A stretch of DNA of 64,000 bases. Source: Burkholderiales bacterium. Its GTDB lineage: Bacteria > Pseudomonadota > Gammaproteobacteria > Burkholderiales > Casimicrobiaceae. Positions 1 through 64,000 of this stretch are shown one piece after another. The stretch covers positions 1 to 64,000 of the forward strand of contig JANXNI010000088.1 in assembly GCA_025354165.1 (NCBI GenBank). Reading direction: 5' to 3'. Position 1 is the first letter of the stretch. Each line of letters starts with the position of its first letter. The translations under genes were made by a program, and so were the position numbers. The notes beneath the pieces are model-generated. The model made no database searches. It was given only the letters and a program-made list of their open reading frames with translations, and was not told the origin of the DNA.

Positions 1-30
1 CATGCCCATGCCGTTGAGTAGTGCGGACGC

Positions 31-49
31 GTGGGCAGAGGCTGCCCAC
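31..49 (-). terminator. Hairpin past the GNAT gene (REP-like half)
   Basis: A perfect 8-bp stem, GTGGGCAG and CTGCCCAC around AGG, lies about 18 bp beyond the stop codon of the leftward GNAT gene. It is followed by a direct duplication of CTACGAATCT. There is no T-tract, so it could be a 3'-end stabilising hairpin or half of a dispersed palindromic repeat rather than a classical terminator. Confidence 0.4.
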
Positions 50-66
50 CCTACGAATCTACGAAT

Positions 67-555
67 CTATAACTCCGCAAGCAACGATTTCTCAAACCGC
101 ACCGCGTCTTCCACGCCCCGGTAGTAGCTCACACGCACGCCGATTTCGTTGAACCCGTTCTGCTTGTAAAACGCCCGCGCCTCATAGTGGCCAGAGCGCG
201 CTTCGAGCACAATCGTATTGATGCCCGCTGTGCGCGCCGTAGATTCCAGCCACGACATCGACGCGCTTCCGATCCCGCAACGGCGATACGCGGCATCCAC
301 CGCGAAGAGGACGATATGCGCCGTATCGTCGCCATATTTCAGGATCGCGAATCCGGCGACTTCGCCCGCGAGATCATGTTTGCGAGCAACGATCACGTTC
401 GTCGCGTCATCGCGCAAAGCCTTTAACACCCGAGGCGCGGTCCACGACCAGCCCAGCCCCTGCTCAATCACATTACGCGACAAATTGGCGATGGCGCTGG
501 CGTCCGCGCTTGTCGCCAACTCAATCAGTTGATGTTCGGCTTTAATGAATTGCAA
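67..555 (-). CDS. GNAT-family N-acetyltransferase
   Basis: This 162-residue protein has the size and layout of a single-domain GNAT acetyltransferase, which moves an acetyl group from acetyl-CoA to an amine. The acetyl-CoA loop is visible as RRCGIGSASM (about residues 91-100), matching the R/Q-x-x-G-x-G/A pattern. It is followed by the family's terminal section with EARSGHYEARAFYKQNGF, where the Y-x-x-x-G-F segment normally lines the cofactor pocket. The substrate cannot be told from sequence. The ATG start at 555 gives a normal family length. The gene stands alone, facing left, with a hairpin just past its stop. Confidence 0.85.
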   Translation of the reverse strand: MQFIKAEHQLIELATSADASAIANLSRNVIEQGLGWSWTAPRVLKALRDDATNVIVARKHDLAGEVAGFAILKYGDDTAHIVLFAVDAAYRRCGIGSASMSWLESTARTAGINTIVLEARSGHYEARAFYKQNGFNEIGVRVSYYRGVEDAVRFEKSLLAEL

Positions 556-655
556 CTGTACACAAATGCGAGCATCCGAGCTACGCCGCGCCGCGCTTTC
601 GCAAACGCATTAAGCCCGCCATCCTTCACCAGATAATTCAATCGAGGGCTAACGC

Positions 656-944
656 ATGAATCGTTTGTTTCAGCATCGCTTCATGAACCTGAGCGCCGTC
701 GTCGCTGCGATCACCTTCGCCAGCGATCACGCCGCCTCCGTCTGCCCGTTCGACAAATACAGCCTCTAGCTCCCATGCGTTGGACCAGCTTGATTTGCCA
801 CCTTTTGTCCAAGGACAATAAATTGCTGCGTGCCACCTGATCGTTCGCCCGGCTCAGGATGAAGGCGAGATTGCCAAACTCAAGGCAAATTGTGCCGCGC
901 TCGCCGCGTGACTAACCGCGATTGAGAAAAAGCTCGAACCCTAG
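656..944 (+). pseudogene. Decayed remnant of the dockerin-like/S74 surface protein
   Basis: Two short stretches match the ends of the intact gene at 1225-2979, with the middle missing. The first (656-769) reads as a 37-codon signal-peptide start ending in ASVCPFDKYSL then stop, resembling the ASCPFDNGGSD of the intact gene. The second (about 859-944) reads DEGEIAKLKA, then an in-frame TGA, then LTAIEKKLEP and stop, resembling the C-terminal coiled coil DSEIAKLKAAL...LAAIEKRLGL. I infer a third paralogue that lost about 1.5 kb internally and is no longer functional. Confidence 0.7.
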
Positions 945-971
945 CCTGCGGGTCTGGAATAAACAGCAGAC

Positions 972-1085
972 AGCTTTTTGCCTAAAGCACCTACCGCTTG
1001 GGGCTAAGCGCACGTTTTATCCGATAGCGACTTAATTTTTTTGCTCGTCCAGCACCGGTGAAATAATAATTTCGGCAAAATAGCT
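972..1085. repeat. 114-bp palindromic element, copy A
   Basis: AGCT to AGCT spans exactly 114 bp, with the flanks pairing further (AC outside left, GT outside right). GGGGCTA sits at element positions 29-35, as in better copies. The dyad hexamer is AGCGAC instead of GTCGAC. Arm pairing is the weakest of the set, so it looks like an old copy. It begins 27 bp after the last stop of the decayed remnant and lies upstream of the next gene. Confidence 0.6.
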
Positions 1086-1224
1086 GTAGGACGTTTTGTC
1101 AAGCTTGTTGCGCTTTGCGGACGGGAAGCAGATGATGCTGACTTCGGTGGCCGTAATTTCGCGTTCAATCCGTCTGCACGCGTGTCACGGTGCTTTTTTA
1201 TCGTGCAGTTACTGGAGAATCATC

Positions 1225-2979
1225 GTGCTCAAGCGCTTATCCGGCTCCGTGCTTTTGTCGTACGTTTCCTCGTGCTGTTACCTCGCAACCTCTCATCGTC
1301 GCCGCGGGGTTGTACTCTTGATAAGTGTGCTGTTGGCTACGACCACTAGCACCGCGATGGCAGTGGCCAGCTGCCCGTTCGACAACGGGGGCTCCGACGC
1401 ACTCAACGACGGCGTAGTGCTCACGCGCTATGCGCTCGGGATCGCAGGCGCGCCGATGATCGCCAGCACGCGGTACGCGAGCCTTGATCCCTTGCAGGTC
1501 AAGGCTAATATCGAATGCGTCGGCTGCGCGCTCGACATGAATGGCGATGGGCAAATTGACTATGTAGACACTACCATCATCGCGCGGCATCTGGCGGGCT
1601 TCACCGGAGCATCGCTCACCGCCGGCTTGGCGCTCGGAAGCGGAACCCGGCCCAATCTCGCCGCAGTCACCAGCTTCCTGGTCAACGGCTGCGGCACGAC
1701 CGGCGGCACCATCACCAGCATTGCCACCAGCGCAGGAATCCTCGGCGGGCCGATCACTTCGTCGGGAACGCTGAGCGCCGACACGACTTACTTGCAGCGC
1801 CGCGTGGCGAGCAACTGCGCAGCGGGCTCAGCCATCAACGCCATCGCCGCCGATGGCACGGTTAGCTGCGCCGTCACAGGACAGGCCAACGCTTTTGTAC
1901 AGGGTGGCAATTCGTTTGGCGCCCCGGGCGTGCTGGGTACCAATGATGCGCAACCGCTGACCGTGAAAAGCGGCGGTACCGCCATCAACCTGGTTAACCA
2001 GCGCGGTGACGGATTGCGCGTCTCATCATCGTCATCTTCGACAGCACCCAATACGATCAATGGCCACGGCGGCAATGGGGTAACGGCAGGCGTACGCGGC
2101 GCAACGGTCGGCGGCGGCGGCGACGTGCCCTTCAGCACAGTCAGTGCGAACGTCGTGTCGGGCAACTACGGCACCATCTCCGGTGGCGTCGCCAATCTGG
2201 CTGCGGACTTCGCGGTCGTAGCTGGCGGCAACACTAACAGTGCCAGCAACACCGGCGGCGTTGTATCGGGCGGATTTCAGAATGCGGCACCGGGTTTTTA
2301 CGGGACCATTGCGGGCGGGGGGACAAATTTCGCAAGCGGTGACTACAGTACGGTTGCAGGAGGTGCCAATAACTCGGCAACCGGGAAATATAGTTTCGCG
2401 GCGGGTGCAGGTGCAAGCGCCGACAAGGACGGCGCATTCGTTTGGGCAGACCACACACTGGGAACCCCGTTTACTACGTCGGCGAATTGGGCTGCTGGCT
2501 TTGGGACAAACACGTTTAGTGTCCGTGCCACGGGCGGCGTCATGTTCGCCACCAGTACCAACGCGTCGGGCGTGGCGGCGACCTATTGCTACATGGGTGC
2601 TAGTGGCACTGGATGGATCTGCACCAGTGACCGCAACGTCAAAGAGCGTATCGAGCCGATTACGCCGTCGCATGTGCTGGCGGGCGTTCTTGCGATGCCG
2701 GTGTCGACCTGGTCAATCATCGGCTCAAAAGTCCGACAAATGGGCCCGATGGCGCAGGATTTCTATCGCGCGTTCGGGCTCGGTGAGACTGACAAAGCGA
2801 TCAATTCGATTGACGTAGGCGGAGTTGCGTTTGCAGCGATTCAGGGTTTAAATGAGAAGCTGTCGGCGCAGCTTCGCACAAAGGATTCCGAGATCGCGAA
2901 ACTTAAGGCTGCGCTCGCAGAGCGCTCGGCCAGGCACGACGCGCGACTGGCCGCTATCGAGAAGCGGTTGGGGCTTTAG
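1225..2979 (+). CDS. Secreted protein: dockerin-like, YadA-head-like and S74 chaperone domains
   Basis: The chosen GTG start has GGAG six bases upstream and gives a clean signal peptide ending near AMAVAS (584 residues); the longer open frame upstream lacks these features. After the signal comes a dockerin-like segment with two calcium-loop-type motifs (NDGVVLTRYALG and DMNGDGQIDYVD, about residues 55-115) and conserved cysteines. A Gly/Ala/Asn-rich region with repeated GTIxGG and AVAGG units resembles the left-handed beta-roll head of trimeric adhesins (about 300-420). From about residue 467 an intramolecular chaperone domain of the endosialidase/S74 type starts with SDRNVKERIEPI, followed by a short coiled coil. 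Known S74 domains trimerise and cleave themselves off, so a trimeric surface or extracellular fibre is inferred. Its stop codon overlaps a 114-bp palindromic element. Confidence 0.75.
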   Translation: MLKRLSGSVLLSYVSSCCYLATSHRRRGVVLLISVLLATTTSTAMAVASCPFDNGGSDALNDGVVLTRYALGIAGAPMIASTRYASLDPLQVKANIECVGCALDMNGDGQIDYVDTTIIARHLAGFTGASLTAGLALGSGTRPNLAAVTSFLVNGCGTTGGTITSIATSAGILGGPITSSGTLSADTTYLQRRVASNCAAGSAINAIAADGTVSCAVTGQANAFVQGGNSFGAPGVLGTNDAQPLTVKSGGTAINLVNQRGDGLRVSSSSSSTAPNTINGHGGNGVTAGVRGATVGGGGDVPFSTVSANVVSGNYGTISGGVANLAADFAVVAGGNTNSASNTGGVVSGGFQNAAPGFYGTIAGGGTNFASGDYSTVAGGANNSATGKYSFAAGAGASADKDGAFVWADHTLGTPFTTSANWAAGFGTNTFSVRATGGVMFATSTNASGVAATYCYMGASGTGWICTSDRNVKERIEPITPSHVLAGVLAMPVSTWSIIGSKVRQMGPMAQDFYRAFGLGETDKAINSIDVGGVAFAAIQGLNEKLSAQLRTKDSEIAKLKAALAERSARHDARLAAIEKRLGL

Positions 2980-3091
2980 CTTTTCGCTGTACGCACCATT
3001 TCATGGGGGCTAAAGAGCGCTTTACGCAGTTGTCGATAAACTCGGTTTTGACGCATCAGCCCCCATAAAATAGTTGTTACAAAGAAAAGCT
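2978..3091. repeat. 114-bp palindromic element, copy B
   Basis: A good copy: AGCTTTTCGCTG at the left end, GTCGAT on the dyad (positions 55-60), and GGGGGCT in both arms, a five-G variant shared by the two arms of this copy only. The first two bases are the last two of the TAG stop of the upstream gene. It ends 124 bp before the start of the next paralogue. Confidence 0.9.
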
Positions 3092-3215
3092 GTCAACCAC
3101 CGCTTTTGTTGTAGACGCGATGACGCCAACGGCGTGACAATCAATGACCGACTTTCGGACGCGATTGCGTTTAATTCCACGATCATTTGAATCACGCGTT
3201 TTTTCCGGAGGTGCC

Positions 3216-4744
3216 ATGAATCACAGCAGCGGGTTACGCGCTTCAGCGCACTGGGTTTGTTTGGCTTTTGGCGCCCTTCCACATCATCATGTCCGCTTTC
3301 GCACGAAGCTTCTATCGGCAATGTTGGCGGGCTTGAGTGTGGTCCGTGTGGCGACGGCAGCATCAACTTGCCCGTTCGACACCGGCGGCTCCGACGCGAT
3401 CAACGATGGGGTCGTGCTTACGCGCATGCGCTGGGCATCACGGGCGCGCCGCTGGTCGCCAGCACTCGCTACGCGAGCCTTGACCCGTTGCAGGTGAAGG
3501 CGAACATCGAATGCGTCGGTTGCGCGCTGGATATCAATGGCGACGGCGTGGTCGATTCAGTAGACACCACCATCATCGCGCGGCACCTGGCGGGCTTTCA
3601 GGGCGCGTCGCTGACCGCCGGTCTCGCGCTTGGCAACGGCACGCGGCCCGATGTGGCGTCGGTGGTGAGCTTCCTCGCAAACGGCTGCGCGGTGGGTGGG
3701 GCGATCAATGCCTTTGTGCAGAACGGCAATTCGTTTGGCGCGCCCGCAGTGCTGGGCACGAACGACAGCCAGCCGGTGACGGTGAAGACGAATCAATCCA
3801 CGATCAAGCTCTTGGTTGATCCGGCAAATGGAGATGACGGGTTGCGGATTTCTTATGCGGCGCAAGGTTCCGACATCTCGCCGAACACCGTGAATGGCAG
3901 TCGCACTAACAGTGTTGCTGCTGGGATCGTCGGCGCGACTATTGCCGGCGGCGGTAAGCACGATACTGCAGGCGCAGACTTTCCGAATCAGATCAATGGA
4001 AACTATGGCACGATCGGCGGCGGCTATCGAAACACGATCGCGTCGAGTGGATATGAGGGAACGATCAGCGGCGGCTTCTACAACAGCGTTTCCGGCCCCG
4101 ACGCTGTCGTTGGCGGTGGCATCAGCAATACCGCCGGTGCGGGGTCGGGTAGCCAAAGCCAGACGGTCGCAGGGGGTAATTCAAATGTCGCCAGCGGTGA
4201 TTTCAGCGCCGTCCCCGGCGGTCTCCACAACACCGCCGGTGGCAGCTACAGCTTCGCAGCAGGTCGACGGGCGAAGGCGACTAACCAGGGCGCGTTCGTC
4301 TGGGGCGACAGCACCGATGCCGACGTCACCGCCACTGGCAACGACCAGTTCGTGATCCGCGCCAACGGCGGCATTCGTTTGCCGGGTGCGGGCGAGAACC
4401 AGCCTAACAATCCCACCAAGCAAAGCGGCACCAATGTGTTCACCCACGTGGTGCCCGCAAGCGGGCCGTGCAACACCGTCGGGGGATTCGGGCTGTCACG
4501 CACGGCGATTGATCATCCGCTCACCAACGGCAAACCGAACGCGATTCTGGTGGTGACTGCCAACATCGGCGTGCGCACGCAAAATATCCCGTTCTACGCT
4601 AAACCGGTGGACGTGATGTACGACGATGATGGCGGAAGCGGGTGCACCGTGTCATCGACTGGGCGCTGGATGATCGTAAATCCCAACGGCGATCAAAACA
4701 TGGTGGCAGGCATGAAATTCAACGTGTTTGTGATTAATCCGTAG
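3216..4744 (+). pseudogene. Frameshifted paralogue of the dockerin-like/YadA-head-like protein
   Basis: The start ATG at 3216 follows a strong GGAGG. The frame encodes a signal peptide and ASTCPFDTGGSDAINDGV, then breaks. Comparison with the paralogue at 1225-2979 shows one T missing between 3425 and 3426 (ACGCGC[T]ATGCG), after which LGITGAPLVASTRYASLDP continues in the -1 frame to 4744. There is no slippery homopolymer at the break, so programmed frameshifting is not suggested; a true inactivating mutation or an assembly error is more likely. The downstream part keeps the second calcium-loop motif and beta-roll repeats, but instead of an S74 domain it ends in a different unrecognised beta-rich domain (about 120 residues). 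Confidence 0.7.
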
Positions 4745-4794
4745 GGCGGTGGGAGCGGTTTCACGGCGATGGGTTGTTGCCCAGCGCGTGATGC

Positions 4795-4908
4795 CACTTT
4801 TCGCTGAGAACGCCGTTTCATAGGGGCTATAGGCGATATTATGGAATAGTCGCCTTTCACAAAAAACGGCATCTAGCCCTTATAAAACAAGCATTTCAGA
4901 AAAAAGCT
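4795..4908. repeat. 114-bp palindromic element, copy C
   Basis: It lies between converging genes, 50 bp after one stop and 29 bp before the other. The left end is degenerate (CACTTTTCGCTG) and the right arm ends in AGCT. GTCG is on the dyad, and AGGGGCTA/TAGCCCTT sit at the expected arm positions. Confidence 0.85.
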
Positions 4909-4937
4909 ATACCGAGCCCATGCGCAATGGCACCACG

Positions 4938-5999
4938 CTACTTGCGCCTAATCCCCAAAACGCTCGGATCATTCGTGTTGATCGCTTTGACAAAAAAACG
5001 CACCTGCTGATCCAGGGCGTTGGTCGCTAGCCCGTCGCGCACCATCGCTGCACTGACCGCTGAGGGCAAGTCGTCGCCCGCGCACGCACCAAACTGCCAG
5101 CACGCGTCCCGCAGTGCAAGGCTGTCGCGCCCGCAGTACGCCCCGAGTTGACACAGCGCGAGCTGCCAGGCGAGCGAGCTCGACGCTGCCGCCGAGGCAT
5201 CGCCACCGACGAACGCAGCGCCCAACGCGGGGGCAATTTGCGCGCCCATTAGCGAAAGTACCGCCATGTTTTTTTCGCTCATCGCGTTGGTGATGACGGA
5301 GAGCTGTTCTGCCGAGAGCGATTTGTAGTTTAAATCTGGGCTCAACTGGCTTATGACGGCGCCCGCGTTCGATCCCTTGTTGGTCAATTGAGTCATTGCG
5401 GCGTCGGCATCCGTTCGCACCGAGGTTACGTTGAAATCTTTGCAACTTTCGGTGATCCAGCGGGCGTTGTCGAGACGCCGCGGATCGGTCGCATCGATGC
5501 CGGCCGTCGAGGTTTTGGCACGCATCGAGATGGGCGGCGGTCCCCCGGATGCGGCCTGCGCTTTAGCGTCTGCAGCCGTGTGAGCCAGACAAAAATCAAC
5601 GAGCAGCAACGAAAGGGCATTTAGTTGTGCGTCGTCTGCCTTGGCCGCGTCGGCAATTGCGCGGGCGATATTTCGGTGTGACAGGACTTCAGCGACCCGG
5701 GCTTGCCCAGGCCGCAATTTCTCCGGCGCTGAAGGCGACGGCAGTGCTGGCAAGTCGAGGGCCGTCGCGCGCTGACTGCCACTGCTTTGTCCGGCGCTAA
5801 CCTCGATAGGCGCTTGCACGACGATTCGGGATTCGTTGCTGCCGGCTTGTCCCGAAGCCGACGAAGCGTTCGCTTTTGTACGCGAGGCGTCGGCGGTGTT
5901 TGACGACGAATAGCCGAAACTAAAGCTATCGCGCCAATACCAACCGGCCAGCGCGAGAAGCGCCAACACGGAGAGAAGGACGTGCGCTCGTTTCACCAA
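4938..5999 (-). CDS. Uncharacterised envelope-anchored protein
   Basis: I do not recognise a family. The 353-residue product starts with a basic tip and one hydrophobic segment (about residues 7-23), so it is probably exported and anchored in the inner membrane facing the periplasm. A low-complexity Ser/Ala/Gly linker follows (about 30-75), then an Ala-rich, mostly helical domain. A cluster of cysteines near the C-terminus (LCQLGAYCGRDS and ACWQFGACAGDD) suggests disulfides. It sits alone, downstream of hemA on the same strand with a 53-bp gap, and converges on the frameshifted paralogue. A function cannot be assigned. Confidence 0.65.
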   Translation of the reverse strand: MVKRAHVLLSVLALLALAGWYWRDSFSFGYSSSNTADASRTKANASSASGQAGSNESRIVVQAPIEVSAGQSSGSQRATALDLPALPSPSAPEKLRPGQARVAEVLSHRNIARAIADAAKADDAQLNALSLLLVDFCLAHTAADAKAQAASGGPPPISMRAKTSTAGIDATDPRRLDNARWITESCKDFNVTSVRTDADAAMTQLTNKGSNAGAVISQLSPDLNYKSLSAEQLSVITNAMSEKNMAVLSLMGAQIAPALGAAFVGGDASAAASSSLAWQLALCQLGAYCGRDSLALRDACWQFGACAGDDLPSAVSAAMVRDGLATNALDQQVRFFVKAINTNDPSVLGIRRK

Positions 6000-6052
6000 A
6001 GTGCAGCCCTAAAGTTCAAGGAACGTAGCGCGCCAAAACTTCGAACGCGGGC

Positions 6053-7291
6053 CTAGGCCGCGATCGCCTGCGCCTGCCGCTTAAGCCCCAACAAAGACCA
6101 TTCTTCATCGAGCGCTGCGAGCAGATGATCGGCCATTGCGCCCGTGTGACAGGGGCCAGGCGCGATACGAATACGCTCAGTGCCGCGAGTGACGGTGGGG
6201 AAATTGATCGGTTGCAGGTAAATCCTGTGCCGCTCCTGCAGGCGGTCGGTGAGCGTTTTCACTTTCACCGGATCGCCGACGAACACCGGCACGATGTGCG
6301 ACTGACTGGGCATCACCGGCAGGCCGATGGCGGTGAGGCGGGCCTTGATTTCGGTGACGCGTTCGCGTTGCAGGCGGCGCTCTTCCTGACTCTGCATCAG
6401 GTGCGAGACGCTGGCAATCGCGCCTGCGGCCAGCACTGGCGCGAGCGAGGTGGAGAAGATAAACGACGCGCCGAAGCTCCTGATGCAATCAACCACCGCC
6501 GTGTCACCGGTGACGTAGCCGCCCTGCATCCCGAAGGCTTTGCCGAGCGTGCCCTGAATGACGTCGATCTGGTCGGCGACACCCATTTCCTGTGATACGC
6601 CGCCGCCGCGCGCGCCGTACATGCCAACGGCGTGCACTTCGTCGAGATACGTCATCGCGCCGTATTTTTTGGCGACGCGCGCGATTTCACCGATGGGTGA
6701 GATGTTGCCGCTCATCGAATACACGCTTTCGAACACCACGAGTTTCGGGCGCTCCGGGCTGATGCTGGCCAGCTTGGCTTCGAGATCGGCGACGTTGTTG
6801 TGCTCAAAAATCACGCGATCACAACCAGCGCGGCGAATGCCTTCGATCATCGAATTGTGGTTGTCCCCGTCGGAGAGGACGACCATCCCCGGCAACAGCG
6901 ATCCAAGCACCGTGAGCGCGGCCAGATTGGCGCTGTAGCCAGAGGTGAAGGTGAGGGCGGCGGGTTTGTCGTGCAGCGCGGCGAGCAGACGCTCAAGCTC
7001 CACGTGCAGCGCGTTGGTGCCACCGATATTGCGGGTGCCGCCAGCGCCGGTAGCGCCGTCGTCGATCGCTTTGTGCATCGCGGCGCGCACCTCAGGGTGG
7101 TGGCCCATGCCCAGATAATCGTTCGAGCACCAGGTGACGACCTCGGTCATGCCTTCGGGGCCAGCCCATTGCACTTTGGGGAAGTGCCCCGCAGGGCGCT
7201 GAAGCTCTGCGAAAATTCGATAACGGCCTTCGCGCTTTAACGCATCGATGCGTTGGGCGAAGAGAGCGGAGTAATCATTTGAGCGGATCAA
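6053..7291 (-). CDS. hemA: 5-aminolevulinate synthase (C4 pathway)
   Basis: A PLP enzyme of the alpha-oxoamine synthase family that condenses glycine and succinyl-CoA to 5-aminolevulinate, the first step of tetrapyrrole synthesis. Diagnostic segments are [11 protein letters not shown] (residues 82-92, characteristic of ALAS rather than BioF or Kbl), [28 protein letters not shown] (Asp217), and GTLGKAFG with the PLP lysine at 251. The C-terminal part with [16 protein letters not shown] also fits ALAS. At 412 residues it has the normal length; a TTG start at 7291 is needed because no upstream in-frame ATG or GTG exists. It is transcribed away from folP with only 6 bp between the two starts. Most betaproteobacteria make ALA from glutamyl-tRNA, so this gene is unusual here and may have been acquired. 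Confidence 0.88.
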
Positions 7292-7297
7292 AACACG

Positions 7298-8188
7298 GTG
7301 CTTTCACAGTCGATACCTGATTTTACGGCGCAAACGCCTGCATACGTCGGCAAGGCGGTTTGGCGCACCGGGCGGTTTTCGTGGCCGGTGCGGATGGAAG
7401 ATCGCCCCTTAGTGATGGGCATTGTCAACGTAACGCCTGATTCTTTCTCTGACGGCGGTCAACATATGACCACTGAATTGGCGATTCGTCACGGCGAATT
7501 GTTGATCGCTGAGGGGGCCGACATGCTTGACGTCGGCGGCGAATCGACACGGCCCGGTGCGCCGGAGGTGAGCGTCGAGACTGAGCTGGCGCGGGTGTTG
7601 CCGGTGATTCGGGCGCTGGCAGCGGCTGGCCATTGCGTGTCGATCGACAGCCGTAGGCCTGATGTAATGCGGGAGGCCATTGTGGCTGGCGCGTCGATCG
7701 TCAACGATGTGATGGCCTTGACTGCGCCGGGAGCGGTTGCCGTTTGTGCCGAAAGCGATGTAGGCGTGGTGCTGATGCACATGCAGGGGCAGCCGCGAAC
7801 GATGCAGGCTGCGCCCGTGTACGGCAACGTGGTTGCCGAGGTGAGCGAGTTTTTGCGTTTGCGAGCGCTGGTTTGCGTGACGGAGGGGATGTCTCGCGAG
7901 CGGATTGCCCTGGATCCGGGGTTTGGCTTCGGCAAAACGCTGGAACACAATTTAGAGCTGACCCAACAGCTACATCGGTTGCTCGCGCTTGGCTACCCGG
8001 TACTCGCCGGATGGTCGCGTAAAGGCACGCTGGGCAGGCTCACAGGGCGCACACTGGCGGTGGAGCGCGTGCATGCGAGCGTGGCAGCGGCGCTGGTGTG
8101 TGTGCAGCGTGGTGCGCGGATTGTGCGGGTGCATGATGTGGCGGCAACGGTGGATGCGCTTAAGGTTTGGCGCGCGATGTCGTTGTAG
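7298..8188 (+). CDS. folP: Dihydropteroate synthase
   Basis: Cytoplasmic enzyme joining p-aminobenzoate to 6-hydroxymethyl-dihydropterin pyrophosphate in folate synthesis; the target of sulfonamides. The TIM-barrel signatures are all present: [26 protein letters not shown], a conserved [10 protein letters not shown] strand, DPGFGFGKT and [13 protein letters not shown]. At 296 residues it is slightly longer than usual at the N-terminus, using a GTG start at 7298. The gene is divergent from hemA and precedes glmM, the common proteobacterial arrangement. Its TAG stop lies inside a REPIN-like repeat (TTGTAGGAGCGG), so the repeat defines the end of the protein. Confidence 0.95.
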
Positions 8189-8254
8189 GAGCGGCTTGCC
8201 GCGACCAACCGTTGACATGCCTCCGAACTGGGTCACGGCAAGCCGCTCCTACAA
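8183..8254. repeat. 72-bp REPIN-like inverted pair
   Basis: Two REP-like arms face each other: TTGTAGGAGCGGCTTGCCG on the left, and its near-perfect complement ending in CTCCTACAA on the right (22 of 23 positions match). The unit resembles the GTAGGAGCGG-type REP sequences known from Pseudomonas and Xanthomonas. It fills the folP-glmM gap and supplies folP's stop codon. The second copy at 22982 is also 72 bp. Confidence 0.85.
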
Positions 8255-8262
8255 TACCGCGC

Positions 8263-9606
8263 ATGAACCAAAGAAAATATTTCGGCACCGACGGGGTGCG
8301 CGGCGAAGTGGGCGTAGCGCCGATTACGCCGGACTTCATCATGCAGTTGGGGCACGCGACGGGGCGCGTGTTGCGCTCGCAGGCCAAAGCGGGAAAACGG
8401 CCTTCCGTATTGATCGGCAAAGACACACGCATTTCCGGTTACATGCTCGAAGCTGCGCTGGAAGCGGGTTTGTCTGCGGCCGGTGTTGACACCGTGCTGA
8501 CCGGGCCGCTGCCGACGCCTGCGATTGCATACCTGACGCGCGCGCTACGCCTGCAGGCCGGGCTTGTAATTTCGGCCTCGCACAATCCATTTCAGGATAA
8601 CGGCATCAAGTTTTTCAATCATCGCGGCGACAAGTTGTCCGATGCCGCCGAATTTGAAATCGAGGCTGAAATTGATCACGGATTGCGCTGCGTTCCGTCG
8701 GGCGAACTCGGCAAGGCGAAACGGCTCAATGATGCGCCGGGTCGCTACGTGGAGTTTTGCAAGCGGGCGTTTCCGTCAGAGCTGTCACTGAGCGGGCTGA
8801 AGATGGTGGTGGATTGTGCGCATGGTGCCGCATATCAAGTGGCACCCGCCGTCTTTCACGAACTGGGCGCGGAAGTGGTGAGCCTCGGCGTTTCGCCGGA
8901 CGGTTTGAACATCAATAAAGGCGTGGGTGCGACTCATTCGGAATACATCGCCGAGATGGTCGTGAAGCATGAAGCCGATATTGGCGTTGCGCTCGATGGT
9001 GACGCGGATCGCCTGCTGATGGCGGATGCGAACGGCACGCTCTACGACGGCGATCAGCTCGTCTACATCATTGCGTCGCATCGAAAAATGCGCGGCGAAT
9101 TGGGCGGTGGTGTGGTTGGCACGCAGATGACGAATTACGGTCTGGAGATGGCGTTTGCGCGGCGAGGCGTTGAGTTTGCCCGTGCCAGAGTCGGCGATCG
9201 TTACGTGCTGGAAATTCTGCGCGAAAAGCAGTGGTTGATTGGCGGCGAAAATTCGGGCCATATTTTGTGCCTTGATCGGCATACAACGGGCGACGCAATA
9301 ATCGCAGCGCTTGAAGTGTTGCGCGCGCTGGTCGAGCGCGGCGTGTCGCTGTCGGAAGCAGCGAAGGACGTGAGCCTGTTGCCACAAGAGCTCATCAATG
9401 TCCGCATCGACAAGGCCTCACCGTGGGCCGACAAGCCGGGCGTGAAGGCAGTGCTTGCCGATTGGGAATCGCAACTCGTGGGGCGCGGTCGCATTTTGCT
9501 GCGGCCCTCCGGAACCGAGCCGGTCGTGCGCGTGATGGTGGAGGCCGAGGATGCAGCGATGGCGCGCAGCGGGGCCGAGGCGATCGCTGCGGCGGTGGCA
9601 GCGTAA
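8263..9606 (+). CDS. glmM: Phosphoglucosamine mutase
   Basis: Converts glucosamine-6-phosphate to glucosamine-1-phosphate on the way to UDP-GlcNAc, needed for peptidoglycan and lipopolysaccharide. The start at 8263 gives [14 protein letters not shown], the family's typical N-terminus; the open frame extends upstream only through the repeat. The phosphoserine loop ISASHNP (Ser106), the metal-binding DGDADR, and the C-terminal phosphate-binding [14 protein letters not shown] are all intact. At 447 residues the length is standard. It follows folP across a 74-bp gap filled by the REPIN, probably in one operon. Confidence 0.95.
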
Positions 9607-9623
9607 TTGCTTAGGCTTTAGCC

Positions 9624-10313
9624 GTGAAACTCACTTACTCCCACGTCGATCTCGCCGCGCTCGTCATCTTTGCTCTGTGCTGGTTCGGCTACGCGTGGTT
9701 TGCTGCGCGGCGCAGTTCGGGTCGCCATAGTTTGCTCAATGTGATGAACCCGTTGCGTGAGCGCTGGTTTGAGCAGACGCTGACGCGCGAAAATCGCATC
9801 GTAGACACCGCGCTGGTGGCTAATTTATTGCACAGCGCGACGTTTTTTTCGTCGACGACGATTCTCGTTTTAGGTGGTCTGCTGGCGCTGTTTGGCTCGG
9901 CGGAAAAGAGCACTGAGATTCTCGAAAACCTGCCCTTCGCGCAGCGCAGCACCGCGCAGCTACTGGAGTTAAAGATTGTGGTTTTGATCCAGCTCTTCGT
10001 CTACGCGCTGGTGAAATTTACGTGGTCGGTGCGGCAGTTCAATTTTGTAACGATCCTGATTGGCTCGATTTCGCCGAAAGACAAAATTACCGACGTGGAT
10101 CGTACGGCCGCGAAAAGCGCCGCCGGGATTTTGAAGCTCGCCGGTGAAAATTTTGGACAAGGAATGCGTGCCTATTATTTCGCTGCGGCGGGGCTGATGT
10201 GGTTCGTGCAGCCGCTCTTTTTTATCGTGGCAACCCTGGTCGTCACGTTCATGCTTTATCGCATGGAGTTCCACTCACGGACGCTGGATGTACTCTCGGA
10301 AAACCAGAATTAA
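9624..10313 (+). CDS. DUF599-family membrane protein
   Basis: A 229-residue inner-membrane protein starting with GTG 17 bp after glmM. Hydrophobic segments are visible at about residues 10-28, 66-90, 120-142 and 185-212, with the conserved family region around NPLRERWFEQTLTRENRIVD and LVKFTWSVRQFNFV. These features match the DUF599 family, whose function is unknown. It probably belongs to the folP-glmM transcription unit. The final base of its stop codon starts copy D of the 114-bp palindrome. Confidence 0.8.
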   Translation: MKLTYSHVDLAALVIFALCWFGYAWFAARRSSGRHSLLNVMNPLRERWFEQTLTRENRIVDTALVANLLHSATFFSSTTILVLGGLLALFGSAEKSTEILENLPFAQRSTAQLLELKIVVLIQLFVYALVKFTWSVRQFNFVTILIGSISPKDKITDVDRTAAKSAAGILKLAGENFGQGMRAYYFAAAGLMWFVQPLFFIVATLVVTFMLYRMEFHSRTLDVLSENQN

Positions 10314-10426
10314 CATTTCGCTGTATCCGTTGATGCACGCGGGCTCAAGGCGAAAAATTAATGAAGTCGATAAGTGGTAAAACTTGGCGTCTAGCCCCAG
10401 TGCAATGGTCATTTCAGCGTAAAGCT
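10312..10426. repeat. 114-bp-type palindromic element, copy D, overlapping a start codon
   Basis: The left end AACATTTCGCTG overlaps the upstream TAA; the right end is CAGCGTAAAGCT. GTCGAT is on the dyad at 10366. Both arms share a TGCAC variant. The ATG of the next gene (10361) lies just before the dyad, so the whole right arm is translated. Total length is 115 bp, one base longer than most copies. Confidence 0.9.
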
Positions 10427-12706
10427 GTTGCGCTATTGACGTTCGTTTTTCTGGCCGTCGGCATGAATGTGCCATTCGCGCAAACGACCCTTCCTGCCAA
10501 TGCGCCAGATCAGGAACGCGTATTAACCGGCACCACCCCAACTCCGGCTGAATTGACGAAACCGGTGACGCGTCCGGTGGCTCACAATCGCCCGAAAATC
10601 GGGCTCGTGCTGTCCGGTGGCGGCGCGCGTGGCATTGCCCACGTTGGCGTGTTGAAAGAGCTTGCGGCCGCGCGCATTCCGATTGATTTTGTCGCGGGCA
10701 CCAGCATGGGCTCGATCATCGGCGGCTTGTACGCGAGTGGCATGAAGCCCGCCGAGCTGGAGCGGCGCATTCTCGCGATGAACTGGGACGCCGTGTTGTC
10801 GGATCGACCGCCGCGCGAAGAGCTGTCGCTGCGTCGTAAGGCCGATGATCTGAGGCTCTCGATGCCGATTGAATTTGGCATGCGCGACGGCCAGCTGCGC
10901 GCACCGCGCGGCGCGGTGGCGTCGACCGGGCTTGAGAACGTGCTCAAGGACTTGACCGACGGCCTGCCGAACAGTGTGATGTTCGATCAATTGCCGATCC
11001 CGTTTCGTGCCGTGGCGACCGATCTGGTGACTGGCGAAGCGGTGGTGTTTGACCGCGGCGAGCTGGCCGCCGTGATGCGCGCCAGCATGAGCGTACCGGC
11101 CGCGTTTGCGCCGGTTGAAATCGGTGGCCGCCTGCTGGTCGACGGCGGGCTGGTGGACAATTTGCCGGTGGCCGTGATGAGGAAAATGGGGGCCGACGTC
11201 GTCATCGCGGTGAACATCGGCTCGCCGCTGTTGCCGCGCGAAGAACTGGGCTCAATTTTGGGCGTGGGGCTGCAAATGCTCAACATCCTCACCGAACAAA
11301 ACGTGCGTACTTCGCTGGCGTCGCTCAAGGCCACCGACGTGTTGATCGTGCCTGACCTTACAAAGATCAGTGCCACTGATTTCAACCTCGGTGCCGACGC
11401 CATGAATCGCGGGGCCGAAGCGGCGCGTGGCGTGTTGCCGCTGCTTTCGGCCTACGCATTGTCGCCCGATGACTATGCGCAACAATTGGTGGCTCAGCAG
11501 CGCACGGCACCGCCTGCGCGTATCGACGAAATTCGCGTTGAGGGCGGCACTTACACCAGCCCCGACACCCTTCGCGCGCAGCTCTCGTTCGCGGCGGGCG
11601 CGCCGTACAACCGGCCGACGCTCCAGCGCGATATCGCGTGGCTCGATGGTCGTGGTGACTTTGAGCGGCTCGATTATCGAATCGTCACCGAACGTGATCG
11701 CAACGTGCTGTTGCTCAACGTTCAGGAGAAATCGTGGGGGCCGAATTACTTCCGATTTGGCCTGAACCTGGGCACCGACTTCAAAGGTCAGGGCGAATTT
11801 AATTTCGTCGCGAATCACACGCGTCGCTGGGTCAACAGCCTGGGTGCGGAGTTCCGAAACGAGTTTCAGATTGGTCGCACGCAACGTTTATCGACCGCGT
11901 TCTATCAACCGCTGTTGCCTTCGCAAACTTTGTTCCTGAACTTTGGCGCTGAACAGCTTCGGCGACTTGCCAATGTGGGCAATGGTTTTGGCAGTCGCCC
12001 GATCGCGCAGTTCAGCGGCATTAACACACGGGCGTTGCTTGAGCTCGGTGCTGCGTTCGGTCGCTACGGCGAATTCCGCGTGGGGCCACTGTATGAGCGG
12101 GTCAAGATTTCGCCGACGATTGGCGACCTGAGTTTCACTGGCGTGCGCTCGAATGAATCCGGCATGCAGGCCAGCATGGTGATCGACCAGCGTGATTCCG
12201 CCACCTTCGCACGCAGCGGTTATCGCATCGAAGCCGACGTGCATCGTGCGTTGACCGGATTCGGCGCAAGCAGCAATTTTTCGCGCTATCAATGGTCGTC
12301 CGAATACGCGAAAACATTTGGGGCAAACACGTTCGACGCTGCGCTCAAATTCGGCGGTTCGTACAGCAAAGCTCAGTCCGCCTATCCGTATTTTGAGCTG
12401 GGTGGCTTCCTGCAACTCTCCGGCTTGCAGGCCAACGCACTGCGCGCCGATCAGATTGCGTTATTCCGGCTCATGGCCTTCAGGAAAATTGGCTCCATGC
12501 CCGCTTTCGGTCGCGGCATTTATCTCGGCGGCTCGCTGGAAGCGGGTAGTACCGACGCACCGAACACGCCGAATGCGGACGCCAAGCGTATCTACGCGGG
12601 CAGCGTTTTCCTGGGGCTGGACACCTCGATTGGCCCGTTCTATCTCGGCTACGGACAGGCGAGCGGCGCGCGGCGCAGCGCTTATTTGTTTTTGGGGCGT
12701 CCGTAA
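10361..12706 (+). CDS. Patatin-like phospholipase with POTRA and Omp85-type barrel (PlpD-like, type Vd)
   Basis: Predicted outer-membrane autotransporter carrying a lipase. After a signal peptide (cleavage near VPFAQ, about 41) comes a patatin domain with the oxyanion loop SGGGARG (85-91), nucleophile GTSMGS (Ser115) and catalytic VDGGLVDNLPV. A single POTRA-like segment (RIDEIRVEGGTYTSPDTLRAQL onward) and a roughly 330-residue beta-barrel ending in an aromatic-rich strand follow. Length (781) and order match PlpD/FplA proteins, which expose or release a phospholipase A1. The n-region of the signal peptide is encoded by the right arm of palindromic copy D, whichever start is used (ATG 10361, AAGG upstream, or GTG 10400). 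Confidence 0.88.
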   Translation: MKSISGKTWRLAPVQWSFQRKAVALLTFVFLAVGMNVPFAQTTLPANAPDQERVLTGTTPTPAELTKPVTRPVAHNRPKIGLVLSGGGARGIAHVGVLKELAAARIPIDFVAGTSMGSIIGGLYASGMKPAELERRILAMNWDAVLSDRPPREELSLRRKADDLRLSMPIEFGMRDGQLRAPRGAVASTGLENVLKDLTDGLPNSVMFDQLPIPFRAVATDLVTGEAVVFDRGELAAVMRASMSVPAAFAPVEIGGRLLVDGGLVDNLPVAVMRKMGADVVIAVNIGSPLLPREELGSILGVGLQMLNILTEQNVRTSLASLKATDVLIVPDLTKISATDFNLGADAMNRGAEAARGVLPLLSAYALSPDDYAQQLVAQQRTAPPARIDEIRVEGGTYTSPDTLRAQLSFAAGAPYNRPTLQRDIAWLDGRGDFERLDYRIVTERDRNVLLLNVQEKSWGPNYFRFGLNLGTDFKGQGEFNFVANHTRRWVNSLGAEFRNEFQIGRTQRLSTAFYQPLLPSQTLFLNFGAEQLRRLANVGNGFGSRPIAQFSGINTRALLELGAAFGRYGEFRVGPLYERVKISPTIGDLSFTGVRSNESGMQASMVIDQRDSATFARSGYRIEADVHRALTGFGASSNFSRYQWSSEYAKTFGANTFDAALKFGGSYSKAQSAYPYFELGGFLQLSGLQANALRADQIALFRLMAFRKIGSMPAFGRGIYLGGSLEAGSTDAPNTPNADAKRIYAGSVFLGLDTSIGPFYLGYGQASGARRSAYLFLGRP

Positions 12707-12909
12707 GTCATCTTTGCTGCGAAGGCATCCTGCTGACCCGGGGAGCCCGCAGGGCACGATAGGTCTGTTCCGGATCGGCTACCGGTAGCGAACTGAAGTA
12801 GACCGCAACCGATTCATCCCGCCGATCCGCAAATCGTCGCGCACGGCTTTCGTGATTCGTTGTGTGGGGCTAACGTTCGCACCTATCCAAATCACCCCGG
12901 GAGAATCTC

Positions 12910-13890
12910 ATGCTGTCATCCATCAAATCTCACGTTGCGCCGACCGCATTTCGTTCTGCGGCCACGCTGATTTCGCTGGCCGCATTCGCCCTTGCTTTCA
13001 CGCTGGGTGCCGCGCCGGTATCAGCCGAATCGCAAATTTCGTGGTCGTGGGGCAGCGGCAAAACGGTTCGCGGTTCGGGTAATGTCGTTGAACAGCCCGT
13101 TGCTACGGCAGCGTTTGAGAAAGTGGTTGTCCAGGACGGCATTCGCGTGGTGTTGCGGCGCGGCGCGGTGCAAAAAGTACTGGTAAAGACCGACGACAAT
13201 TTGCTGCCGCTGGTCGAGGCAAAAGTAGACGGCACGCGCCTGCTGCTCAGGATGCAGCCGAAGATTTCGGCCAACACGAAAAGCGGCGTGGTGGTGACGA
13301 TTGACTACACGACGTTATCGGCATTGAGCATCAGCGACGGTGTGCGCGGCGAACTTGATGCCGCAAGCGGTAGCGCTTTCCGGGCGGCGGTCAAGGACGG
13401 CGCTTCGTTGACCATTGCGGAGGCCAACGCCAGTGACTTCGAGCTGTCGGTAAGCGACGGCGCGAGCGCAACGGTGACCAAGGCCACATCGGTCGCGTCG
13501 CAACGCTACAAAGTCGCCGACGGCGCGCGCCTTGCGGTCGACAACGCAAGCGGTGATCGCCTCACTATTTCCGTGGCTGATGGTGCGTCTGCGACGCTCG
13601 CCGCAGTGAACACGAAAAGCATCGATATTTCAGTGTCCGACGGCGCCCATCTCGACGTGGCAGGTGTCGCGCAACAGCAAAATTTTTCGCTGGCTGATGG
13701 TTCGTCGGTCGACGCTCTGCGGCTGCAGGGCACCGGTGCTCGCGTGCGCGCGGTCGATGGCAGCGCTTTGAAGCTGGGCGTTGTACAAACGTTGAGCGCC
13801 GAGATGGCTGACGGCGGCAGTGTTCGTTACTCGGGCGACCCGTCGGTGACAATGACCACGCGCGATGGCGGTTCGGTTCGGAAGATTTAG
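12910..13890 (+). CDS. Secreted DUF2807 (GIN-type) repeat protein
   Basis: A 326-residue exported protein with GGGAGAAT upstream of ATG and a signal peptide ending near PVSAES. The mature part has the DUF2807 pattern: an opening GSGNVVEQPVATAAFEKVVV and then repeated short beta strands separated by turns. About eight rungs carry the motif [V/L]xDG[A/S] (VKDGAS, VSDGAS, VADGAR, VADGAS, VSDGAH, LADGSS, VDGSA, MADGGS), spaced about 20 residues, as expected for a beta-helix. The family is known as a putative adhesin head domain; the actual role is unproven. It stands alone. Confidence 0.82.
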   Translation: MLSSIKSHVAPTAFRSAATLISLAAFALAFTLGAAPVSAESQISWSWGSGKTVRGSGNVVEQPVATAAFEKVVVQDGIRVVLRRGAVQKVLVKTDDNLLPLVEAKVDGTRLLLRMQPKISANTKSGVVVTIDYTTLSALSISDGVRGELDAASGSAFRAAVKDGASLTIAEANASDFELSVSDGASATVTKATSVASQRYKVADGARLAVDNASGDRLTISVADGASATLAAVNTKSIDISVSDGAHLDVAGVAQQQNFSLADGSSVDALRLQGTGARVRAVDGSALKLGVVQTLSAEMADGGSVRYSGDPSVTMTTRDGGSVRKI

Positions 13891-14002
13891 CAGCGTTAAA
13901 AGCGGTTCGGGCCGGATCGGCAGGTTGTCATGTTGGACGGGGTCATTGCGTCTGTATCGCTGACGCACCCCTTTTTCGTGGTTTTTCCTGTCTGGAACGA
14001 AC

Positions 14003-14797
14003 ATGGCCAATTTGCCTGCTGGAAGCTTGCCCTCGCAATTGATCTCGGCTTATAGCCGCATCGTTGTGCCGCTCGACCCGCCGTTCACGCCGGTGACTGT
14101 GTGTGTACAGAAGTACGCATGCCAGCATCCCGGTTATGGCGGCGGACAGGTGGAGCGCATGGCGTTCAAGGATCGCTTGCTCGGCGCGATTGGCGGCGGG
14201 CGCGGTCTCTCTACCAACCGTCTGACGGCATCGGCGTTTGTCGGTGTGTTTTCCGGCAAAGGTACGATGGATGAGATTGCCACCTGCCTGGCGCTGGCCG
14301 CACGGCACAACATCTTTCACCACCGACCGCACAACCTGACGTTCGCCGAGTCGGGTCTGACGCTAATGCAGCGGTTGCAGAAAGTCGCCGACGACTACAT
14401 CGGTCTGGATTGCAATGGTTTTGTCGGTAACTGGGCAATCTATAACGCCATATCGGGCGCATCGGCGAGCCATTTGCCGCTCGACTGGATCGCCGGACGG
14501 ACAGTGCGAACGACGCTCGCTACCATCGCACAGTACGATATCGTTGCGTGGGCGAACGGCAATCACATCGGCATGATCGAAACCGTGGGCGCGCTGGGCG
14601 CAAACGCAACGAGCATGGATGTCGTTCTCGCAGAGTCTTCAAGTGGCGGCATGCTGACGCATCCGGGCTCGCGCGTGACGTTCAACGCGCGCGCCGTGCC
14701 CGCCTCACGCGGCCCGTGGCAAACTCATTTTTCGTTGCAAAACGACATTCACGGCAATATGCCGGTGATGATTGCGTCGATGGCGAAGACCCACTGA
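14003..14797 (+). CDS. Uncharacterised protein with NlpC/P60-like catalytic signature
   Basis: No close family is recognised. Within 264 residues, a Cys in IGLDCNGFVGNW (Cys137) resembles the DCSGFV motif of papain-like NlpC/P60 and CHAP amidases. About 50 residues later AQYDIVAWANGNHIGMIE (His188) resembles their GD-V...H-G segment. This suggests a cysteine peptidase or amidase fold, by motif only. There is no clear signal peptide in the chosen frame. The region before the Cys contains a hydrophobic, Gly-rich stretch. The ATG at 14003 follows a weak GGAA. A 7-bp hairpin (14823-14840) and copy E of the palindrome follow the gene. Confidence 0.6.
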   Translation: MANLPAGSLPSQLISAYSRIVVPLDPPFTPVTVCVQKYACQHPGYGGGQVERMAFKDRLLGAIGGGRGLSTNRLTASAFVGVFSGKGTMDEIATCLALAARHNIFHHRPHNLTFAESGLTLMQRLQKVADDYIGLDCNGFVGNWAIYNAISGASASHLPLDWIAGRTVRTTLATIAQYDIVAWANGNHIGMIETVGALGANATSMDVVLAESSSGGMLTHPGSRVTFNARAVPASRGPWQTHFSLQNDIHGNMPVMIASMAKTH

Positions 14798-14845
14798 GTG
14801 ATCGAGAGCAGGGTCTGACGCTCGTTTGGTATGCCAAACGACATC

Positions 14846-14959
14846 AGCTTTCGGGTGAAATGCCGTCTGATCGGGGGACAGTTGCGATTTTTATGAAAAA
14901 TCGACAATTGCATTTTCTATTATGTAGCCCCTGTGCAGCGGTGCTTTCAGCAGTAAGCT
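14846..14959. repeat. 114-bp palindromic element, copy E
   Basis: It starts 48 bp after the preceding stop. Ends are AGCTTTCGGGTGAAA on the left and CAGTAAGCT on the right, and the outer flanks TC and GA pair as well. ATCGAC lies on the dyad, and the right arm has TAGCCCC at the standard position. Confidence 0.88.
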
Positions 14960-15317
14960 GACTCTTGTCCGGTTGAAATCTACATGGCCGCACGGCGATG
15001 TCAATGAAATTGGTACCCGCAAAATCAAAAGAAGCGCCAATGCGCGCTATAAAAAACGCAGTAGATGCACTTTTAGTGTTGATTTAACAAATATGAAATT
15101 ACAATTTCATGGTGGATAGATCAATCTGATTTGAGATGTTTCTCGGAGTTGCATATCCCCAACTGCCGAACCCGAACGCCAGCAATTAATTCGTATCGCA
15201 GTGTCGAAACGGAGGGAATATTGACTTCAGAACATGTCCACTTTCGTCGCACATCACTTTTGGTCGTGAGATGACACAGATTTGTCGACGCGAATGTGTG
15301 TTAGCGTACAGACGACC
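14960..15317 (+). other. Intergenic region upstream of the LuxR gene
   Basis: About 360 bp, AT-rich between 15040 and 15125, so it probably carries the promoter of the LuxR-type gene. The only clear element is the 18-bp palindrome at 15093-15110. A GGAGGG at 15211 precedes a TTG that would open only a 17-codon frame; this may be chance. Confidence 0.5.
15093..15110. promoter_or_regulatory. 18-bp palindrome, possible operator
   Basis: ATGAAATT-AC-AATTTCAT is a perfect 8+2+8 inverted repeat about 225 bp upstream of the LuxR-type gene. Its arm-2-arm layout resembles the lux-box-like site after that gene, but the sequence differs, so autoregulation is only a possibility. Confidence 0.4.
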
Positions 15318-16046
15318 ATGATGTCTCTCGATGAAGTCTTCTCAAGTGTCGCTTCTGCATCGTCGCGCGACACGTTGTTGTCGGGGGTGTCGCGCGTCGC
15401 GGCAAAGCTCGGTTATGACCACGTTGCCGTCGCCTTCATGCAGCGTGCCGCGACCGGAGTCGTTGCGACATCGATGACCACGTATCCTGACGCATGGGTT
15501 GAAGAATGCACTCTTTTGCCGTCGCAACAGATCGCGATGGATCCGATTCTCAAACACCTGACTACGCAAGTGCACCCGCTGGTCTGGAGCCACGCCACTT
15601 ACGACTCCACAAAAATCTCGGGTGTGTACGAAGCTTTTTCTTCCTACGGCTTAGGCTCGGGTATGACCGTTAGCGTGCGTGGACCGACGGGCGACATGGC
15701 CTGCATCGGCTTCACTTGCGCGGCACGAAAGACCCCTCCGGGTAGCTCGTTGATTTCGGAGGTGGGAACGCTTCAATTGACCGCGTCAGCAACATATAAC
15801 GCGCTCAGTCGAATCTTTGCCAATGACAGCACAAAGATCGGGCTACCGAATGCCAGGCTCACACAACGCGAGCTTGAATTATTGCGCTGGAGCCGAGGCG
15901 GCAAAACGGCGTGGGAGAGCAGCACCATCCTTGGCATCAGTCAGTCAACGGCGCACTTTCATCTGAAAAATGCAATCGGCAAATTGGGCGTCGCCTCAAA
16001 GCAGCAGGCTGTTTTGCGCGCACTTGAGCTGCATTTGATTGACTAG
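15318..16046 (+). CDS. LuxR-family regulator with autoinducer-binding domain (solo)
   Basis: A 242-residue transcription factor with an N-terminal autoinducer-binding domain (about 10-165) and a C-terminal LuxR helix-turn-helix (about 178-240: LTQRELELLRWSRGGKTAWE, then ISQSTAHFHLKNAIGKLGV). Ligand-pocket landmarks are present (YPDAW, MDPIL, HPLVW, LGSGMTV). However, the Tyr normally four residues after the first Trp is Cys here, and Trp to Asp is 15 residues instead of about 13, hinting at a changed ligand. Several starts are possible (TTG 15282, ATG 15294, 15318 or 15321); 15318 suits family length. No luxI is nearby, so it is a solo regulator. A lux-box-like site and a small peptide gene follow it. 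Confidence 0.87.
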   Translation: MMSLDEVFSSVASASSRDTLLSGVSRVAAKLGYDHVAVAFMQRAATGVVATSMTTYPDAWVEECTLLPSQQIAMDPILKHLTTQVHPLVWSHATYDSTKISGVYEAFSSYGLGSGMTVSVRGPTGDMACIGFTCAARKTPPGSSLISEVGTLQLTASATYNALSRIFANDSTKIGLPNARLTQRELELLRWSRGGKTAWESSTILGISQSTAHFHLKNAIGKLGVASKQQAVLRALELHLID

Positions 16047-16207
16047 CGTGCGCTGGCTGCGCCCCGCTGTTTTAGCGGTGATGTGTCGCCTCTCCCCGCT
16101 GGAACGCGAGACACTCAGCGGATCATTCGTCACACTGTGGACTCTACGTTTCATATTTCGATTTTCGAGCAATTCACCCCCGCAAGTTTGACTAAAAATT
16201 AATCAAC

Positions 16208-16223
16208 CTATCAAGTTTGATAG
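16208..16223 (+). promoter_or_regulatory. lux-box-like inverted repeat
   Basis: CTATCAA-GT-TTGATAG is a perfect 7+2+7 inverted repeat that fits the CT-N12-AG core of lux/las boxes. It lies between the LuxR-type gene and the small peptide gene, 67 bp before the latter's ATG. Its half CAAGTTTGA is repeated 29 bp upstream at 16183-16191. Binding by the adjacent LuxR protein is inferred. Confidence 0.6.
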
Positions 16224-16247
16224 TTACGTAGGAGGCCGCTTTTAGCC

Positions 16248-16289
16248 AACATCTCCGTGTCAATTCGACACACAAATTCTGGAGATGTT
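16248..16289 (+). promoter_or_regulatory. Hairpin that would hide the ribosome-binding site of the peptide gene
   Basis: AACATCTCC (16248-16256) pairs perfectly with GGAGATGTT (16281-16289), which ends one base before the ATG at 16291 and contains the Shine-Dalgarno GGAG. A second small stem GTGTC/GACAC (16257-16261 with 16267-16271) is nested inside. In RNA the ribosome-binding site would be closed, which suggests control at translation by a thermosensor, ligand, protein or small RNA. The structure is seen; the mechanism is inferred. Confidence 0.65.
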
Positions 16290-16290
16290 C

Positions 16291-16419
16291 ATGGAAAAGT
16301 CAATCGCCCCGATCGCAGTCACTACCGCACAAAACGGAATTCGCGAATTGGAGATTGCGGAAATCCTGCTCGTCGGCGCGGCCGGTGGGGTCGAAGATTT
16401 TCCGGTGATCCCACGCTAA
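16291..16419 (+). CDS. Small 42-residue peptide, possible GG-leader signal or RiPP-like precursor
   Basis: A 43-codon frame starting MEKSIAPIAVTT and ending GAAGGVEDFPVIPR. It has GGAG seven bases before ATG and about 62% G/C at third codon positions, as expected for a real gene here. It lies directly downstream of the LuxR gene, a lux-box-like repeat and the ribosome-binding-site hairpin. The segment ELEIAEILLVGAAGG loosely resembles double-glycine leaders (Gly at -1 and -2, hydrophobic at -7 and -12); cleavage there would release a nine-residue peptide. No C39 transporter or modification enzyme is in the window, so this role is a guess. No known family is recognised. Confidence 0.6.
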   Translation: MEKSIAPIAVTTAQNGIRELEIAEILLVGAAGGVEDFPVIPR

Positions 16420-16636
16420 TTTGCAGGCATTCGGCGCAGGACTTCGTGCTGCTTTCAACTAAAAGTGGATGCCATAACGGTTGGCATTGATTAGGGCTCA
16501 GTATTGCCCGGAATCGAAGGCGTTTAGGTGTCTGGTTCTCAAAAAAACGTAAGATGACCCCGACAATAATCTCCGCCTCGGAGCTCTTTTTGAGCCCCAC
16601 TTTTTTCTCATTGCAACGCGAAAAATGCGATGTTGG

Positions 16637-17674
16637 CTACTGTCCTAGTTTGATCGATTTGGCGAGCAGCGCCCACACGTCTCGCGTATCTGTGGTGTAG
16701 CGTTGTTCGGCACCAAGTCGAACTTCCAGCAAGCCTTTGGGTGTATCCGAGGCAAAGGTGGTCTCGATTGACTCTACGCCGGACAACCCTTTTTTCGCAT
16801 CGGGAACGCCGATAAATGCAAATCCGACACCTTTGATCGAACCTAAGGTTTCGACATCTACTGATCCGCTCTCACCTGTCATCATGGCTGTCAGGGCGGC
16901 CTTTCGTGCAGAGACGAGGGCGGCAGCGGTATCCGTTTTATCTTTCGGCGAGCGCAGCGTGACCATCAAATTGGGGCCGCTGGTGCGCGCTTTGTGTTTG
17001 AAATTGACGGCAAAACGGGTTGCGGTATTTTCAATCACTTGCGGCTCTAGAAATGCAGGGTACTGCATTGAGAGCAGAGGCCCGCTGAGAGTCTGAATGG
17101 CCGGTGGTGCTGGTGTCGTTGTGCCCGCATTGTTCGTCGCATCACCCGCGATGGCCGCAACTGTGGGTGCCGAAGGCAACACAAGCGAGCGTTGCAAAGT
17201 ATTCGAAAGCGCGTCAACGGCAGGTGACCGGGTAGCGACCACTTCCAGAAACTCCCAGATCTCTTCGTCATGCAAAACGGAAGCGAATCGAACGGCCGGT
17301 GAGGCCGGCGTGCCCTTTCCAGGCATCGCAGCCCCAATCGCCGAGTAGTTGCCGAAGCTCGAGAACGGTGCCTTTTTGTCGTTGCCGGTGCTGCGCATGA
17401 TGTTGGCGACGGCGGCTTCATGCACTTCGCTGAAATGCACCATCTTACGCGTCATCGGCTCGGTGGCCGCGATCTGTGGTGCCAGCGGTTTGCGCGTGAC
17501 CCACAGCTCAAACTGTTGACCGTCGACCTTGCACACTAACGCAGCGTCCGCGCTAGCGCATGAAGCTGGTGCATCAAATGTCGCCCCTTTAATCGTGACT
17601 GGCGCGGCATCGACTGCCGCGCTTGCGAATGAAATCGCGGATAAAACGGCGATGAAACTCCGTGAATAACGCAT
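16637..17674 (-). CDS. Uncharacterised exported protein
   Basis: A 345-residue protein of unrecognised family. The ATG at 17674 gives a typical signal peptide (MRYSRSFIAVLSAISF..., cleavage near VDAAP); the frame is open 36 codons further upstream but without a signal-like start. Two cysteines near the mature N-terminus (SCASADAALVCKV) probably form a disulfide. A central Ala/Thr/Pro linker (about 190-215) separates two alpha/beta-looking halves. It probably works in the periplasm. It converges on the peptide locus, leaving a 217-bp gap that holds a 6-bp ATGCCA/TGGCAT hairpin (16469-16487) and nothing else I can support. Confidence 0.65.
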   Translation of the reverse strand: MRYSRSFIAVLSAISFASAAVDAAPVTIKGATFDAPASCASADAALVCKVDGQQFELWVTRKPLAPQIAATEPMTRKMVHFSEVHEAAVANIMRSTGNDKKAPFSSFGNYSAIGAAMPGKGTPASPAVRFASVLHDEEIWEFLEVVATRSPAVDALSNTLQRSLVLPSAPTVAAIAGDATNNAGTTTPAPPAIQTLSGPLLSMQYPAFLEPQVIENTATRFAVNFKHKARTSGPNLMVTLRSPKDKTDTAAALVSARKAALTAMMTGESGSVDVETLGSIKGVGFAFIGVPDAKKGLSGVESIETTFASDTPKGLLEVRLGAEQRYTTDTRDVWALLAKSIKLGQ

Positions 17675-18381
17675 TGATATAGGTTTCGGCGAGGGTGGCA
17701 AAGCGGAGAGCGTAGCGCAAGCTGCGCCAAGCCGCTTTTTTGTGATCTGGGTGTGCTGACACCTCAGGCGGAGCGCGATCAATGCGGCTCAGGCCAATCG
17801 GCAGGGGGAACTTCCGACCATAGCGTTATAGCCGCGCTTGCGTTGACCCTAGCGTCGACCCACGCGACCTTCGAATCATCGTGTGGTGAGCCCAGCAATC
17901 GATCACCGGCGCAGCGTTACTGCGACATTTCATTCTCTCTCGATGGTGTGATGGAATCGCCCCGCCTCGTCGACTCAGGAATCGACGAGTAAGGCTACTT
18001 TGAACAATTAGTGAGACCGTGAGTGAATTTTCTGCTTGGTAGCAAGCGATGGCAGATCACTCCTGTGAAAAATTAGTGAGCACCTGTTGGCATGCTGCGC
18101 AACTAGCAATTTTGATAGTTGTTGCGTCACATGCTTTTTGGGAATATCGGTGTATAGGCAGCCGAAGTGAGTGTCACTTGGTGTGTCGGTGAATAGCTTG
18201 CGACATGCCGTTCCACGATCAGATCTTTCGTGAGCAGTGTGACCTGACTCCGGATTAAGAAACGCCGGGTGGTGTAGAGCGTAAATGACTTCTGATTGTG
18301 GCAGCGTACACACTCCCCAATCTCAGAGACCGCGCTTCCAAGTTGAACTCAACATGTCGTGATCAAATTTGGAGAGTCCTG
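17675..18381. other. 707-bp intergenic region between divergent genes
   Basis: No convincing gene: the frames at 17753-17992 (+) and 18008-18313 (-) lack ribosome-binding sites and family resemblance. A perfect 8-bp stem CTCGTCGA/TCGACGAG with an 8-base loop lies at 17966-17989. The region must hold the promoters of the two flanking, divergent genes. Its length and lower GC around 18000-18170 suggest remnants of lost genes. Confidence 0.5.
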
Positions 18382-20133
18382 ATGCCTGCTTCCGCCGTCG
18401 CCCTCTGCGCTATCGCGCATTCATATCGCATATTGTTTCGGGATGGTTTAAGGCAAATTTCTGCTTTATCTCAGCCGCGCACAGTTAGTCGCAGAAGTCG
18501 CGTCATTGCATCATTAATGGTGCTGGCGTCCGTGCCGCTGAGCGCGCAAACGATTCAAATGGGCGTCGCAACAGGCTTTGGCGTGCTAGGCGCTTCAGCG
18601 GTCACCAGCACAGGATCGAGTGTCGTGGTGGGCGATTTGGGGATCACGCCGAACACGTCAAGCTCGGTGACCGGTTTTTCATTTTCGACGCCACCTGGTG
18701 CGGGTCAAGTCATCGGAACGCCTCATTTTGCTGATGCCGTCGCAGCGACTGCGAAGAACGATGCCGCGACTGCCTACACGTCGGCAGCGGGACGTGCCTG
18801 CAACGCCGCGATCTCGGCGGACTTGGGTGGCAGCACGCTCGCTCCCGGCGTCTACTGCGCGACGTCGTCGATGGGTCTCACTGGCACCCTGACACTCGAT
18901 GCCCAAGGTAATCGCGATGCCGTATTTATCTTCCAGATCGGCACCGCGCTTACGACCGCATCGGCGTCGCAGGTTCGCGTCATCAACGGCGGTCAGAGCT
19001 GCAACGTGTTTTGGCAGATTGGCAGTTCTGCCACACTGGGTACGGGGTCGAGCTTCGCTGGCAATCTCCTTGCGCTGACGAGCATCACCATGAACACCGG
19101 TTCCAGCAATAACGGTCGTGCCATCGCGCTCAACGGGGCCGTCACGCTCGACAGCAGCAATGTCACGGCGTGCACCCTCGCCGTCAATAACCCGACAGTT
19201 AGTGTGTCGTTCACGGCACCAACGATTAACGCGGGCGGGACGTCCGTATTGACAATCACCGTGACAAACCCGAATCTTTCCGTCGCAACGTTGATTGCTG
19301 CGATGTTTGCCAACCTGCCGCCTGGTCTGGTCGTCGCGCCTCAACCAAATGCAGGCAGCACGTGTGGTGCTGCAACGCTGAGTGCGGTCGCAGGCGCATC
19401 GAGTGTAAGCGCGTCTCCCGGCATGACCATAGCGGCGAACGGCAGTTGCACAATCAACGTGAGCGTGGTTGCACCCGTCGGTGGCACCTATGTCGTCACG
19501 GCACCGGTCGGAATGTTGACCACCAGCAACGGCAGCAACGTGGCGCCCTCGGTGGCGACATTCATCGTTATTCCAGCGGTAGTGACGATCAATGCTGCGC
19601 CGCTTCTCGGCAAATCGTTTCTCCCGGCGACGATCAACATGGGCGGAAACTCAACGTTGAACATCACGCTCAGCAATCCAAACAACACCATCGCCACCCT
19701 GACTGCACCACTCGTCGACGCTTTGCCGAGCGGTGTGGTGATTGCCAATCCGAGCGGCGCTTCGACTACCTGCGGCGCCGCGCTTCCGGTCGCGCAGTCT
19801 GGCGCTACATCGGTTACTTTGCCATCGGGCGCAACGATTCCAGCGGCGGGCAGTTGCGTCGTCAGCGTCAACGTAACTGTGAGCTCAGCCGGAACTTATT
19901 TAAATCAGTTAAATGTTGGCGCACTGGCAACGAGTAATGGCGTCAACCCCGATCCAGCACTGGCCACCCTAACTGCGGTGCTGGTGGCATTCACTCCACC
20001 CAGCGCGACGGCACAACAGATTCCGTCGCTGTCGGTTTACACGTTGTTCTCCATCAGTCTGATAGTGCTGGTCACTGGATTCAGACGTCTGCGGCACCGA
20101 GCCCAGAGAAAGTCATACGGCTTTTTTGTTTAA
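18382..20133 (+). CDS. DUF3494 ice-binding-like protein with IPTL-CTERM-type tail
   Basis: A 583-residue secreted protein; ATG 18382 has GGAG upstream. After an N-terminal hydrophobic region comes a DUF3494 (ice-binding-like) beta-solenoid, roughly residues 60-270. Its motifs are FGVLGASAVTSTGSSVVVGD, TPGVYC-like LAPGVYCATSS, AVFIFQIG and CNVFWQIGSSATLGTGSSF. Two DUF11/Ig-like modules with TLTITVTNPN-type strands follow. The C-terminus has IPSLSVYTLFSISLIVLV followed by RRLRHRAQRK, the motif-helix-basic layout of IPTL/PEP-CTERM sorting tails. Family members bind ice or act as cell-surface adhesins; ice binding itself is unproven here. The last codons and TAA come from the 114-bp element F. 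Confidence 0.85.
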   Translation: MPASAVALCAIAHSYRILFRDGLRQISALSQPRTVSRRSRVIASLMVLASVPLSAQTIQMGVATGFGVLGASAVTSTGSSVVVGDLGITPNTSSSVTGFSFSTPPGAGQVIGTPHFADAVAATAKNDAATAYTSAAGRACNAAISADLGGSTLAPGVYCATSSMGLTGTLTLDAQGNRDAVFIFQIGTALTTASASQVRVINGGQSCNVFWQIGSSATLGTGSSFAGNLLALTSITMNTGSSNNGRAIALNGAVTLDSSNVTACTLAVNNPTVSVSFTAPTINAGGTSVLTITVTNPNLSVATLIAAMFANLPPGLVVAPQPNAGSTCGAATLSAVAGASSVSASPGMTIAANGSCTINVSVVAPVGGTYVVTAPVGMLTTSNGSNVAPSVATFIVIPAVVTINAAPLLGKSFLPATINMGGNSTLNITLSNPNNTIATLTAPLVDALPSGVVIANPSGASTTCGAALPVAQSGATSVTLPSGATIPAAGSCVVSVNVTVSSAGTYLNQLNVGALATSNGVNPDPALATLTAVLVAFTPPSATAQQIPSLSVYTLFSISLIVLVTGFRRLRHRAQRKSYGFFV

Positions 20134-20232
20134 CCCATGCAGATAAGGGTCTAACGCTGGATTTGTTCTGTTATCGAGTTTCGTTAAAAACGACGTCTAG
20201 TCCTTGATAAATATGGGTTAAGTAGAAAAGCT
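20119..20232. repeat. 114-bp palindromic element, copy F, overlapping a stop codon
   Basis: The left arm starts inside the coding region (GGCTTTTTTGTTTAACCCAT) and contains the TAA stop; the right arm ends in AGCT. Both arms carry TTAACCCAT, a variant found only in this copy. ATCGAG is on the dyad at positions 55-60. Confidence 0.9.
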
Positions 20233-20427
20233 GATAGTCAAATGATCGGTGCGGCGTCAGCTTGGTGGAACGGTAGCGTCGCGACGTCCAGATTCAGTTC
20301 ACACCCGTAACCCCATGTAACGCCCGCGCCTGCCCTTCACCGTCCCCACCGCCTTTCGTCGCCGTCTATCCCAGTACAAGCATCACGAGAATAGTTTTCG
20401 TGCTCCGCTCAACCCTGGGAGTCTTTC

Positions 20428-21066
20428 ATGTGCACACGTTCCACCTTCACGAAAATCGCTGGCGCAGCAATGGCCACATTGGCCATCACAGCAAGCCACG
20501 CGCAGTGGCAGGGTATCGCCGCGAGTAACGCCGCGTTTGACGCCAAATTCAACGCACAACTTGGCGCGATGCAACGCCAGAACGCACAGTCGCAACAAGC
20601 GCTCTGGCAGCGACACCTCTCGATCAACGGCCCCCGCCTTCGCGCGCAATACGCGCAAATGCGAGCATCGGGCCGCGCCAACATGTCGTACGAGCAATTC
20701 GCCTACTGGGACTTGATGACTGCGGCGGGTACCAACGTTCAGGGCGCTTTGCAGCATCAGCAAAACCAGTTCGCCGGGATGCAGCGCGCGAACGCCACGG
20801 TGCAACAGGGCCACGCGAGCTACAACGCGGGCTGGGCGCAGAATAGTGCGCGGCAATCAGCGGCAGTTGCCAACTACAGCAATCAGGCGATTCGCGGCGT
20901 CAGCCCGTACGCCGACTCATCGGGCCGTACCACGATGCTGCCGCATTACCTCGCGCAGGGACAGACCTACCAGAGCGGCGGCAACGTCTACGCGCAGGAT
21001 GCTCAAGGCAGCTACTACCGCCAGCAGAACAACGGCTGGGTGCGGATGGATGCCGCGCAGCGCTGA
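20428..21066 (+). CDS. Uncharacterised Gln/Ala/Asn-rich periplasmic protein
   Basis: A 212-residue exported protein with GGGAG eight bases before ATG and a signal peptide ending near SHAQ. The mature chain is rich in Gln, Ala and Asn and largely helical (QLGAMQRQNAQSQQALWQ...). It then has a short Tyr-rich C-terminal domain with YLAQGQTYQSGGNVYAQDAQ. I do not recognise a characterised family. The composition suggests a soluble periplasmic or secreted protein. It lies alone between palindrome F and another small unknown gene. Confidence 0.7.
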   Translation: MCTRSTFTKIAGAAMATLAITASHAQWQGIAASNAAFDAKFNAQLGAMQRQNAQSQQALWQRHLSINGPRLRAQYAQMRASGRANMSYEQFAYWDLMTAAGTNVQGALQHQQNQFAGMQRANATVQQGHASYNAGWAQNSARQSAAVANYSNQAIRGVSPYADSSGRTTMLPHYLAQGQTYQSGGNVYAQDAQGSYYRQQNNGWVRMDAAQR

Positions 21067-21256
21067 GCGCGGTTGCATCGCGTGCGGTCACACTGCGCGA
21101 GCGTCTCTGGCGGCTGTGCTCGCACCGCAGCAGTCGCCGTCGTCCGAGATGGATACGCGGCGCTGTCCGACATACGCTTAATCGGTCACAAAATAATATT
21201 TCAACTATCGAAAACGCATATTTCTGTGCATTCCGTTGGGCGAAATGGAGTTGACC

Positions 21257-21724
21257 ATGTATCAATCTCTCGTTGAATATCCCGGTTCCCAGATGCGCGA
21301 GAGTGACGCGCGAAATGCTCGACGCAAGAGCGCGCTATCAGATGATTTGAGGCGCCTGGCTGCTTTGGCTTGGGGGGTCGTCACCACTTGCGTATTTGCG
21401 GTTGACGCACATGTTGAAATACCGGAAGGTCGCAATCCGCTGGTTCAGGCATATCGGGTCAAGCAGGCCGAAAAATTGAGCCCACACTCCGGAAACAGTT
21501 TGTCGCTCATCGAGCACGCATCGGAGCTGCCGGAAGCACCATTTTTTACCGCAAGCGAATCGGCGCAGTGTCGGGAAAAGCCTTACCGCTTTTGCCGTGA
21601 TTTTTCACAGTCCGAAGTTCGGTTGACGTCGCTTCGGTTTATGGTGCCGGAAGTTCGTGGACTATCACCGAAGAGTCTGACCATCCGCCGCAACAGCGTT
21701 ATCGCGAACTACACGTTCCGCTAA
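21257..21724 (+). CDS. Uncharacterised small protein with one hydrophobic segment
   Basis: A 155-residue product from ATG 21257, which has GGAG six bases upstream; the frame is open a few codons earlier. The N-terminal 35 residues are charged. One hydrophobic stretch follows (LAALAWGVVTTCVFAVDAHV, about 38-57), possibly an internal signal or membrane anchor. The rest, including a Cys pair (QCREKPYRFC), would then be periplasmic. No family recognised. It converges on the MFS gene, with only 20 bp between stops. Confidence 0.5.
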   Translation: MYQSLVEYPGSQMRESDARNARRKSALSDDLRRLAALAWGVVTTCVFAVDAHVEIPEGRNPLVQAYRVKQAEKLSPHSGNSLSLIEHASELPEAPFFTASESAQCREKPYRFCRDFSQSEVRLTSLRFMVPEVRGLSPKSLTIRRNSVIANYTFR

Positions 21725-21744
21725 CGCCATGCGACCACGTTGCC

Positions 21745-22935
21745 TCAAGCAGCGACGGGATTCGGGTTGCCGGTAGATGTCGGCTCGGGGTCGCGCGCAG
21801 GCAGGAATGAGACGGCGAGCGCGGTGAGCGCGGCGATGACCGCCATCGTGAATAAAAGCGTGGTGAAGCCGCTGGCCTTAACAAAAGGGCCCAATATCCA
21901 TACGGCCACTGACGAAATGCCAAAACTTACTGCCAGGCGCAACCCCGCCACGCGCGAGCGCATGCTGTCGTCAACGAAGCGGGCGATGATGGCGTCGGTG
22001 AACGGAATCGCACCGAATACGAACGTCATGTAGGCGATGGCGAACAGGTAAAACAGCCACCCATGAGCGTTGGCAGCGAGCACGAAGCACACCACTTGCG
22101 CCGCCACAATCGGAAGAAAAATCCGCTTGAGTGGAAACCGATCAATCAACTGACCGACTATCACTTGTGCAATGGACGCGATGGCATAAACACCCGCGAG
22201 CAACAACCCGAGCGTAGCTGGATCGCTCGCAATAGCGGTGACGCGTTCACGCAGCAATTCACCGTTGCCATTGGTCGTGAAATTGAAAATGAGGCTGCCG
22301 AGCGTGGTCGTGCAGGTGAGCACGGCAAACACGCGTACGGCGGTCGCGCGGTCGAGTTGCAGCGGATTATTATTTTTTCTTTTGGCAGGGGAGGCGGTTT
22401 CTTGCGGCACTTTCATGGCGAAATAGACGCCGAGCAAAAGCGAAAAAATTCCGGGTACGATGAATGCGGCCCGCCAGCCGACGTGCTTCACCAGTAAGCC
22501 GGTCAACAAGGCGGCCACTGCGATACCCAGATTGCCCGCGAGCCCGTTGACACCGATCACCGCGCCCGCTTTCGGCGCGCCTTGCAACAACATCGGAATG
22601 CCTACCGGATGGTAGATGGCAGAGAACGCGCCCATCAGTGTGAGCGCGATTCCGATTTGAAGCGGTGATTGCGTAAACGCCACCAGAATCAGCGACGCGC
22701 CCATCCCGAAAAAGAACACCAGCATCATGGCGCGTCGACCCCACAGGTCACCGTAGCGCCCCGCAGGCAGCGACGCGATGCCGAACATCACGAATGCACC
22801 GGTCGCGTAGGGCATCAAATCTTCCCAGCGCGCAACGCCAAAATCAAGCGCAATGGCGCTCACGGCAGTCGCAAAAATCAACAGCGCCAGGTGGTCAATG
22901 GCGTGGGCGAAATAAAGCAGAAGGCGGGTAGTCAT
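21745..22935 (-). CDS. MFS transporter
   Basis: A 396-residue inner-membrane protein with about 12 hydrophobic helices in two halves joined by a basic loop (around KRKNNNPLQ). The MFS signature between helices 2 and 3 is seen as GRYGDLWGRRAMM. The segment around IYHPVGIPMLLQGAPKAGAVIGV resembles the drug-exporter/fosmidomycin-resistance branch, so efflux of a small molecule driven by protons is a fair guess. The substrate is unknown. It is a single gene with its own start at 22935 beside a REPIN. Confidence 0.85.
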   Translation of the reverse strand: MTTRLLLYFAHAIDHLALLIFATAVSAIALDFGVARWEDLMPYATGAFVMFGIASLPAGRYGDLWGRRAMMLVFFFGMGASLILVAFTQSPLQIGIALTLMGAFSAIYHPVGIPMLLQGAPKAGAVIGVNGLAGNLGIAVAALLTGLLVKHVGWRAAFIVPGIFSLLLGVYFAMKVPQETASPAKRKNNNPLQLDRATAVRVFAVLTCTTTLGSLIFNFTTNGNGELLRERVTAIASDPATLGLLLAGVYAIASIAQVIVGQLIDRFPLKRIFLPIVAAQVVCFVLAANAHGWLFYLFAIAYMTFVFGAIPFTDAIIARFVDDSMRSRVAGLRLAVSFGISSVAVWILGPFVKASGFTTLLFTMAVIAALTALAVSFLPARDPEPTSTGNPNPVAA

Positions 22936-22981
22936 GATTAAGCTTATTTCATTAACACTGTTGTTGAGGCGAGTTGATTCA

Positions 22982-23053
22982 TTTGTAGGAGCGGTGCGAG
23001 CCGCGAAGCTTGTCTACTTCGCCACTGTTCACGGCTCGCACCGCTCCTACAAA
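22982..23053. repeat. 72-bp REPIN-like inverted pair, second copy
   Basis: Arms TTTGTAGGAGCGGTGCGAG and its complement CTCGCACCGCTCCTACAAA bracket a short loop. The length (72 bp) and the conserved C/T difference between the two arms (CCGCGA against CCGTGA) are the same as in the copy at 8183. It lies between the MFS start and the stop of the next leftward gene, whose TAG codon it contains. Confidence 0.87.
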
Positions 23054-25233
23054 GATGACTGCAACGATTGCAGTCGGTGCTGTAGGGGCCACAGCGCGGG
23101 ATCAAGCTGCATGGCGAGCATCAGCCGCGCCCGCGCGCCTGCGGGGTTGCCTTGCTGTTGCAATAGTTCTGCCTGCGCCGCGTGGATCGCCCCGATTTGC
23201 GGATGCCATGTGGCGAGGCTGTTGATTCCTTGTGCCTGTGCGTCTGGTCCTTGCACGCGCATGCCCAGCCGCGCGATGTAGGCCTGACCGGCGGGCTCGG
23301 TTAACGAAATGCCCGAATTCATCAGCGCTTGTTGCGTCGCGGCGACATCGTCATTCAACAGATGGAGCTCAGCGAGCTCGCGCGAAAATCGGCTGTCATC
23401 GTGCCAATCCGTGAGCACGGCAATCGCGGCATTCGGGCCATTGACCGAGAGTTGTGCCATTGCCAGCGCACGGCGATTGGGCTCAGTCATGGAGGCTTCC
23501 GGTGCAAGTTCGATGACGCGTTGTTGCTGGTTTTGGCGATGCGCAAGTTCGAGCAATGCATCGCGATCGGTGGCGGTCAAAAGGGGCGAGGCGTTGAGAT
23601 GGGCTGCTGCCTTGTCAGCAGTCGCCAAATCGCCGTCCGCGAGCGCAAGGTGCAACTCGGCCAGTCGCGTCGCGTGTGCGGCTGGGGCGATGCGCTGCAT
23701 TTGCCGGAGCGCAGCGTGGGCCGCACCGATCTCGCGTCGCGCAAGCGTCCGCTGCACCCGCTCGGCATGGCTCTCGAATAGCGCGAGGGCCTGCGTCGAC
23801 AGATCGGCTTCGGTCTTCGCTTCGACGACTTGTGTTTCGGCAAGCGACTGGGCGATCTCGCGAAATTTTGGCAGCAACGCCAGGCCTAGGCAGGCGAGCG
23901 CTGGGAAGAACAGGGCAACATAAGTGCTGCCACCACGCGCCGTTACCGCGATTTTTGGCACGGCCAATATGAACAGCGCACCGGCGACGGCCCAGAGCGT
24001 CGCGACTGCGGCCCCGCTTGACCAGCGACGGGTTTGCGCTGGCGACGGCCAGAGCTGATGCATCGCCAGCATGCCAAGCGCCAGACCCGGCAATCCGCCC
24101 GCGCTGGAGGCAATATTGGCCAGCGCGCGGGTCGGGTCTGTTAACGGCGTGAGTAGCGCGGGTGCGGCGACCAAACCCTGTGACACGGCGGCGATAAAGA
24201 GCACGGGTACGGCGGCAAGCGCGCCTCCGACGGGGATCACAGGAAGCCTGGACGAGGCGGGAAGGAGCGCGAGCACAAGTATCAACGCGGGCACCAGGGC
24301 TACCGCGGCGACCAATGGCGACAAAACCACACAAACGCCCGCTGCAACGAGCGCCAGCAACATGCGTTGAAAGAAAGTCAAAGCTACCGTGCGTGGCGGA
24401 TCGATCAGCAATAGGCCGAGCACCGCCGCAATTCCCGCCCCGATGGGGGCCGACCAGCCGGGCCAGCGGTTTGCGAGCACAGTGGCGGCAACGGTGAGCA
24501 GCGTGAGGGCAACGGCGGAGCTTTTAAGGGCAGCCGCGCGATCCAACGGAACGCGCCTGAAAATCAACGCGGTGATTGCAACGCTCGCCATGCAGATCAG
24601 CGCGAGCCACAGCGCAAGCGGCAGCAAGCGATGAGCCGATTCGTCGGGCGTGATGATGTTGCTGTCGGTGCCAAACCATGCCATCGACAACAAGCTGAGC
24701 GCGCCGATGGGGTTGGCGGGCAACAGTTCAACTCGTGTTACGACCGCACTTGGCGGCGCATTTCCACCGCCGGCATTTTCAAAACCCAGTGCGATTTGCG
24801 TCACATTTTCGCGCCAGCGCGGATGTCCCGACAGCACGACGACCGAGATCCGCGGATCAGCGCCAGCGGCCATTGGCGCGCTGGCGGTCGCTGGCCGACT
24901 CAGGTTTTGTGTTGACAACCAACCAAGTGCAAGCTTGACGTTTCCGGTGACATCCTCGGTTGCCATCCTGACCGCCAGCACCTCGCGTGCGGGGATGTTC
25001 AAGCCACGTACCTGCGCCGCCGCGGCACCGCGTGACACGTCAAATTTGATCGGTGCCGACGCGTCCTTGCCCACCATCAGCGCGTTGATGGCGGGCGTGA
25101 AGAGGAGCGTTGCGTCCGAGTCTTTACCGCCGGATCCCAGTGCTCCGAGCAATGCAGTCTGGGCGACCAGCGCGACGAGCGAGACCGCTGCGACAACGCC
25201 AACAGCAACCACCGTTATGGCGCGCGGATTCAT
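23047..25233 (-). CDS. Polytopic membrane protein with C-terminal TPR-like domain
   Basis: A 728-residue protein of unrecognised family. One N-terminal membrane segment (about 7-30) is followed by a soluble periplasmic domain (about 35-170). Then come roughly ten hydrophobic helices (about 195-470) and an Ala-rich helical cytoplasmic or periplasmic tail with repeated A-x-x-x-L-x-L-A patterns, typical of tetratricopeptide-like repeats (about 490-728). The overall plan recalls O-antigen ligase/polymerase-type proteins with TPR tails, but no ligase motif was found. The ATG at 25233 is preferred over the TTG two codons earlier. Its stop codon is inside the REPIN. Confidence 0.65.
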   Translation of the reverse strand: MNPRAITVVAVGVVAAVSLVALVAQTALLGALGSGGKDSDATLLFTPAINALMVGKDASAPIKFDVSRGAAAAQVRGLNIPAREVLAVRMATEDVTGNVKLALGWLSTQNLSRPATASAPMAAGADPRISVVVLSGHPRWRENVTQIALGFENAGGGNAPPSAVVTRVELLPANPIGALSLLSMAWFGTDSNIITPDESAHRLLPLALWLALICMASVAITALIFRRVPLDRAAALKSSAVALTLLTVAATVLANRWPGWSAPIGAGIAAVLGLLLIDPPRTVALTFFQRMLLALVAAGVCVVLSPLVAAVALVPALILVLALLPASSRLPVIPVGGALAAVPVLFIAAVSQGLVAAPALLTPLTDPTRALANIASSAGGLPGLALGMLAMHQLWPSPAQTRRWSSGAAVATLWAVAGALFILAVPKIAVTARGGSTYVALFFPALACLGLALLPKFREIAQSLAETQVVEAKTEADLSTQALALFESHAERVQRTLARREIGAAHAALRQMQRIAPAAHATRLAELHLALADGDLATADKAAAHLNASPLLTATDRDALLELAHRQNQQQRVIELAPEASMTEPNRRALAMAQLSVNGPNAAIAVLTDWHDDSRFSRELAELHLLNDDVAATQQALMNSGISLTEPAGQAYIARLGMRVQGPDAQAQGINSLATWHPQIGAIHAAQAELLQQQGNPAGARARLMLAMQLDPALWPLQHRLQSLQSSL

Positions 25234-25348
25234 CGACAAGCGCTTCGCGAGATAAGGGTCGAGCTCAACTGGGCCGTGTCATCGATAATCATGCAGGGGC
25301 GTAAATTCAATAGGCAGCCCTAATTTTCGCATTACCGGTGACCTACTT

Positions 25349-26653
25349 GTGCATACAGACCCCGATGACGACTATCCCCGCGAACCCAGCCGCCGCCGTG
25401 CATTGCAGGCCGCAGCCAGCTTCGGAGCGCTGCCATTGGCGGTTGCGATTCCTGTGGTTCATGCGGCGGCGCTGGCCTTTGCGCCCGCCTGCTTCGATGT
25501 TCAGGAAGATCGCGCGCTGATCTGGCTGTGTGCCAACGAGGCCGTGAAGCTGCATGTGCGCTGGGGTGTCGCGCCCGACGCCCTCATGCACAAGAGCGTC
25601 GAGCGCGCCGTCGACGCCGCCAGCGATTTCACGAGCCATGTGTCACTCACCGGATTGCCGCAGGCAGCGACCGTGCACTACCGCGTGTTTGCGGGCGATA
25701 CGGCGGCGTCCGAATTGTGTCGTTTCAACACGCCCCGGAAAGCCGGGCAAAGTTTTTCCATCGCGTTTTCCGGTGACATGCAGGAAACGTACAAACCGTT
25801 TCGCATATTCGACGTGATGGAGGCCGCGAAGCCGGACTTTTTTGTGCATTTGGGCGATACGGTTTATGCCGATTCACCGAAGCGCGATTTCTCGCCCACC
25901 ACGCGGCACTACCGCATGAAGCACGCCCGGATTCGCGCGGATCGTCCGCTCCAGGCGTTTATGTCTCAACGTGCAAATTTCGCGATCTGGGACGATCATG
26001 AAATCGAAAATGACGCACATGGCGGGTTGCCGCAATTGCCGATTGCGGAGGCCGTTTTCCGCGAGTATTGGCCGTGCGCAAGCGTTGAAGCGGCGGGGCT
26101 CTATCGAATGACGTCGCTCTCGCCAGCGGTCGACCTCATCATTGTCGACACGCGGCGCTTTCGCAGCGTGCAGGCGATGGTCGACGGTCCGGAAAAAACG
26201 ATGCTCGGTACGCAGCAAAAGAAGTGGTTTCTGGATACGCTCAAGCGCTCAAAAGCCACCTTCAAAATCGTTGCAACCTCCGTGCCGTTCCACGGTGGTA
26301 GCCAGGATGCGTGGGGAAATTACAAAACAGAGCGTGAGGAGATTGTTGATTTCCTGAAGCGCGAAAAAATCAGCAATGTCGTGATGATTTCTGCCGATTA
26401 TCACTTTGCCCGCGACTGGAGCAACAAGCGCACCGGCATTCACGAATTCATGGCCGGGCCGCTCGCGACATTTCTTACCTTTGAACGGAACCCGGAAGCC
26501 CGCGCTCGTCATAGCAAAGGCCCGCATTTCGCGTTCGGAGACGACTTCAATTTCGGGCTGCTGGCCTATGACGCAGCGAACAATAGCTTGCGCGTCAGCT
26601 ATCAGGATAGCCAGAGTAAGACGCTGTTTGAGACTGTAATTTTCCCGGCGTAA
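25349..26653 (+). CDS. PhoD-type alkaline phosphatase/phosphodiesterase
   Basis: A metallo-phosphoesterase of the PhoD superfamily, 434 residues. The N-terminus has a twin-arginine-like signal (SRRRALQAAASFGALPLAVA), fitting Tat export of a folded metalloenzyme. Metal-ligand motifs appear in order: SGDMQ, HLGDTVYAD, WDDHEIEND, VDTRRFRS and SADYHFARDW. The family releases phosphate from mono- or diesters in the periplasm with Ca/Fe cofactors. Start is GTG at 25349. No Pho box was identified. The gene ends 22 bp before palindrome G. Confidence 0.88.
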   Translation: MHTDPDDDYPREPSRRRALQAAASFGALPLAVAIPVVHAAALAFAPACFDVQEDRALIWLCANEAVKLHVRWGVAPDALMHKSVERAVDAASDFTSHVSLTGLPQAATVHYRVFAGDTAASELCRFNTPRKAGQSFSIAFSGDMQETYKPFRIFDVMEAAKPDFFVHLGDTVYADSPKRDFSPTTRHYRMKHARIRADRPLQAFMSQRANFAIWDDHEIENDAHGGLPQLPIAEAVFREYWPCASVEAAGLYRMTSLSPAVDLIIVDTRRFRSVQAMVDGPEKTMLGTQQKKWFLDTLKRSKATFKIVATSVPFHGGSQDAWGNYKTEREEIVDFLKREKISNVVMISADYHFARDWSNKRTGIHEFMAGPLATFLTFERNPEARARHSKGPHFAFGDDFNFGLLAYDAANNSLRVSYQDSQSKTLFETVIFPA

Positions 26654-26674
26654 TTGGCGCTGCGATCGCGGTAT

Positions 26675-26788
26675 AGCTTTTTCGCAGAAGCCATACTAAG
26701 CTGGGGCTAGCGCAAATTTACGAAGCAAGTCGACTTACATGATTTTACGTGGCTAGCCCAGGATAATCGGTGATTTCGCGGAAAAGCT
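26675..26788. repeat. 114-bp palindromic element, copy G
   Basis: Lies between converging genes. AGCTTTTTCGCAG on the left, CGCGGAAAAGCT on the right, a full GTCGAC on the dyad extended to AAGTCGACTT, and GGGGCTAGC/GCTAGCCC at the arm positions. One of the cleanest copies. Confidence 0.92.
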
Positions 26789-26845
26789 GAGTAAGTTTTA
26801 ACCTGTCAATTCAGACGCGCAAAGCGTGGCGTCTGCGGCATGGCG

Positions 26846-27259
26846 CTACGCGCGAATCTTGGTGCGCGAAAGCCGCTTTGCGTTGGCCACGGCGCGCTGA
26901 TGAACAGGGGCCATGCCTTTGCCGAGCACGCCCAGCGCTGCGTTTTGCATCTGCGCAGTCATGTGGCCCATTGATAGCTTTTCAGTCATCGAAGGTGACC
27001 AGAATGCACGAAAAAAAGACATTGATAATGCCTGATTCGCGCGCATGGTTTGCACCGTCATCGCCTGCCATGATTCGAGGAAGGCCGCTGATTTCTCGCT
27101 GCTCATCAGGTCGAATTCTTTGCGATCCCGTTCGGACAATGTGTGGCCGGCGAGCGCCATGCGCGTCAAGCGATGCGCCATGACTTGCGGCACCGCCACC
27201 GTTAGTTCAGCAGTTTGCGCGGCGAGCAATTTGCTGCTGCGAGTGTGTCGATAAAACAT
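26846..27259 (-). CDS. Polyhydroxyalkanoate granule-associated phasin
   Basis: A 137-residue, soluble, mostly helical protein. Its central region (AAQTAELTVAVPQVMAHRLT, then FDLMSSEKSAAFLESWQAMT) matches the betaproteobacterial granule-associated phasin family that coats polyhydroxyalkanoate storage granules. The start at 27259 (MFYRHTRSSKLL) fits the family; the frame is open further upstream but without a plausible start context. It lies downstream of the AAA+ ATPase gene, separated by 187 bp with its own hairpin, so it is probably transcribed separately. No phaC is in the window. Confidence 0.72.
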   Translation of the reverse strand: MFYRHTRSSKLLAAQTAELTVAVPQVMAHRLTRMALAGHTLSERDRKEFDLMSSEKSAAFLESWQAMTVQTMRANQALSMSFFRAFWSPSMTEKLSMGHMTAQMQNAALGVLGKGMAPVHQRAVANAKRLSRTKIRA

Positions 27260-27406
27260 TGCGAATCCAGTTGCAGGAGGAGGGCGGGCCGCATCATACG
27301 TGCGGCTACTTGGCTGTTGTAAGCAAAGCATAGGCCAACGCGACGTGGGTGACTGTAGGACGGACGCCCGACCCGTGATTCGCCGAGTGACGCACGCACA
27401 AGAGAT

Positions 27407-27430
27407 GGCGGAACCGGTTTGCGTTCCGCC
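27407..27430 (-). terminator. Hairpin past the AAA+ ATPase gene
   Basis: A perfect 8-bp stem GGCGGAAC/GTTCCGCC with an 8-base loop lies 16 bp beyond the stop of the leftward ATPase gene. There is no clear T-tract, so terminator function is plausible but unproven. Confidence 0.45.
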
Positions 27431-27446
27431 GGACATAACGTTCGCG

Positions 27447-29750
27447 TCAGAAGCCGATACTCCGCGCAAACTTCACATCCGGCTTCACCTTGTGCTCCTG
27501 TTCTAACTGCGCAAGAAATTCTTCCGGCGTCATCGTTTCGTCGAGCAAAGTGATCTGACGCTTCACCGCCGCGAAATCACCCGGCGTCAGAATTTGCAGC
27601 TTGTTCAGCCGCTCGCAGAATCCTCCAGTCAGGTTGGCCGTGTTGCCTTCCAGCGCTTCCGTCACAAACATCTTTTCACGTTGCTCACGTGTGAGTGGTT
27701 TGAACTGAATTTTGAACGTGAAGCGCCGCAGAGCCGCCTCGTCGATGCGGTCAAACAGGTTAGTCGTGCAGATAAAAACGCCCTTGAATCGTTCCATCCC
27801 TTGCAGCATTTCGTTGACTTCGGTGACCTCGTAGCTGCGTTGCGCCAGCGCACGGTTTTGCAGGAACGAGTCGGCTTCGTCGAGCAGCAATACGGCTTTT
27901 TCCTGCTCGGCTTCCTTGAACATGGCGGCCATGTTTTGCTCGGTTTCACCGACGTATTTACTCATCAAATCACTCGCTTTTTTGATGATAAGCGGACGTT
28001 CGATGGATTTGGCGATGTGCTCGCCGAGCGCAGTTTTTCCGGTGCCGGGCAGACCAAAGAAACACAGCGATCCATTGCCTTTGTTTTTGAGCGCCGCGAC
28101 GATTTTTTCAACGGGATGACGGGTTTCGATATTCAAAAGCGACAAGTCGTACGTCGTCACCAGCGGACGATATTGCGATTTGTCGGCTTCTTCTTTGTTA
28201 CCGAGTGCTTCATCGCTGCGATCAAGCTGCTTGAGCATCAACGCTTCAACGCTCGCTTCGATGTCGCCTTCAACGCGACCGTGGGTGAGCTGCGCAAAGC
28301 GAGCGGCTGCGTGAATTTGCGCGGGCGTCAGCGTGCGACGCGCCGCGAGCTTTTCGACGAATTCGTCGCTCACGTCGAGCCCTGCGAGATGCTTTTTAGT
28401 GATGTTCGCACGCACATTCTGCGGCGGATTTTTCAGTTCGAGATGGAACTGAAAACGACGGCGATACGCCGGATCAATCTGGCTGATCGAGTTTGAGATC
28501 CAGATGGTCGGCACAGGGTTATTTTCCAGCGTTTGATTGACCCAGGCTTTGCCGTTCACGCTGCCGCGATGCTGCTCATCGGAGAGGAACATATTGAGCA
28601 TTTCCGATGGATTGCTCGGAAACACGTCTTCCACTTCATCGAACAAAAGGGCGGTTTTGTCGCGCCCTTTCAGGAACGATTGCGACACTTGCAGGGAACG
28701 ATACCGCTCTTTTCCGGACAGACTTTGGCCATCGCGATCAAAGCATTCCACTTCGTAGAGTTCAGCCCCTGAAAGCGCCGTGATGACTTTCGCGAATTCA
28801 GTTTTTCCTGTGCCCGGCGCGCCATAAATCAGGACGTTCACGCCCTTTTCTTTGCGCTCGGTCGCGCTCTTTAGCAGCGCAGCAAGGTAGCGGGCATCCG
28901 CTTCGACATGCGGGTAGTCGCTGATCGTGAGTTCGGACGCTTTGGCTGGTTTGGTGAACGCGGCCATCATCTCGCTCTCGGACCCGTAAGCTTCCAGCAG
29001 GATTGGCAAAAGACGATCCGACAGGCGCATCAAATCGCCCAGATCGGTGATGTTGTGCTCGGCAATTGGTGTATCGATCAGCGCGAGCGATTCGAGGCGT
29101 CCGCCGGGCTTCAACGCCACGGCAATGTCGTTCGGCGATACCTTCGCGACTTCACCCAGCATCGCGTGCGCTTCGCCTGCGCTGGCAGCTTTGCAATCGA
29201 CCAGCACCGGGCGCAAGTCACGCGTGCATTTGGCGAGCGCGGCGCATTGGATCAACGTACGTTCTGCAGCGGTGAGGGAGAGCACTTTCGCCAGCATGCC
29301 GATGTTTTCACTCATGCGCACGGGCGTGTCGCGTGTCAGTTTTTCAAGCGAGTCAACGGTGCCCTGAAATAGCGCGAGCAAATCCTTGGCGTTCTGCTTG
29401 CAGAATTCGTCGAGATAGTAGAAAAGCGTGGTGTCGTCGTAAGTGCCATTCCACACGCCGTGGCGCGCGATGAATTCGTCCGGCGCGAGCTTGCCAACGC
29501 CCGCCCACGCTGGCATTTCGGCGCATCGATGACTGAGGAAATGCTGTACTTTTTGCGCGATGGAAACAGGCCAGACGAGATGTCGTGCGGAGAGTGTCAT
29601 CACGTCGTTGATGTCGCGGCGCAGATTGAATTTCGGGCCGAGCGACAGAATGAGTTTGAGTGCAAACAATGAAGACAATCGGTCAATCGGCGCGGCGAGA
29701 CGCGAGTGCGGCGACGAAATCATCAGGGCGCTATCGATCAGGTCAGACAT
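27447..29750 (-). CDS. Double AAA+ ATPase
   Basis: A 767-residue cytoplasmic ATPase with two AAA+ modules after a roughly 300-residue helical N-terminal domain. Module 1: Walker A YGAPGTGKTEFAK, Walker B TALLFDEVEDVF, then SNSISQIDPAYRRRFQFH (sensor and arginine fingers). Module 2: Walker A FGLPGTGKTALGE, Walker B VLLLDEADSFL, CTTNLFDRIDEAALRRFTFK. Both look active. The layout is that of Cdc48-like or bacterial ATPase-AAA unfoldases, but the N-domain is not one I recognise, so the substrate is unknown. ATG 29750 with GAGGGG upstream is the chosen start. It is a single gene. Confidence 0.82.
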   Translation of the reverse strand: MSDLIDSALMISSPHSRLAAPIDRLSSLFALKLILSLGPKFNLRRDINDVMTLSARHLVWPVSIAQKVQHFLSHRCAEMPAWAGVGKLAPDEFIARHGVWNGTYDDTTLFYYLDEFCKQNAKDLLALFQGTVDSLEKLTRDTPVRMSENIGMLAKVLSLTAAERTLIQCAALAKCTRDLRPVLVDCKAASAGEAHAMLGEVAKVSPNDIAVALKPGGRLESLALIDTPIAEHNITDLGDLMRLSDRLLPILLEAYGSESEMMAAFTKPAKASELTISDYPHVEADARYLAALLKSATERKEKGVNVLIYGAPGTGKTEFAKVITALSGAELYEVECFDRDGQSLSGKERYRSLQVSQSFLKGRDKTALLFDEVEDVFPSNPSEMLNMFLSDEQHRGSVNGKAWVNQTLENNPVPTIWISNSISQIDPAYRRRFQFHLELKNPPQNVRANITKKHLAGLDVSDEFVEKLAARRTLTPAQIHAAARFAQLTHGRVEGDIEASVEALMLKQLDRSDEALGNKEEADKSQYRPLVTTYDLSLLNIETRHPVEKIVAALKNKGNGSLCFFGLPGTGKTALGEHIAKSIERPLIIKKASDLMSKYVGETEQNMAAMFKEAEQEKAVLLLDEADSFLQNRALAQRSYEVTEVNEMLQGMERFKGVFICTTNLFDRIDEAALRRFTFKIQFKPLTREQREKMFVTEALEGNTANLTGGFCERLNKLQILTPGDFAAVKRQITLLDETMTPEEFLAQLEQEHKVKPDVKFARSIGF

Positions 29751-29884
29751 GGAATTCCCCTCGCGATGGGCACGTGAGCGCGGGCCGCGCTTTCGTCCAC
29801 TTCGGCGACACTGTAACGCAGCGGTCACGGCTTCGGTGGACAGCAGCGCTTACAATCCGCCCGCAGAATAAAAACACCCTCTTT

Positions 29885-30850
29885 ATGCAACGCTTTGCCT
29901 CGCTCGTCTTCGCCCTTTCTACCGTTTTTTCCTCTTCTCAGGCGCTGGCGGAATATCCTGATCGCCCGATCAAATTGATCGTCCCGTTCGCGGCGGGCGC
30001 AGGCACCGATGCGGTCGCCCGTTTCATGGCGCAAAAACTGGAAGAACAGTTGAAGCAATCCGTTGTCGTGGAAAACCGCGTTGGCGCCAGCGGAGCTATC
30101 GGGACGCAGGCGGTCGCCAACGCCGCACCGGATGGGTACACGCTTCTTTTTGTGGCTTCTCCGTTTACCACGGTTGCCGCAGCCACGCCAGCCACCGCGA
30201 ACTACGACCCGATCAAACAATTTGTACCCATCGCGCTGATCGCAGCTGGCCCGCTGATCTGGATCGCCAACGCGCAGGCACCGTTCACCAGCATGCGCGA
30301 AATGATCGCCTACGCCAGGGCCAATCCCGGCAAGCTGGCCTACGGTAGCGCCGGTGCCGGTGGTGTGAATCATCTGGCGCTAGAACTGTTCAAGCTCAAA
30401 ACCGGCACTGACATCCTGCACGTTCCGTACAAAGGCATTGCGCCTGCGACGGTCGATTTGCTGGGCGGCTCGATCATGACGTTGACCGGTACGATCCCGG
30501 CGGTACTGCCCTTTGTCAAATCGGGTAAGGCGCGCGCATTGGCTGTTACTGGGGACAAGCGCTCGCAGCTGATGCCGGACGTGCCGACGATGAAAGAAGC
30601 CGGTGCGAATGGCACTGAGGTTTATAACTATTGGGGACTGGTTGCGCCGGTCGGTACTACGACGGCAATCGTGCAGCGGCTGAATTCGGAAGTGCAAAAA
30701 ATTCTTGCACAGAAGGATGTTCAGGAGCGCCTCGCATCCGACGGCGTGGACTTAACACCCGGCGGACCTGAACGTTTGGCCGCGTTCATCGCGAACGACT
30801 ACAACGGCTGGAAGAGGCTTGTTGCAGACGCAAAATTGAAACTGGAATAG
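29885..30850 (+). CDS. Bug-family tripartite tricarboxylate transporter receptor
   Basis: A 321-residue periplasmic solute-binding protein with a signal peptide ending near QALAEYP. Typical Bug features: YPDRPIKLIVPFAAGAGTD at the mature start, VVVENRVGASGAIG, ANAAPDGYTLL, and the region LAYGSAGAGGVNHLALELF that shapes the carboxylate pocket. The family captures carboxylic acids or aromatic compounds, sometimes for TctAB, often as an orphan sensor. No TctA/TctB genes are adjacent. The start at 29885 matches the signal peptide. A small CGCGC-TTTTA-GCGCG hairpin (30852-30866) follows the stop. Confidence 0.9.
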   Translation: MQRFASLVFALSTVFSSSQALAEYPDRPIKLIVPFAAGAGTDAVARFMAQKLEEQLKQSVVVENRVGASGAIGTQAVANAAPDGYTLLFVASPFTTVAAATPATANYDPIKQFVPIALIAAGPLIWIANAQAPFTSMREMIAYARANPGKLAYGSAGAGGVNHLALELFKLKTGTDILHVPYKGIAPATVDLLGGSIMTLTGTIPAVLPFVKSGKARALAVTGDKRSQLMPDVPTMKEAGANGTEVYNYWGLVAPVGTTTAIVQRLNSEVQKILAQKDVQERLASDGVDLTPGGPERLAAFIANDYNGWKRLVADAKLKLE

Positions 30851-30884
30851 GCGCGCTTTTAGCGCGTATCTCAGCAGCGGCGGA

Positions 30885-30961
30885 TAGGGTGCGCATCAGA
30901 ATGCGCACAACCTTCGCATGCTTCACGAACTGGAAATTTACAATCTCTGGTGCATACTCTG
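30885..30961. repeat. TAGGGTGCGCA-type palindromic repeat, degenerate copy
   Basis: Starts TAGGGTGCGCATCAGAATGC and shares about 55 bp of interrupted identity with the repeat at 54001, including CGC-TG and TGGAAATT. The right end (TGCATACTCTG) is a decayed form of TGCGCACCCTA. It fills the gap between converging genes. Confidence 0.65.
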
Positions 30962-30978
30962 AGGCGGGCCGACAGCGA

Positions 30979-31356
30979 TTACATCAATGCGTTCAGCGCG
31001 TGTTCTTTCAGCGCCACCAGCGGAATGATGTCCAGCGCTTTCTCATGGGTCGCGTCAAGCGCAACCTGCGGGGCACAGCCGACGCCATAAGCCTCTAGCC
31101 AACGCGCAGCGCACAAACACCAGCGGTCACCGGGCTGTAACCCTGGAAATCCCCACATCGGGGCAGGCGTTGATAAATCATTGCCGCGTGATTTGCTGAA
31201 GGCGAGAAATTCTGCGGTCATGATGGCACAGACGGTGTGCGATCCGGTGTCATGTGGGCCGGTTTCGCAACAGCCTGTGCGCATGAAGCCGGTGACAGGA
31301 TCGTGACTGCAATCCTGAATCGGCGATCCTAGTACGTTTAAACCACGAAAAGACAT
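30979..31356 (-). CDS. DUF2237-family protein
   Basis: A 125-residue protein matching the DUF2237 family throughout: N-terminal NVLGSPIQDCS, the central TGFMRTGCCETGPHDTGSHT with the paired cysteines, VCAIMTAEFLAFSKSRGNDLSTP, and PGDRWCLCAARWLEAYGVG. The family is widespread in proteobacteria and cyanobacteria and has no established function; the conserved cysteines and histidines could bind a metal. There is no signal peptide, so it is cytoplasmic. It converges on the Bug gene. Confidence 0.85.
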   Translation of the reverse strand: MSFRGLNVLGSPIQDCSHDPVTGFMRTGCCETGPHDTGSHTVCAIMTAEFLAFSKSRGNDLSTPAPMWGFPGLQPGDRWCLCAARWLEAYGVGCAPQVALDATHEKALDIIPLVALKEHALNALM

Positions 31357-31450
31357 TCGCGAACACCTGTGAAAACAACGTGTGGGCGATTGTAGGGCGC
31401 AGCACCAAAGTGACTGCGCCGATCAGAGATGAATCGCGTCTAGCGACGCT

Positions 31451-31723
31451 CTACATTGCTGAATTGGGGTCAGCACGACGGGTAGACTGTTTGTCCTGCG
31501 TTGCAGGCGCTTTTATCGATGCGGTTTGCATGGTGTCGCTGGTTTTCATGGTGCGCGCATCAGCTTTTGCTGCGGCAGTCATCAACGGGTTAGCAGTGAC
31601 CGAGCTTGACAATCCAAAGTTGTCTTCGTGCGGTACGTACGTAGCCGCAAATGCGGTAGTGACGCCGAATGCAGACAGCGCAACAGTGGCGGCGATAGTT
31701 GAGAAGCGGATAGTTGATTTCAT
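31451..31723 (-). CDS. Small exported protein of unknown function
   Basis: A 90-residue product with GGAG six bases before the ATG at 31723 and a clear signal peptide (MKSTIRFSTIAATVALSAFG..., cleavage near AFAATY). The mature part is short, polar and probably disordered, with a Lys/Thr/Ala/Gln-rich C-terminus. It somewhat resembles small DUF4148-type exported proteins of Burkholderiales, but the match is weak. It lies between DUF2237 and the nuclease gene on the same strand. Confidence 0.6.
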   Translation of the reverse strand: MKSTIRFSTIAATVALSAFGVTTAFAATYVPHEDNFGLSSSVTANPLMTAAAKADARTMKTSDTMQTASIKAPATQDKQSTRRADPNSAM

Positions 31724-31829
31724 AGATAACTCCAGGAGGATTAATGAGTGGCATCTACTTGTCGTGATGCTCGTGACAAACCTTACGCAGATAGTGCGCA
31801 ATTTGGTTTTTGTCAGCACACTCTAATAA

Positions 31830-33236
31830 TCACTTCGCAGCCCGAAACTTGCTCGCCGTCTTGCCCATCGTTCGTTTCAGCAATCGATAAACGTCGCCGT
31901 CGAACGGCAAACGAGCGCCGCCAGAAACCGCGCACCAACGATCAAATACCAGCACGTCAGAGCGATCATTGGCGACGTCGCGCTCTTCGAACACCGCCTC
32001 GCCAGTAAACGGCCACGTTGGCAGTGCCAGATGCGCGAGTGCAGCGCGTAGTCGTGCGCGATGTTGCGATGCCGTTTCGGTGCCATCACACGCACCGTGG
32101 CAGCGCCCCACCTGTCGCGCGAAGCAAGGCTCAGCGTCACTACGCGGCTTCGAAAAGCCGAGTGCGTGATCGCACAATTGATGCTCGCGCGCCGCAAACG
32201 TCAACCATTTTTTTGCCGACGCTTTATCGCTGAACGGACCGTACAAATCGGCGTACGATTCGCTGATTTGCGCTGCGCTCAACCACTCAAGCGGTGCATT
32301 CGTTGCGTCGTCACCAAGGCGATAAAACCCCAGCTTGTCTCGTCGCCGCAAATTCACGTTGTGCAACGGCATGCGCTCTTTGACGAGTTGCGCTTCAAGC
32401 AGCAACGCGCTGAATTCACCGGCTGTCGGCAACCATTCAATACGCGTCAATTCCTGCGACAGACGAATGTCGTTCGGGGTCATGTGATCACTGGAAAAGT
32501 GCGCGCGAATACGCTCTCGAAGATGTTTCGCCTTGCCAATGTAGAGCGGCAAATCGTTGACACCGTAGAACAGGTACACGCCCGACGAATCGGGAATATT
32601 TTTTAGTGCGTCAGTCGGCAATTGCGCGGGTAACGACGGCGTTTTCAGTAGCGACTTGATGGCTGCCACCACCGCATCAGCGCCCAAATCGTCCGCTGCG
32701 ACGCTTACGAACGCCGCCGTCGCCTCGACGTCACCCATCGCGCGATGCCGGTCAAAACCATGCAACTCGTGACGATTGATCAGTGCATCGAGTCCGTGTC
32801 CTTCGGCATCGGGATAAAGCATCCGCGACAAACGCACGGTACACAAAACATCGGCCGTAAACGCCTCGGCGCTGCGACGAAATTCGTTCTTGACGAAGCC
32901 GTAATCAAAGCGCGCGTTGTGAGCCACAAACACGGCGCCTTCGAGCATACGGCGCACTTCATCGCTAACGTCGAAAAAGCTCGGTGCATCGCGCACCATC
33001 GCATTGGTGATGCCGGTCAATGCCTGAATCTCCGCCGGTATCGCGACACCGGGATTAATCAGCGACTGCCACCGCGACTGCGAGCCATCCGCATGAAATC
33101 GAATGATTGCGATCTCGGTGACGCGATCCGTGAGTGGTTTCGCGCCGGTGGTCTCAACGTCGATGAACGCGAACTCGCCGAGCTTACGTAACGCGTAAGG
33201 CACTGGCGGCACCGTGACCGGTCGTTTCACCATCAT
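31830..33236 (-). CDS. DEDDh exonuclease fused to a GIY-YIG nuclease domain
   Basis: A 468-residue fusion. Residues about 12-180 form a DnaQ-like 3'-5' exonuclease: FIDVETTGAKPLTDRVTEIA (Asp-Glu), VAHNARFDYGFVKNEF and HRAMGDVEATA (DEDDh order). Residues about 210-300 form a GIY-YIG domain of the UvrC/Cho type: NIPDSSGVYLFYGVNDLPLY, IGKAKHLRERIRAHF and the later EWLPTAGEFSALLLEAQLVK. A further Cys-containing tail (CDHALGF, CFARQVGRCHGAC) resembles the C-terminal part of Cho. The combination is known in beta- and actinobacteria and suggests DNA repair, with incision and trimming in one protein. It has two possible ATG starts one codon apart. Confidence 0.85.
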   Translation of the reverse strand: MMVKRPVTVPPVPYALRKLGEFAFIDVETTGAKPLTDRVTEIAIIRFHADGSQSRWQSLINPGVAIPAEIQALTGITNAMVRDAPSFFDVSDEVRRMLEGAVFVAHNARFDYGFVKNEFRRSAEAFTADVLCTVRLSRMLYPDAEGHGLDALINRHELHGFDRHRAMGDVEATAAFVSVAADDLGADAVVAAIKSLLKTPSLPAQLPTDALKNIPDSSGVYLFYGVNDLPLYIGKAKHLRERIRAHFSSDHMTPNDIRLSQELTRIEWLPTAGEFSALLLEAQLVKERMPLHNVNLRRRDKLGFYRLGDDATNAPLEWLSAAQISESYADLYGPFSDKASAKKWLTFAAREHQLCDHALGFSKPRSDAEPCFARQVGRCHGACDGTETASQHRARLRAALAHLALPTWPFTGEAVFEERDVANDRSDVLVFDRWCAVSGGARLPFDGDVYRLLKRTMGKTASKFRAAK

Positions 33237-33295
33237 GCAACCCTGAAGGTCGCTGGATTAAACGTAGACATTTCTGAACAGAGGCTCAAGCCATT

Positions 33296-33409
33296 AGCTT
33301 TTTAATGAAAGCGCCTCTGATTGAGGGCGTAAGGCTAATTGAGACAAAAGTCGACAAATGACTATTTTTGACTTGACGCCTCGCAAAATAGTCATTTCAG
33401 GAAAAAGCT
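33296..33409. repeat. 114-bp palindromic element, copy H
   Basis: AGCTTTTTAATGAAAGCGCC on the left, TCATTTCAGGAAAAAGCT on the right, full GTCGAC on the dyad. Both arms share a GAGG(G)CGT variant in place of GGGGCTA, so the two arms of this copy match each other better than they match other copies. It lies 48 bp past the stop of the leftward trhO gene. Confidence 0.9.
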
Positions 33410-33457
33410 GATCGCCAGAAATATGCGTCAACGAAGGTGAAGTTTGCGAAAAGTTGC

Positions 33458-34189
33458 TCAAAGACTGACGTCCCAGCTCTTTTCCAAAACTCCATCTACC
33501 GCGCGCCGCTCATCAAACACGAAGCAATCACCCGTGTAGTGATCGTGCCCGACTTCTTCGAAATACCGGAGGATGCCGCCCTGCAACTGGAACACGTCTT
33601 TTGCGCCCAGTGACTGCAAGAACGGCGCGGCTTTTTCGCAGCGAATGCCGCCCGTACAAAAGCTCACCACCGTCCTGTTTTCAAGCTCGCCGATGTGCTC
33701 CCGCGCAGCGTCGGCGAATTCGGTAAAGTTGCGATTGCCCCAATACAGTGCGTTGTTGAACGTGCCCTTTTCGACTTCGACGTCGTTCCGCGTATCGAGC
33801 AAAACGATGTTTTCACCGGCGTCCAGGCGGCGCTTCAATTCAGAGGCGGCCATGAACGGCGCTGGCGCATTCACCGGGTCGAAACCGGCTTGCCGGAAGG
33901 TGACGATCTCGGGCTTCAGTTTGATCTTGATGCGCTTGAATGGCACCTCGTCGCTCCAGCTTTCCTTGATATCGAGATCGTTGAAGCGAACGTCGTCGTT
34001 CACCATAGCGAGAAAGCTGCGCACGGTGGTCTCCGCGCTGGCGAGGAACATGTTGATGCCTTCCGGCGCGATCAGAATGGTGCCTTTGAGCCCGATGGCT
34101 TTAGCTTGGGGTAGCCATTCGGCTTTAAGCGCGGCGGGATCAGCGATGGCGACGAATCGATACGTCGCAATATTCAAAATTCGGGACAT
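33458..34189 (-). CDS. trhO: tRNA uridine(34) hydroxylase, rhodanese family
   Basis: A 243-residue YceA/TrhO-type protein: an N-terminal acylphosphatase-like domain (ILNIATYRFVAI, KGTILIAPEGINMFLAS) followed by a rhodanese domain with the active-site loop FCTGGIRCEKA (about residues 177-187). Members use O2 to hydroxylate uridine 34 of some tRNAs, giving 5-hydroxyuridine, a precursor of wobble modifications. The protein lacks the long C-terminal zinc-like segment of E. coli YceA and so belongs to the shorter group. A second, diverged homologue lies at 51414. Confidence 0.85.
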   Translation of the reverse strand: MSRILNIATYRFVAIADPAALKAEWLPQAKAIGLKGTILIAPEGINMFLASAETTVRSFLAMVNDDVRFNDLDIKESWSDEVPFKRIKIKLKPEIVTFRQAGFDPVNAPAPFMAASELKRRLDAGENIVLLDTRNDVEVEKGTFNNALYWGNRNFTEFADAAREHIGELENRTVVSFCTGGIRCEKAAPFLQSLGAKDVFQLQGGILRYFEEVGHDHYTGDCFVFDERRAVDGVLEKSWDVSL

Positions 34190-34330
34190 AGCAGCATTTT
34201 AAGCAGGCTGCAAACCAAGATAATCCGCGAACAGTCGGCGATAATCCCCGCTCGCGCTTTATTAAAACGGTCGTTTTCCATCGGGGCGGCCTGTGCGCAC
34301 CACGCAGTTTTTTGAATTTGGAGATTAGCC

Positions 34331-35029
34331 ATGAACGGACATTGGGTTGACATCAAGGCGCACGACGGCGGCAGCTTCGGCGCATACGTTTCCACACCGC
34401 CGACTGGCTCTGGCCCCGGCATTGTTCTGATTCAGGAAATCTGGGGCGTTAATCAACACATCCGCGACGTCGCTGACGCGTACGCGATGGACGGTTTCAC
34501 CGTGTTCGCGCCGGACATTTTCTGGCGGCAGCAACCGCGCGTAGATTTGGGTTACAACGAAGTCGATAACCCGAAAGCGTTCGCTTTCATGAACGGGCTG
34601 GATCGTGCGAACGCTGCGCTTGATCTGGCGGGCACGGCGGCCGCGCTGCGTGCGCATGCCGCCGTCAAAGGCAAGATCGCGAGCGTGGGATATTGCATGG
34701 GCGGCGCGCTTTCGTTTGTCTGCGCAGCCAACGGCATCGTTGATGCGGCCGTGTGTTACTACGGCGGCGGTATCCACACGATGCTGGACCGCGTGCCCAG
34801 TATCAAGGTGCCGATGCTCCTTCATTTCGCGGAAAAAGACGGCCACATTCCAATGAGCGCGGTCGAGTCAGTGCAGGCCGCATTCAAGGGGCGTGACGAA
34901 GTGCGCATTGACGTGTATCCCGGCGTCGATCACGGATTTAATTGCTGGGGGCGCGCGATGTACAACCAGAAGGCTGCCGCGTTGGCGCGGGGTCGCTCGC
35001 TCGCATTTCTGGCAAAGACCATTGCCTGA
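34331..35029 (+). CDS. Dienelactone hydrolase family protein
   Basis: A 232-residue alpha/beta hydrolase. The nucleophile elbow is GYCMGG with a catalytic Cys, as in dienelactone hydrolases, with IVLIQEIWGVNQHIRDVAD providing the conserved Glu and VYPGVDHGFNCWGR the His; LLHFAEKDGHIP carries the Asp. The family opens dienelactones during chlorocatechol breakdown, but most stand-alone members, like this one, have unknown ester substrates. The ATG at 34331 follows GGAG. It precedes a ketoacyl synthase-like gene 77 bp downstream and may share a transcript. Confidence 0.88.
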   Translation: MNGHWVDIKAHDGGSFGAYVSTPPTGSGPGIVLIQEIWGVNQHIRDVADAYAMDGFTVFAPDIFWRQQPRVDLGYNEVDNPKAFAFMNGLDRANAALDLAGTAAALRAHAAVKGKIASVGYCMGGALSFVCAANGIVDAAVCYYGGGIHTMLDRVPSIKVPMLLHFAEKDGHIPMSAVESVQAAFKGRDEVRIDVYPGVDHGFNCWGRAMYNQKAAALARGRSLAFLAKTIA

Positions 35030-35106
35030 TCGGTTGATTGCACCGCGTACCACGCGGACTTTTGATTGAGCAAAAAAAGATAAAAAATTTCACGGAGGAC
35101 AAGCCT

Positions 35107-36243
35107 ATGACTTACGCCGCAATTACCGGATGGGGCAAATGCATGCCCCCGGCAGTGTTGACCAACGCCGATCTCGCCACGTTTTTAGAGACCGATGACG
35201 AATGGATCATCTCCCGCACCGGTATGAAAGAGCGTCGCATTTCGCATGTGCATGCGGTCGAACTTGCCTATGTGGCGTCCATGCATGCGCTCGCGTGTGC
35301 GGGGCTGAAAGCGACCGACATTGATCTGATCGTTTACGGATCGTGCAGTTTTGATGAGATGGTGCCAAACACGGCCTCAGGCCTTCAATACAAGCTGGGC
35401 GCGGTCAATGCGGCAGCGATGGACGTCAATACGGCGTGCACGAGCTTTCTCTATAGCTGGACGACGGCCAACGCGATGATACGCTCCGGTGTCGTCAAGC
35501 GCGCATTGGTGATTGGTGTCGAGATCATATCGCGGTATATGGATTGGGAAAATCGCGGCGTTGCGGTGCTCTTCGGCGACGGCTGCGCTGCGATTGTGAT
35601 TGAAGCGACCGAAGAGAAGACCGGGCTGCTCGCCGAATCGCTCGGTTGCATTGCCGACGCACGCGGCATTTTGCGCATCGGTGGCTATGGCGCAACCTAC
35701 GCTAACGCGAACGTCCAGTTTGGCGACATGTCGTGGACCTTTGACGGCCCGCAGATTTTCAAGAAAGCGGTGAATGGCATGACTGACGCCAGCGCCAAAG
35801 CGCTGGCAAAGGCAGGTGTCACGGCGGAACAAGTTGATCTGGTCGTTCCGCATCAGGCCAATTCACGCATTATCGAAGCGGTCGCAAAGTACGCTGGCAT
35901 TCCGATGAGCAAGGTGCAAGTGACCGTGCCGAGGTACGGCAATATGAGCGCCGCGACCGTTCCCGTAGCGCTGGTTGAAGCACTCGAAGAAGGGCGCATT
36001 CAACCGCACTCCAAGCTTCTCATGCCCGCGTTCGGCGCGGGGCTCACGGTGTGCTCACATTACGCCGAATGGGGCGATCGCGTGACGCCGAAAGAGGTGA
36101 GCGACGTCGAACTTGCGCCGTGTGAAAAGACAGCTTTACAACTGGTCAATGATATTCGTGCGACGAAGGACATTCGTGGTCGTAGCGCGGCTGGGCTCGC
36201 CGGAGCTTATTACGTCGATCAGAAGCCGTACGGCACACAGTAA
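35107..36243 (+). CDS. Beta-ketoacyl-ACP synthase III-like protein (FabH family)
   Basis: A 378-residue thiolase-fold enzyme; ATG 35107 follows GGAGG. The FabH triad is visible: Cys in DVNTACTSFLYS, His in VVPHQANSRIIEA, and Asn in YGNMSAATVPV. TDDEWIISRTGMKERRI matches the N-terminal FabH signature. It carries about 50 extra residues at the C-terminus (from about SHYAEWGDR onward), so it is probably not the housekeeping condensing enzyme but one for a special acyl or ketoacid product. No other fatty-acid genes are adjacent, only the dienelactone hydrolase. Confidence 0.85.
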   Translation: MTYAAITGWGKCMPPAVLTNADLATFLETDDEWIISRTGMKERRISHVHAVELAYVASMHALACAGLKATDIDLIVYGSCSFDEMVPNTASGLQYKLGAVNAAAMDVNTACTSFLYSWTTANAMIRSGVVKRALVIGVEIISRYMDWENRGVAVLFGDGCAAIVIEATEEKTGLLAESLGCIADARGILRIGGYGATYANANVQFGDMSWTFDGPQIFKKAVNGMTDASAKALAKAGVTAEQVDLVVPHQANSRIIEAVAKYAGIPMSKVQVTVPRYGNMSAATVPVALVEALEEGRIQPHSKLLMPAFGAGLTVCSHYAEWGDRVTPKEVSDVELAPCEKTALQLVNDIRATKDIRGRSAAGLAGAYYVDQKPYGTQ

Positions 36244-36276
36244 ACGTTGCGCCGTTGAGGCTCCGTTGTTGATAGT

Positions 36277-36391
36277 AACTTTATTGTAGAAACACCGCTA
36301 CATAGGGGGTAGCGGCTAATTTTATGAAAAGTCGGCTTTATGCGTAAAACGGCTTGTCGCCCTCGTGCAAATTGACTTTCAAGATAGAGCT
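36277..36391. repeat. 114-bp-type palindromic element, copy I
   Basis: Between converging genes. Left end AACTTTATTGTAGAAA, right end AAGATAGAGCT, GTCGGC on the dyad, GGGGGTAGCGGC in the left arm against GCCCTC in the right. Slightly decayed; 115 bp with the right arm one base longer. Confidence 0.75.
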
Positions 36392-36437
36392 GTTGCCCTT
36401 TCCGGCGAGCACGACCACGACCACGACCACGTCATGT

Positions 36438-37325
36438 CTAATGCCGCGCGTAGTGCGGCACCGCTTCACCCTCGGAGCAAAATTTCCGCAGGATCGACAG
36501 ACGTTCTTCCGACGCTTTGCCGTCGGCCACGAGTTTTCGCAGCGCGCAATCCGGCTCGTGCAAATGCTTGCAATCCCGAAAGCGGCAGTGGCCTAGCGAG
36601 GCGCGAAACTCCGGGAAGGCGCGCTCAATTTCCAGACGCGAAAAATGGTTGAGACCGAACACCTGCATGCCGGGCGAATCAATCACCCAGGTGTCTTCGC
36701 GACCGAGCGTGAAGAGTCGCGTGAACGTCGTGGTGTGTTTGCCAGAGTCCAGTGCGACTGAAATTTCGTTGGTTTTCTGCGCTTCTTCGCCGACCAGCGC
36801 ATTAAGCAATTTGCTCTTGCCCATGCCGGACTGACCAATCAATACCGAGCGCTCCCCGATCAGTCTTTCGCGCATCGGTGCATCGTTAAATTTTGCCGAA
36901 AAAAGCACGACGTCGTAGCCGAGGTCGCGATACTTGGCCAGCGCATTCGCTGCAGCGGCGGCTTCGACCAGATCGATTTTGTTGAGGCCGATGACGGCCT
37001 TCACGTTGCTCGCCTCCGCACACACCAGCCAGCGATTCAAAAGCTCGTCGGAGTAAGCCGGCAGCGGCGCGATGATGCAGGCAACCTGCGTCACATTGGC
37101 AGCCACCAGTTTCTCTTTGTAGGCATCGGCGCGATAGAACAGCGACTGTCGCTCCAGCACCGATTCAACAACGCCCTCGCGCTCGTTCGTGATGCTTATC
37201 TTGACCCGATCGCCACACGCCATTTGTAACAGTCGGCCCTTGCTGATGCAGGAGATTTTGCGGCCATCTTCGAGTTGCACTACCGAATGACGACGCTGTG
37301 TTTCTATGACCAATCCCTGCTGCAT
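36438..37325 (-). CDS. rsgA: Ribosome small-subunit-dependent GTPase A
   Basis: A 295-residue circularly permuted GTPase that helps the 30S subunit mature. An N-terminal OB fold (about 1-65) precedes the permuted G-domain: GLNKIDLVEA (G4), then GQSGMGKSKLLNAL (G1) and DSPGMQVFGL (G3). A C-terminal zinc site FRDCKHLHEPDCAL completes it. All landmarks are intact. It ends the leftward cluster M48 protease - pterin dehydratase - rsgA, with 30 bp to the preceding gene, a neighbourhood common in betaproteobacteria. Confidence 0.95.
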   Translation of the reverse strand: MQQGLVIETQRRHSVVQLEDGRKISCISKGRLLQMACGDRVKISITNEREGVVESVLERQSLFYRADAYKEKLVAANVTQVACIIAPLPAYSDELLNRWLVCAEASNVKAVIGLNKIDLVEAAAAANALAKYRDLGYDVVLFSAKFNDAPMRERLIGERSVLIGQSGMGKSKLLNALVGEEAQKTNEISVALDSGKHTTTFTRLFTLGREDTWVIDSPGMQVFGLNHFSRLEIERAFPEFRASLGHCRFRDCKHLHEPDCALRKLVADGKASEERLSILRKFCSEGEAVPHYARH

Positions 37326-37355
37326 GCCGTCCTTGTTTTTGCCGTGTTGACTGGA

Positions 37356-37712
37356 TTACAGTAATTTGTGTGCGATTTCGATGCGTGCGGCGCAGATGAA
37401 ATCGTTGTTTGAAATGCCGCCCTTACTGTGCTCGACGTCGTGCGTGTGATAGGACACATCACAGCGACCGTAATGCACCACCAGATCGGGGTGATGATCG
37501 GTTGCATGCGATATCGAGGCAACGATATTCACGAACGCAATCGTCTCGAAATAGTTCTTGAAATGAAAGCTCTTCACGACGCGACCGTCGACATGGCGCC
37601 AATCGGGAAGTACTGCGAGATGGGCGTGGATATCGGCCAGCGTAAACGCGGAATGAGCATGTTGCGGCTCAGTCTTTGAATAGGCGAGCGCTTCGAGTTT
37701 GGGTGCATTCAT
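37356..37712 (-). CDS. 4a-hydroxytetrahydrobiopterin dehydratase (PCD/DCoH)
   Basis: A 118-residue protein with the family's signature H-x-H-H-P...T-H-D: ISHATDHHPDLVVHYGRCDV, then YHTHDVEHSKGGISNNDF. It dehydrates the 4a-hydroxypterin produced by aromatic amino acid hydroxylases, or acts in molybdopterin-related chemistry; no hydroxylase gene is in the window. AGGAG precedes the ATG at 37712. It lies between the M48 protease and rsgA on the same strand, probably one operon. Confidence 0.93.
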   Translation of the reverse strand: MNAPKLEALAYSKTEPQHAHSAFTLADIHAHLAVLPDWRHVDGRVVKSFHFKNYFETIAFVNIVASISHATDHHPDLVVHYGRCDVSYHTHDVEHSKGGISNNDFICAARIEIAHKLL

Positions 37713-37763
37713 GGCGAATTCTCCTTGCGGCGGCGTCGAGCGTGTGTCGTTAGTCGCCTGCGA

Positions 37764-39074
37764 TCACGCAGGCACCGGCGTCTGAGGTTGTTGCGCCCGA
37801 AGGTGCGCAATGCGAATCATCGCTGGCGGATGCGAATGATGATACGCCGAATAGATCGGATCGGGGGTCAGCGTGTTGGCGTTGTCCTTGTACAGCTTGG
37901 TGAGCGCAGCGATCAGATCCTCGCTGCTCGACACCTGAGCGGCATAGGCATCAGCCTCAAACTCGTGCTTGCGTGAATACGCGGACGCGATGGGGGCCAC
38001 CCAGAACAGCAGCGGCGGCAACACCAGCGAGAACAAAACGAGCGCAACACCGGGCGAAGTCATGCCAGTGTCGGTCGCAAATCCAAACGCGGTGTACAAC
38101 CACGGCTGCGGTAGCACCCAGGCCACTGCCGCCAAAAATGCAAGACTCGCCAGCGCCATAAACACGATGCGCTTCACGATATGTTTTCGCTTGAAATGGC
38201 CCAATTCGTGCGCCAGTACAGCGACGATTTCGTTGTTGCTCAGTCGTTGAAGCAGCGTATCGAAAAATACGATGCGCTTGCCCTTGCCGAAGCCTGTGAA
38301 GTATGCATTGCCATGTGCCGAACGCTTCGAACCGTCCATCACGAATAGGCCTTTGCTTTCGAACTCGGTGCGCGTGAGCAAACCTTCAATGGCGGTTTTC
38401 GTGTCGCCGGAATCGAGCGGTGAAAACTTGTTGAACAGCGGTGCGATGAACGTCGGATAGAGCGCCAGCATCAGCAGCTGAAAACCAATGAACACAAGCC
38501 ACGCGTACAGCCACCACAGCGGCCCCGCTGAGCGCATGAGCCAGAACACCAGCGCCGCAAGTGGCAAGATCAGCGCGGCTGATAGCAGGCTTCCCTTCAC
38601 CAGATCAAGCCAAAATGTCGCCTTCGTTGTCTTGTTGAAGCCGAATTTTTCTTCGATGTTGAACGTGCTGTAGTACGACAGCGGCACTGAGATGACCCCC
38701 GTCACCACTGACAAGAGCGCAACCAATGCCACTTCGCGCAGGATCGGTGTGTCCGCGAGCGGCACCGTGAAGCCCCACAAACGGCTCAATCCGCCAAACA
38801 GAATCAGCGCAGAGACGATGAGCCCGATCGCCGATTCGATCTTGGTAAATCGGCCTTTGGCGAGTGTGTAATCGGCGGCGCGCTGATGCTCGGTCAGCGT
38901 GATGCGTTCGGCGAACGGCTCCGGCACTTCATCGCGCCACGATGCGACGTGGCGTAACTGGCGATTGAGCAACCAGCGCTCAATCAGGTAATTAGCGAGC
39001 AGCGCCACCATCATCACTGACGCGAAAGCGGTGGCAGAAACAGCGGGGAGATGGGTGATCGTGTCGGACGGCAT
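37764..39074 (-). CDS. M48-family membrane metalloprotease (Ste24-like)
   Basis: A 436-residue polytopic inner-membrane zinc protease. About seven hydrophobic segments surround the catalytic LAHELGHFKRKH (HExxH at about residues 286-290), and the third ligand lies in SRKHEFEADAYAA. The N-terminal region YTLAKGRFTKIESAIGLIVS is typical of the CAAX-prenyl-protease/Ste24 type. Bacterial members take part in membrane protein quality control. First gene of the leftward cluster with the pterin dehydratase and rsgA, divergent from orn. Confidence 0.92.
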   Translation of the reverse strand: MPSDTITHLPAVSATAFASVMMVALLANYLIERWLLNRQLRHVASWRDEVPEPFAERITLTEHQRAADYTLAKGRFTKIESAIGLIVSALILFGGLSRLWGFTVPLADTPILREVALVALLSVVTGVISVPLSYYSTFNIEEKFGFNKTTKATFWLDLVKGSLLSAALILPLAALVFWLMRSAGPLWWLYAWLVFIGFQLLMLALYPTFIAPLFNKFSPLDSGDTKTAIEGLLTRTEFESKGLFVMDGSKRSAHGNAYFTGFGKGKRIVFFDTLLQRLSNNEIVAVLAHELGHFKRKHIVKRIVFMALASLAFLAAVAWVLPQPWLYTAFGFATDTGMTSPGVALVLFSLVLPPLLFWVAPIASAYSRKHEFEADAYAAQVSSSEDLIAALTKLYKDNANTLTPDPIYSAYHHSHPPAMIRIAHLRAQQPQTPVPA

Positions 39075-39190
39075 GCGCTGTGGGAAAATCTGATTAGCCT
39101 AATTGTTGACTATATTGGGTCGCGACGCTGGGCCGCAACGGCCCTTTTTCGCGCTTTTCCGCTTTCCTGTCTCACCGATACTGAGCATCC

Positions 39191-39760
39191 ATGGCACAAA
39201 ACCAAAATCATCTTATCTGGCTCGATATGGAAATGTCCGGTCTCGACCCGGAAGTTTGTCGGGTGCTGGAGGTGGCGGTTGTCGTGACCGATAAAGATCT
39301 GAACACCATTGCCGAGGGACCGGTGCTGGTCATTCATCAGGCCGACAGCGTCCTCGAAGCGATGGACGAATGGAATAAAAACACGCACGGTCGATCAGGG
39401 TTGATCGAAAAGGTAAAGGCTTCGGCGTTGACGGAGGACGAAGCGTCGACTCAATTGATCGATTTCCTCGCGAATTACGTGCCGAAAGGCGTGAGCCCGC
39501 TGTGTGGCAACAGCGTGCATCAGGATCGCCGCTTTATGGTGCGCTATATGCCGAAGTTTGAGGCGTATTTTCATTATCGAAACCTTGATGTCAGCACGCT
39601 GAAAGAGCTGGCTTCGCGCTGGGCCCCGGACGTTAAAAAGAGTTTCCAGAAAAAGACGCGTCACACAGCACTCGCCGATGTGTACGAAAGCATTGACGAG
39701 CTGAAGCATTACCGCGAACACTTCATCAAACTCCCCGTGGCGGCGGAGAGCAAAGCTTGA
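39191..39760 (+). CDS. orn: Oligoribonuclease
   Basis: A 189-residue DEDDh exoribonuclease that degrades dinucleotides and other nanoRNA, including pGpG from cyclic-di-GMP turnover. Motifs: [14 protein letters not shown] (Asp, Glu), [17 protein letters not shown] (Asp) and [16 protein letters not shown] (His, Asp). The length is standard. It is divergent from the M48 protease and overlaps the Nudix gene by four bases, so the two are translationally coupled. Confidence 0.96.
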
Positions 39761-40287
39761 AGTTTTGCTCCACCTGCGGCAGCGCGGACATCGCGCTGAA
39801 AATTCCCGAAGGTGATCAGCGCGCGCGCTACGTTTGCCCCTCGTGCGGCACCATTCACTATTCGAACCCGAAAATCGTCTGTGGTGTCGTCCCGGTTTTT
39901 GAAGATAAAGTCATGCTTTGCCTGCGCGGCATCGAACCGCGACTTGGCAAATGGACGCTGCCCGCCGGGTTCATGGAAAACAATGAAACGGTCGAAGAGG
40001 GTGCGCAGCGCGAACTGTTTGAAGAGGCAGTCGCCGCCGTTGCGCTCGGGCCGCTACTGACGGTGCTTTCGGTGCCATACATCTCACAGGTTCACATGAT
40101 GTACGTCGGCATCATGAGTGAGGCGAAATACGCAACCACGCCGGAAAGCACCGAGATTCGGCTGTTTACCGAAGCTGAAATTCCGTGGAAAGAACTCGCG
40201 TTCCGTACCGTGAAGACAGCGCTTGAGCACTATTTCGAGTGCCGCCGTAATGGGGCTTTTACGCTTCTAAACGCAAAGATCGACTAA
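39757..40287 (+). CDS. Nudix hydrolase with N-terminal zinc ribbon
   Basis: A 176-residue protein starting with TTG in the sequence TTGA that also ends orn. An N-terminal zinc ribbon ([10 protein letters not shown], then [10 protein letters not shown]) precedes a Nudix fold. The Nudix box reads [21 protein letters not shown] (about residues 71-91), complete except that the expected second Glu pattern is REL-FEEA, still usable. This architecture is common beside orn in betaproteobacteria; possible substrates are NADH/NAD-capped RNA or ADP-ribose derivatives. Its TAA is one base from half-palindrome J. Confidence 0.9.
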
Positions 40288-40288
40288 C

Positions 40289-40348
40289 AGCTTTTGGCTG
40301 CAAGCCTTGTTATTCAGGGGCTACGCTTGGATATTGGTAAAAGTCGAA
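40289..40348. repeat. Half copy (left arm) of the 114-bp palindrome, copy J
   Basis: AGCTTTTGGCTGCAAGCC onward with GGGGCTACGC at positions 29-38 and GTCGAA exactly at positions 55-60. Similarity then stops; the expected right arm is absent and a ribosome-binding site (GGAGGA at 40355) and gene start follow directly. Confidence 0.8.
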
Positions 40349-40367
40349 CAATGTGGAGGATTTTTTC

Positions 40368-40871
40368 ATGATTTTTCGAGTTTTTTCACGCGCAGCGCTC
40401 GTATCGTTTGCGTGTGCCGCGATGTTGGCGAACGCGCAAGACGCCACGTTTGCGACGAAATCGTTGACACCTGAAACGGCGTTGATAGCCGCAAAAGCCG
40501 CGCTCGAACAATGCCGTAACGATGGCTATCAGGTGACCGTTGCTGTGGTGGATCGCGCCGGTCTTGTGCAGGTGCTGTTGCGTGATCGCTTCGCGGGTGC
40601 GCACACGGTCGATTTGGCACCTAACAAAGCATGGACTGCCGTGAGTTTTCGTATGCCCACCGCCGCACTTGGCCTCGAAACGCAGGCCGGTAAAGCCATG
40701 AGTGCGATTCGCTCCCACCCCAAGGTGCTCGCAGCGGGTGGCGGTCAGGTCATCGAGGCGGGCGGCAGCGCGCTCGGCGGCATTGGCGTGTCCGGTGCGC
40801 CGGGAGGCGAAGCCGATGACGTGTGTGCGAAAGCAGGCGTCAAAGCGATTGCCGACGCGATTGAGTTTTAG
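40368..40871 (+). CDS. GlcG/HbpS-type heme-binding family protein (DUF336), exported
   Basis: A 167-residue protein; ATG 40368 has GGAGGA seven bases upstream, and the frame's earlier GTG is unlikely. A signal peptide (MIFRVFSRAALVSFACAAML, cleavage near ANAQD) leads into the GlcG/HbpS domain: ALIAAKAALEQCRNDGYQVT, VAVVDRAGLVQVLLRDRFAG, KAWTAVSFRMPTAALG and the Gly-rich end GGIGVSGAPGGEADDVCAKAG. The family binds heme or acts in oxidative sensing; the exported form suggests a periplasmic role. It sits directly after half-palindrome J. Confidence 0.87.
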   Translation: MIFRVFSRAALVSFACAAMLANAQDATFATKSLTPETALIAAKAALEQCRNDGYQVTVAVVDRAGLVQVLLRDRFAGAHTVDLAPNKAWTAVSFRMPTAALGLETQAGKAMSAIRSHPKVLAAGGGQVIEAGGSALGGIGVSGAPGGEADDVCAKAGVKAIADAIEF

Positions 40872-41108
40872 CCGCCGAGATATGTGCGGCGGTCACTACC
40901 GCCGACACGGGCTTCGCGTTGTCGCAGCGTTGTAAGCATCGTCCGACACGATAACGGGCCACCGTCGGATTGCCGCCGATAGGCGTCTATGAAGAATCAG
41001 ATACTGGGTTGCAACTCGAAATAGTCAGTCTTAGATCGAAGATTGATTCGACGACACAGTTGCGGCTTTCTGCCAACTTCCATTCCAATTCGCCGAAACG
41101 AGAAAACT

Positions 41109-41267
41109 ATGAGCATCGGAACCATCCTCTTGATCCTTTTAATCCTGCTGCTGGTCGGAGCAATTCCTAGCTGGCCGCATAGCAAAAGCTGGGGTTATGC
41201 ACCGAGCGGCGCGCTGGGTATCGTACTCATCATCGTGATCGTTCTGCTGCTCACCGGACGGCTGTGA
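41109..41267 (+). CDS. Small DUF3309-family membrane protein
   Basis: A 52-residue protein with two hydrophobic helices (TILLILLILLLVGAIP and GIVLIIVIVLLL) joined by WPHSKSWGYAPSG. The WPHS-x-SWGY-PSG-G loop is the hallmark of DUF3309, a small inner-membrane family of unknown role often induced by stress. The ATG at 41109 matches the family start; the ribosome-binding site is weak. The 237 bp upstream (40872-41108) hold no other gene. Confidence 0.85.
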   Translation: MSIGTILLILLILLLVGAIPSWPHSKSWGYAPSGALGIVLIIVIVLLLTGRL

Positions 41268-41307
41268 CGAACCGGTTTTTCACTAGGGTAGATGTGGCAG
41301 ACGTCAC

Positions 41308-42756
41308 GTGCCTACTATCAGCGGAGTAGGCGCTGTGGCATTGACAGTAACTTCGCCGCGAAATGGGCTTTGGCTATTGCTGTGCTCGTTTGCTCTGTCG
41401 GCATGCAGTAGTCTTCCCACCTTTGTTCCCGACCTAGCGCGAAGCCGCGCCGGGCCGACGCGACTGGAAAGCGCACGTGGCCCACTCTCCGCAGCTCAGA
41501 GCAAGGTGATTCTTGAGCGGCTTCGAGCCCGCAGTCCCGAGACCGACATCTTTGATCGCCACCTTGCGCTTGAGGAAGCCATCGTCGGCAGTTCTCTGAC
41601 GACCGGTAATCAGGTGGTGCTGTTGCAGGACGGTCCGGCAACGTATCAGTCGATGCTTGCAGCAATAGACGCCGCGCGTGATCACATCAATATGGAGACC
41701 TATATCCTCGATGATGACGAGGTCGGGCAGCGCTTTGCACAGGCCTTGATCGACAAGCAGACGCAGGGCGTACAAGTCAATTTAATTCACGACAGCGCGG
41801 GCACGTTCACCACTCCAGCCGCGTTCTTCAAGCGGCTGACTGACGCGGGGGTTCGCGTGCTGGAGTACAACCCGATCAATCCTCTGCTTGCTCGCAAGGA
41901 GTGGCAGCTGAACCAGCGCGATCATCGCAAACTGCTGATTGTTGATGGCACGACGGCGTTTCTCGGTGGCATCAATATCAGCAGTGTCTACTCGGGCGGC
42001 TCATTCGGCCAGGCTGCGAACGCAAGTGCGCGGGCTGCCGCAGTTGCGGGCAATGGCAATGACACGCTGGCTTGGCGTGACACTGACCTGCGTCTTCAGG
42101 GCCCGGTGGTCGCTGAATTCCAGAAGCTTTTTCTGGAAACATGGGAATCACAAAAGGGCGAACCACTGACAGCAAAGAACTGGTTCCCGCCGCCTTTGAG
42201 TGCCGGGCGACAAGTAGTGCGCGCCATCGGCAGTTCGCCGGAGGAACCGTACAGTCTGATTTACGCGACGCTACTGTCGGCCATTGCCAGCGCAGAGACG
42301 AGCGTAAATATCACTAACGCCTACTTCGTGCCCGATCCGCAAATGCTCGCGGCGCTTGAAGCGGCGGCACGTCGCGGGGTAGACGTGAAACTGATTTTGC
42401 CCAGCCAGACTGACTCATGGTTAGTGCTTAACGCCGGACATCATTACTATGAAAACTTGCTGCGTGCAGGTGTGAAAATTTACCATCGCCGCGGCGTGAT
42501 TCTGCATTCGAAAACAGCGCTGATTGACGGTGTGTGGGCAACGGTTGGTTCGACCAACATGGATTGGCGCAGTTTTCTGCACAATCGCGAACTGAACGCT
42601 GTCGTGCTTGGCGCTGAATTTGGTGCTCAAGTGCAGGCCATGTTTGACAAGGATCTTTTGGAGTCTGATGCCATTACGCTCGAACAGTGGCAGCAGCGGC
42701 CCGTCGATAAACGGGTGAAAGAATTATTCGCGAGAATATGGGAATACTGGCTGTAG
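41308..42756 (+). CDS. Phospholipase D-like lipoprotein (cardiolipin synthase family)
   Basis: A 482-residue protein with a lipobox FALSACSS (Cys about 33) after a hydrophobic segment, so probably a lipoprotein. Two HKD motifs are present: QRDHRKLLIVDG and VILHSKTALIDG, each followed by GS/GG-N (FLGGINIS, TVGSTNMDWRS). The set matches bacterial cardiolipin synthases ClsA/ClsC-type, which join phosphatidylglycerol or PE. The lipoprotein anchor instead of N-terminal membrane helices is more like ClsC or a PLD-type phosphatidyl hydrolase. Start GTG 41308. Confidence 0.87.
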   Translation: MPTISGVGAVALTVTSPRNGLWLLLCSFALSACSSLPTFVPDLARSRAGPTRLESARGPLSAAQSKVILERLRARSPETDIFDRHLALEEAIVGSSLTTGNQVVLLQDGPATYQSMLAAIDAARDHINMETYILDDDEVGQRFAQALIDKQTQGVQVNLIHDSAGTFTTPAAFFKRLTDAGVRVLEYNPINPLLARKEWQLNQRDHRKLLIVDGTTAFLGGINISSVYSGGSFGQAANASARAAAVAGNGNDTLAWRDTDLRLQGPVVAEFQKLFLETWESQKGEPLTAKNWFPPPLSAGRQVVRAIGSSPEEPYSLIYATLLSAIASAETSVNITNAYFVPDPQMLAALEAAARRGVDVKLILPSQTDSWLVLNAGHHYYENLLRAGVKIYHRRGVILHSKTALIDGVWATVGSTNMDWRSFLHNRELNAVVLGAEFGAQVQAMFDKDLLESDAITLEQWQQRPVDKRVKELFARIWEYWL

Positions 42757-42776
42757 TCGGCGAGCTTCCGTCCGAG

Positions 42777-43250
42777 TTATTTTCGCTCGCGAATGCGCTT
42801 CACGAGATCGCTCGCCAGTTCGTTGGGAACCGGGATCGTCAGGTGATATTGCTCGATACGCCATTGGCCGTCGACGCTGCGCAGCACGCCCGTGCCACGG
42901 CAACGCCCGAGACTCGTGTTGTCGAGCAGTTCATCGAATGAAGCATGTTTGCCGTCGGCCGAAACGTTCAAATGGCGCTCGGCTACCGTGTACGTCCAGC
43001 CGCGACCTTTGTCGAAATGCGGCTTCGCATAGGCCTTGAATTGCTCGACCGTCCAGCGCTCCGTTGCATCGGTGCCGATGAACACGCCGTCGGCTGCGAA
43101 GGCAGCGAAATACGCGTTGAATTGCGCGTTTGATGCATTGCTGTGAAAGCCATCGAGCAACTTGTTCGCCGCGTCGTCGGACGGGTCGGAGTGAGCAGCG
43201 GTTGTGGCAAAAACAAGGAATGTCAGCGTAAGTTGAAGCAGTTTTTTCAT
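42777..43250 (-). CDS. Exported SnoaL/NTF2-like (DUF4440-type) protein
   Basis: A 157-residue protein with signal peptide MKKLLQLTLTFLVFATTAAHS. The mature part looks like an NTF2 fold: ANKLLDGFHSNASNAQFNAY, FAADGVFIGTDATERWTVEQ, then GRGWTYTVAERHLNVSADGKHA and a final VDGQWRIEQYHLTIPVP. Such proteins are small ligand-binding or enzyme folds; the role is unknown. ATG 43250 is chosen because it begins the signal peptide. It lies 32 bp downstream of the nitronate monooxygenase on the same strand, perhaps co-transcribed. Confidence 0.78.
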   Translation of the reverse strand: MKKLLQLTLTFLVFATTAAHSDPSDDAANKLLDGFHSNASNAQFNAYFAAFAADGVFIGTDATERWTVEQFKAYAKPHFDKGRGWTYTVAERHLNVSADGKHASFDELLDNTSLGRCRGTGVLRSVDGQWRIEQYHLTIPVPNELASDLVKRIRERK

Positions 43251-43282
43251 CGCGTTGATTTCACCACGAAAGTGGGTTGCCA

Positions 43283-44323
43283 CTACGCTAAACCGGCCAA
43301 TTCACGCGTCAGCTCCGCCGCACTGATCTCTTTGCAGCCACTCGCATTCTGACCTGACCAAAGTGGTGAAAAATCGCCGCTTCCAAGCTTTTCCGCCGCC
43401 GCACGTAGCGGTGCGATGGCAGCGGTCGCGAGCGGAAACTCCGGCGCGGCTGCGCTGATCGAACCCAGTTCGCGCATGATGCGGTTGACGATGCCACGCG
43501 CCGGACGCCCGGTGAAGAGATTGGTCAGTGCGGTGTGGTGTGCTGCTTCGCTCTTGAGCGCCGCGCGATGAAGTGCGCTGGTGGATGCCTCGGGGCAGAG
43601 CAGGAACGAGGTGCCAATCTGCGCGGCCACTGCGCCCAAAGAAAGTGCGGCTTGCACGCCTTTCGAATCAGCGATGCCGCCCGCCGCGATCACGGGTACG
43701 CTCACCGCGCGCACAATCTGCGGCAGCAACGCGAACGTGCCGATCTGCGTGGTGATGTCGCTCGACAGGAAAATGCCGCGATGACCGCCTGCCTCGTTGC
43801 CTTGGGCAATGACGGCGTCGACGCCGTGCTCTGCAAGCCAGCGTGCTTCGTCGACAGTGGTGGCGGACGCCAGGATTTTCGCGCCCCACGAGCGTACGCG
43901 CGCCATCAATTCCGGCGACGGTAATCCGAAATGAAAACTCACAATCGGTGGCTTGAATTCAGCGAGCGCCTCGGCGACTGCCGCAGTGAATGGACTACGT
44001 CCGGGGCCTGACCCAATGGTCGCCGGATCGATGCCGAATTCTGCAAAGTAGGGAGCAAGCGCGTCGCGCCACCGCGCCTCGCGTTCTGCGCTCGGCGTCG
44101 GTGGAACATGGCAGAAAAAATTGACATTAAACGGTTTGTCCGTCTGCGCCCGAATTGCGGTGAGCTCGCTTCGCATGGCGTCCGCCGTCAGCATCGCGCA
44201 CGGCAGCGAGCCGAGGCCACCTGCGTTCGACACGGCCACGGCCAGCGCAGACACCTGCACGCCCGCCATAGGGGCCTGAATGATGGGGAGATCTACGCCG
44301 AGGAGACGTGGCAATGGGGTCAT
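43283..44323 (-). CDS. Nitronate monooxygenase (class I)
   Basis: A 346-residue FMN-dependent TIM-barrel enzyme. Motifs: LPIIQAPMAGVQ near the N-terminus, FNVNFFCHVPP, FHFGLPS, the class I signature AQGNEAGGHRG (about residues 172-182), AAGGIADSKGVQAALSLGA for phosphate binding, and the terminal part with FPLATAAIAPLR. The family oxidises alkyl nitronates such as the toxin 3-nitropropionate; some members are trans-enoyl reductases instead. Its start faces the pirin gene divergently. Confidence 0.9.
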   Translation of the reverse strand: MTPLPRLLGVDLPIIQAPMAGVQVSALAVAVSNAGGLGSLPCAMLTADAMRSELTAIRAQTDKPFNVNFFCHVPPTPSAEREARWRDALAPYFAEFGIDPATIGSGPGRSPFTAAVAEALAEFKPPIVSFHFGLPSPELMARVRSWGAKILASATTVDEARWLAEHGVDAVIAQGNEAGGHRGIFLSSDITTQIGTFALLPQIVRAVSVPVIAAGGIADSKGVQAALSLGAVAAQIGTSFLLCPEASTSALHRAALKSEAAHHTALTNLFTGRPARGIVNRIMRELGSISAAAPEFPLATAAIAPLRAAAEKLGSGDFSPLWSGQNASGCKEISAAELTRELAGLA

Positions 44324-44420
44324 GGTTCTGTCCTGCGGGTTGCACCAGTTGGTGGCGGTATTCTTGCAGTTTGGCGCAGCGCCCCCAAATTCTTCGGATT
44401 GGAGTTATTGAAAGGATCAC

Positions 44421-45293
44421 ATGAAAAAAATTGCACACATTCTGAAGAGCGCCGCGCCGCATTGGGTGGGCAACGGTTTTCACGTTAATAACCTGTTCAT
44501 GTACGAGCAGGCGGCAGAGGTGTTGAGCCCATTTTTGCTGCTGGACTATGGCGCGCCGAAACAGTTTGCTCCGTCGACCCAGCCGCGCGGCGTCGGGCGA
44601 CATCCGCATCGTGGATTCGAGACGGTAACAGTGGCGTATCAGGGCGAGATTGAGCATCATGATTCCGAAGGCAATAAGGGCGTGATCGGGCCCGGCGACG
44701 TGCAGTGGATGACGGCGGCGTCCGGCATCGTGCATGAAGAGTGGCTGAACCCGCCGTTTAATGCGCGCGGTGGCGTGCTGGAAATGGCGCAACTGTGGGT
44801 GAATCTGCCGGCAAAGGACAAGATGACTCCGCCGCGTTACCAGGAGATTGTCAACGCGCAGATCCCGGAGGTTGTCGCCGAAGGTGGTGCCCGGGTGCGG
44901 GTGATCGCGGGTGAATTCGCAGGTGAGGGTGGCCCCGCTATGACCTACTCGCCGATCAATGTCTGGGACGTGCAGCTTAAAACTGACCAATCTCTTGATT
45001 TGACCGTGGAAGCGGGCTACACGACGATGTTTGCGGTGCTCAAGGGTAGCGTCCGAGTGAACGGCGCGGACAGCGTCAAGTCGCCCGCGTTGGTGGTTCT
45101 TGATCGCGACGGCACAGAGGCGAAGCTTGAAGCGCTGGAGGACGCCAGTGTGCTCGTCTTGAACGGCGAACCGATCAATGAGCCAGTCGTTGGTTCTGGC
45201 CCGTTTGTGATGAATACCCGGAACGAAATCATGCAGGCGATGCGCGATTTTCAGAGCGGGAAATTTGTGCGCTCGGCAGCAGTCGCGGGCTAA
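44421..45293 (+). CDS. Pirin family protein
   Basis: A 290-residue double cupin. The N-terminal metal site is present: VGRHPHRGFETVTVAYQGEI (His, His) and HHDSEGNKG...MTAASGIVHEEW (His, Glu). The C-terminal half has the pirin-specific region NLPAKDKMTPPRYQEI and a final VLNGEPINEPVVGSGPFVMN. Bacterial pirins include quercetinase-like dioxygenases and regulators; which applies is unknown. AAGGA precedes the ATG. The stop is one base from palindrome K. Confidence 0.93.
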   Translation: MKKIAHILKSAAPHWVGNGFHVNNLFMYEQAAEVLSPFLLLDYGAPKQFAPSTQPRGVGRHPHRGFETVTVAYQGEIEHHDSEGNKGVIGPGDVQWMTAASGIVHEEWLNPPFNARGGVLEMAQLWVNLPAKDKMTPPRYQEIVNAQIPEVVAEGGARVRVIAGEFAGEGGPAMTYSPINVWDVQLKTDQSLDLTVEAGYTTMFAVLKGSVRVNGADSVKSPALVVLDRDGTEAKLEALEDASVLVLNGEPINEPVVGSGPFVMNTRNEIMQAMRDFQSGKFVRSAAVAG

Positions 45294-45294
45294 C

Positions 45295-45408
45295 AGCTTT
45301 TCTCTAAATGCCTTGTTAAACGGGGGCTAAGCGTTATTTAGGCAAATAGTCGATAAATTGACTATTTGCCTGCTAGCCCCTGTGCAGTGGTGTTTATATG
45401 AAAAAGCT
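45295..45408. repeat. 114-bp palindromic element, copy K
   Basis: Starts one base after TAA of the pirin gene, and lies between converging genes. AGCTTTTCTCTAAATGCC on the left, ATATGAAAAAGCT on the right, AC/GT pairing outside, GGGGCTA/TAGCCCC at 29-35 and 80-86, GTCGAT on the dyad. Both arms carry GGCAAATAGTC/GACTATTTGCC, an 11-bp perfect match unique to this copy. Confidence 0.93.
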
Positions 45409-45437
45409 GTTTCGCGTTTGCTGATTTCGCCGGTTCC

Positions 45438-46823
45438 TCAAATCAAGCGTTTGATCGGCCGCTTGCGCCACACCAACCGGTAGTACGCGGTCTGTAGCGT
45501 GAGCATCGCGATAAACGCCGCCGGATAGGCGATCCAGATGCCGTTGAGCCCGATCTGTTTGCTCGTGAACCAGGCGACAGGAATCTCAACGATCAGGATG
45601 CAAACAATCGAAATTACTGTTGGCATCATCACCGTGCCGCTCGAACGCATCACGCCCGAGAGCGTGCTCGACATGCCGAGAATGACGCAGCTCCAGAGCA
45701 TGATGTGCAACAGCGTTTGCGCAACCTCGATGACCGCTGCATCCACGATGAAGAGCGCGATGATGTGACGCGAAAACAGGTAGCCCAGCAGCACTAATCC
45801 ACCGGTAAATATAAGATTCATTTGCAGCCCCGTTCGCGCAATCGCGCCCAGGCGCTCCGGTCGCCCGGCCCCGATGGCCTGCGCGCCAAGAATGGAGCAG
45901 GTGATGGCAATCGAGAGCACCGGAAACTGCACGTAGTTCACGATCTGGTTAACCGCGCCGTACGCCGCTGTGGCCTGCGAACCGTAACCGTTGACCATCG
46001 CTAACAGCGCCAGCTCGGCGAGCGAAATCACGACCATTTGCAGCCCTGTCGGCACGCCGATTTTGAGCACTGCCTTGAGGATGGCGGGATTAACGCGCAT
46101 GTATCGCAGCATCTGCCCGTCGGGTGCCATCGGGTGCGCTTGCCCTTGATACGGTTTGTGCAGCAAGCGCCAGCCCAGCCAGATCATCGCCGTCGGAAAC
46201 GAAATGAAAGACGCCCACGCTGCGCTCGTCAATCCGAGTGGTGGCAAGCCCAGCCAGCCCAGAATCAAAGCCGGCGTGAGCGCCAGGCCCACAGCGGTGG
46301 ACAGCAATAGCGTAAACAGCGGCGTCACCGTATCTCCGACGCCACGCAACATCTGCGTAGACAGGATGAAAAGAAACAGCACCGGTGCTGCCAGCATCAT
46401 GATGCGTGCGTAACTCACTGCCGCTTGCAAGATGTCCGCAGGCGTCCCCAGCACGCGCAAAATGGGCTCGGTAAACAGCGCGCCGATCACGGCCACTGCG
46501 CCACCCAGAATGAGCCCGGCCATCAGCGCTGTGCCGGTTACCGCTTTGACGCGCTCAACGTTGCGAGCGCCCCACGCCTGCCCGATCAGCACTGACGCGC
46601 CAGCGCCCAGCCCGATGATGAATGCGATGAAAAACATGAGCACTGGAAAGAACGCCGCCGCCGCTGCCATTGCCTGCACGCCGAGCATTTGACCGATGTA
46701 GATCGCATTTACTGTGCCCGAAAGCGACTGCAAAAAATTGCTGAGTAGCATCGGGCCAAGAAAGATGAGGAAGATTTTCCACAGCGGCTTTTGCCCGTTT
46801 GCCAGTGTTTGCGGGGCGCTCAC
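45438..46823 (-). CDS. MATE-family efflux transporter
   Basis: A 461-residue inner-membrane protein with about 12 helices in two related halves; it uses an ion gradient to export drugs or metabolites. Family segments: FLIFLGPMLLSNFLQSLSGT, GLGAGASVLIGQAWGARNVE and, in the second half, VGVPTGLQ-like IGVPTGLQMVVISLAELALL. The start is GTG at 46823 in the sequence GTGA, overlapping the stop of the upstream DUF2239 gene by four bases, so it is the second gene of a coupled pair. Longer readings of the frame run into the DUF2239 gene and are not real. Confidence 0.9.
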   Translation of the reverse strand: MSAPQTLANGQKPLWKIFLIFLGPMLLSNFLQSLSGTVNAIYIGQMLGVQAMAAAAAFFPVLMFFIAFIIGLGAGASVLIGQAWGARNVERVKAVTGTALMAGLILGGAVAVIGALFTEPILRVLGTPADILQAAVSYARIMMLAAPVLFLFILSTQMLRGVGDTVTPLFTLLLSTAVGLALTPALILGWLGLPPLGLTSAAWASFISFPTAMIWLGWRLLHKPYQGQAHPMAPDGQMLRYMRVNPAILKAVLKIGVPTGLQMVVISLAELALLAMVNGYGSQATAAYGAVNQIVNYVQFPVLSIAITCSILGAQAIGAGRPERLGAIARTGLQMNLIFTGGLVLLGYLFSRHIIALFIVDAAVIEVAQTLLHIMLWSCVILGMSSTLSGVMRSSGTVMMPTVISIVCILIVEIPVAWFTSKQIGLNGIWIAYPAAFIAMLTLQTAYYRLVWRKRPIKRLI

Positions 46824-47455
46824 GTTGATGCTCCAGTTGCTGTCTCGGCTTCGGCATGTGCCGTGAACGCTGCGTTCGCCAACAGCCGCGCGTGATCGCG
46901 AACATCGGGGGGCCACGATTCTGTGTTGGCGGTGAACAGCTCTGGGTTGCCGGCGAACAAGGCACGCGTCGCTTCTTCGTAGCCTGCTTCGTGTCCCGCG
47001 ATGGCAGTGACGAAGCGGTAGCAGACGATTTTTGCCTGACGCGCGCGATCCGCGCCCTGACTCATGCGTCGCGCGGTCAGCACGAGCTTGCGAAGTGTGA
47101 CCGACGCGCCGCCCGGTTGCTGGTTGAGCCATTCCCAATCGTGCGGCAGCAAGGTGACCTCGCGCGAGATGACGCCGAGCTTGGGGCGACCGGGGCCGAC
47201 GGGAGGCGGCGCCGGGACGTCCGGCTCTGCGGCGGCGTGCGCAGCATCGGGCATCAGCTCGATGCGCTCGCCAGTGGTCAAATCGAACACCATCGCTTGT
47301 GCGCTCGGGTCGAAATCGGCGTCGTACGCGCGGTAGGCGTACGGACTGATCGACAGCGCCGCCAGTTGCGCTGCAATCTTGGCCTCGGAGCCCTCTGCAA
47401 CGCGCTTACCGCGCTGAAACGCCACGTAGCGTGGCGCATTTGTATTCTTGGACAT
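46820..47455 (-). CDS. DUF2239-family protein
   Basis: A 211-residue cytoplasmic protein of the DUF2239 family: RYVAFQRGKRVAEGSEAKIA at the start, FDLTTGERIELM, the Pro-rich GPGRPKLGVISREVTLLPHD, and WEWLNQQPGGASVTLRKLV with RARQAKIVCYRFVTAIAGHE. The GRPKLGVVAREVTLLPRHW-type core is also found in some regulators that act on DNA, so a regulatory role is possible. It overlaps the MATE gene by four bases. Upstream lies a strong inverted repeat (47486-47521) that may control both this pair and the divergent DMT gene. Confidence 0.82.
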   Translation of the reverse strand: MSKNTNAPRYVAFQRGKRVAEGSEAKIAAQLAALSISPYAYRAYDADFDPSAQAMVFDLTTGERIELMPDAAHAAAEPDVPAPPPVGPGRPKLGVISREVTLLPHDWEWLNQQPGGASVTLRKLVLTARRMSQGADRARQAKIVCYRFVTAIAGHEAGYEEATRALFAGNPELFTANTESWPPDVRDHARLLANAAFTAHAEAETATGAST

Positions 47456-47485
47456 ACTCTTCTCGCTGGTGAATGCGCGGAATAT

Positions 47486-47521
47486 ACCCGGGTAAATTTA
47501 AGCTGTCAAATTTACCCGGGT
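47486..47521. promoter_or_regulatory. Long inverted repeat with two TACCCGGGTA palindromes
   Basis: ACCCGGGTAAATTT (47486-47499) and AAATTTACCCGGGT (47508-47521) form a perfect 14-bp inverted repeat around an 8-base spacer. Each arm itself holds the palindrome TACCCGGGTA, 28 bp apart. It lies between the divergent DUF2239-MATE pair and the DMT transporter, where an operator would be expected. The binding protein is unknown. Confidence 0.7.
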
Positions 47522-47571
47522 AAATTGTGTGAGGCGTGAGATTTGCGGGCGGCACACACATAATCCATCTT

Positions 47572-48618
47572 ATGAATCGCGCCGTCCTCTACGCCATGCT
47601 CGCAGCAGCCCTGTTCGGTGCCAGTACACCGCTCGCCAAGCGGTTAGTTGGCGATCTTTCGCCGGTGTTGCTGGGCGGTCTGCTTTATCTTGGCAGTGGT
47701 GTCGGGCTGGGCGTTGCACGCGTATTGCGTGATGGCGGCTGGAAGGCCTCGGGGATCGCCAAAAGCGAATGGCCGTGGCTGCTCGGCGCGATATTTTTTG
47801 GCGGTATCGTCGGGCCGGTGGCGTTGTTGTTCGGTTTAACTCGGGTTAGCGGATCAACTGCATCGTTGCTTTTGAACCTGGAGGCGGTGCTGACGGCGCT
47901 CATCGCGTGGCTCGTGTTCAAAGAAAATGCGGATCGCAGAGTGGTGCTTGGAATGGCCGCCATCGTTGCCGGCGGCGTTGTGCTGTCGTGGCCATCGTCA
48001 CACAGCGGTACCGAGGATTGGATAGGCCCGCTGTTGATCGCCGCGGCATGCGCCTGTTGGGCGATTGACAACAATTTGACGCGCAAAGTCTCGGCCTCCG
48101 ACGCGTTATTTATCGCGGGTAGCAAGGGACTTATTGCTGGTGTCTTCAACACGTTGCTGGCGATTAGCTTTGGTGCTGTGCTTCCGGATGTGCTCACAGT
48201 GTCATCCGCGATGCTCCTCGGTTTTTTGGGATACGGACTGAGCCTTGTGCTCTTTGTGCTGGCGCTGCGTTGGCTGGGTACGGCACGCACCGGTGCGTAC
48301 TTTTCTGTCGCCCCATTCATCGGCGCGGTCGTGGCCCTTGCACTGCTGGGAGAAACGACAACATCGCAATTCTGGTGCGCCGCTTCCCTAATGGCTCTCG
48401 GCGTGTGGCTGCATCTGACGGAGCATCACGCGCACGTCCACACACACGACGCAACCGCCCACGAACACAGTCATGCCCATGACGAGCACCACCAGCATTC
48501 ACACGATGCTGAGTTTGCCGGGGATGCTGCGGCTACGCACTCGCACTGGCACCAACACGCCGTTGTCACGCACAAACACATGCACTTTCCGGACATTCAC
48601 CATCGGCACGAGCATTGA
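47572..48618 (+). CDS. EamA/DMT-type transporter with His-rich C-terminal tail
   Basis: A 348-residue inner-membrane protein with ten hydrophobic helices in two EamA repeats (AALFGASTPLAKRLVGDLSP, then LLIAAACACWAIDNNLTRKV). After the last helix (about residue 280) follows a tail of about 68 residues with about 25 histidines in alternating H-x-H pattern (AHVHTHD, HEHSHAHDEHHQHSHD, HSHWHQH, HHRHEH). Such tails bind Ni, Co, Zn or Cu, so metal export or metal-sensitive gating is suggested; the base family exports amino acids and other metabolites. ATG 47572 is the chosen start. It is divergent from DUF2239-MATE across a strong inverted repeat. Confidence 0.85.
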   Translation: MNRAVLYAMLAAALFGASTPLAKRLVGDLSPVLLGGLLYLGSGVGLGVARVLRDGGWKASGIAKSEWPWLLGAIFFGGIVGPVALLFGLTRVSGSTASLLLNLEAVLTALIAWLVFKENADRRVVLGMAAIVAGGVVLSWPSSHSGTEDWIGPLLIAAACACWAIDNNLTRKVSASDALFIAGSKGLIAGVFNTLLAISFGAVLPDVLTVSSAMLLGFLGYGLSLVLFVLALRWLGTARTGAYFSVAPFIGAVVALALLGETTTSQFWCAASLMALGVWLHLTEHHAHVHTHDATAHEHSHAHDEHHQHSHDAEFAGDAAATHSHWHQHAVVTHKHMHFPDIHHRHEH

Positions 48619-48647
48619 TGGGCTACGTTGCCCTTTCCCCGAGGACG

Positions 48648-49670
48648 CTAGCCCGTAATTCGCAATCCCGGTTCCTGCATCGCCGCAATTTGCTCGCGCA
48701 GCTCCAGTACGCGATCCTGCCAATAGCGTTGCGTGTTGAACCACGGGAAGGCGGCAGGAAAGGCCGGGTCGTGCCAGCGGCGGGCGATCCAGCCTGAATA
48801 GTGCAATAGGCGCAGCGTGCGCAGCGCTTCGATCAGTTTCAATTCGTTGTCGTCAAATTCGCAGAAATCCTCGTAGCCTTTGATGATGCTCGCGAGCTGG
48901 CCCTGCATCGCATCGCGCTCGCCGGAGAGCAGCATCCATAAGTCCTGCACAGCGGGCCCCATGCGGCAGTCGTCAAAGTCGACGAAGTGCGGACCGCTGT
49001 CGTTCCACAGCACGTTGCTCGCGTGGCAATCGCCATGCAGGCGGATCGATTTCACCGTACCGACGCGGCCAAATATTTCGCGAATACCATCGAGTGCCAT
49101 CGCGCTCACGCTCGACCACGCGGGTAGCAAATCCGTCGGTATGAAGTTGTTGTCGAGGAGGAAAGCACGCGGTTCGATGCCGAAGGATTCGATGTTGAGT
49201 GTGGGTCGGTCGGCGAACGGACGCAGCTCGCCAATGGCGTGAATTCGACCGATGAATCGGCCCATCCAGGTGAGTGTTTCCATGTTGTCCAGCTCGGGCG
49301 ATCGGCCCGACAATCGCGGCGTGACCGAGAAACGAAAACCTTCAAATTCGTTTAGTGTTTTGCCGCTGAGCGTCATCGGCGGCACCGCCGGAATTTCGCG
49401 CTCCGCTAACTCTGCGACGAAGGCGTGTTCTTCGAGAATCGCAGCCGTCGTCCATCGTTGCGGACGATAGAACTTGGCGACCACGCTCACGCCGTGCGGC
49501 ACCGGCTCTTCCAGCCAAACCTGATACACGCGGTTCTCGTAACTGTTGAGCGCAATCAGGCGACCATCGCCGCGCAGGCCGACCGATTCGAGTGCGTTGA
49601 GCACGGTGTCGGGCGTGAGTAACGCGTAGGGCTGCGCGGACGTGGGCGTTGCAGTGGCAGTGGTAGACAT
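48648..49670 (-). CDS. srkA: Stress-response kinase A (YihE/SrkA)
   Basis: A 340-residue protein kinase-like enzyme of the APH/YihE group. Motifs: ALNSYENRVYQVWLEE and VVAKFYRPQRW (ATP-binding Lys), the catalytic loop RLHGDCHASNVLWNDSG, and VDFDDCRMGPAVQDLW (Mg-binding DFD). In E. coli SrkA phosphorylates proteins and counters stress-induced cell death. Length is standard. It converges on the DMT gene with about 29 bp between stops. Confidence 0.92.
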   Translation of the reverse strand: MSTTATATPTSAQPYALLTPDTVLNALESVGLRGDGRLIALNSYENRVYQVWLEEPVPHGVSVVAKFYRPQRWTTAAILEEHAFVAELAEREIPAVPPMTLSGKTLNEFEGFRFSVTPRLSGRSPELDNMETLTWMGRFIGRIHAIGELRPFADRPTLNIESFGIEPRAFLLDNNFIPTDLLPAWSSVSAMALDGIREIFGRVGTVKSIRLHGDCHASNVLWNDSGPHFVDFDDCRMGPAVQDLWMLLSGERDAMQGQLASIIKGYEDFCEFDDNELKLIEALRTLRLLHYSGWIARRWHDPAFPAAFPWFNTQRYWQDRVLELREQIAAMQEPGLRITG

Positions 49671-49962
49671 GCCCGATTATCGCAACGTGGCCGTTTGTCG
49701 ATGCTTGACCCGGGCACTTCGGCGGCCGCATAGCTCATTCGTTCGGATTGCGGACGCCCACGAAAAGAGTGTCGCCCTTGTTCAGCTTCTAGAAAGCCGT
49801 GATTGACCGGAGTATCGGTGCGATATGTGCACTCCTACTTAAACTATTCGTGGAGTCAGTTCAAAAGTAAATCGTCCCTTCGCAGAAACGTTTAGAAGCA
49901 CCGCGTTCGGAATCTTCTGTGTGCGTATAAAAATATATATTGGCGTCGCAAACTTATATTAC
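49671..49962 (+). other. Intergenic region upstream of the cassette pair
   Basis: About 290 bp without a gene. It must hold the srkA promoter. Close to the cassettes, an AT-rich stretch TATAAAAATATATATTGG (49926-49943) could serve as the promoter that drives the cassettes, but no consensus pair was seen. No integrase or attI could be recognised. Confidence 0.45.
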
Positions 49963-49978
49963 GTTAGGCATCACGGAA

Positions 49979-50422
49979 ATGCAGACTCAAACCGCCGCGC
50001 TTAACTTTGCCCTTGAAGTCGAAGACGGCTGGCCGCCTGTAGCTACTGAGTGCCTTCCGGTCAAAACAACCGACGAATCCCACACCGTACTAGTTGCGCC
50101 TCTGTTCATAAAGGGCCTGTCGGTCGGAGACGTTGTGCAGGTGGTTAGCGAATCTGAAGGCATCGTCTACGAGTGGCGCCACCTGAGCAAGTCGAAAAAC
50201 TCAACGGTATGGTTTCTACGGCGCGGAGAAGTCGAGATAGAGCCGCTCCTTGCACCAATTCGAGAGCTTGGCTGTAATACAACTTGGTCTTCTCAGCTCG
50301 GTGTCGGTTCCATTGAAGTCCCGGAGAGCGTCAGTGCCGAAGCACTAGACAAGTGCCTTGAAGCGCTCGAAATTCCCACCTTCGCGCTTGCCTTTCCCTC
50401 TTGGAGGCACACTGATGCCTAA
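49979..50422 (+). CDS. DUF4265-family cassette protein
   Basis: A 147-residue cytoplasmic protein, first gene of the cassette pair. It matches the DUF4265 family (NFALEVEDGWPPVATECLPV, LFIKGLSVGDVVQVV, STVWFLRRGEVEIEPLL, ALEIPTFALAFPSW), which is often found in gene cassettes and toxin-immunity-like contexts, with no known biochemical role. The ATG at 49979 lies nine bases after the left core site. Its TAA is inside the attC R'' box GCCTAAC, as is usual for integron cassettes. Confidence 0.8.
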   Translation: MQTQTAALNFALEVEDGWPPVATECLPVKTTDESHTVLVAPLFIKGLSVGDVVQVVSESEGIVYEWRHLSKSKNSTVWFLRRGEVEIEPLLAPIRELGCNTTWSSQLGVGSIEVPESVSAEALDKCLEALEIPTFALAFPSWRHTDA

Positions 50423-50485
50423 CCCTTCAATCGGGAGGACGTCACCCGGCAAGCCGGGCGCCGCCTCTCATCTCAAACGTTAGGC
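50417..50485 (+). repeat. attC site 1
   Basis: A 69-bp attC: R'' GCCTAAC at 50417, R' GTTAGGC at 50479. The outer pairing extends to GATGCCTAAC/GTTAGGCGTC. Inner, weaker pairing follows (TTCAATCGGGAGG with CCTCTCATCTCAAA), and the tip hairpin is CCCGGC-AA-GCCGGG. The bottom strand would fold into the structure that integron integrases recognise. Confidence 0.88.
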
Positions 50486-50488
50486 GTC

Positions 50489-51220
50489 ATGACCAATCCG
50501 ATCCGCATGCGCAGATGCAGAGATTGCAAGGTCCAGTTCTCGTCAGAGCTCGCCACGGCGAGTGACGGTAATCTGGCACCTCGCGGGTTCTACTGTCCCT
50601 CGTGCGGTCAGCGTAGGGCCCGAGAGTACCAAGAGTCGTTGCGACAGAGAGAGATCAATATCGCGAGAAATCTGTGGGCCGCGTATCAAGGGTGGTGGAA
50701 GCATTTCACACCTCCACGCGGCTGGCCCACTCTCTTGCGAACCGAAAGCGCAAACTGTCCATACTGTGGATGCCTGTTAACCGATGACTGGACGTCTCGC
50801 TCTGTGTCGACAGTAGTCATCGATCACATGGACCCACTATCGCTAGGCGGCGAAGACTCACTCAGAAATTCCGTCTACTGCTGCTATCGCTGCAATGGGA
50901 CAAAGAAGAATAAACTCTTTACTCGCTGGCTTTCTGAACTCTCGGAGCAATTCCGCACTCATTCGCGCGCGCTGTACGCCTTCAAGCACGAGCATCAACC
51001 TGAGGCCTTTGAACCCGGTCCCTATGAACTAAGACGCGAAGGAGTCCCGATGTTTCTTGAGTTCGACGAAAAGCAATTCAAGCGCGAGTTGCGCGGTATG
51101 CTTCCCCTAGCCGGCGAACCACCTTCAGCGTACTTGTTAGCCCTGCTTCAACCGCATCCAGGGCCTGTCAGTATCGAAAGCATGATCTATCGCCCCTCTC
51201 TCGTAAGCGATGACGCCTAA
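50489..51220 (+). CDS. HNH endonuclease, cassette-borne
   Basis: A 243-residue protein, second cassette gene; ATG 50489 lies three bases after attC1. Residues about 8-45 form a zinc ribbon (RRCRDCKVQFSS, then YCPSCGQRRARE). An HNH domain follows with CPYCGCLLTDDW, VVIDHMDPLSLGGEDSLRNS (His, Asn) and CCYRCNGTKKNK, so a metal-dependent DNA nuclease is likely. The C-terminal third (from about 155) is of unknown function. Cassette HNH proteins are often defence or toxin factors, but this is inference. Its stop is inside attC2. Confidence 0.88.
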   Translation: MTNPIRMRRCRDCKVQFSSELATASDGNLAPRGFYCPSCGQRRAREYQESLRQREINIARNLWAAYQGWWKHFTPPRGWPTLLRTESANCPYCGCLLTDDWTSRSVSTVVIDHMDPLSLGGEDSLRNSVYCCYRCNGTKKNKLFTRWLSELSEQFRTHSRALYAFKHEHQPEAFEPGPYELRREGVPMFLEFDEKQFKRELRGMLPLAGEPPSAYLLALLQPHPGPVSIESMIYRPSLVSDDA

Positions 51221-51286
51221 CCCGGCGCTCAATTGGACCCGCTACGGCAGGCCAGCCTGCCAGGGCCGGTTAGCTCCACGTTAAAC
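51215..51286 (+). repeat. attC site 2
   Basis: A 72-bp attC: R'' GCCTAAC at 51215, then CCGGCGCTCAA, a tip hairpin GGCAGGC-CA-GCCTGCC, GGTTAGCTCCAC, and R' GTTAAAC at 51280. The CCGGCGCTCAA...TTAGCTCCAC pair resembles widely distributed attC sites in Xanthomonas and other proteobacteria. Confidence 0.9.
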
Positions 51287-51413
51287 GTCACGTAGCGAAC
51301 CGAGTGAAGATGGCCAATGCGTCGGGTATCGCAAATGTCTCGACCTGACGCAGATCAGTAGCGACAACCTTCGAATTGAGATAATTGACGCCGTTTCCAC
51401 GCTGGCTTCTCTT

Positions 51414-52220
51414 GTGCTTTTTCACTCCGCGTTTTACAAGTTCGTCGAAGTCGCTGATCCCGATGCAATTGCGGAATCGTTGCGTGACGTTGCGCGCGAG
51501 TTGACTGGCAGCATTCTCGTCGCGGTTGAAGGCATCAACGGCGTGGTTGCCGGGACGACCGACGTGCTGGATGCATTCGAATTGGCATTGACGCAGGACG
51601 CGCGTTTTGGTGGCGCTTTCGCGGGCATCGTGTTCAAGCGCAGCGCGTGCACGTCGCGGCCGTTTTTCAAAATGCGCGTTCATGTGAAGCGTGAGATCGT
51701 CGCCTTTGGCATTGATGGCGTTCGGCCTGATGCCGACGGCAACAACAACGTGAGTCCTGCGCAGTGGCGAGAGCTGATCGCGCGCGACGATGTGGTGATC
51801 ATAGATAACCGCAACAGCTTTGAATATCGCCTCGGAAAGTTCAAGGGCGCAATCGATCCGCTCGTACCAAACTTTCGCGATTTTCCAAAATATGTGGAAA
51901 CCAACGCACCCGCATGGAAGGCAGAAGGCAAGACGGTTGCGATGTATTGCACGGGCGGCATTCGTTGCGAAAAATCAAGCGCGTGGATGCAGGATTTGGG
52001 CTTGAACGTCGTGCAGCTTGAGGGTGGAATTCTTAATTACTTTCAGTCGATGCCCGATGCCGAAAAGGATTGGGAAGGCGAGTGTTTCGTGTTCGATAAT
52101 CGCATCGCGATCGACACGAAATTGCAGGAAACAGCGACGACCTACGAAGAGGTTTATGCGGCAGAGCCCGATGGTGAATGGCGCGTCGCTCGGGCGAAGC
52201 GGCTCGATCTAGCGGGCTGA
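51414..52220 (+). CDS. TrhO-like rhodanese family protein, second paralogue
   Basis: A 268-residue homologue of the trhO product at 33458. N-terminal acylphosphatase-like part: SAFYKFVEVADPDAIAESL, TGSILVAVEGINGVVAGTTD; rhodanese part with active-site loop YCTGGIRCEKSSAW (about residue 180). The chosen GTG start at 51414 fits the family start LFHSAFYKFV; upstream there is no in-frame ATG. It follows attC2 by 127 bp and is separated from the next gene by one base, suggesting a transcript with the pseudouridine synthase, both acting on tRNA or rRNA. Confidence 0.83.
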   Translation: MLFHSAFYKFVEVADPDAIAESLRDVARELTGSILVAVEGINGVVAGTTDVLDAFELALTQDARFGGAFAGIVFKRSACTSRPFFKMRVHVKREIVAFGIDGVRPDADGNNNVSPAQWRELIARDDVVIIDNRNSFEYRLGKFKGAIDPLVPNFRDFPKYVETNAPAWKAEGKTVAMYCTGGIRCEKSSAWMQDLGLNVVQLEGGILNYFQSMPDAEKDWEGECFVFDNRIAIDTKLQETATTYEEVYAAEPDGEWRVARAKRLDLAG

Positions 52221-52221
52221 T

Positions 52222-53163
52222 TTGCGCAATATCGTTCGACCCGCACGCGATGGTGTGAGCGCTAGTTGCGTCGCGCTGCCGTCGCAGCAAGCGGGTGCTT
52301 GGCGTACGGTGCTTGATTTTCTGGTTGAACGATTTCCGGCGATTTCGCGAGACGTGTGGCTGGCGCGTATGAGCGTTTGTGCGGTGAGCAACGAGGTCGG
52401 CCTTTGCATCACTGCGCAAACACCATTCACGCCGCATCAAAAAATTTATTACTACCGAAGCGTCGCGGACGAACCGCACATTCCGTTTGCAGAGACCATC
52501 GTGTTTCAGGATGAGCACATCGTCGTCGCCGACAAGCCGCATTTCTTGCCTGTGGTTCCTGCCGGGCGATTTGTGCAGGAGACTTTGCTGGTTCGCCTCA
52601 AGCGCAAGCTCGGCATTGACACCTTGTCACCAGCACATCGAATTGATCGCGATACGGCGGGTCTCGTGATCTTTACGGTTCAACCGAACGCGCGCGATGC
52701 CTATCAGCGGCTGTTCCGTGATCGGGTGGTTGAAAAACGCTATGAGGCAATTGCCCCAGCGCCACCGGCAAGCGCGAGTCACACTTTTCCGCGGACGCGT
52801 TGCAGCCGTCTGATCGAAAGCGATGCGTTTATGCAAATGCACGAAGCACCTGGCGAGCCCAATGCGGAAACACGTATTGAGCTAGTCGAAACGCGAGGGA
52901 CTTTGGCTCGCTACGTATTGCAACCCTTGACCGGGCAGAAGCATCAATTGCGCGCTCATATGGCAGCGCTGGGCATTCCGATTGTTAATGATCGCATTTA
53001 TCCAAATTTGCTCGCTGAAGAGGCATTGGATGATTTCCTGAAGCCGCTGCAACTGTTAGCTAAAGAAATTGCGTTTGTTGATCCGATTACCGGACATTCG
53101 CGGCGATTTTCGAGTCTTCAGCGACTGATGGCGCTTGAAACTGATGTCGACACGCAGACGTGA
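52222..53163 (+). CDS. RluA-family pseudouridine synthase
   Basis: A 313-residue enzyme that isomerises uridine in RNA. The catalytic motif is AHRIDRDTAGLVIFT (Asp about 141), with conserved KPHFLPVVP before it and LQPLTGQKHQLRAHMAALG (RLHQ-like) after it, and the terminal NDRIYPNL. The N-terminal segment is S4-like in position but shows little similarity. It starts with TTG at 52222, one base after the trhO-like stop. It resembles RluA/RluC-type enzymes, but the exact target is uncertain. Confidence 0.88.
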   Translation: MRNIVRPARDGVSASCVALPSQQAGAWRTVLDFLVERFPAISRDVWLARMSVCAVSNEVGLCITAQTPFTPHQKIYYYRSVADEPHIPFAETIVFQDEHIVVADKPHFLPVVPAGRFVQETLLVRLKRKLGIDTLSPAHRIDRDTAGLVIFTVQPNARDAYQRLFRDRVVEKRYEAIAPAPPASASHTFPRTRCSRLIESDAFMQMHEAPGEPNAETRIELVETRGTLARYVLQPLTGQKHQLRAHMAALGIPIVNDRIYPNLLAEEALDDFLKPLQLLAKEIAFVDPITGHSRRFSSLQRLMALETDVDTQT

Positions 53164-53212
53164 CGCGGCGGCACCTATTATTCACGGCTAAATCTACGAG
53201 GAGAGAATTCGC

Positions 53213-53989
53213 ATGAACAGTCTGCCTGTCAATACGTTTAAACAAATGCTTGTGGCCAACAAGGTATTGATTGGGCTCTGGTGCAACTTCGCGCATCTGC
53301 CAATCACTGAAATCGTCTCGCAATCGGGATTCGACTGGCTGCTGCTCGACATGGAGCATTCGCCGACCGATCTTGGCACTATCGGCATGCTGCTGCTCGC
53401 CACAAAAAATTCGTCGACGCATGCGGTGGTGCGCGTGCCTTCGAACGATATGACCACCATCAAGCGCGCGCTCGATACGGGCGTCACAAACCTCATGATC
53501 CCGAATATCCGCAGCGCGGCGGAAGCGGCGCAGGCTGTGGCGTACACGCGTTTTGCGCCGCAGGGACTGCGTGGTGTGGCCGGGAGCACGCGCGGCGGTG
53601 GCTACTCGCGCTACAAGGATTACATGGCGCGTGCCAACGACGAAATCGGTCTCGTGTTGCAGATCGAGACGCCCGAAGCTTTGGCTGAGCTTGATGCGAT
53701 TTGCCGAACACCGGGTGTAGACGCCGTATTCATCGGGCCAGCGGATCTTGCGGCTTCGCTTGGTTATCGCGGCCTCGCCAACGGACCTGAAGTGCAAGCG
53801 GAAATCAGCAAAGCCTTTGCCGTTGCCAAAGCCGCGAACAGAGCCATCGGCATCCTCAGCACCGACGGTAACGCGGCGAAATATCTGGAGCAGGGCGCAA
53901 CGCTCGTTGGCGTCGGCACCGACGTGCATGTGATGGTGCGTGCGGCCGACGAGCTCGCGGCGAAGTTCAAGGATTGGCAGGGCAAGTAG
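53213..53989 (+). CDS. HpcH/HpaI-type aldolase
   Basis: A 258-residue metal-dependent class II aldolase of the HpaI family (4-hydroxy-2-oxoacid or 2-dehydro-3-deoxyglucarate aldolase). Motifs: GLWCNFAHLPITEIVSQSGF, DWLLLDMEHSPTDLGT, RVPSNDMTTIKRALDTGVTN, MIPNIRSAAEAAQAV, LQIETPEALAELDAI and FIGPADLAASLGY. The Glu and Asp metal ligands are in QIETPE and FIGPADLAAS. GAGGAGAG precedes the ATG. No pathway neighbours define the substrate. A TAGGGTGCGCA repeat follows its stop. Confidence 0.9.
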   Translation: MNSLPVNTFKQMLVANKVLIGLWCNFAHLPITEIVSQSGFDWLLLDMEHSPTDLGTIGMLLLATKNSSTHAVVRVPSNDMTTIKRALDTGVTNLMIPNIRSAAEAAQAVAYTRFAPQGLRGVAGSTRGGGYSRYKDYMARANDEIGLVLQIETPEALAELDAICRTPGVDAVFIGPADLAASLGYRGLANGPEVQAEISKAFAVAKAANRAIGILSTDGNAAKYLEQGATLVGVGTDVHVMVRAADELAAKFKDWQGK

Positions 53990-54000
53990 CCGATTGAGAG

Positions 54001-54088
54001 TAGGGTGCGCATCAAAATGCGCGCCATCGTGGCGCGTGTCCAAACGTGGAAATTACGAACGAATGTGTGCACATTGGTGCGCACCCTA
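54001..54088. repeat. TAGGGTGCGCA-type palindromic repeat
   Basis: 88 bp bounded by TAGGGTGCGCA and TGCGCACCCTA, a perfect 11-bp inverted pair. Inside are a second inverted pair (AATGCGCGCC with GGCGCGT) and the sequence TGGAAATTACGAACG. It is related to the copy at 30885. Both copies lie between converging genes. Confidence 0.8.
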
Positions 54089-54106
54089 TTTGTCCGTTGC
54101 CCTGAT

Positions 54107-54220
54107 AGCTTTTCGGCGAAATGGCGTTTTTACGAGGGATACAATCGAAAAACGCTGATTGTCGATAATCTAGCAAATTAAGTGCTACCCCAAATGCAGT
54201 GGCGTTTACAGCGAAAAGCT
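54107..54220. repeat. 114-bp palindromic element, copy L
   Basis: Between converging genes, 13 bp from the leftward LysE stop. AGCTTTTCGGCGAAATGGCG on the left, TGGCGTTTACAGCGAAAAGCT on the right (ends AGCTTTTCGGCG/CAGCGAAAAGCT), flanks AT/AT pairing, GTCGAT on the dyad inside GATTGTCGATAATC. The GGGGCTA boxes are altered (GAGGGATA, TACCCC). Confidence 0.92.
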
Positions 54221-54233
54221 ATACCCTTAAATC

Positions 54234-54872
54234 TTACCGCCGACGATCCAGAAGCAACACGGCCGCGCCAGAGGCGATAAAGAGCGCTGCGCTTGCACGA
54301 TTGACGTTGCGCATATACGTGGGGTGCGCCGCGAGCCAACGACTCACGCGGCCCGCCGCCACGCCGAGCGCACCATAAGCGACGATGGTCAGTACCGAAA
54401 AAATCGCACCGAGTAGCAGCATTTGCGTAAACGGCGTCGACGCGTTCGCCTCGCCTGATCGTACAAACTGTGGCACGAAGGCGAGCACAAACAGCGCGAC
54501 TTTCGGGTTCAATAAATTGCTCAAGAAGCCGCGCCAGAACAAAGCCGTCCAGGGCGCTTTTTGCGAAGCGACGCTGGCCACCGCAGACGCGTTGCGCCAC
54601 GACAAAACACCCAGATAAATCAGGTAGATACCGCCAACAAGTTTCATCGCCCAAAAGGCTGTTTCGCTGGCGGTAAGGAGCGCACTCACCCCCATCGCGG
54701 CGAGCAGCGAATGCACCATGATGCCCAAGCCAACACCCATCGCATGCGCTATGCCCGCCAGCGGCCCCTGTGTCAATCCGCGCGACAGCGAGAGCAGCAT
54801 ATCGGGCCCCGGAATCGCGATGATGACCGCGACGGCCGGGAGGTAGAGAAGGGTTTGTTCGAGCGACAGCAT
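54234..54872 (-). CDS. LysE-family translocator
   Basis: A 212-residue inner-membrane exporter with about six helices. Typical RhtB/LysE features: N-terminal AVAVIIAIPGPDMLLSLSRG with the conserved PGP, LVGGIYLIYLGVLSWRN, and FLSNLLNPKVALFVLAFVPQF. The family exports amino acids (lysine, threonine, homoserine lactones); the substrate is not predictable. It is a single gene converging on the aldolase. Confidence 0.92.
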   Translation of the reverse strand: MLSLEQTLLYLPAVAVIIAIPGPDMLLSLSRGLTQGPLAGIAHAMGVGLGIMVHSLLAAMGVSALLTASETAFWAMKLVGGIYLIYLGVLSWRNASAVASVASQKAPWTALFWRGFLSNLLNPKVALFVLAFVPQFVRSGEANASTPFTQMLLLGAIFSVLTIVAYGALGVAAGRVSRWLAAHPTYMRNVNRASAALFIASGAAVLLLDRRR

Positions 54873-55206
54873 CGAAACAGTTTACCGGCGCAGTGTGTTG
54901 TCTCCCGTTGTGAGCAAGTATTTAGTCAAAGTCATGGTGCGCGCGCATGCAGAAAAAGAAGAGTACGAACCAGAACCAGCGGACGGCAGGCCGGCGTTAA
55001 AAGGCGCATTCAAAGGCGAAAAGGGTGCGAGACAGACGCCGCCGTAACGGTTGGAGACAAGACGACAGTCGCGCGTTTCGTGTTGAAGCAGATGCCGTTG
55101 TTGCTCTTGTGGCAACCTGAGCCGGTGTTTTCGGCTTTGCTAGACGCTAACTTCGCAAAACCCATTTACACCGGGAACCGATTCGCACTGTGCTAGTCTC
55201 CTTCAC
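54873..55206 (+). other. Region upstream of the metal-efflux operon
   Basis: 334 bp holding the lysE promoter and, to the right, the promoter of the efflux operon. A 45-codon frame at 54910-55047 (GTG start, ends RQTPP) is basic and Glu/Lys-rich, but has no ribosome-binding site, so it is not called. No CusR or CzcR box could be defined. Confidence 0.4.
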
Positions 55207-55557
55207 GTGAAATCGACACTTCGCCATTGGGCCGTAATAATGTTGCTGGTACTTTTACCCGCTACTTTATTCGCGCAAGCGTGTGAATTGGGATGTAGTC
55301 TGGCTCGAATGGGTGTGCCAATGAGCGCAAAAGCCCATCAAGCGATGCCCGATTGCGATCAGGCTTTGTCTGTGGCGAACGATGCCGACAATTCGTGCCC
55401 GATGGCCGCGCTCTGCGATTTCGCGCATCTGACCGCGCTTCCGATTGTTTCGTCGTTCGATGGCGTTGCAGCTGCACCTACTGTTGGTGTCGCGCCGTCG
55501 TATATCGGCTTCACCTCTACTTCCTTCCCTCCGGCCCAGCGGCCTCCCGCCGCTTAG
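55207..55557 (+). CDS. Small Cys-rich exported protein of the metal-efflux operon
   Basis: A 116-residue product; GTG start at 55207. A signal peptide (WAVIMLLVLLPATLFAQ) is followed by a mature part with cysteines CELGC, DCDQ, SCPMAALC and a His/Met content suited to metal contact. It ends in a Pro-rich tail. It begins the operon with the TolC-, CusB- and CusA-like genes; comparable small Cys-containing proteins occupy this position in heavy-metal operons of betaproteobacteria. No known family name can be given with confidence. Confidence 0.62.
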   Translation: MKSTLRHWAVIMLLVLLPATLFAQACELGCSLARMGVPMSAKAHQAMPDCDQALSVANDADNSCPMAALCDFAHLTALPIVSSFDGVAAAPTVGVAPSYIGFTSTSFPPAQRPPAA

Positions 55558-55642
55558 TTCGTTTCCCGCCCTTAGTCCGTCCGGCGTCAGTGTTTTTTGC
55601 TGCGCCGTGACGCTTATGGAACGAATTTGTTGGAGCCAGGCC

Positions 55643-57016
55643 ATGGTTTTTTATTCGACTATGTACGCGCCAGTCGCGGGCGATTGTCAGCGTGATGCAC
55701 GGTTTACGAATACACGCGACGGCGCAGCCGCTCGCCGCTCTAAACTCGCATTGGTCGCAGTTGCCCTGGGTGCGGTGATGCAGTTCGCCCCGCTGTCGCA
55801 CGCGGCAGAGCCCGCGTTAACGCTCGCAGAAGCGTTAACTCTGGCGGCGTCCGATTCGCGGCAATTGGCTGCGCAGGACGCGGCCGTCACTGCGGCGAAC
55901 GAACTCGCCATCAGTGCCGGTGAGCGACCTGACCCGGTTCTCAAACTTGGCATTGACAATCTGCCCGTCACTGGACCGGATCGCCTGCGTATCGGTGCCG
56001 ATTTCATGACCATGCGCCGCATCGGCGTTATGCAGGAGTTCACACGATCCGACAAGCTCGATCTGCGACGAAAGCGCGGCGAATCGGAGGCTGAGCGCGA
56101 GCGTGTGGCGAAACAGGGCATCCTCGCCAACCTGCAACGCGACACGGCGCTGGCGTGGATCGATCGCTACTTCGCGGATCGTCAGCGTACCTTGCTGGAT
56201 GAACAGATTCGCGAAGCGCGGCTCGCGGTCGATGGCGCAGCCATCGCCTACCGAACGGGGCGCGGCAGTCAAGCCGACATCATCGTAGCCCGCGCAGCTA
56301 TCGTGACGCTCGAAGACCGACAACTGCAAATCGAGCGGCAGCAACGTGTGTCGACGCTGCAGCTTGCACGCTGGATCGGTGGCGCGGCGGAGCGTCCCAC
56401 CCTAAGTCCGCCAGATTGGGCAATTCCAGCGCTCGGAGCGCATGACGTGAGCCATACACTCTCGCGCCATCCCATGCTGACCATGCTTGCCGCACAAGAA
56501 TCCACCGCTCAGCTCGACAGCAAAATCGCGCAAGCAGCCAAACATCCGGACTGGACATGGGAATTAGGATTTGCACAGCGCGGATCTGCCTACTCCAACA
56601 TGATTTCGCTGGGTGTCAGTATTCCATTGCAGATCGCGCCTTCGCGCCGTCAGGATCGGGACATCGCTGCAAAAAATGCATTAATCGACCAACTCCACGC
56701 ACAACGGGAAGACCTGCTGCGTGCGCACAGCGCAGAGCTGCGCATCATGCAGGCGGAGTTGGCCAGCTTCGGCGAGCGCATTAAGCGCATCGATGACGGT
56801 CTCATTCCCCTGGCAACCGAACGCACCGCTGCGGCGAACATCGCCTATCACAGCGGCACCGGCCCTCTAAGCGCCATTCTGGACGCCAGAAAAAACGAAA
56901 TCGATGTGCGTATGCAGCGCCTCGACCTCGAGCGCGAACAAGCCCGCGTGTGGGCACAACTCAAATACCTCCTTCCAAGCGACGAAGCGATCAGTAGCAA
57001 GGACACCACAAAATGA
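55643..57016 (+). CDS. cusC: TolC-type outer membrane channel of the metal-efflux operon (CusC-like)
   Basis: An outer membrane factor of about 457 residues. ATG 55643 has GGAG eight bases upstream, better than the ATG at 55616; the frame is open even earlier but unsupported. The signal sequence is KLALVAVALGAVMQFAPLSHA. Two coiled, Ala/Arg-rich alpha-helical repeats (about 100-240 and 310-430) are typical of TolC-like channels. No N-terminal lipobox Cys is seen, unlike many CusC. It overlaps the next gene by four bases (ATGA). It would complete the CusA-CusB pump across the outer membrane. Confidence 0.87.
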   Translation: MVFYSTMYAPVAGDCQRDARFTNTRDGAAARRSKLALVAVALGAVMQFAPLSHAAEPALTLAEALTLAASDSRQLAAQDAAVTAANELAISAGERPDPVLKLGIDNLPVTGPDRLRIGADFMTMRRIGVMQEFTRSDKLDLRRKRGESEAERERVAKQGILANLQRDTALAWIDRYFADRQRTLLDEQIREARLAVDGAAIAYRTGRGSQADIIVARAAIVTLEDRQLQIERQQRVSTLQLARWIGGAAERPTLSPPDWAIPALGAHDVSHTLSRHPMLTMLAAQESTAQLDSKIAQAAKHPDWTWELGFAQRGSAYSNMISLGVSIPLQIAPSRRQDRDIAAKNALIDQLHAQREDLLRAHSAELRIMQAELASFGERIKRIDDGLIPLATERTAAANIAYHSGTGPLSAILDARKNEIDVRMQRLDLEREQARVWAQLKYLLPSDEAISSKDTTK

Positions 57017-58626
57017 AAACCAAATACATCGCAATCGGCGTGGGAGTATTGATCGCGCTCGGCGCAGGCATCGGAGGTGGATGGTGGCTAGGCATGAGTC
57101 AGGGCATGCAGATGGCGGCAGGCCCAGAGAGCACACCGGCCAGTCAAGGCGGCCCGCAAAAAGCGGGAGACGTCGATCCAGCGAATGGCAAAAAAGTGCT
57201 GTACTGGCACGACCCGATGGTGCCGAACAATAAGTTTGACAGGCCCGGAAAATCGCCGTTCATGGACATGATGCTGGTGCCGAAATATGGCGAAAGCGGT
57301 GAGGCTGATGACGGCAAAGTAGCCATTAGCCCACGCGTGCAGCAGAACCTCGGCGTGCGAACTGCGGAGGTCACGCAGGGCAGCTTCGTAGTGCCCGTAG
57401 AAGCCAATGGCACAGTGGCCTACAACGAGCGCGACGTCAGTGTTGTGTCGACCCGCGTCGCTGGCACTTTGGAGAAACTAAACGTCCGTGCTCCGCTTGA
57501 TTCGGTGCGCAAGGGGCAAGTGGTCGCGGAACTTTATGTACCCGAATGGCTCGCGGCACAGGAGGAGTATCTGGCCGTGCGTCGACTGCAAGGCGGCGCT
57601 ATGGCCGAGCTGACGGATTCCGCGCGTCAGCGCATGGTCGTGACGGGTGTGCCGGATGAAATTATTCGCGCCGTCGAGCGAACGGGTCAAGTGCAGCGTC
57701 GCCTGGCGCTGGTAGCGCCAACCGGCGGCATCGTCGCCGAACTGACCGCTCGCGAGGGTATGTCGGTGCAGGGCGGCGCGACGCTGATGCGTATCAACGG
57801 GTTGAGTTCGGTCTGGGTCAATGCGGACGTCCCTGAAAGTCAAGCGGCGAATGTTCGGCGCGGCACTTCGGTCGAAGCACGCACGCCTGCATTGCCCGGC
57901 GTCGTCTTCACCGGCAAGGTAGGTGCGCTGTTGCCCGACGTCAACATGACCACGCGCACGATCAAGGCGCGGGTCGAGCTGGCGAACCCGCGCGGTGAAC
58001 TATTACCGGGCATGTTCGCGAGTCTCACGTTCGCACCCACTGCGCGTCTGGCCGTTTTGCAAGTACCTACTGAAGCCGTGATCCAGACCGGTATACGCTC
58101 CGTCGTGATGGTCGCCGAGTCGGGTGGAAAGTTCGTGCCGGTTGATGTCGAGATTGGCACCGAAGCCAACGGTAAAACCGAGATTCGCAAAGGCCTCAAG
58201 CTCGGACAAAAGGTGGTCACATCGGGCCAGTTCCTGCTCGACTCGGAGTCGAGCTTGACCGCAACCACGACCCGCATGGGCGATGTGCCAGGGCCAACGG
58301 CCAACACCGGAAAGCCCATGATGACGTCGATGACGGGCGCAGTCACCCATCGCGGTGCAGGCAAGATCGAGTCCATCGATAAAACGGAAGTGACGCTTTC
58401 GCACGGCCCAATCCCGTCGCTTAAATGGGGCGAAATGACGATGGGTTTCAAGCTGCCTGCATCTGGGCTGCCCGGCAACATTGCCGTGGGTGATCGCGTG
58501 ATTTTCGACTTCGTGCAAAGCGGCGAAGGCGAATATCAGATCGGCACCATCACACCGATGGCTCCAGCGTTAAAAGTGCCTGAAATGCCAGCGAGCACTA
58601 ACAAGAACAAAGGCAATCCGAAATGA
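57013..58626 (+). CDS. cusB: Periplasmic adaptor of heavy-metal RND pump, CusB-type with fused CusF-like domain
   Basis: A 537-residue membrane-fusion protein. One N-terminal anchor helix (about 5-28), a heavy-metal-binding segment [11 protein letters not shown]...MDMMLVPKY (about 64-92), then the adaptor core with barrel-sandwich halves ([40 protein letters not shown]) and a beta-barrel/MPD domain. From about residue 445 a CusF-like domain is attached: [35 protein letters not shown], carrying the His, Trp and Met set that binds Cu(I)/Ag(I). In E. coli CusF is a separate protein; the fusion is known from SilB-type adaptors. It overlaps both neighbours by four bases. Confidence 0.92.
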
Positions 58627-61600
58627 TTGCGGCGCTCATTCGATGGTCGATTGGCAACCGCTTTCTGGTGCTGCTCGCCACGCTGATGGTGGCGGGTTGG
58701 GGCGTGTACTCCGCGTTGCGAACACCACTCGATGCGATCCCCGATCTCTCCGACGTGCAGGTCATCATCCGCACGTCCTATCCGGGTCAGGCCCCGCAGA
58801 TCGTCGAGAACCAGATCACCTATCCGCTCACGACGACGATGCTGTCAGTGCCTGGAGCGAAGACGGTGCGAGGCTATTCGTTCTTTGGCGATTCGTTCGT
58901 GTACGTGCTGTTCGAGGACGGCACCGATCCCTATTGGGCGCGTTCACGCGTGCTCGAATATTTAAATCAGGTGCAGGCTCGATTGCCACGCGGTGCCACT
59001 GCTGCGCTTGGCCCGGACGCCACCGGCGTGGGTTGGGTCTACGAGTACGCGCTGGTCGATAGAACTGGTAAGCAGGACTTGTCGCAACTGCGGGCCTTGC
59101 AAGACTGGTTCCTAAAGTATGAACTCAAGACCGTGGCCAATGTGTCCGAAGTCGCAAGCGTCGGAGGCATGGTGCGGCAATACCAGATCGTGCTTGACCC
59201 TGACAAGCTGCGCGCCTACAACGTCCCGCACAGCAAAGTCATCGAGGCGGTGCAGCGCGCAAATCAGGAGGCGGGCGGCTCGGTGCTGGAACTCGGTGAG
59301 GCGGAGTACATGGTGCGCGCGTCCGGATATCTGCGCTCGCTGGACGACTTTCGCAAGATTCCGTTGTTGACGACGGAAGCGGGCGTATCAGTACGGCTGG
59401 GAGATGTTGCTCGCGTGCAGCTCGGACCCGAAATGCGGCGCGGGATAGCTGAACTGGACGGTGAAGGCGAAGTCGCTGGCGGCATTATCGTGATGCGCTC
59501 CGGCAAGAACGCGCTGGAGACGATTGCCGCCGTTAAAGCGAAGCTCGAAGCACTGAAGCCCAGTCTGCCACCCGGCGTTGAAATTGTGCCCGTGTATGAC
59601 CGTTCGGAATTGATCCTGCGTGCTGTTGACAACTTGAAGTCCAAGCTGCTGGAGGAATTCATCGTCGTGGCGCTGGTTTGCCTTGTCTTTTTGTTTCATC
59701 TGCGCTCCGCGTTTGTCGCCATTGTGTCGTTGCCGCTCGGTGTGCTGATCGCCTTCATCATCATGCAGTATCAGGGCGTCAACGCAAACATCATGTCGCT
59801 GGGCGGTATTGCGATTGCTATTGGCGCGATGGTCGACGCCGCCGTCGTCATGATCGAAAACGCGCACAAACACATCGAGCATTGGCGACACGCGCATCCC
59901 GGCGCTGCCCTCAAAGGCGATGAACAATGGCGGGTGATTGGTGATGCAGCGGTCGAGGTCGGCCCTGCGCTGTTCTTCTCGCTACTCATCATCACCCTTT
60001 CGTTCATTCCAGTTTTCACGCTGGAGGCGCAGGAAGGGCGGATGTTCGCGCCACTCGCATTCACCAAGACCTATGCCATGGCAGCGGCCGCTGGCCTCTC
60101 GGTGACGGTGATCCCGGTGCTGATGGGTTATCTGATTCGCGGCCGCATTCCCGATGAACAAAAGAACCCGCTCAATCGGCTGCTGATCGCCCTGTACCGA
60201 CCGCTGCTAAACGCTGTGTTGCGTTTCCCGAAGAGCACGCTGACCGCCGCGCTGCTGGTGGCGCTGATCAGCGTGTGGCCAGCAAGTCAATTGGGCGGGG
60301 AGTTCATGCCACCGCTTGATGAGGGCGACTTGCTGTACATGCCCTCGGCCCTGCCTGGCATTTCTGCAGGCAAGGTGGGCGAAGTGCTGCAACAGACAGA
60401 TCGGCTCATCAAGACGGTGCCTGAAGTCGCCCGCGTGTTTGGCAAGGCAGGCCGCGCAGAGACAGCCACCGATCCGGCGCCGATGGAGATGCTGGAAACT
60501 ACGATTCAGTTCAAGCCGCGCGATCAATGGCGGCCCGGCATGACTCCCGAAAAACTCATCGAAGAACTGGACAACGTTGTCAAAGTGCCAGGCCTCGCCA
60601 ACATCTGGGTGCCGCCGATCCGCAACCGTATCGACATGCTTGCTACTGGCATCAAAAGCCCGGTCGGTGTGAAAGTGGCGGGCACTGACTTGCAAGCGAT
60701 TGATCGCGTGACGGCGGATATTGAGCGCGTGGTGAAGTCCGTGCCGGGCGTAACTTCCGCGCTGGCGGAACGACTCACCGGGGGCCGCTATATCGACATT
60801 CGCATCAACCGCGACAACGCCGCGCGTTTCGGCCTCAATATTGCCGACGTGCAAAGTATCGTGTCCGCCGCCGTCGGTGGTGACAACGTCGGTGAGACGG
60901 TGGAAGGCTTGCAGCGTTTCCCGATCAACGTGCGTTATCCGCGCGAAGTGCGTGATTCGCTTGAGAAGCTTCGCGCGCTCTCGATCCTTACCGAGCGCGG
61001 TGCGCGACTACGACTTTCGGATGTCGCAGAGGTGGTGATCACCGACGGCCCGCCCATGCTCAAATCCGAGAATGCGCGGCTGTCCGGCTGGGTCTATGTC
61101 GACATTCGCGGTCGCGACCTGCGCTCTGCGGTCAAGGAAATGCAGGCAGCCGTGGCAAAAGAGGTGAAACTGCCCCCCGGCATGTCGGTGTCGTGGTCGG
61201 GACAATTTGAATTTCTGGAACGTGCATCGGCGAAGTTAAAGATCGTCATACCGGCGACTTTGCTGATCATCTTTGTGTTGTTGTACCTGACCTTCCGGCG
61301 CTTTGATGAAGCGCTGCTGATCATGGCTACGCTTCCCTTCGCGCTCGCTGGTGGTGTGTGGCTGCTGTGGCTGCTCGGACACAACCTGTCAGTCGCGAGT
61401 GGCGTTGGTTTCATTGCCCTCTCGGGCGTGGCCTCCGAGTTTGGCGTGATCATGCTGCTCTACCTGCGGCAAGCATGGGATGCGAGCATTGCAGCAGGCA
61501 AAACCACGGACGCTGATTTGCTAAATGCGATTCGCGATGGCGCGGTGTTGCGCGTGCGCCCGAAAGCGATGACGGTGGCGGTGATCATCGCTGGACTGGT

Positions 61601-61802
61601 GCCGATCATGCTCGGTGCGGGTACGGGTTCGGAGGTCATGCAGCGCATCGCCGCGCCGATGGTTGGCGGCATGGTGACGGCACCGCTCTTGTCCATGTTT
61701 GTGATTCCGGCGGTGTATCGATTGATGCGGCGAGTACCGTTCGGCGCGCCGCAAACGCGCCCCTCTTGGGCCTACTGGAAGCGCCGCGATGAAGCGGTTT
61801 GA
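58623..61802 (+). CDS. cusA: Heavy-metal efflux RND permease, CusA/SilA-like
   Basis: A 1059-residue inner-membrane proton antiporter that moves metal ions into the adaptor-channel complex. Two halves each with a long periplasmic loop are visible. The heavy-metal RND signature in helix 4 is [20 protein letters not shown] with its Asp. [40 protein letters not shown] and [17 protein letters not shown] (with a Met in the position used for Cu/Ag relay) follow CusA. Together with the Met-rich, CusF-fused adaptor, Cu(I)/Ag(I) is the favoured substrate over Zn/Co. It is the last gene of the operon; a strong terminator follows. Confidence 0.93.
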
Positions 61803-61833
61803 ACCCCCATTCTCAATGGCTGACCGGCCAGAA

Positions 61834-61857
61834 AAAAGCCGCCCGGAGGCGGCTTTT
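61834..61857. terminator. Bidirectional rho-independent terminator
   Basis: AAAAGCCGCC-CGGA-GGCGGCTTTT is a perfect 10-bp stem with a 4-base loop and a T-run on each side. It lies between the converging cusA and Bug receptor genes and can end transcription from both sides. Confidence 0.93.
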
Positions 61858-61874
61858 ACTACGGCACAACGGCT

Positions 61875-62843
61875 CTACATCTCTAGCGAAATCTTCTTCG
61901 CGTCTACCACGCGCTTCCACTTGGCGACTTCGCGCTTGACGGTTTCGGTAAATTGTTCTGGCGTGCTGCCAATAACGAATGCGCCGTTGTCTTCAAATTT
62001 CTTGATGGTGTCCGGATCCTTGAGTACGGCCATCGAGGCATCGTAAATTTTCTTTGTGATGTCTTTGGGCATGTGGGCCGGGCCGACGAAACCGAACCAG
62101 GTATCGGCTTCGTAGCCTTTTAGTCCCAATTCCGCAAATGTTGGCACGTTCGGCAATTGTGGGATACGTCTTGGGAACGCGAGGCCGATAGGAATGAAAT
62201 TACCCGCCTTGATCTGTGCGAGCGATGACGACAGGTTGTCCCACATGATCGGAACGTTGCCCGCAACCACATCGGTCACTGCCGGACCCGCGCCTTTGTA
62301 GGCAATGTGCTGTGCGTCAGTGCCCGTTTCGACTAGGAACAGTTCCATTGCAAGGTGGCCGACGCCACCTGCCCCGGAACTGGCATAGCTGAATTTGCCA
62401 GGGTTGGCTTTCAGAGCAGCGACGAGCGACGCATAGTCTTTGTACGCGAAATTCTTGTTGACCTCGATGATGCCGGGGACCGAGGCGAGGTTCGTAATGT
62501 GGGTGAACTGCGTCACGGGGTCCATCTTGTTATTTTTGTAGGCGACGATATTGGTTCCCATCGTGGACACCGAGCCCATGCCGATGGTGTAACCGTCGGC
62601 AGGTGCCTTGGCGATTTCGGCTGCGCCGATGGAGCCACCGGCCCCCGCACGGTTTTCGACGATCACGGGTTGACCGAGAATCGGCGTCATTTTTGCGGCC
62701 ATGATACGGGCGACGATGTCGGTCGTTCCGCCCGGTGCAAACGGTACGATGATCCTGATCGGCTTCGATGGATAAGCCTGAGCGAAAGTGACGCTGGTAG
62801 CCATTACGGCGACGAGTGCGGTGACTGTTTTAGTAAATTGCAT
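61875..62843 (-). CDS. Bug-family tripartite tricarboxylate transporter receptor, second copy
   Basis: A 322-residue periplasmic binding protein; ATG 62843 follows GGAGGAG. Signal peptide ends near FAQAYP. Bug features: SKPIRIIVPFAPGGTTDIVA, VIVENRAGAGGSIGAAEI, FSYASSGAGGVGHLAMELF and AYKGAGPAVTDVVAGNVPIM. Its ligand is not known; no TctAB genes are nearby. It is related to the receptor at 29885 but clearly distinct. It is downstream of the phosphomannomutase gene, on the same strand with a 40-bp gap, perhaps co-transcribed by chance. Confidence 0.9.
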   Translation of the reverse strand: MQFTKTVTALVAVMATSVTFAQAYPSKPIRIIVPFAPGGTTDIVARIMAAKMTPILGQPVIVENRAGAGGSIGAAEIAKAPADGYTIGMGSVSTMGTNIVAYKNNKMDPVTQFTHITNLASVPGIIEVNKNFAYKDYASLVAALKANPGKFSYASSGAGGVGHLAMELFLVETGTDAQHIAYKGAGPAVTDVVAGNVPIMWDNLSSSLAQIKAGNFIPIGLAFPRRIPQLPNVPTFAELGLKGYEADTWFGFVGPAHMPKDITKKIYDASMAVLKDPDTIKKFEDNGAFVIGSTPEQFTETVKREVAKWKRVVDAKKISLEM

Positions 62844-62883
62844 GGTGAGACTCCTCCAAAAAAGTTTCGTCGTGAGTGTAGGT

Positions 62884-64000
62884 CTAAAACGGCAAAACCA
62901 GTTCGGGGTTGACCCGAGCAAACTGGCTGCGGAAGTCATCCTGAATCCGCTTTAGGGCTTCTGGCGTATCTGCCTCAAAACGCAGCACGATCACGGGCGT
63001 CGTATTGGACGCTCGTGCAAGTCCAAAGCCGTCGACGTATTCCACCCGCATGCCGTCAATCGTTGCGATGCGCGTTGCGGTCGGGAATTGCGCGGCGTTT
63101 TTCAATTGCTCCATAAGCGTGAAGTGTTCGCCCTCGGCGCACTTCAAATTCAGCTCTGGCGTTGACGGGGCGTTTGGCAGGTCTTCAAGCACTTTGCTCG
63201 CGTCTGCCGATTTGGAAACGATCTCAAGCAGGCGTGCGCCGCAGTAAATCGCATCATCAAAGCCGTACCAGCGCTCCTTGAAAAAGATATGCCCGCTCAT
63301 CTCGCCAGCGAGCGGTGCGCCGGTCTCCTTGAGCTTCGCCTTGACCAGCGAATGGCCGGTTTTCCACATCAGCGGAACCCCGCCGTGATCAACGATGTAT
63401 TTGTCGAGCAGGCGCGTGCACTTCACGTCGTAAATGATTGTTGCGCCGGGGTTGCGCGACAGTACATCACCGGCAAACAGCATCATCTGCCGATCTGGAA
63501 AAATCACTTCGCCCGACTTGGTGACGATGCCCAGACGATCACCATCACCATCGAACGCGAGGCCGAGCTCGACGTCGGTTTCTTTGACGACTTTGATCAG
63601 GTCCTGCAGGTTTTCCAGCTTCGATGGATCAGGATGATGGTTCGGGAAATTGCCGTCGATTTCGCAAAACATTTCGACGACCTCGCAGCCCAGGGCGCGA
63701 AAGATTTTTGGGGCGAGAACACCGGCTGCACCATTGCCGCAATCCACCGCGATTTTCATGGGGCGCGAAAGTTTGGCATCGCCGACGATACGAGCGACGT
63801 AGGCGTCGTTGATGTCAGCGGTGGATTGTGTACCTGCTTTTCCGTGCTCTGCGGTTTTTACCTCACCCGATTCCGCCCTTGTCTTCAACGATAAAATCGT
63901 CTCGCCCCAAATCGCCTCTCCTGCTACGACCATCTTGATGCCGTTGTAGTCTGGTGGGTTGTGGCTTCCAGTTACGCTGACACACGAGCCAGTGCCCAGG
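62884..64000 (-). CDS. Phosphomannomutase/phosphoglucomutase, 5' end outside the window
   Basis: An AlgC/ManB-type alpha-D-phosphohexomutase of which 372 residues are visible. The frame remains open to the window edge: just before MVVAGEAI the translation reads VTGSHNPPDYNGIK, containing the phosphoserine loop. Other sites: DCGNGAAGV, AFDGDGDRLGIV (metal), AGEMSGHIFFKERWYGFDDA (sugar specificity loop) and a C-terminal phosphate-binding part that is weaker (FGLARASNTTPVIVLRFEAD). It feeds GDP-mannose or glucose-1-phosphate for lipopolysaccharide or exopolysaccharide. The start of the gene lies beyond 64000. Confidence 0.93.
   Translation of the reverse strand, partial: LGTGSCVSVTGSHNPPDYNGIKMVVAGEAIWGETILSLKTRAESGEVKTAEHGKAGTQSTADINDAYVARIVGDAKLSRPMKIAVDCGNGAAGVLAPKIFRALGCEVVEMFCEIDGNFPNHHPDPSKLENLQDLIKVVKETDVELGLAFDGDGDRLGIVTKSGEVIFPDRQMMLFAGDVLSRNPGATIIYDVKCTRLLDKYIVDHGGVPLMWKTGHSLVKAKLKETGAPLAGEMSGHIFFKERWYGFDDAIYCGARLLEIVSKSADASKVLEDLPNAPSTPELNLKCAEGEHFTLMEQLKNAAQFPTATRIATIDGMRVEYVDGFGLARASNTTPVIVLRFEADTPEALKRIQDDFRSQFARVNPELVLPF

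Follow-up and report, generated by a model that had tools for sequence, protein, structure and literature searches.

The 64-kb window, the whole stretch of Burkholderiales DNA analysed here, contains a series of imperfect palindromes, for which the initial annotation offered two readings, one as a structure under selection and the other as a MITE-like mobile unit. We asked which of these they are and what such an element could do on the chromosome.

Copies in the window and across the genome

Eleven full copies and one half copy had been annotated in the window. All were found at those places and at the lengths claimed (114 bp in nine, 115 bp in two and 60 bp in the half copy), and an HMM search of the window returned the same 12 places and nothing further. 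Note that the HMM was built from 24 exact-end copies from the same genome (G000), the window copies among them. The elements are listed below.

972..1085, strand., full element, 114 bp (coordinates and HMM)
2978..3091, strand., full element, 114 bp; its first two bases belong to the stop codon of ORF 1096-2979
4795..4908, strand., full element, 114 bp, left end decayed, convergent genes on either side
10312..10426, strand., full element, 115 bp; its first two bases belong to the stop codon of ORF 9624-10313
14846..14959, strand., full element, 114 bp (coordinates and HMM)
20119..20232, strand., full element, 114 bp, left end decayed (coordinates and HMM)
26675..26788, strand., full element, 114 bp, convergent genes on either side
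33296..33409, strand., full element, 114 bp (coordinates and HMM)
36277..36391, strand., full element, 115 bp, convergent genes on either side
40289..40348, strand., left half only, model positions 1-59, stopping at the dyad
45295..45408, strand., full element, 114 bp, the best model match in the window, between convergent Pirin-like and MatE-like genes
54107..54220, strand., full element, 114 bp (coordinates and HMM)

By our gene calls, which were crude throughout, four window copies lie between converging genes rather than the five counted before. The claim that every copy sits at the 3' end of a gene fails for the copy at 972, which is followed 10 bp downstream by the start of a called ORF. 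As a bias it held in the genome sample, in which 50 of the 64 intergenic elements with a neighbouring 3' end lie ≤50 bp from it.

When the 4.72-Mb genome was scanned with the pattern AGCTTTTN{84,110}AAAAGCT, 127 matches were obtained versus 2 for the reversed pattern. The pattern allowed 98-124 bp, and among the matches listed nearly all were 114 bp long; chance origin is therefore excluded. Over a 781.5-kb sample consisting of the window and contigs C72, C4 and C83, the HMM had 86 matches, of which one was weak (E 0.0015), and the genome is thus expected to contain ~490-520 copies. Among the 78 copies with both ends legible, 65 were exactly 114 bp, 9 were 115 bp, 2 were 116 bp, and one each was 113 bp and 117 bp, bearing out in this sample the near-constant length that had been claimed from the window. 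Truncated copies also occurred, the best match stopping at model positions 59-78 in 5 of the 86. The dyad is TCGA at positions 56-59. The inner box GGGGCTA and its counterpart TAGCCCC were both readable in 66 of the 78 copies, and 56 of these had a distance of 44 bp between the two; in a second species, G003, both could be read in 34 of 52 matches, and in 33 of these the distance was 43-45 bp. As a control, such a pair was present in 8 of 520 random windows.

The letters of the copies varied widely. Mean pairwise identity was ~54%, and copies resembled each other no more than sequences drawn independently from a single profile would; the closest pair among 65 copies had an identity of 0.69, and the null maxima were 0.64-0.71. 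Conservation of single columns spanned 2.0 to 0.01 bits and amounted to ~85 bits per element, uncorrected for sample size. The elements had a GC content of 43%, versus 55% in other intergenic DNA. In the flanks, only a W-W-C adjoining AGCT was conserved, and visual inspection suggested possible target-site repeats in one or two copies.

Shared sites and spacing in the genus

Within one Burkholderiales genus, a covariance model matched 16 of 17 genomes, all but G011, and no family member was detected in any other genus sampled. Exact-end patterns had left some relatives seemingly empty (among them 100-kb pieces of G002, G003 and G006). The seeming emptiness of G003 was a dialect effect, because an iterated HMM gave 52 matches in 500 kb and none reversed. 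Two dialects, GGGCT and GGTCGTT, lie on separate branches of the GyrA tree, and the TCGA dyad holds in most dialects.

We compared site sharing between species of the genus. The same gene junctions were occupied in other species in 10 of 12 mapped cases, versus 0 of 67 random sites. For the differently spelled G003, 3 of 3 mapped junctions were shared versus 0 of 21 controls, one element junction having been dropped as its mapped gap exceeded 1500 bp. The mapping is loose, since 5 of the 10 shared intervals were longer than 600 bp; direct alignments put several elements a few bases apart between species. Orthologous pairs were 50-60% identical, and 9 of 10 did not exceed the 95% level for pairs taken at random. 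Gap lengths in G003 showed no empty sites. In four relatives, the MatE-like gene found beside the best copy of the window had no adjoining element by nine models; in these the Pirin neighbour was also absent beside the MatE-like gene.

Two species far apart within the genus had the same density, ~105 per Mb, and the same mean spacing, ~9 kb. In G000, the coefficient of variation (CV) of spacing was 0.65 versus 0.98 for random junctions, with 0 of 2000 draws as low, and gaps shorter than 2 kb made up 2% versus 18%. Similarly, the CV in G003 was 0.70 versus 0.93 (p 0.012), and gaps shorter than 2 kb made up 2% versus 16% (p 0.001). The density of G001 was lower (28 in 400 kb). In this genome, no element was found at 110.4-215.4 kb, a 105-kb stretch with TraC and Tn3-transposase genes in which ~10 would be expected from the other 295 kb; one element lies just before it, at ~110.3 kb.

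Phasing and dependence between positions

Going outward from the dyad, A/T-rich positions recur with a period of approximately 10 bp. In G000, a 10.6-bp A/T wave was observed in the flanks at distances of 58-150 bp from the dyad; 0 of 1000 shuffles reached it, and phasing extended to ~100 bp from the dyad. When the flanks of seven genomes were examined, four exceeded all 500 shuffles and one gave p 0.03, these five having nearly the same phase. Flank phasing was not found in JAEUPL (p 0.67); the value for JAKPSO was p 0.088, and in G003 a single interval of the four examined reached p 0.01. Inside the element, a period of ~7.25-7.5 bp was stronger than 10.5 bp in several genomes.

Dependence between columns fell on neighbours (TT or AA at 44-45) and not across the arms. 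A mutual-information signal at 49-66 among 65 copies was set aside, as it was inflated by counting both strands. Covariation of the arms (across arms, within arms and at the centre) was examined in 32 tests over 8 genomes; two gave p < 0.05, both of them in JANXNO.

Probable wrapping by a protein and the alternatives

From these sequence features we infer that the element is bound and wrapped by a protein: it is probably a double-stranded, dyad-symmetric site that organises chromosome topology. The site would have a core of 114-116 bp, or ~180-200 bp including the phased flanks, wrapped by a symmetric protein assembly, and might act where transcription units end and positive supercoils accumulate, as an anchor or as a sink for supercoils. 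The near-constant length, the TCGA dyad, the phased arms and flanks, the lack of covariation, the density, the placement and the persistence of sites all support such a role. Near-constant length, sites shared across species and regular spacing strongly favour the selected structure proposed initially, and neither free variation in length, nor a lack of position bias, nor a match to a known family was found. Against this reading, ~85 bits per element exceeds what a binding site needs. Further, the dialects are split over the GyrA tree, which is hard to explain if a single protein simply co-evolved with its hundreds of sites. The absent or weak flank phasing in JAEUPL, JAKPSO and G003, the shorter period inside the element, the loose site mapping, the MatE-like gene lacking an element in four relatives and the low density of G001 also count against it.

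One candidate binder would be a nucleoid protein of the genus with drifting specificity, giving each species its own dialect; another would be DNA gyrase, responding to A/T and G/C phase and not to the precise letters. Bacterial histone-fold proteins (PF00808) were rejected as the binder, with matches in 0 of 17 genomes. More tentatively, the elements may form a genus-wide, chromatin-like grid of ~450-500 evenly spaced wraps of 180-200 bp per chromosome, positioned by selection where transcription units end and acting as hard-wired topological anchors, in which the code drifts or switches between two alphabets and the sites are fixed. As the recognition code of such a grid changes while the sites stay, the putative nucleoid protein and its hundreds of sites would change together.

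Supercoiling domains of bacteria measure ~10 kb, and whether they have fixed, encoded boundaries is a long-open question. This question would become directly testable in a lineage with one conserved, evenly spaced site per ~9 kb at the ends of genes. Hundreds of putative binding sites that are respelled together between species without moving also fit poorly with current ideas on the co-evolution of sites and factors. The elements are comparable to parS, matS and KOPS, which are dispersed, inherited in place and bound by dedicated proteins, as is predicted here. However, those sites span ~8-16 bp, whereas the elements are 114-116 bp long, phased, evenly spaced and present at ~500 per genome.

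An unlikely alternative is that the elements are strong DNA gyrase sites, with a 4-bp staggered cut at TCGA and the arms lying on the two GyrA C-terminal domains, positioned downstream of genes where positive supercoils are removed. By analogy, they would correspond to BIME-2 of E. coli or to the strong gyrase site of Mu, fixed and multiplied. The E. coli gyrase motif is described as 130 bp long, with a core from -16 to +19 and flanks of 10.75-bp period, and as enriched downstream of operons and in BIME-2 (PMC6379681). The 4-bp dyad symmetry at the centre, the ~10-bp phasing of A/T and G/C, the rough size and the placement downstream of genes agree with this published motif and resemble the Mu site and BIME-2. 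Further, the C-terminal blade family is matched six times in the GyrA of G000, and wrapping by this enzyme is therefore expected. Six blades are given as the usual gyrase number in the description of PMC12324340, and the idea of an unusual gyrase was rejected on this count.

In contrast, the cut site does not agree. The preferences reported in the same description are -4G, -2A and +1G (PMC12324340); when TCGA was taken as the overhang in five genomes, two of the three failed (-4G 5-19%, +1G 0-4%), T occupied +1 in 92-100%, and -2A was present in 38-73%. The phasing in G000, reaching ~100 bp from the dyad, goes past the ±65 of the E. coli motif. Moreover, the GyrA proteins of G012, G008 and G003 are 87-98% identical to that of G000, yet the dialects of G008 and G003 are strongly different. 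Unlike the E. coli motif, the elements have letters strongly conserved within a genome, a length near 114-116 bp, even spacing and positions fixed between species. Judged from the sequence, gyrase thus fits in shape but disagrees in cut-site preference.

It is very unlikely that the elements act as RNA or single-strand structures at mRNA 3' ends, namely as bidirectional terminators or as stability or processing hairpins. They do sit after genes, and the folding of 8 of the 12 window copies was surpassed by 0-5 of 200 shuffles (z < -4 for five of these copies); in the other four, the half copy included, 19-52 of 200 shuffles matched the folding. Terminator-like sites (a stem-loop followed by a T run) showed no excess over shuffles in two 20-kb parts scanned, and one of the eight elements there overlapped such a site. 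Folding was thus promising in single copies but failed on many copies: because the pairing partners lack covariation, the element is unlike an RNA or single-strand hairpin.

The other half of the initial proposal, a mobile element resembling MITEs or REPINs and mobilised in trans by a transposase, its length constant as the copies are young or the enzyme demands it, is highly improbable. Hundreds of intergenic copies with inverted ends, AT-richness relative to the genome and even spacing, which target immunity could yield, would suit it, and a Y1 transposase relative occurs in 15 of 17 genomes (1-7 matches, G000 included). Against it, near-identical pairs, as left by recent duplication, were absent among 65 copies, orthologous junctions are common to several species, and the 105-kb stretch of G001 bearing conjugation genes is empty. 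Hence, the selected structure stood and the mobile unit did not. The single Y1 match of G000 is partial and has an internal stop, which weakened the RAYT/REPIN candidate.

The family had not been recognised as a known one, and this view stood: literature searches returned no described match, and an Rfam scan of the window gave none. ERIC sequences, listed at 127 bp with tens to hundreds of copies, are likewise intergenic imperfect palindromes of similar size (PMC2267715). As described there, with pestis copies listed at 69-127 bp, they are set apart from the elements, which have near-constant length and lack pairing covariation. REP, BIME and REPIN repeats also comprise hundreds of extragenic palindromic units, with two inverted units per element. 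REPs, however, are listed as 20-40 bp (PMC3733652, PMC8266576, PMC2817692) with the tags GTAG or CGTC (PMC3733652), whereas by these listings the elements differ in their 114 bp, ends without a tag, lack of close copies and lack of an intact Y1 gene found in G000; unlike REP hairpins, they show no compensatory changes.

Finally, an old burst of one repeat that is now just decaying, with column rates differing for mutational reasons, would accord with the star-like relations among copies and the truncated ones, but is hardly plausible, as neutral decay does not yield the wide range of column conservation together with the kept length, sites are held across species despite replaced letters, and the spacing is even.

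Number, length and relations of the copies

The initial annotation placed twelve copies of the palindrome in the window, eleven full and one half (40289-40348), and all twelve were confirmed at those positions. The element is symmetrical about TCGA at positions 56-59 of its 114 bp. Rescanning the window (C81:1-64000) with an HMM trained on 24 exact-end copies from its own genome (G000), some of them window copies, recovered exactly the same twelve places. Across G000 (4.72 Mb, 97 contigs), the pattern AGCTTTTN{84,110}AAAAGCT matched 127 times, compared with 2 matches when the pattern was reversed, and nearly all exact-end matches among those listed were 114 bp. Over the window and another 717.5 kb on three further contigs, the HMM detected 86 places, of which one was weak. 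This indicates approximately 490-520 elements in the G000 genome, the lower estimate excluding the denser window.

Among 78 copies with both ends legible, 65 were 114 bp, nine 115 bp, two 116 bp, one 113 bp and one 117 bp. Pairwise identity among the 65 copies averaged 0.542 (maximum 0.693). Independent draws from the column profile gave a mean of 0.543 and maxima of 0.64-0.71, with a slightly narrower spread (sd 0.037 vs 0.045 observed); by this comparison, no sign of recent duplication was detected among the 65 copies. Conservation ranged from the invariant C3 (2.0 bits) to the random column 41 (0.01 bits), and dependence between columns was mostly between neighbors, such as 44-45 (TT or AA) and 54-55 (AG or TA). 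Five best matches, including the weak one, ended at model positions 59-78 and are therefore truncated at or past the center. One truncated copy, at position 223521 of contig C72, adjoins sequence that in a related genome (stretch L023) runs directly into a full copy.

Eight of the twelve window copies folded better than nearly all shuffles. However, pairing covariation was examined in eight genomes, between arms, within arms and at the center, with row shuffles as the null, and p was below 0.05 in 2 of 32 tests, both from JANXNO. This lack of covariation makes it less likely that selection maintains a hairpin in RNA or single-stranded DNA.

Spacing, gene context and persistence in place

The elements of G000 were spaced more evenly than randomly chosen intergenic junctions: 82 gaps averaged 8.9 kb with a CV of 0.65 vs 0.98 (0.80-1.21), and 2% vs 18% of gaps were shorter than 2 kb. 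None of 2000 draws was as low on either measure. In G003, another genome of the genus, the mean gap was likewise 8.9 kb, with a CV of 0.70 vs 0.93 (p 0.012) and 2% vs 16% of gaps under 2 kb (p 0.001). Density was approximately 109 per Mb in G000, 104 in G003 and 70 in G001, a third congener (400 kb; 28 places with nine models combined). The mean gap was 4.8 kb in the window (1-64000) and 8.1-11.6 kb on the three other sampled contigs.

Of 83 G000 elements with neighbors on both sides, 24 lay between convergent genes, 40 between tandem genes, 13 between divergent genes and 6 inside called genes. The excess of convergent over divergent junctions (24/136 vs 13/137) gave p 0.053, and 29 of the 40 tandem elements were nearer the 3' end of the upstream gene. 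In the window, the copies at 2978 and 10312 supply the last two stop-codon bases of ORFs 1096-2979 and 9624-10313, and ORF 18298-20133 terminates 15 bp within the copy at 20119.

In G001, nine models detected no element over 105 kb (C1, approximately 110.4-215.4 kb; L147-L152), where approximately ten were expected. Ten proteins from two 20-kb pieces of this stretch (L148, L150) included one each of TraC-like, Tn3 transposase, topoisomerase and DUF3577, and the Pfam scan gave no match for the other six. The stretch is therefore probably an integrated conjugative element. In contrast, a long G000 gap (C72:159-192 kb) contained housekeeping genes among ten scanned. The sole Y1-transposase match found in G000 (C58:14400-14648) is partial, with an internal stop.

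Nine other genomes yielded 132 full elements, of which 123 had usable flanks; for 12, a syntenic junction was located in the G000 sample. A G000 element was present in 10 of these 12 intervals, 5 of the 10 exceeding 600 bp; both empty intervals were from JAPUER. Direct alignment placed the elements of three stretches from relatives (L042, L046, L065) near their G000 counterparts. None of 67 mapped random positions (of 432) had an element, a lenient control because most random positions fall inside genes. In a like-for-like control, G003 had an element at 3 of 3 mapped G000 element junctions vs 0 of 21 mapped element-less junctions (one additional junction with a long gap was excluded). Orthologous elements were 50-60% identical, within the range of random pairs; one of ten (JAGNQL) was slightly above the 95% level. 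As a point against shared placement, nine models detected no element in four relatives near the MatE-like gene, which adjoins the window's best copy; however, its Pirin neighbor is not adjacent there, and the junctions are therefore not equivalent.

Distribution and arm dialects

Within the genus, the exact-end pattern with TCGA matched 13 of 17 genomes and the covariance model 16 of 17; neither matched any of 47 genomes representing six other genera in the family. In an order-wide sample (120 genomes, 78 genera), only the two genomes belonging to this genus matched. A pattern scan of 84,980 species, one genome each, gave at least 92 stretches; among the 92 listed, eight MAGs of uncultured Burkholderiales or Proteobacteria accounted for 85, and the other 7, with chance-like sequences, came from unrelated records. 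Such scans would miss over-divergent dialects: G003 was near-empty by pattern, and a search in its own dialect gave 52 matches in 500 kb and 0 in reversed sequence. G003 retains GGGGCTA with the modal spacing of G000 (44 bp) but lacks the usual ends and TCGA.

Common to most species examined are AGCTTTT ends, a GTCGAC dyad and, close to position 44, an A/T triplet; the inverted repeat within each arm varies. GGGCT-type arms accounted for 71-100% in G000, JANXUB, JANXNO, JAPUER and G001, and GGTCGTT-type arms for 62-67% in JAEUPL, JAGNQL and JAKPSO; both groups contain minorities of the opposite type. In a GyrA tree, JAEUPL (G008) clustered with JAPUER (G014) and G001, both GGGCT-type, and JAGNQL (G009) with G015, adjoining G000 and G012. 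This single-gene tree suggests that the second alphabet arose, or was retained, in more than one lineage. In a JAPUER element (L088:7455-7569), the left arm contains a perfect inverted repeat that fits neither dialect, ACGTAGATC...GATCTACGT. The copy at G001:C1:25074-25186 (L143:5074-5186) best matched the GGTCGTT-type models (E down to 9e-18), in contrast to the 20 typed G001 arms, all GGGCT-type.

A/T phasing and possible wrapping by protein

In G000, A/T-rich positions occurred near 4, 13, 23, 33, 43, 52, 59, 67, 77 and 89 bp outward from the dyad. The only letters conserved outside the element were W-W-C, and an A/T wave of approximately 10.6 bp persisted in the flanks to approximately 110 bp from the dyad; over 58-150 bp it was reached by 0 of 1000 shuffles (100-150 bp alone, p 0.048). 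Among seven genomes, flank phasing exceeded all 500 shuffles in four, with p 0.03, 0.088 and 0.67 (JAEUPL) in the others, and the phase was nearly identical across the five clear genomes. Of the four intervals examined in 22 G003 copies, one gave p 0.01 and the other three were non-significant. Inside the element, a period of approximately 7.25-7.5 bp outweighed 10.5 in several genomes; the phasing claim therefore depends on peak spacing and flanks rather than a clean spectrum.

Judged from sequence, a double-stranded site that would be wrapped by a symmetric protein assembly fits the combination of near-fixed geometry, phased flanks, even spacing, retention of sites between species and lack of pairing covariation. 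We infer that, where transcription units end, such wrapping may have a role in chromosome topology. Bacterial supercoil domains are approximately 10 kb. As the candidate binder we favor a nucleoid protein that is restricted to the genus and drifts in its specificity; a search of 17 genomes for histone-fold proteins as possible binders found none. Among the matches listed from the open-access literature searched (REP, ERIC, BIME, gyrase, supercoiling and unrelated topics), no description of the family was found.

By anatomy, the closest known fit is gyrase (PMC6379681). However, two of the three cut preferences published for gyrases (PMC12324340) do not hold at the element's TCGA, and phasing in G000 extends further out than in the gyrase motif. 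Further, within a genome the letters of the element show higher conservation than indirect readout would require.
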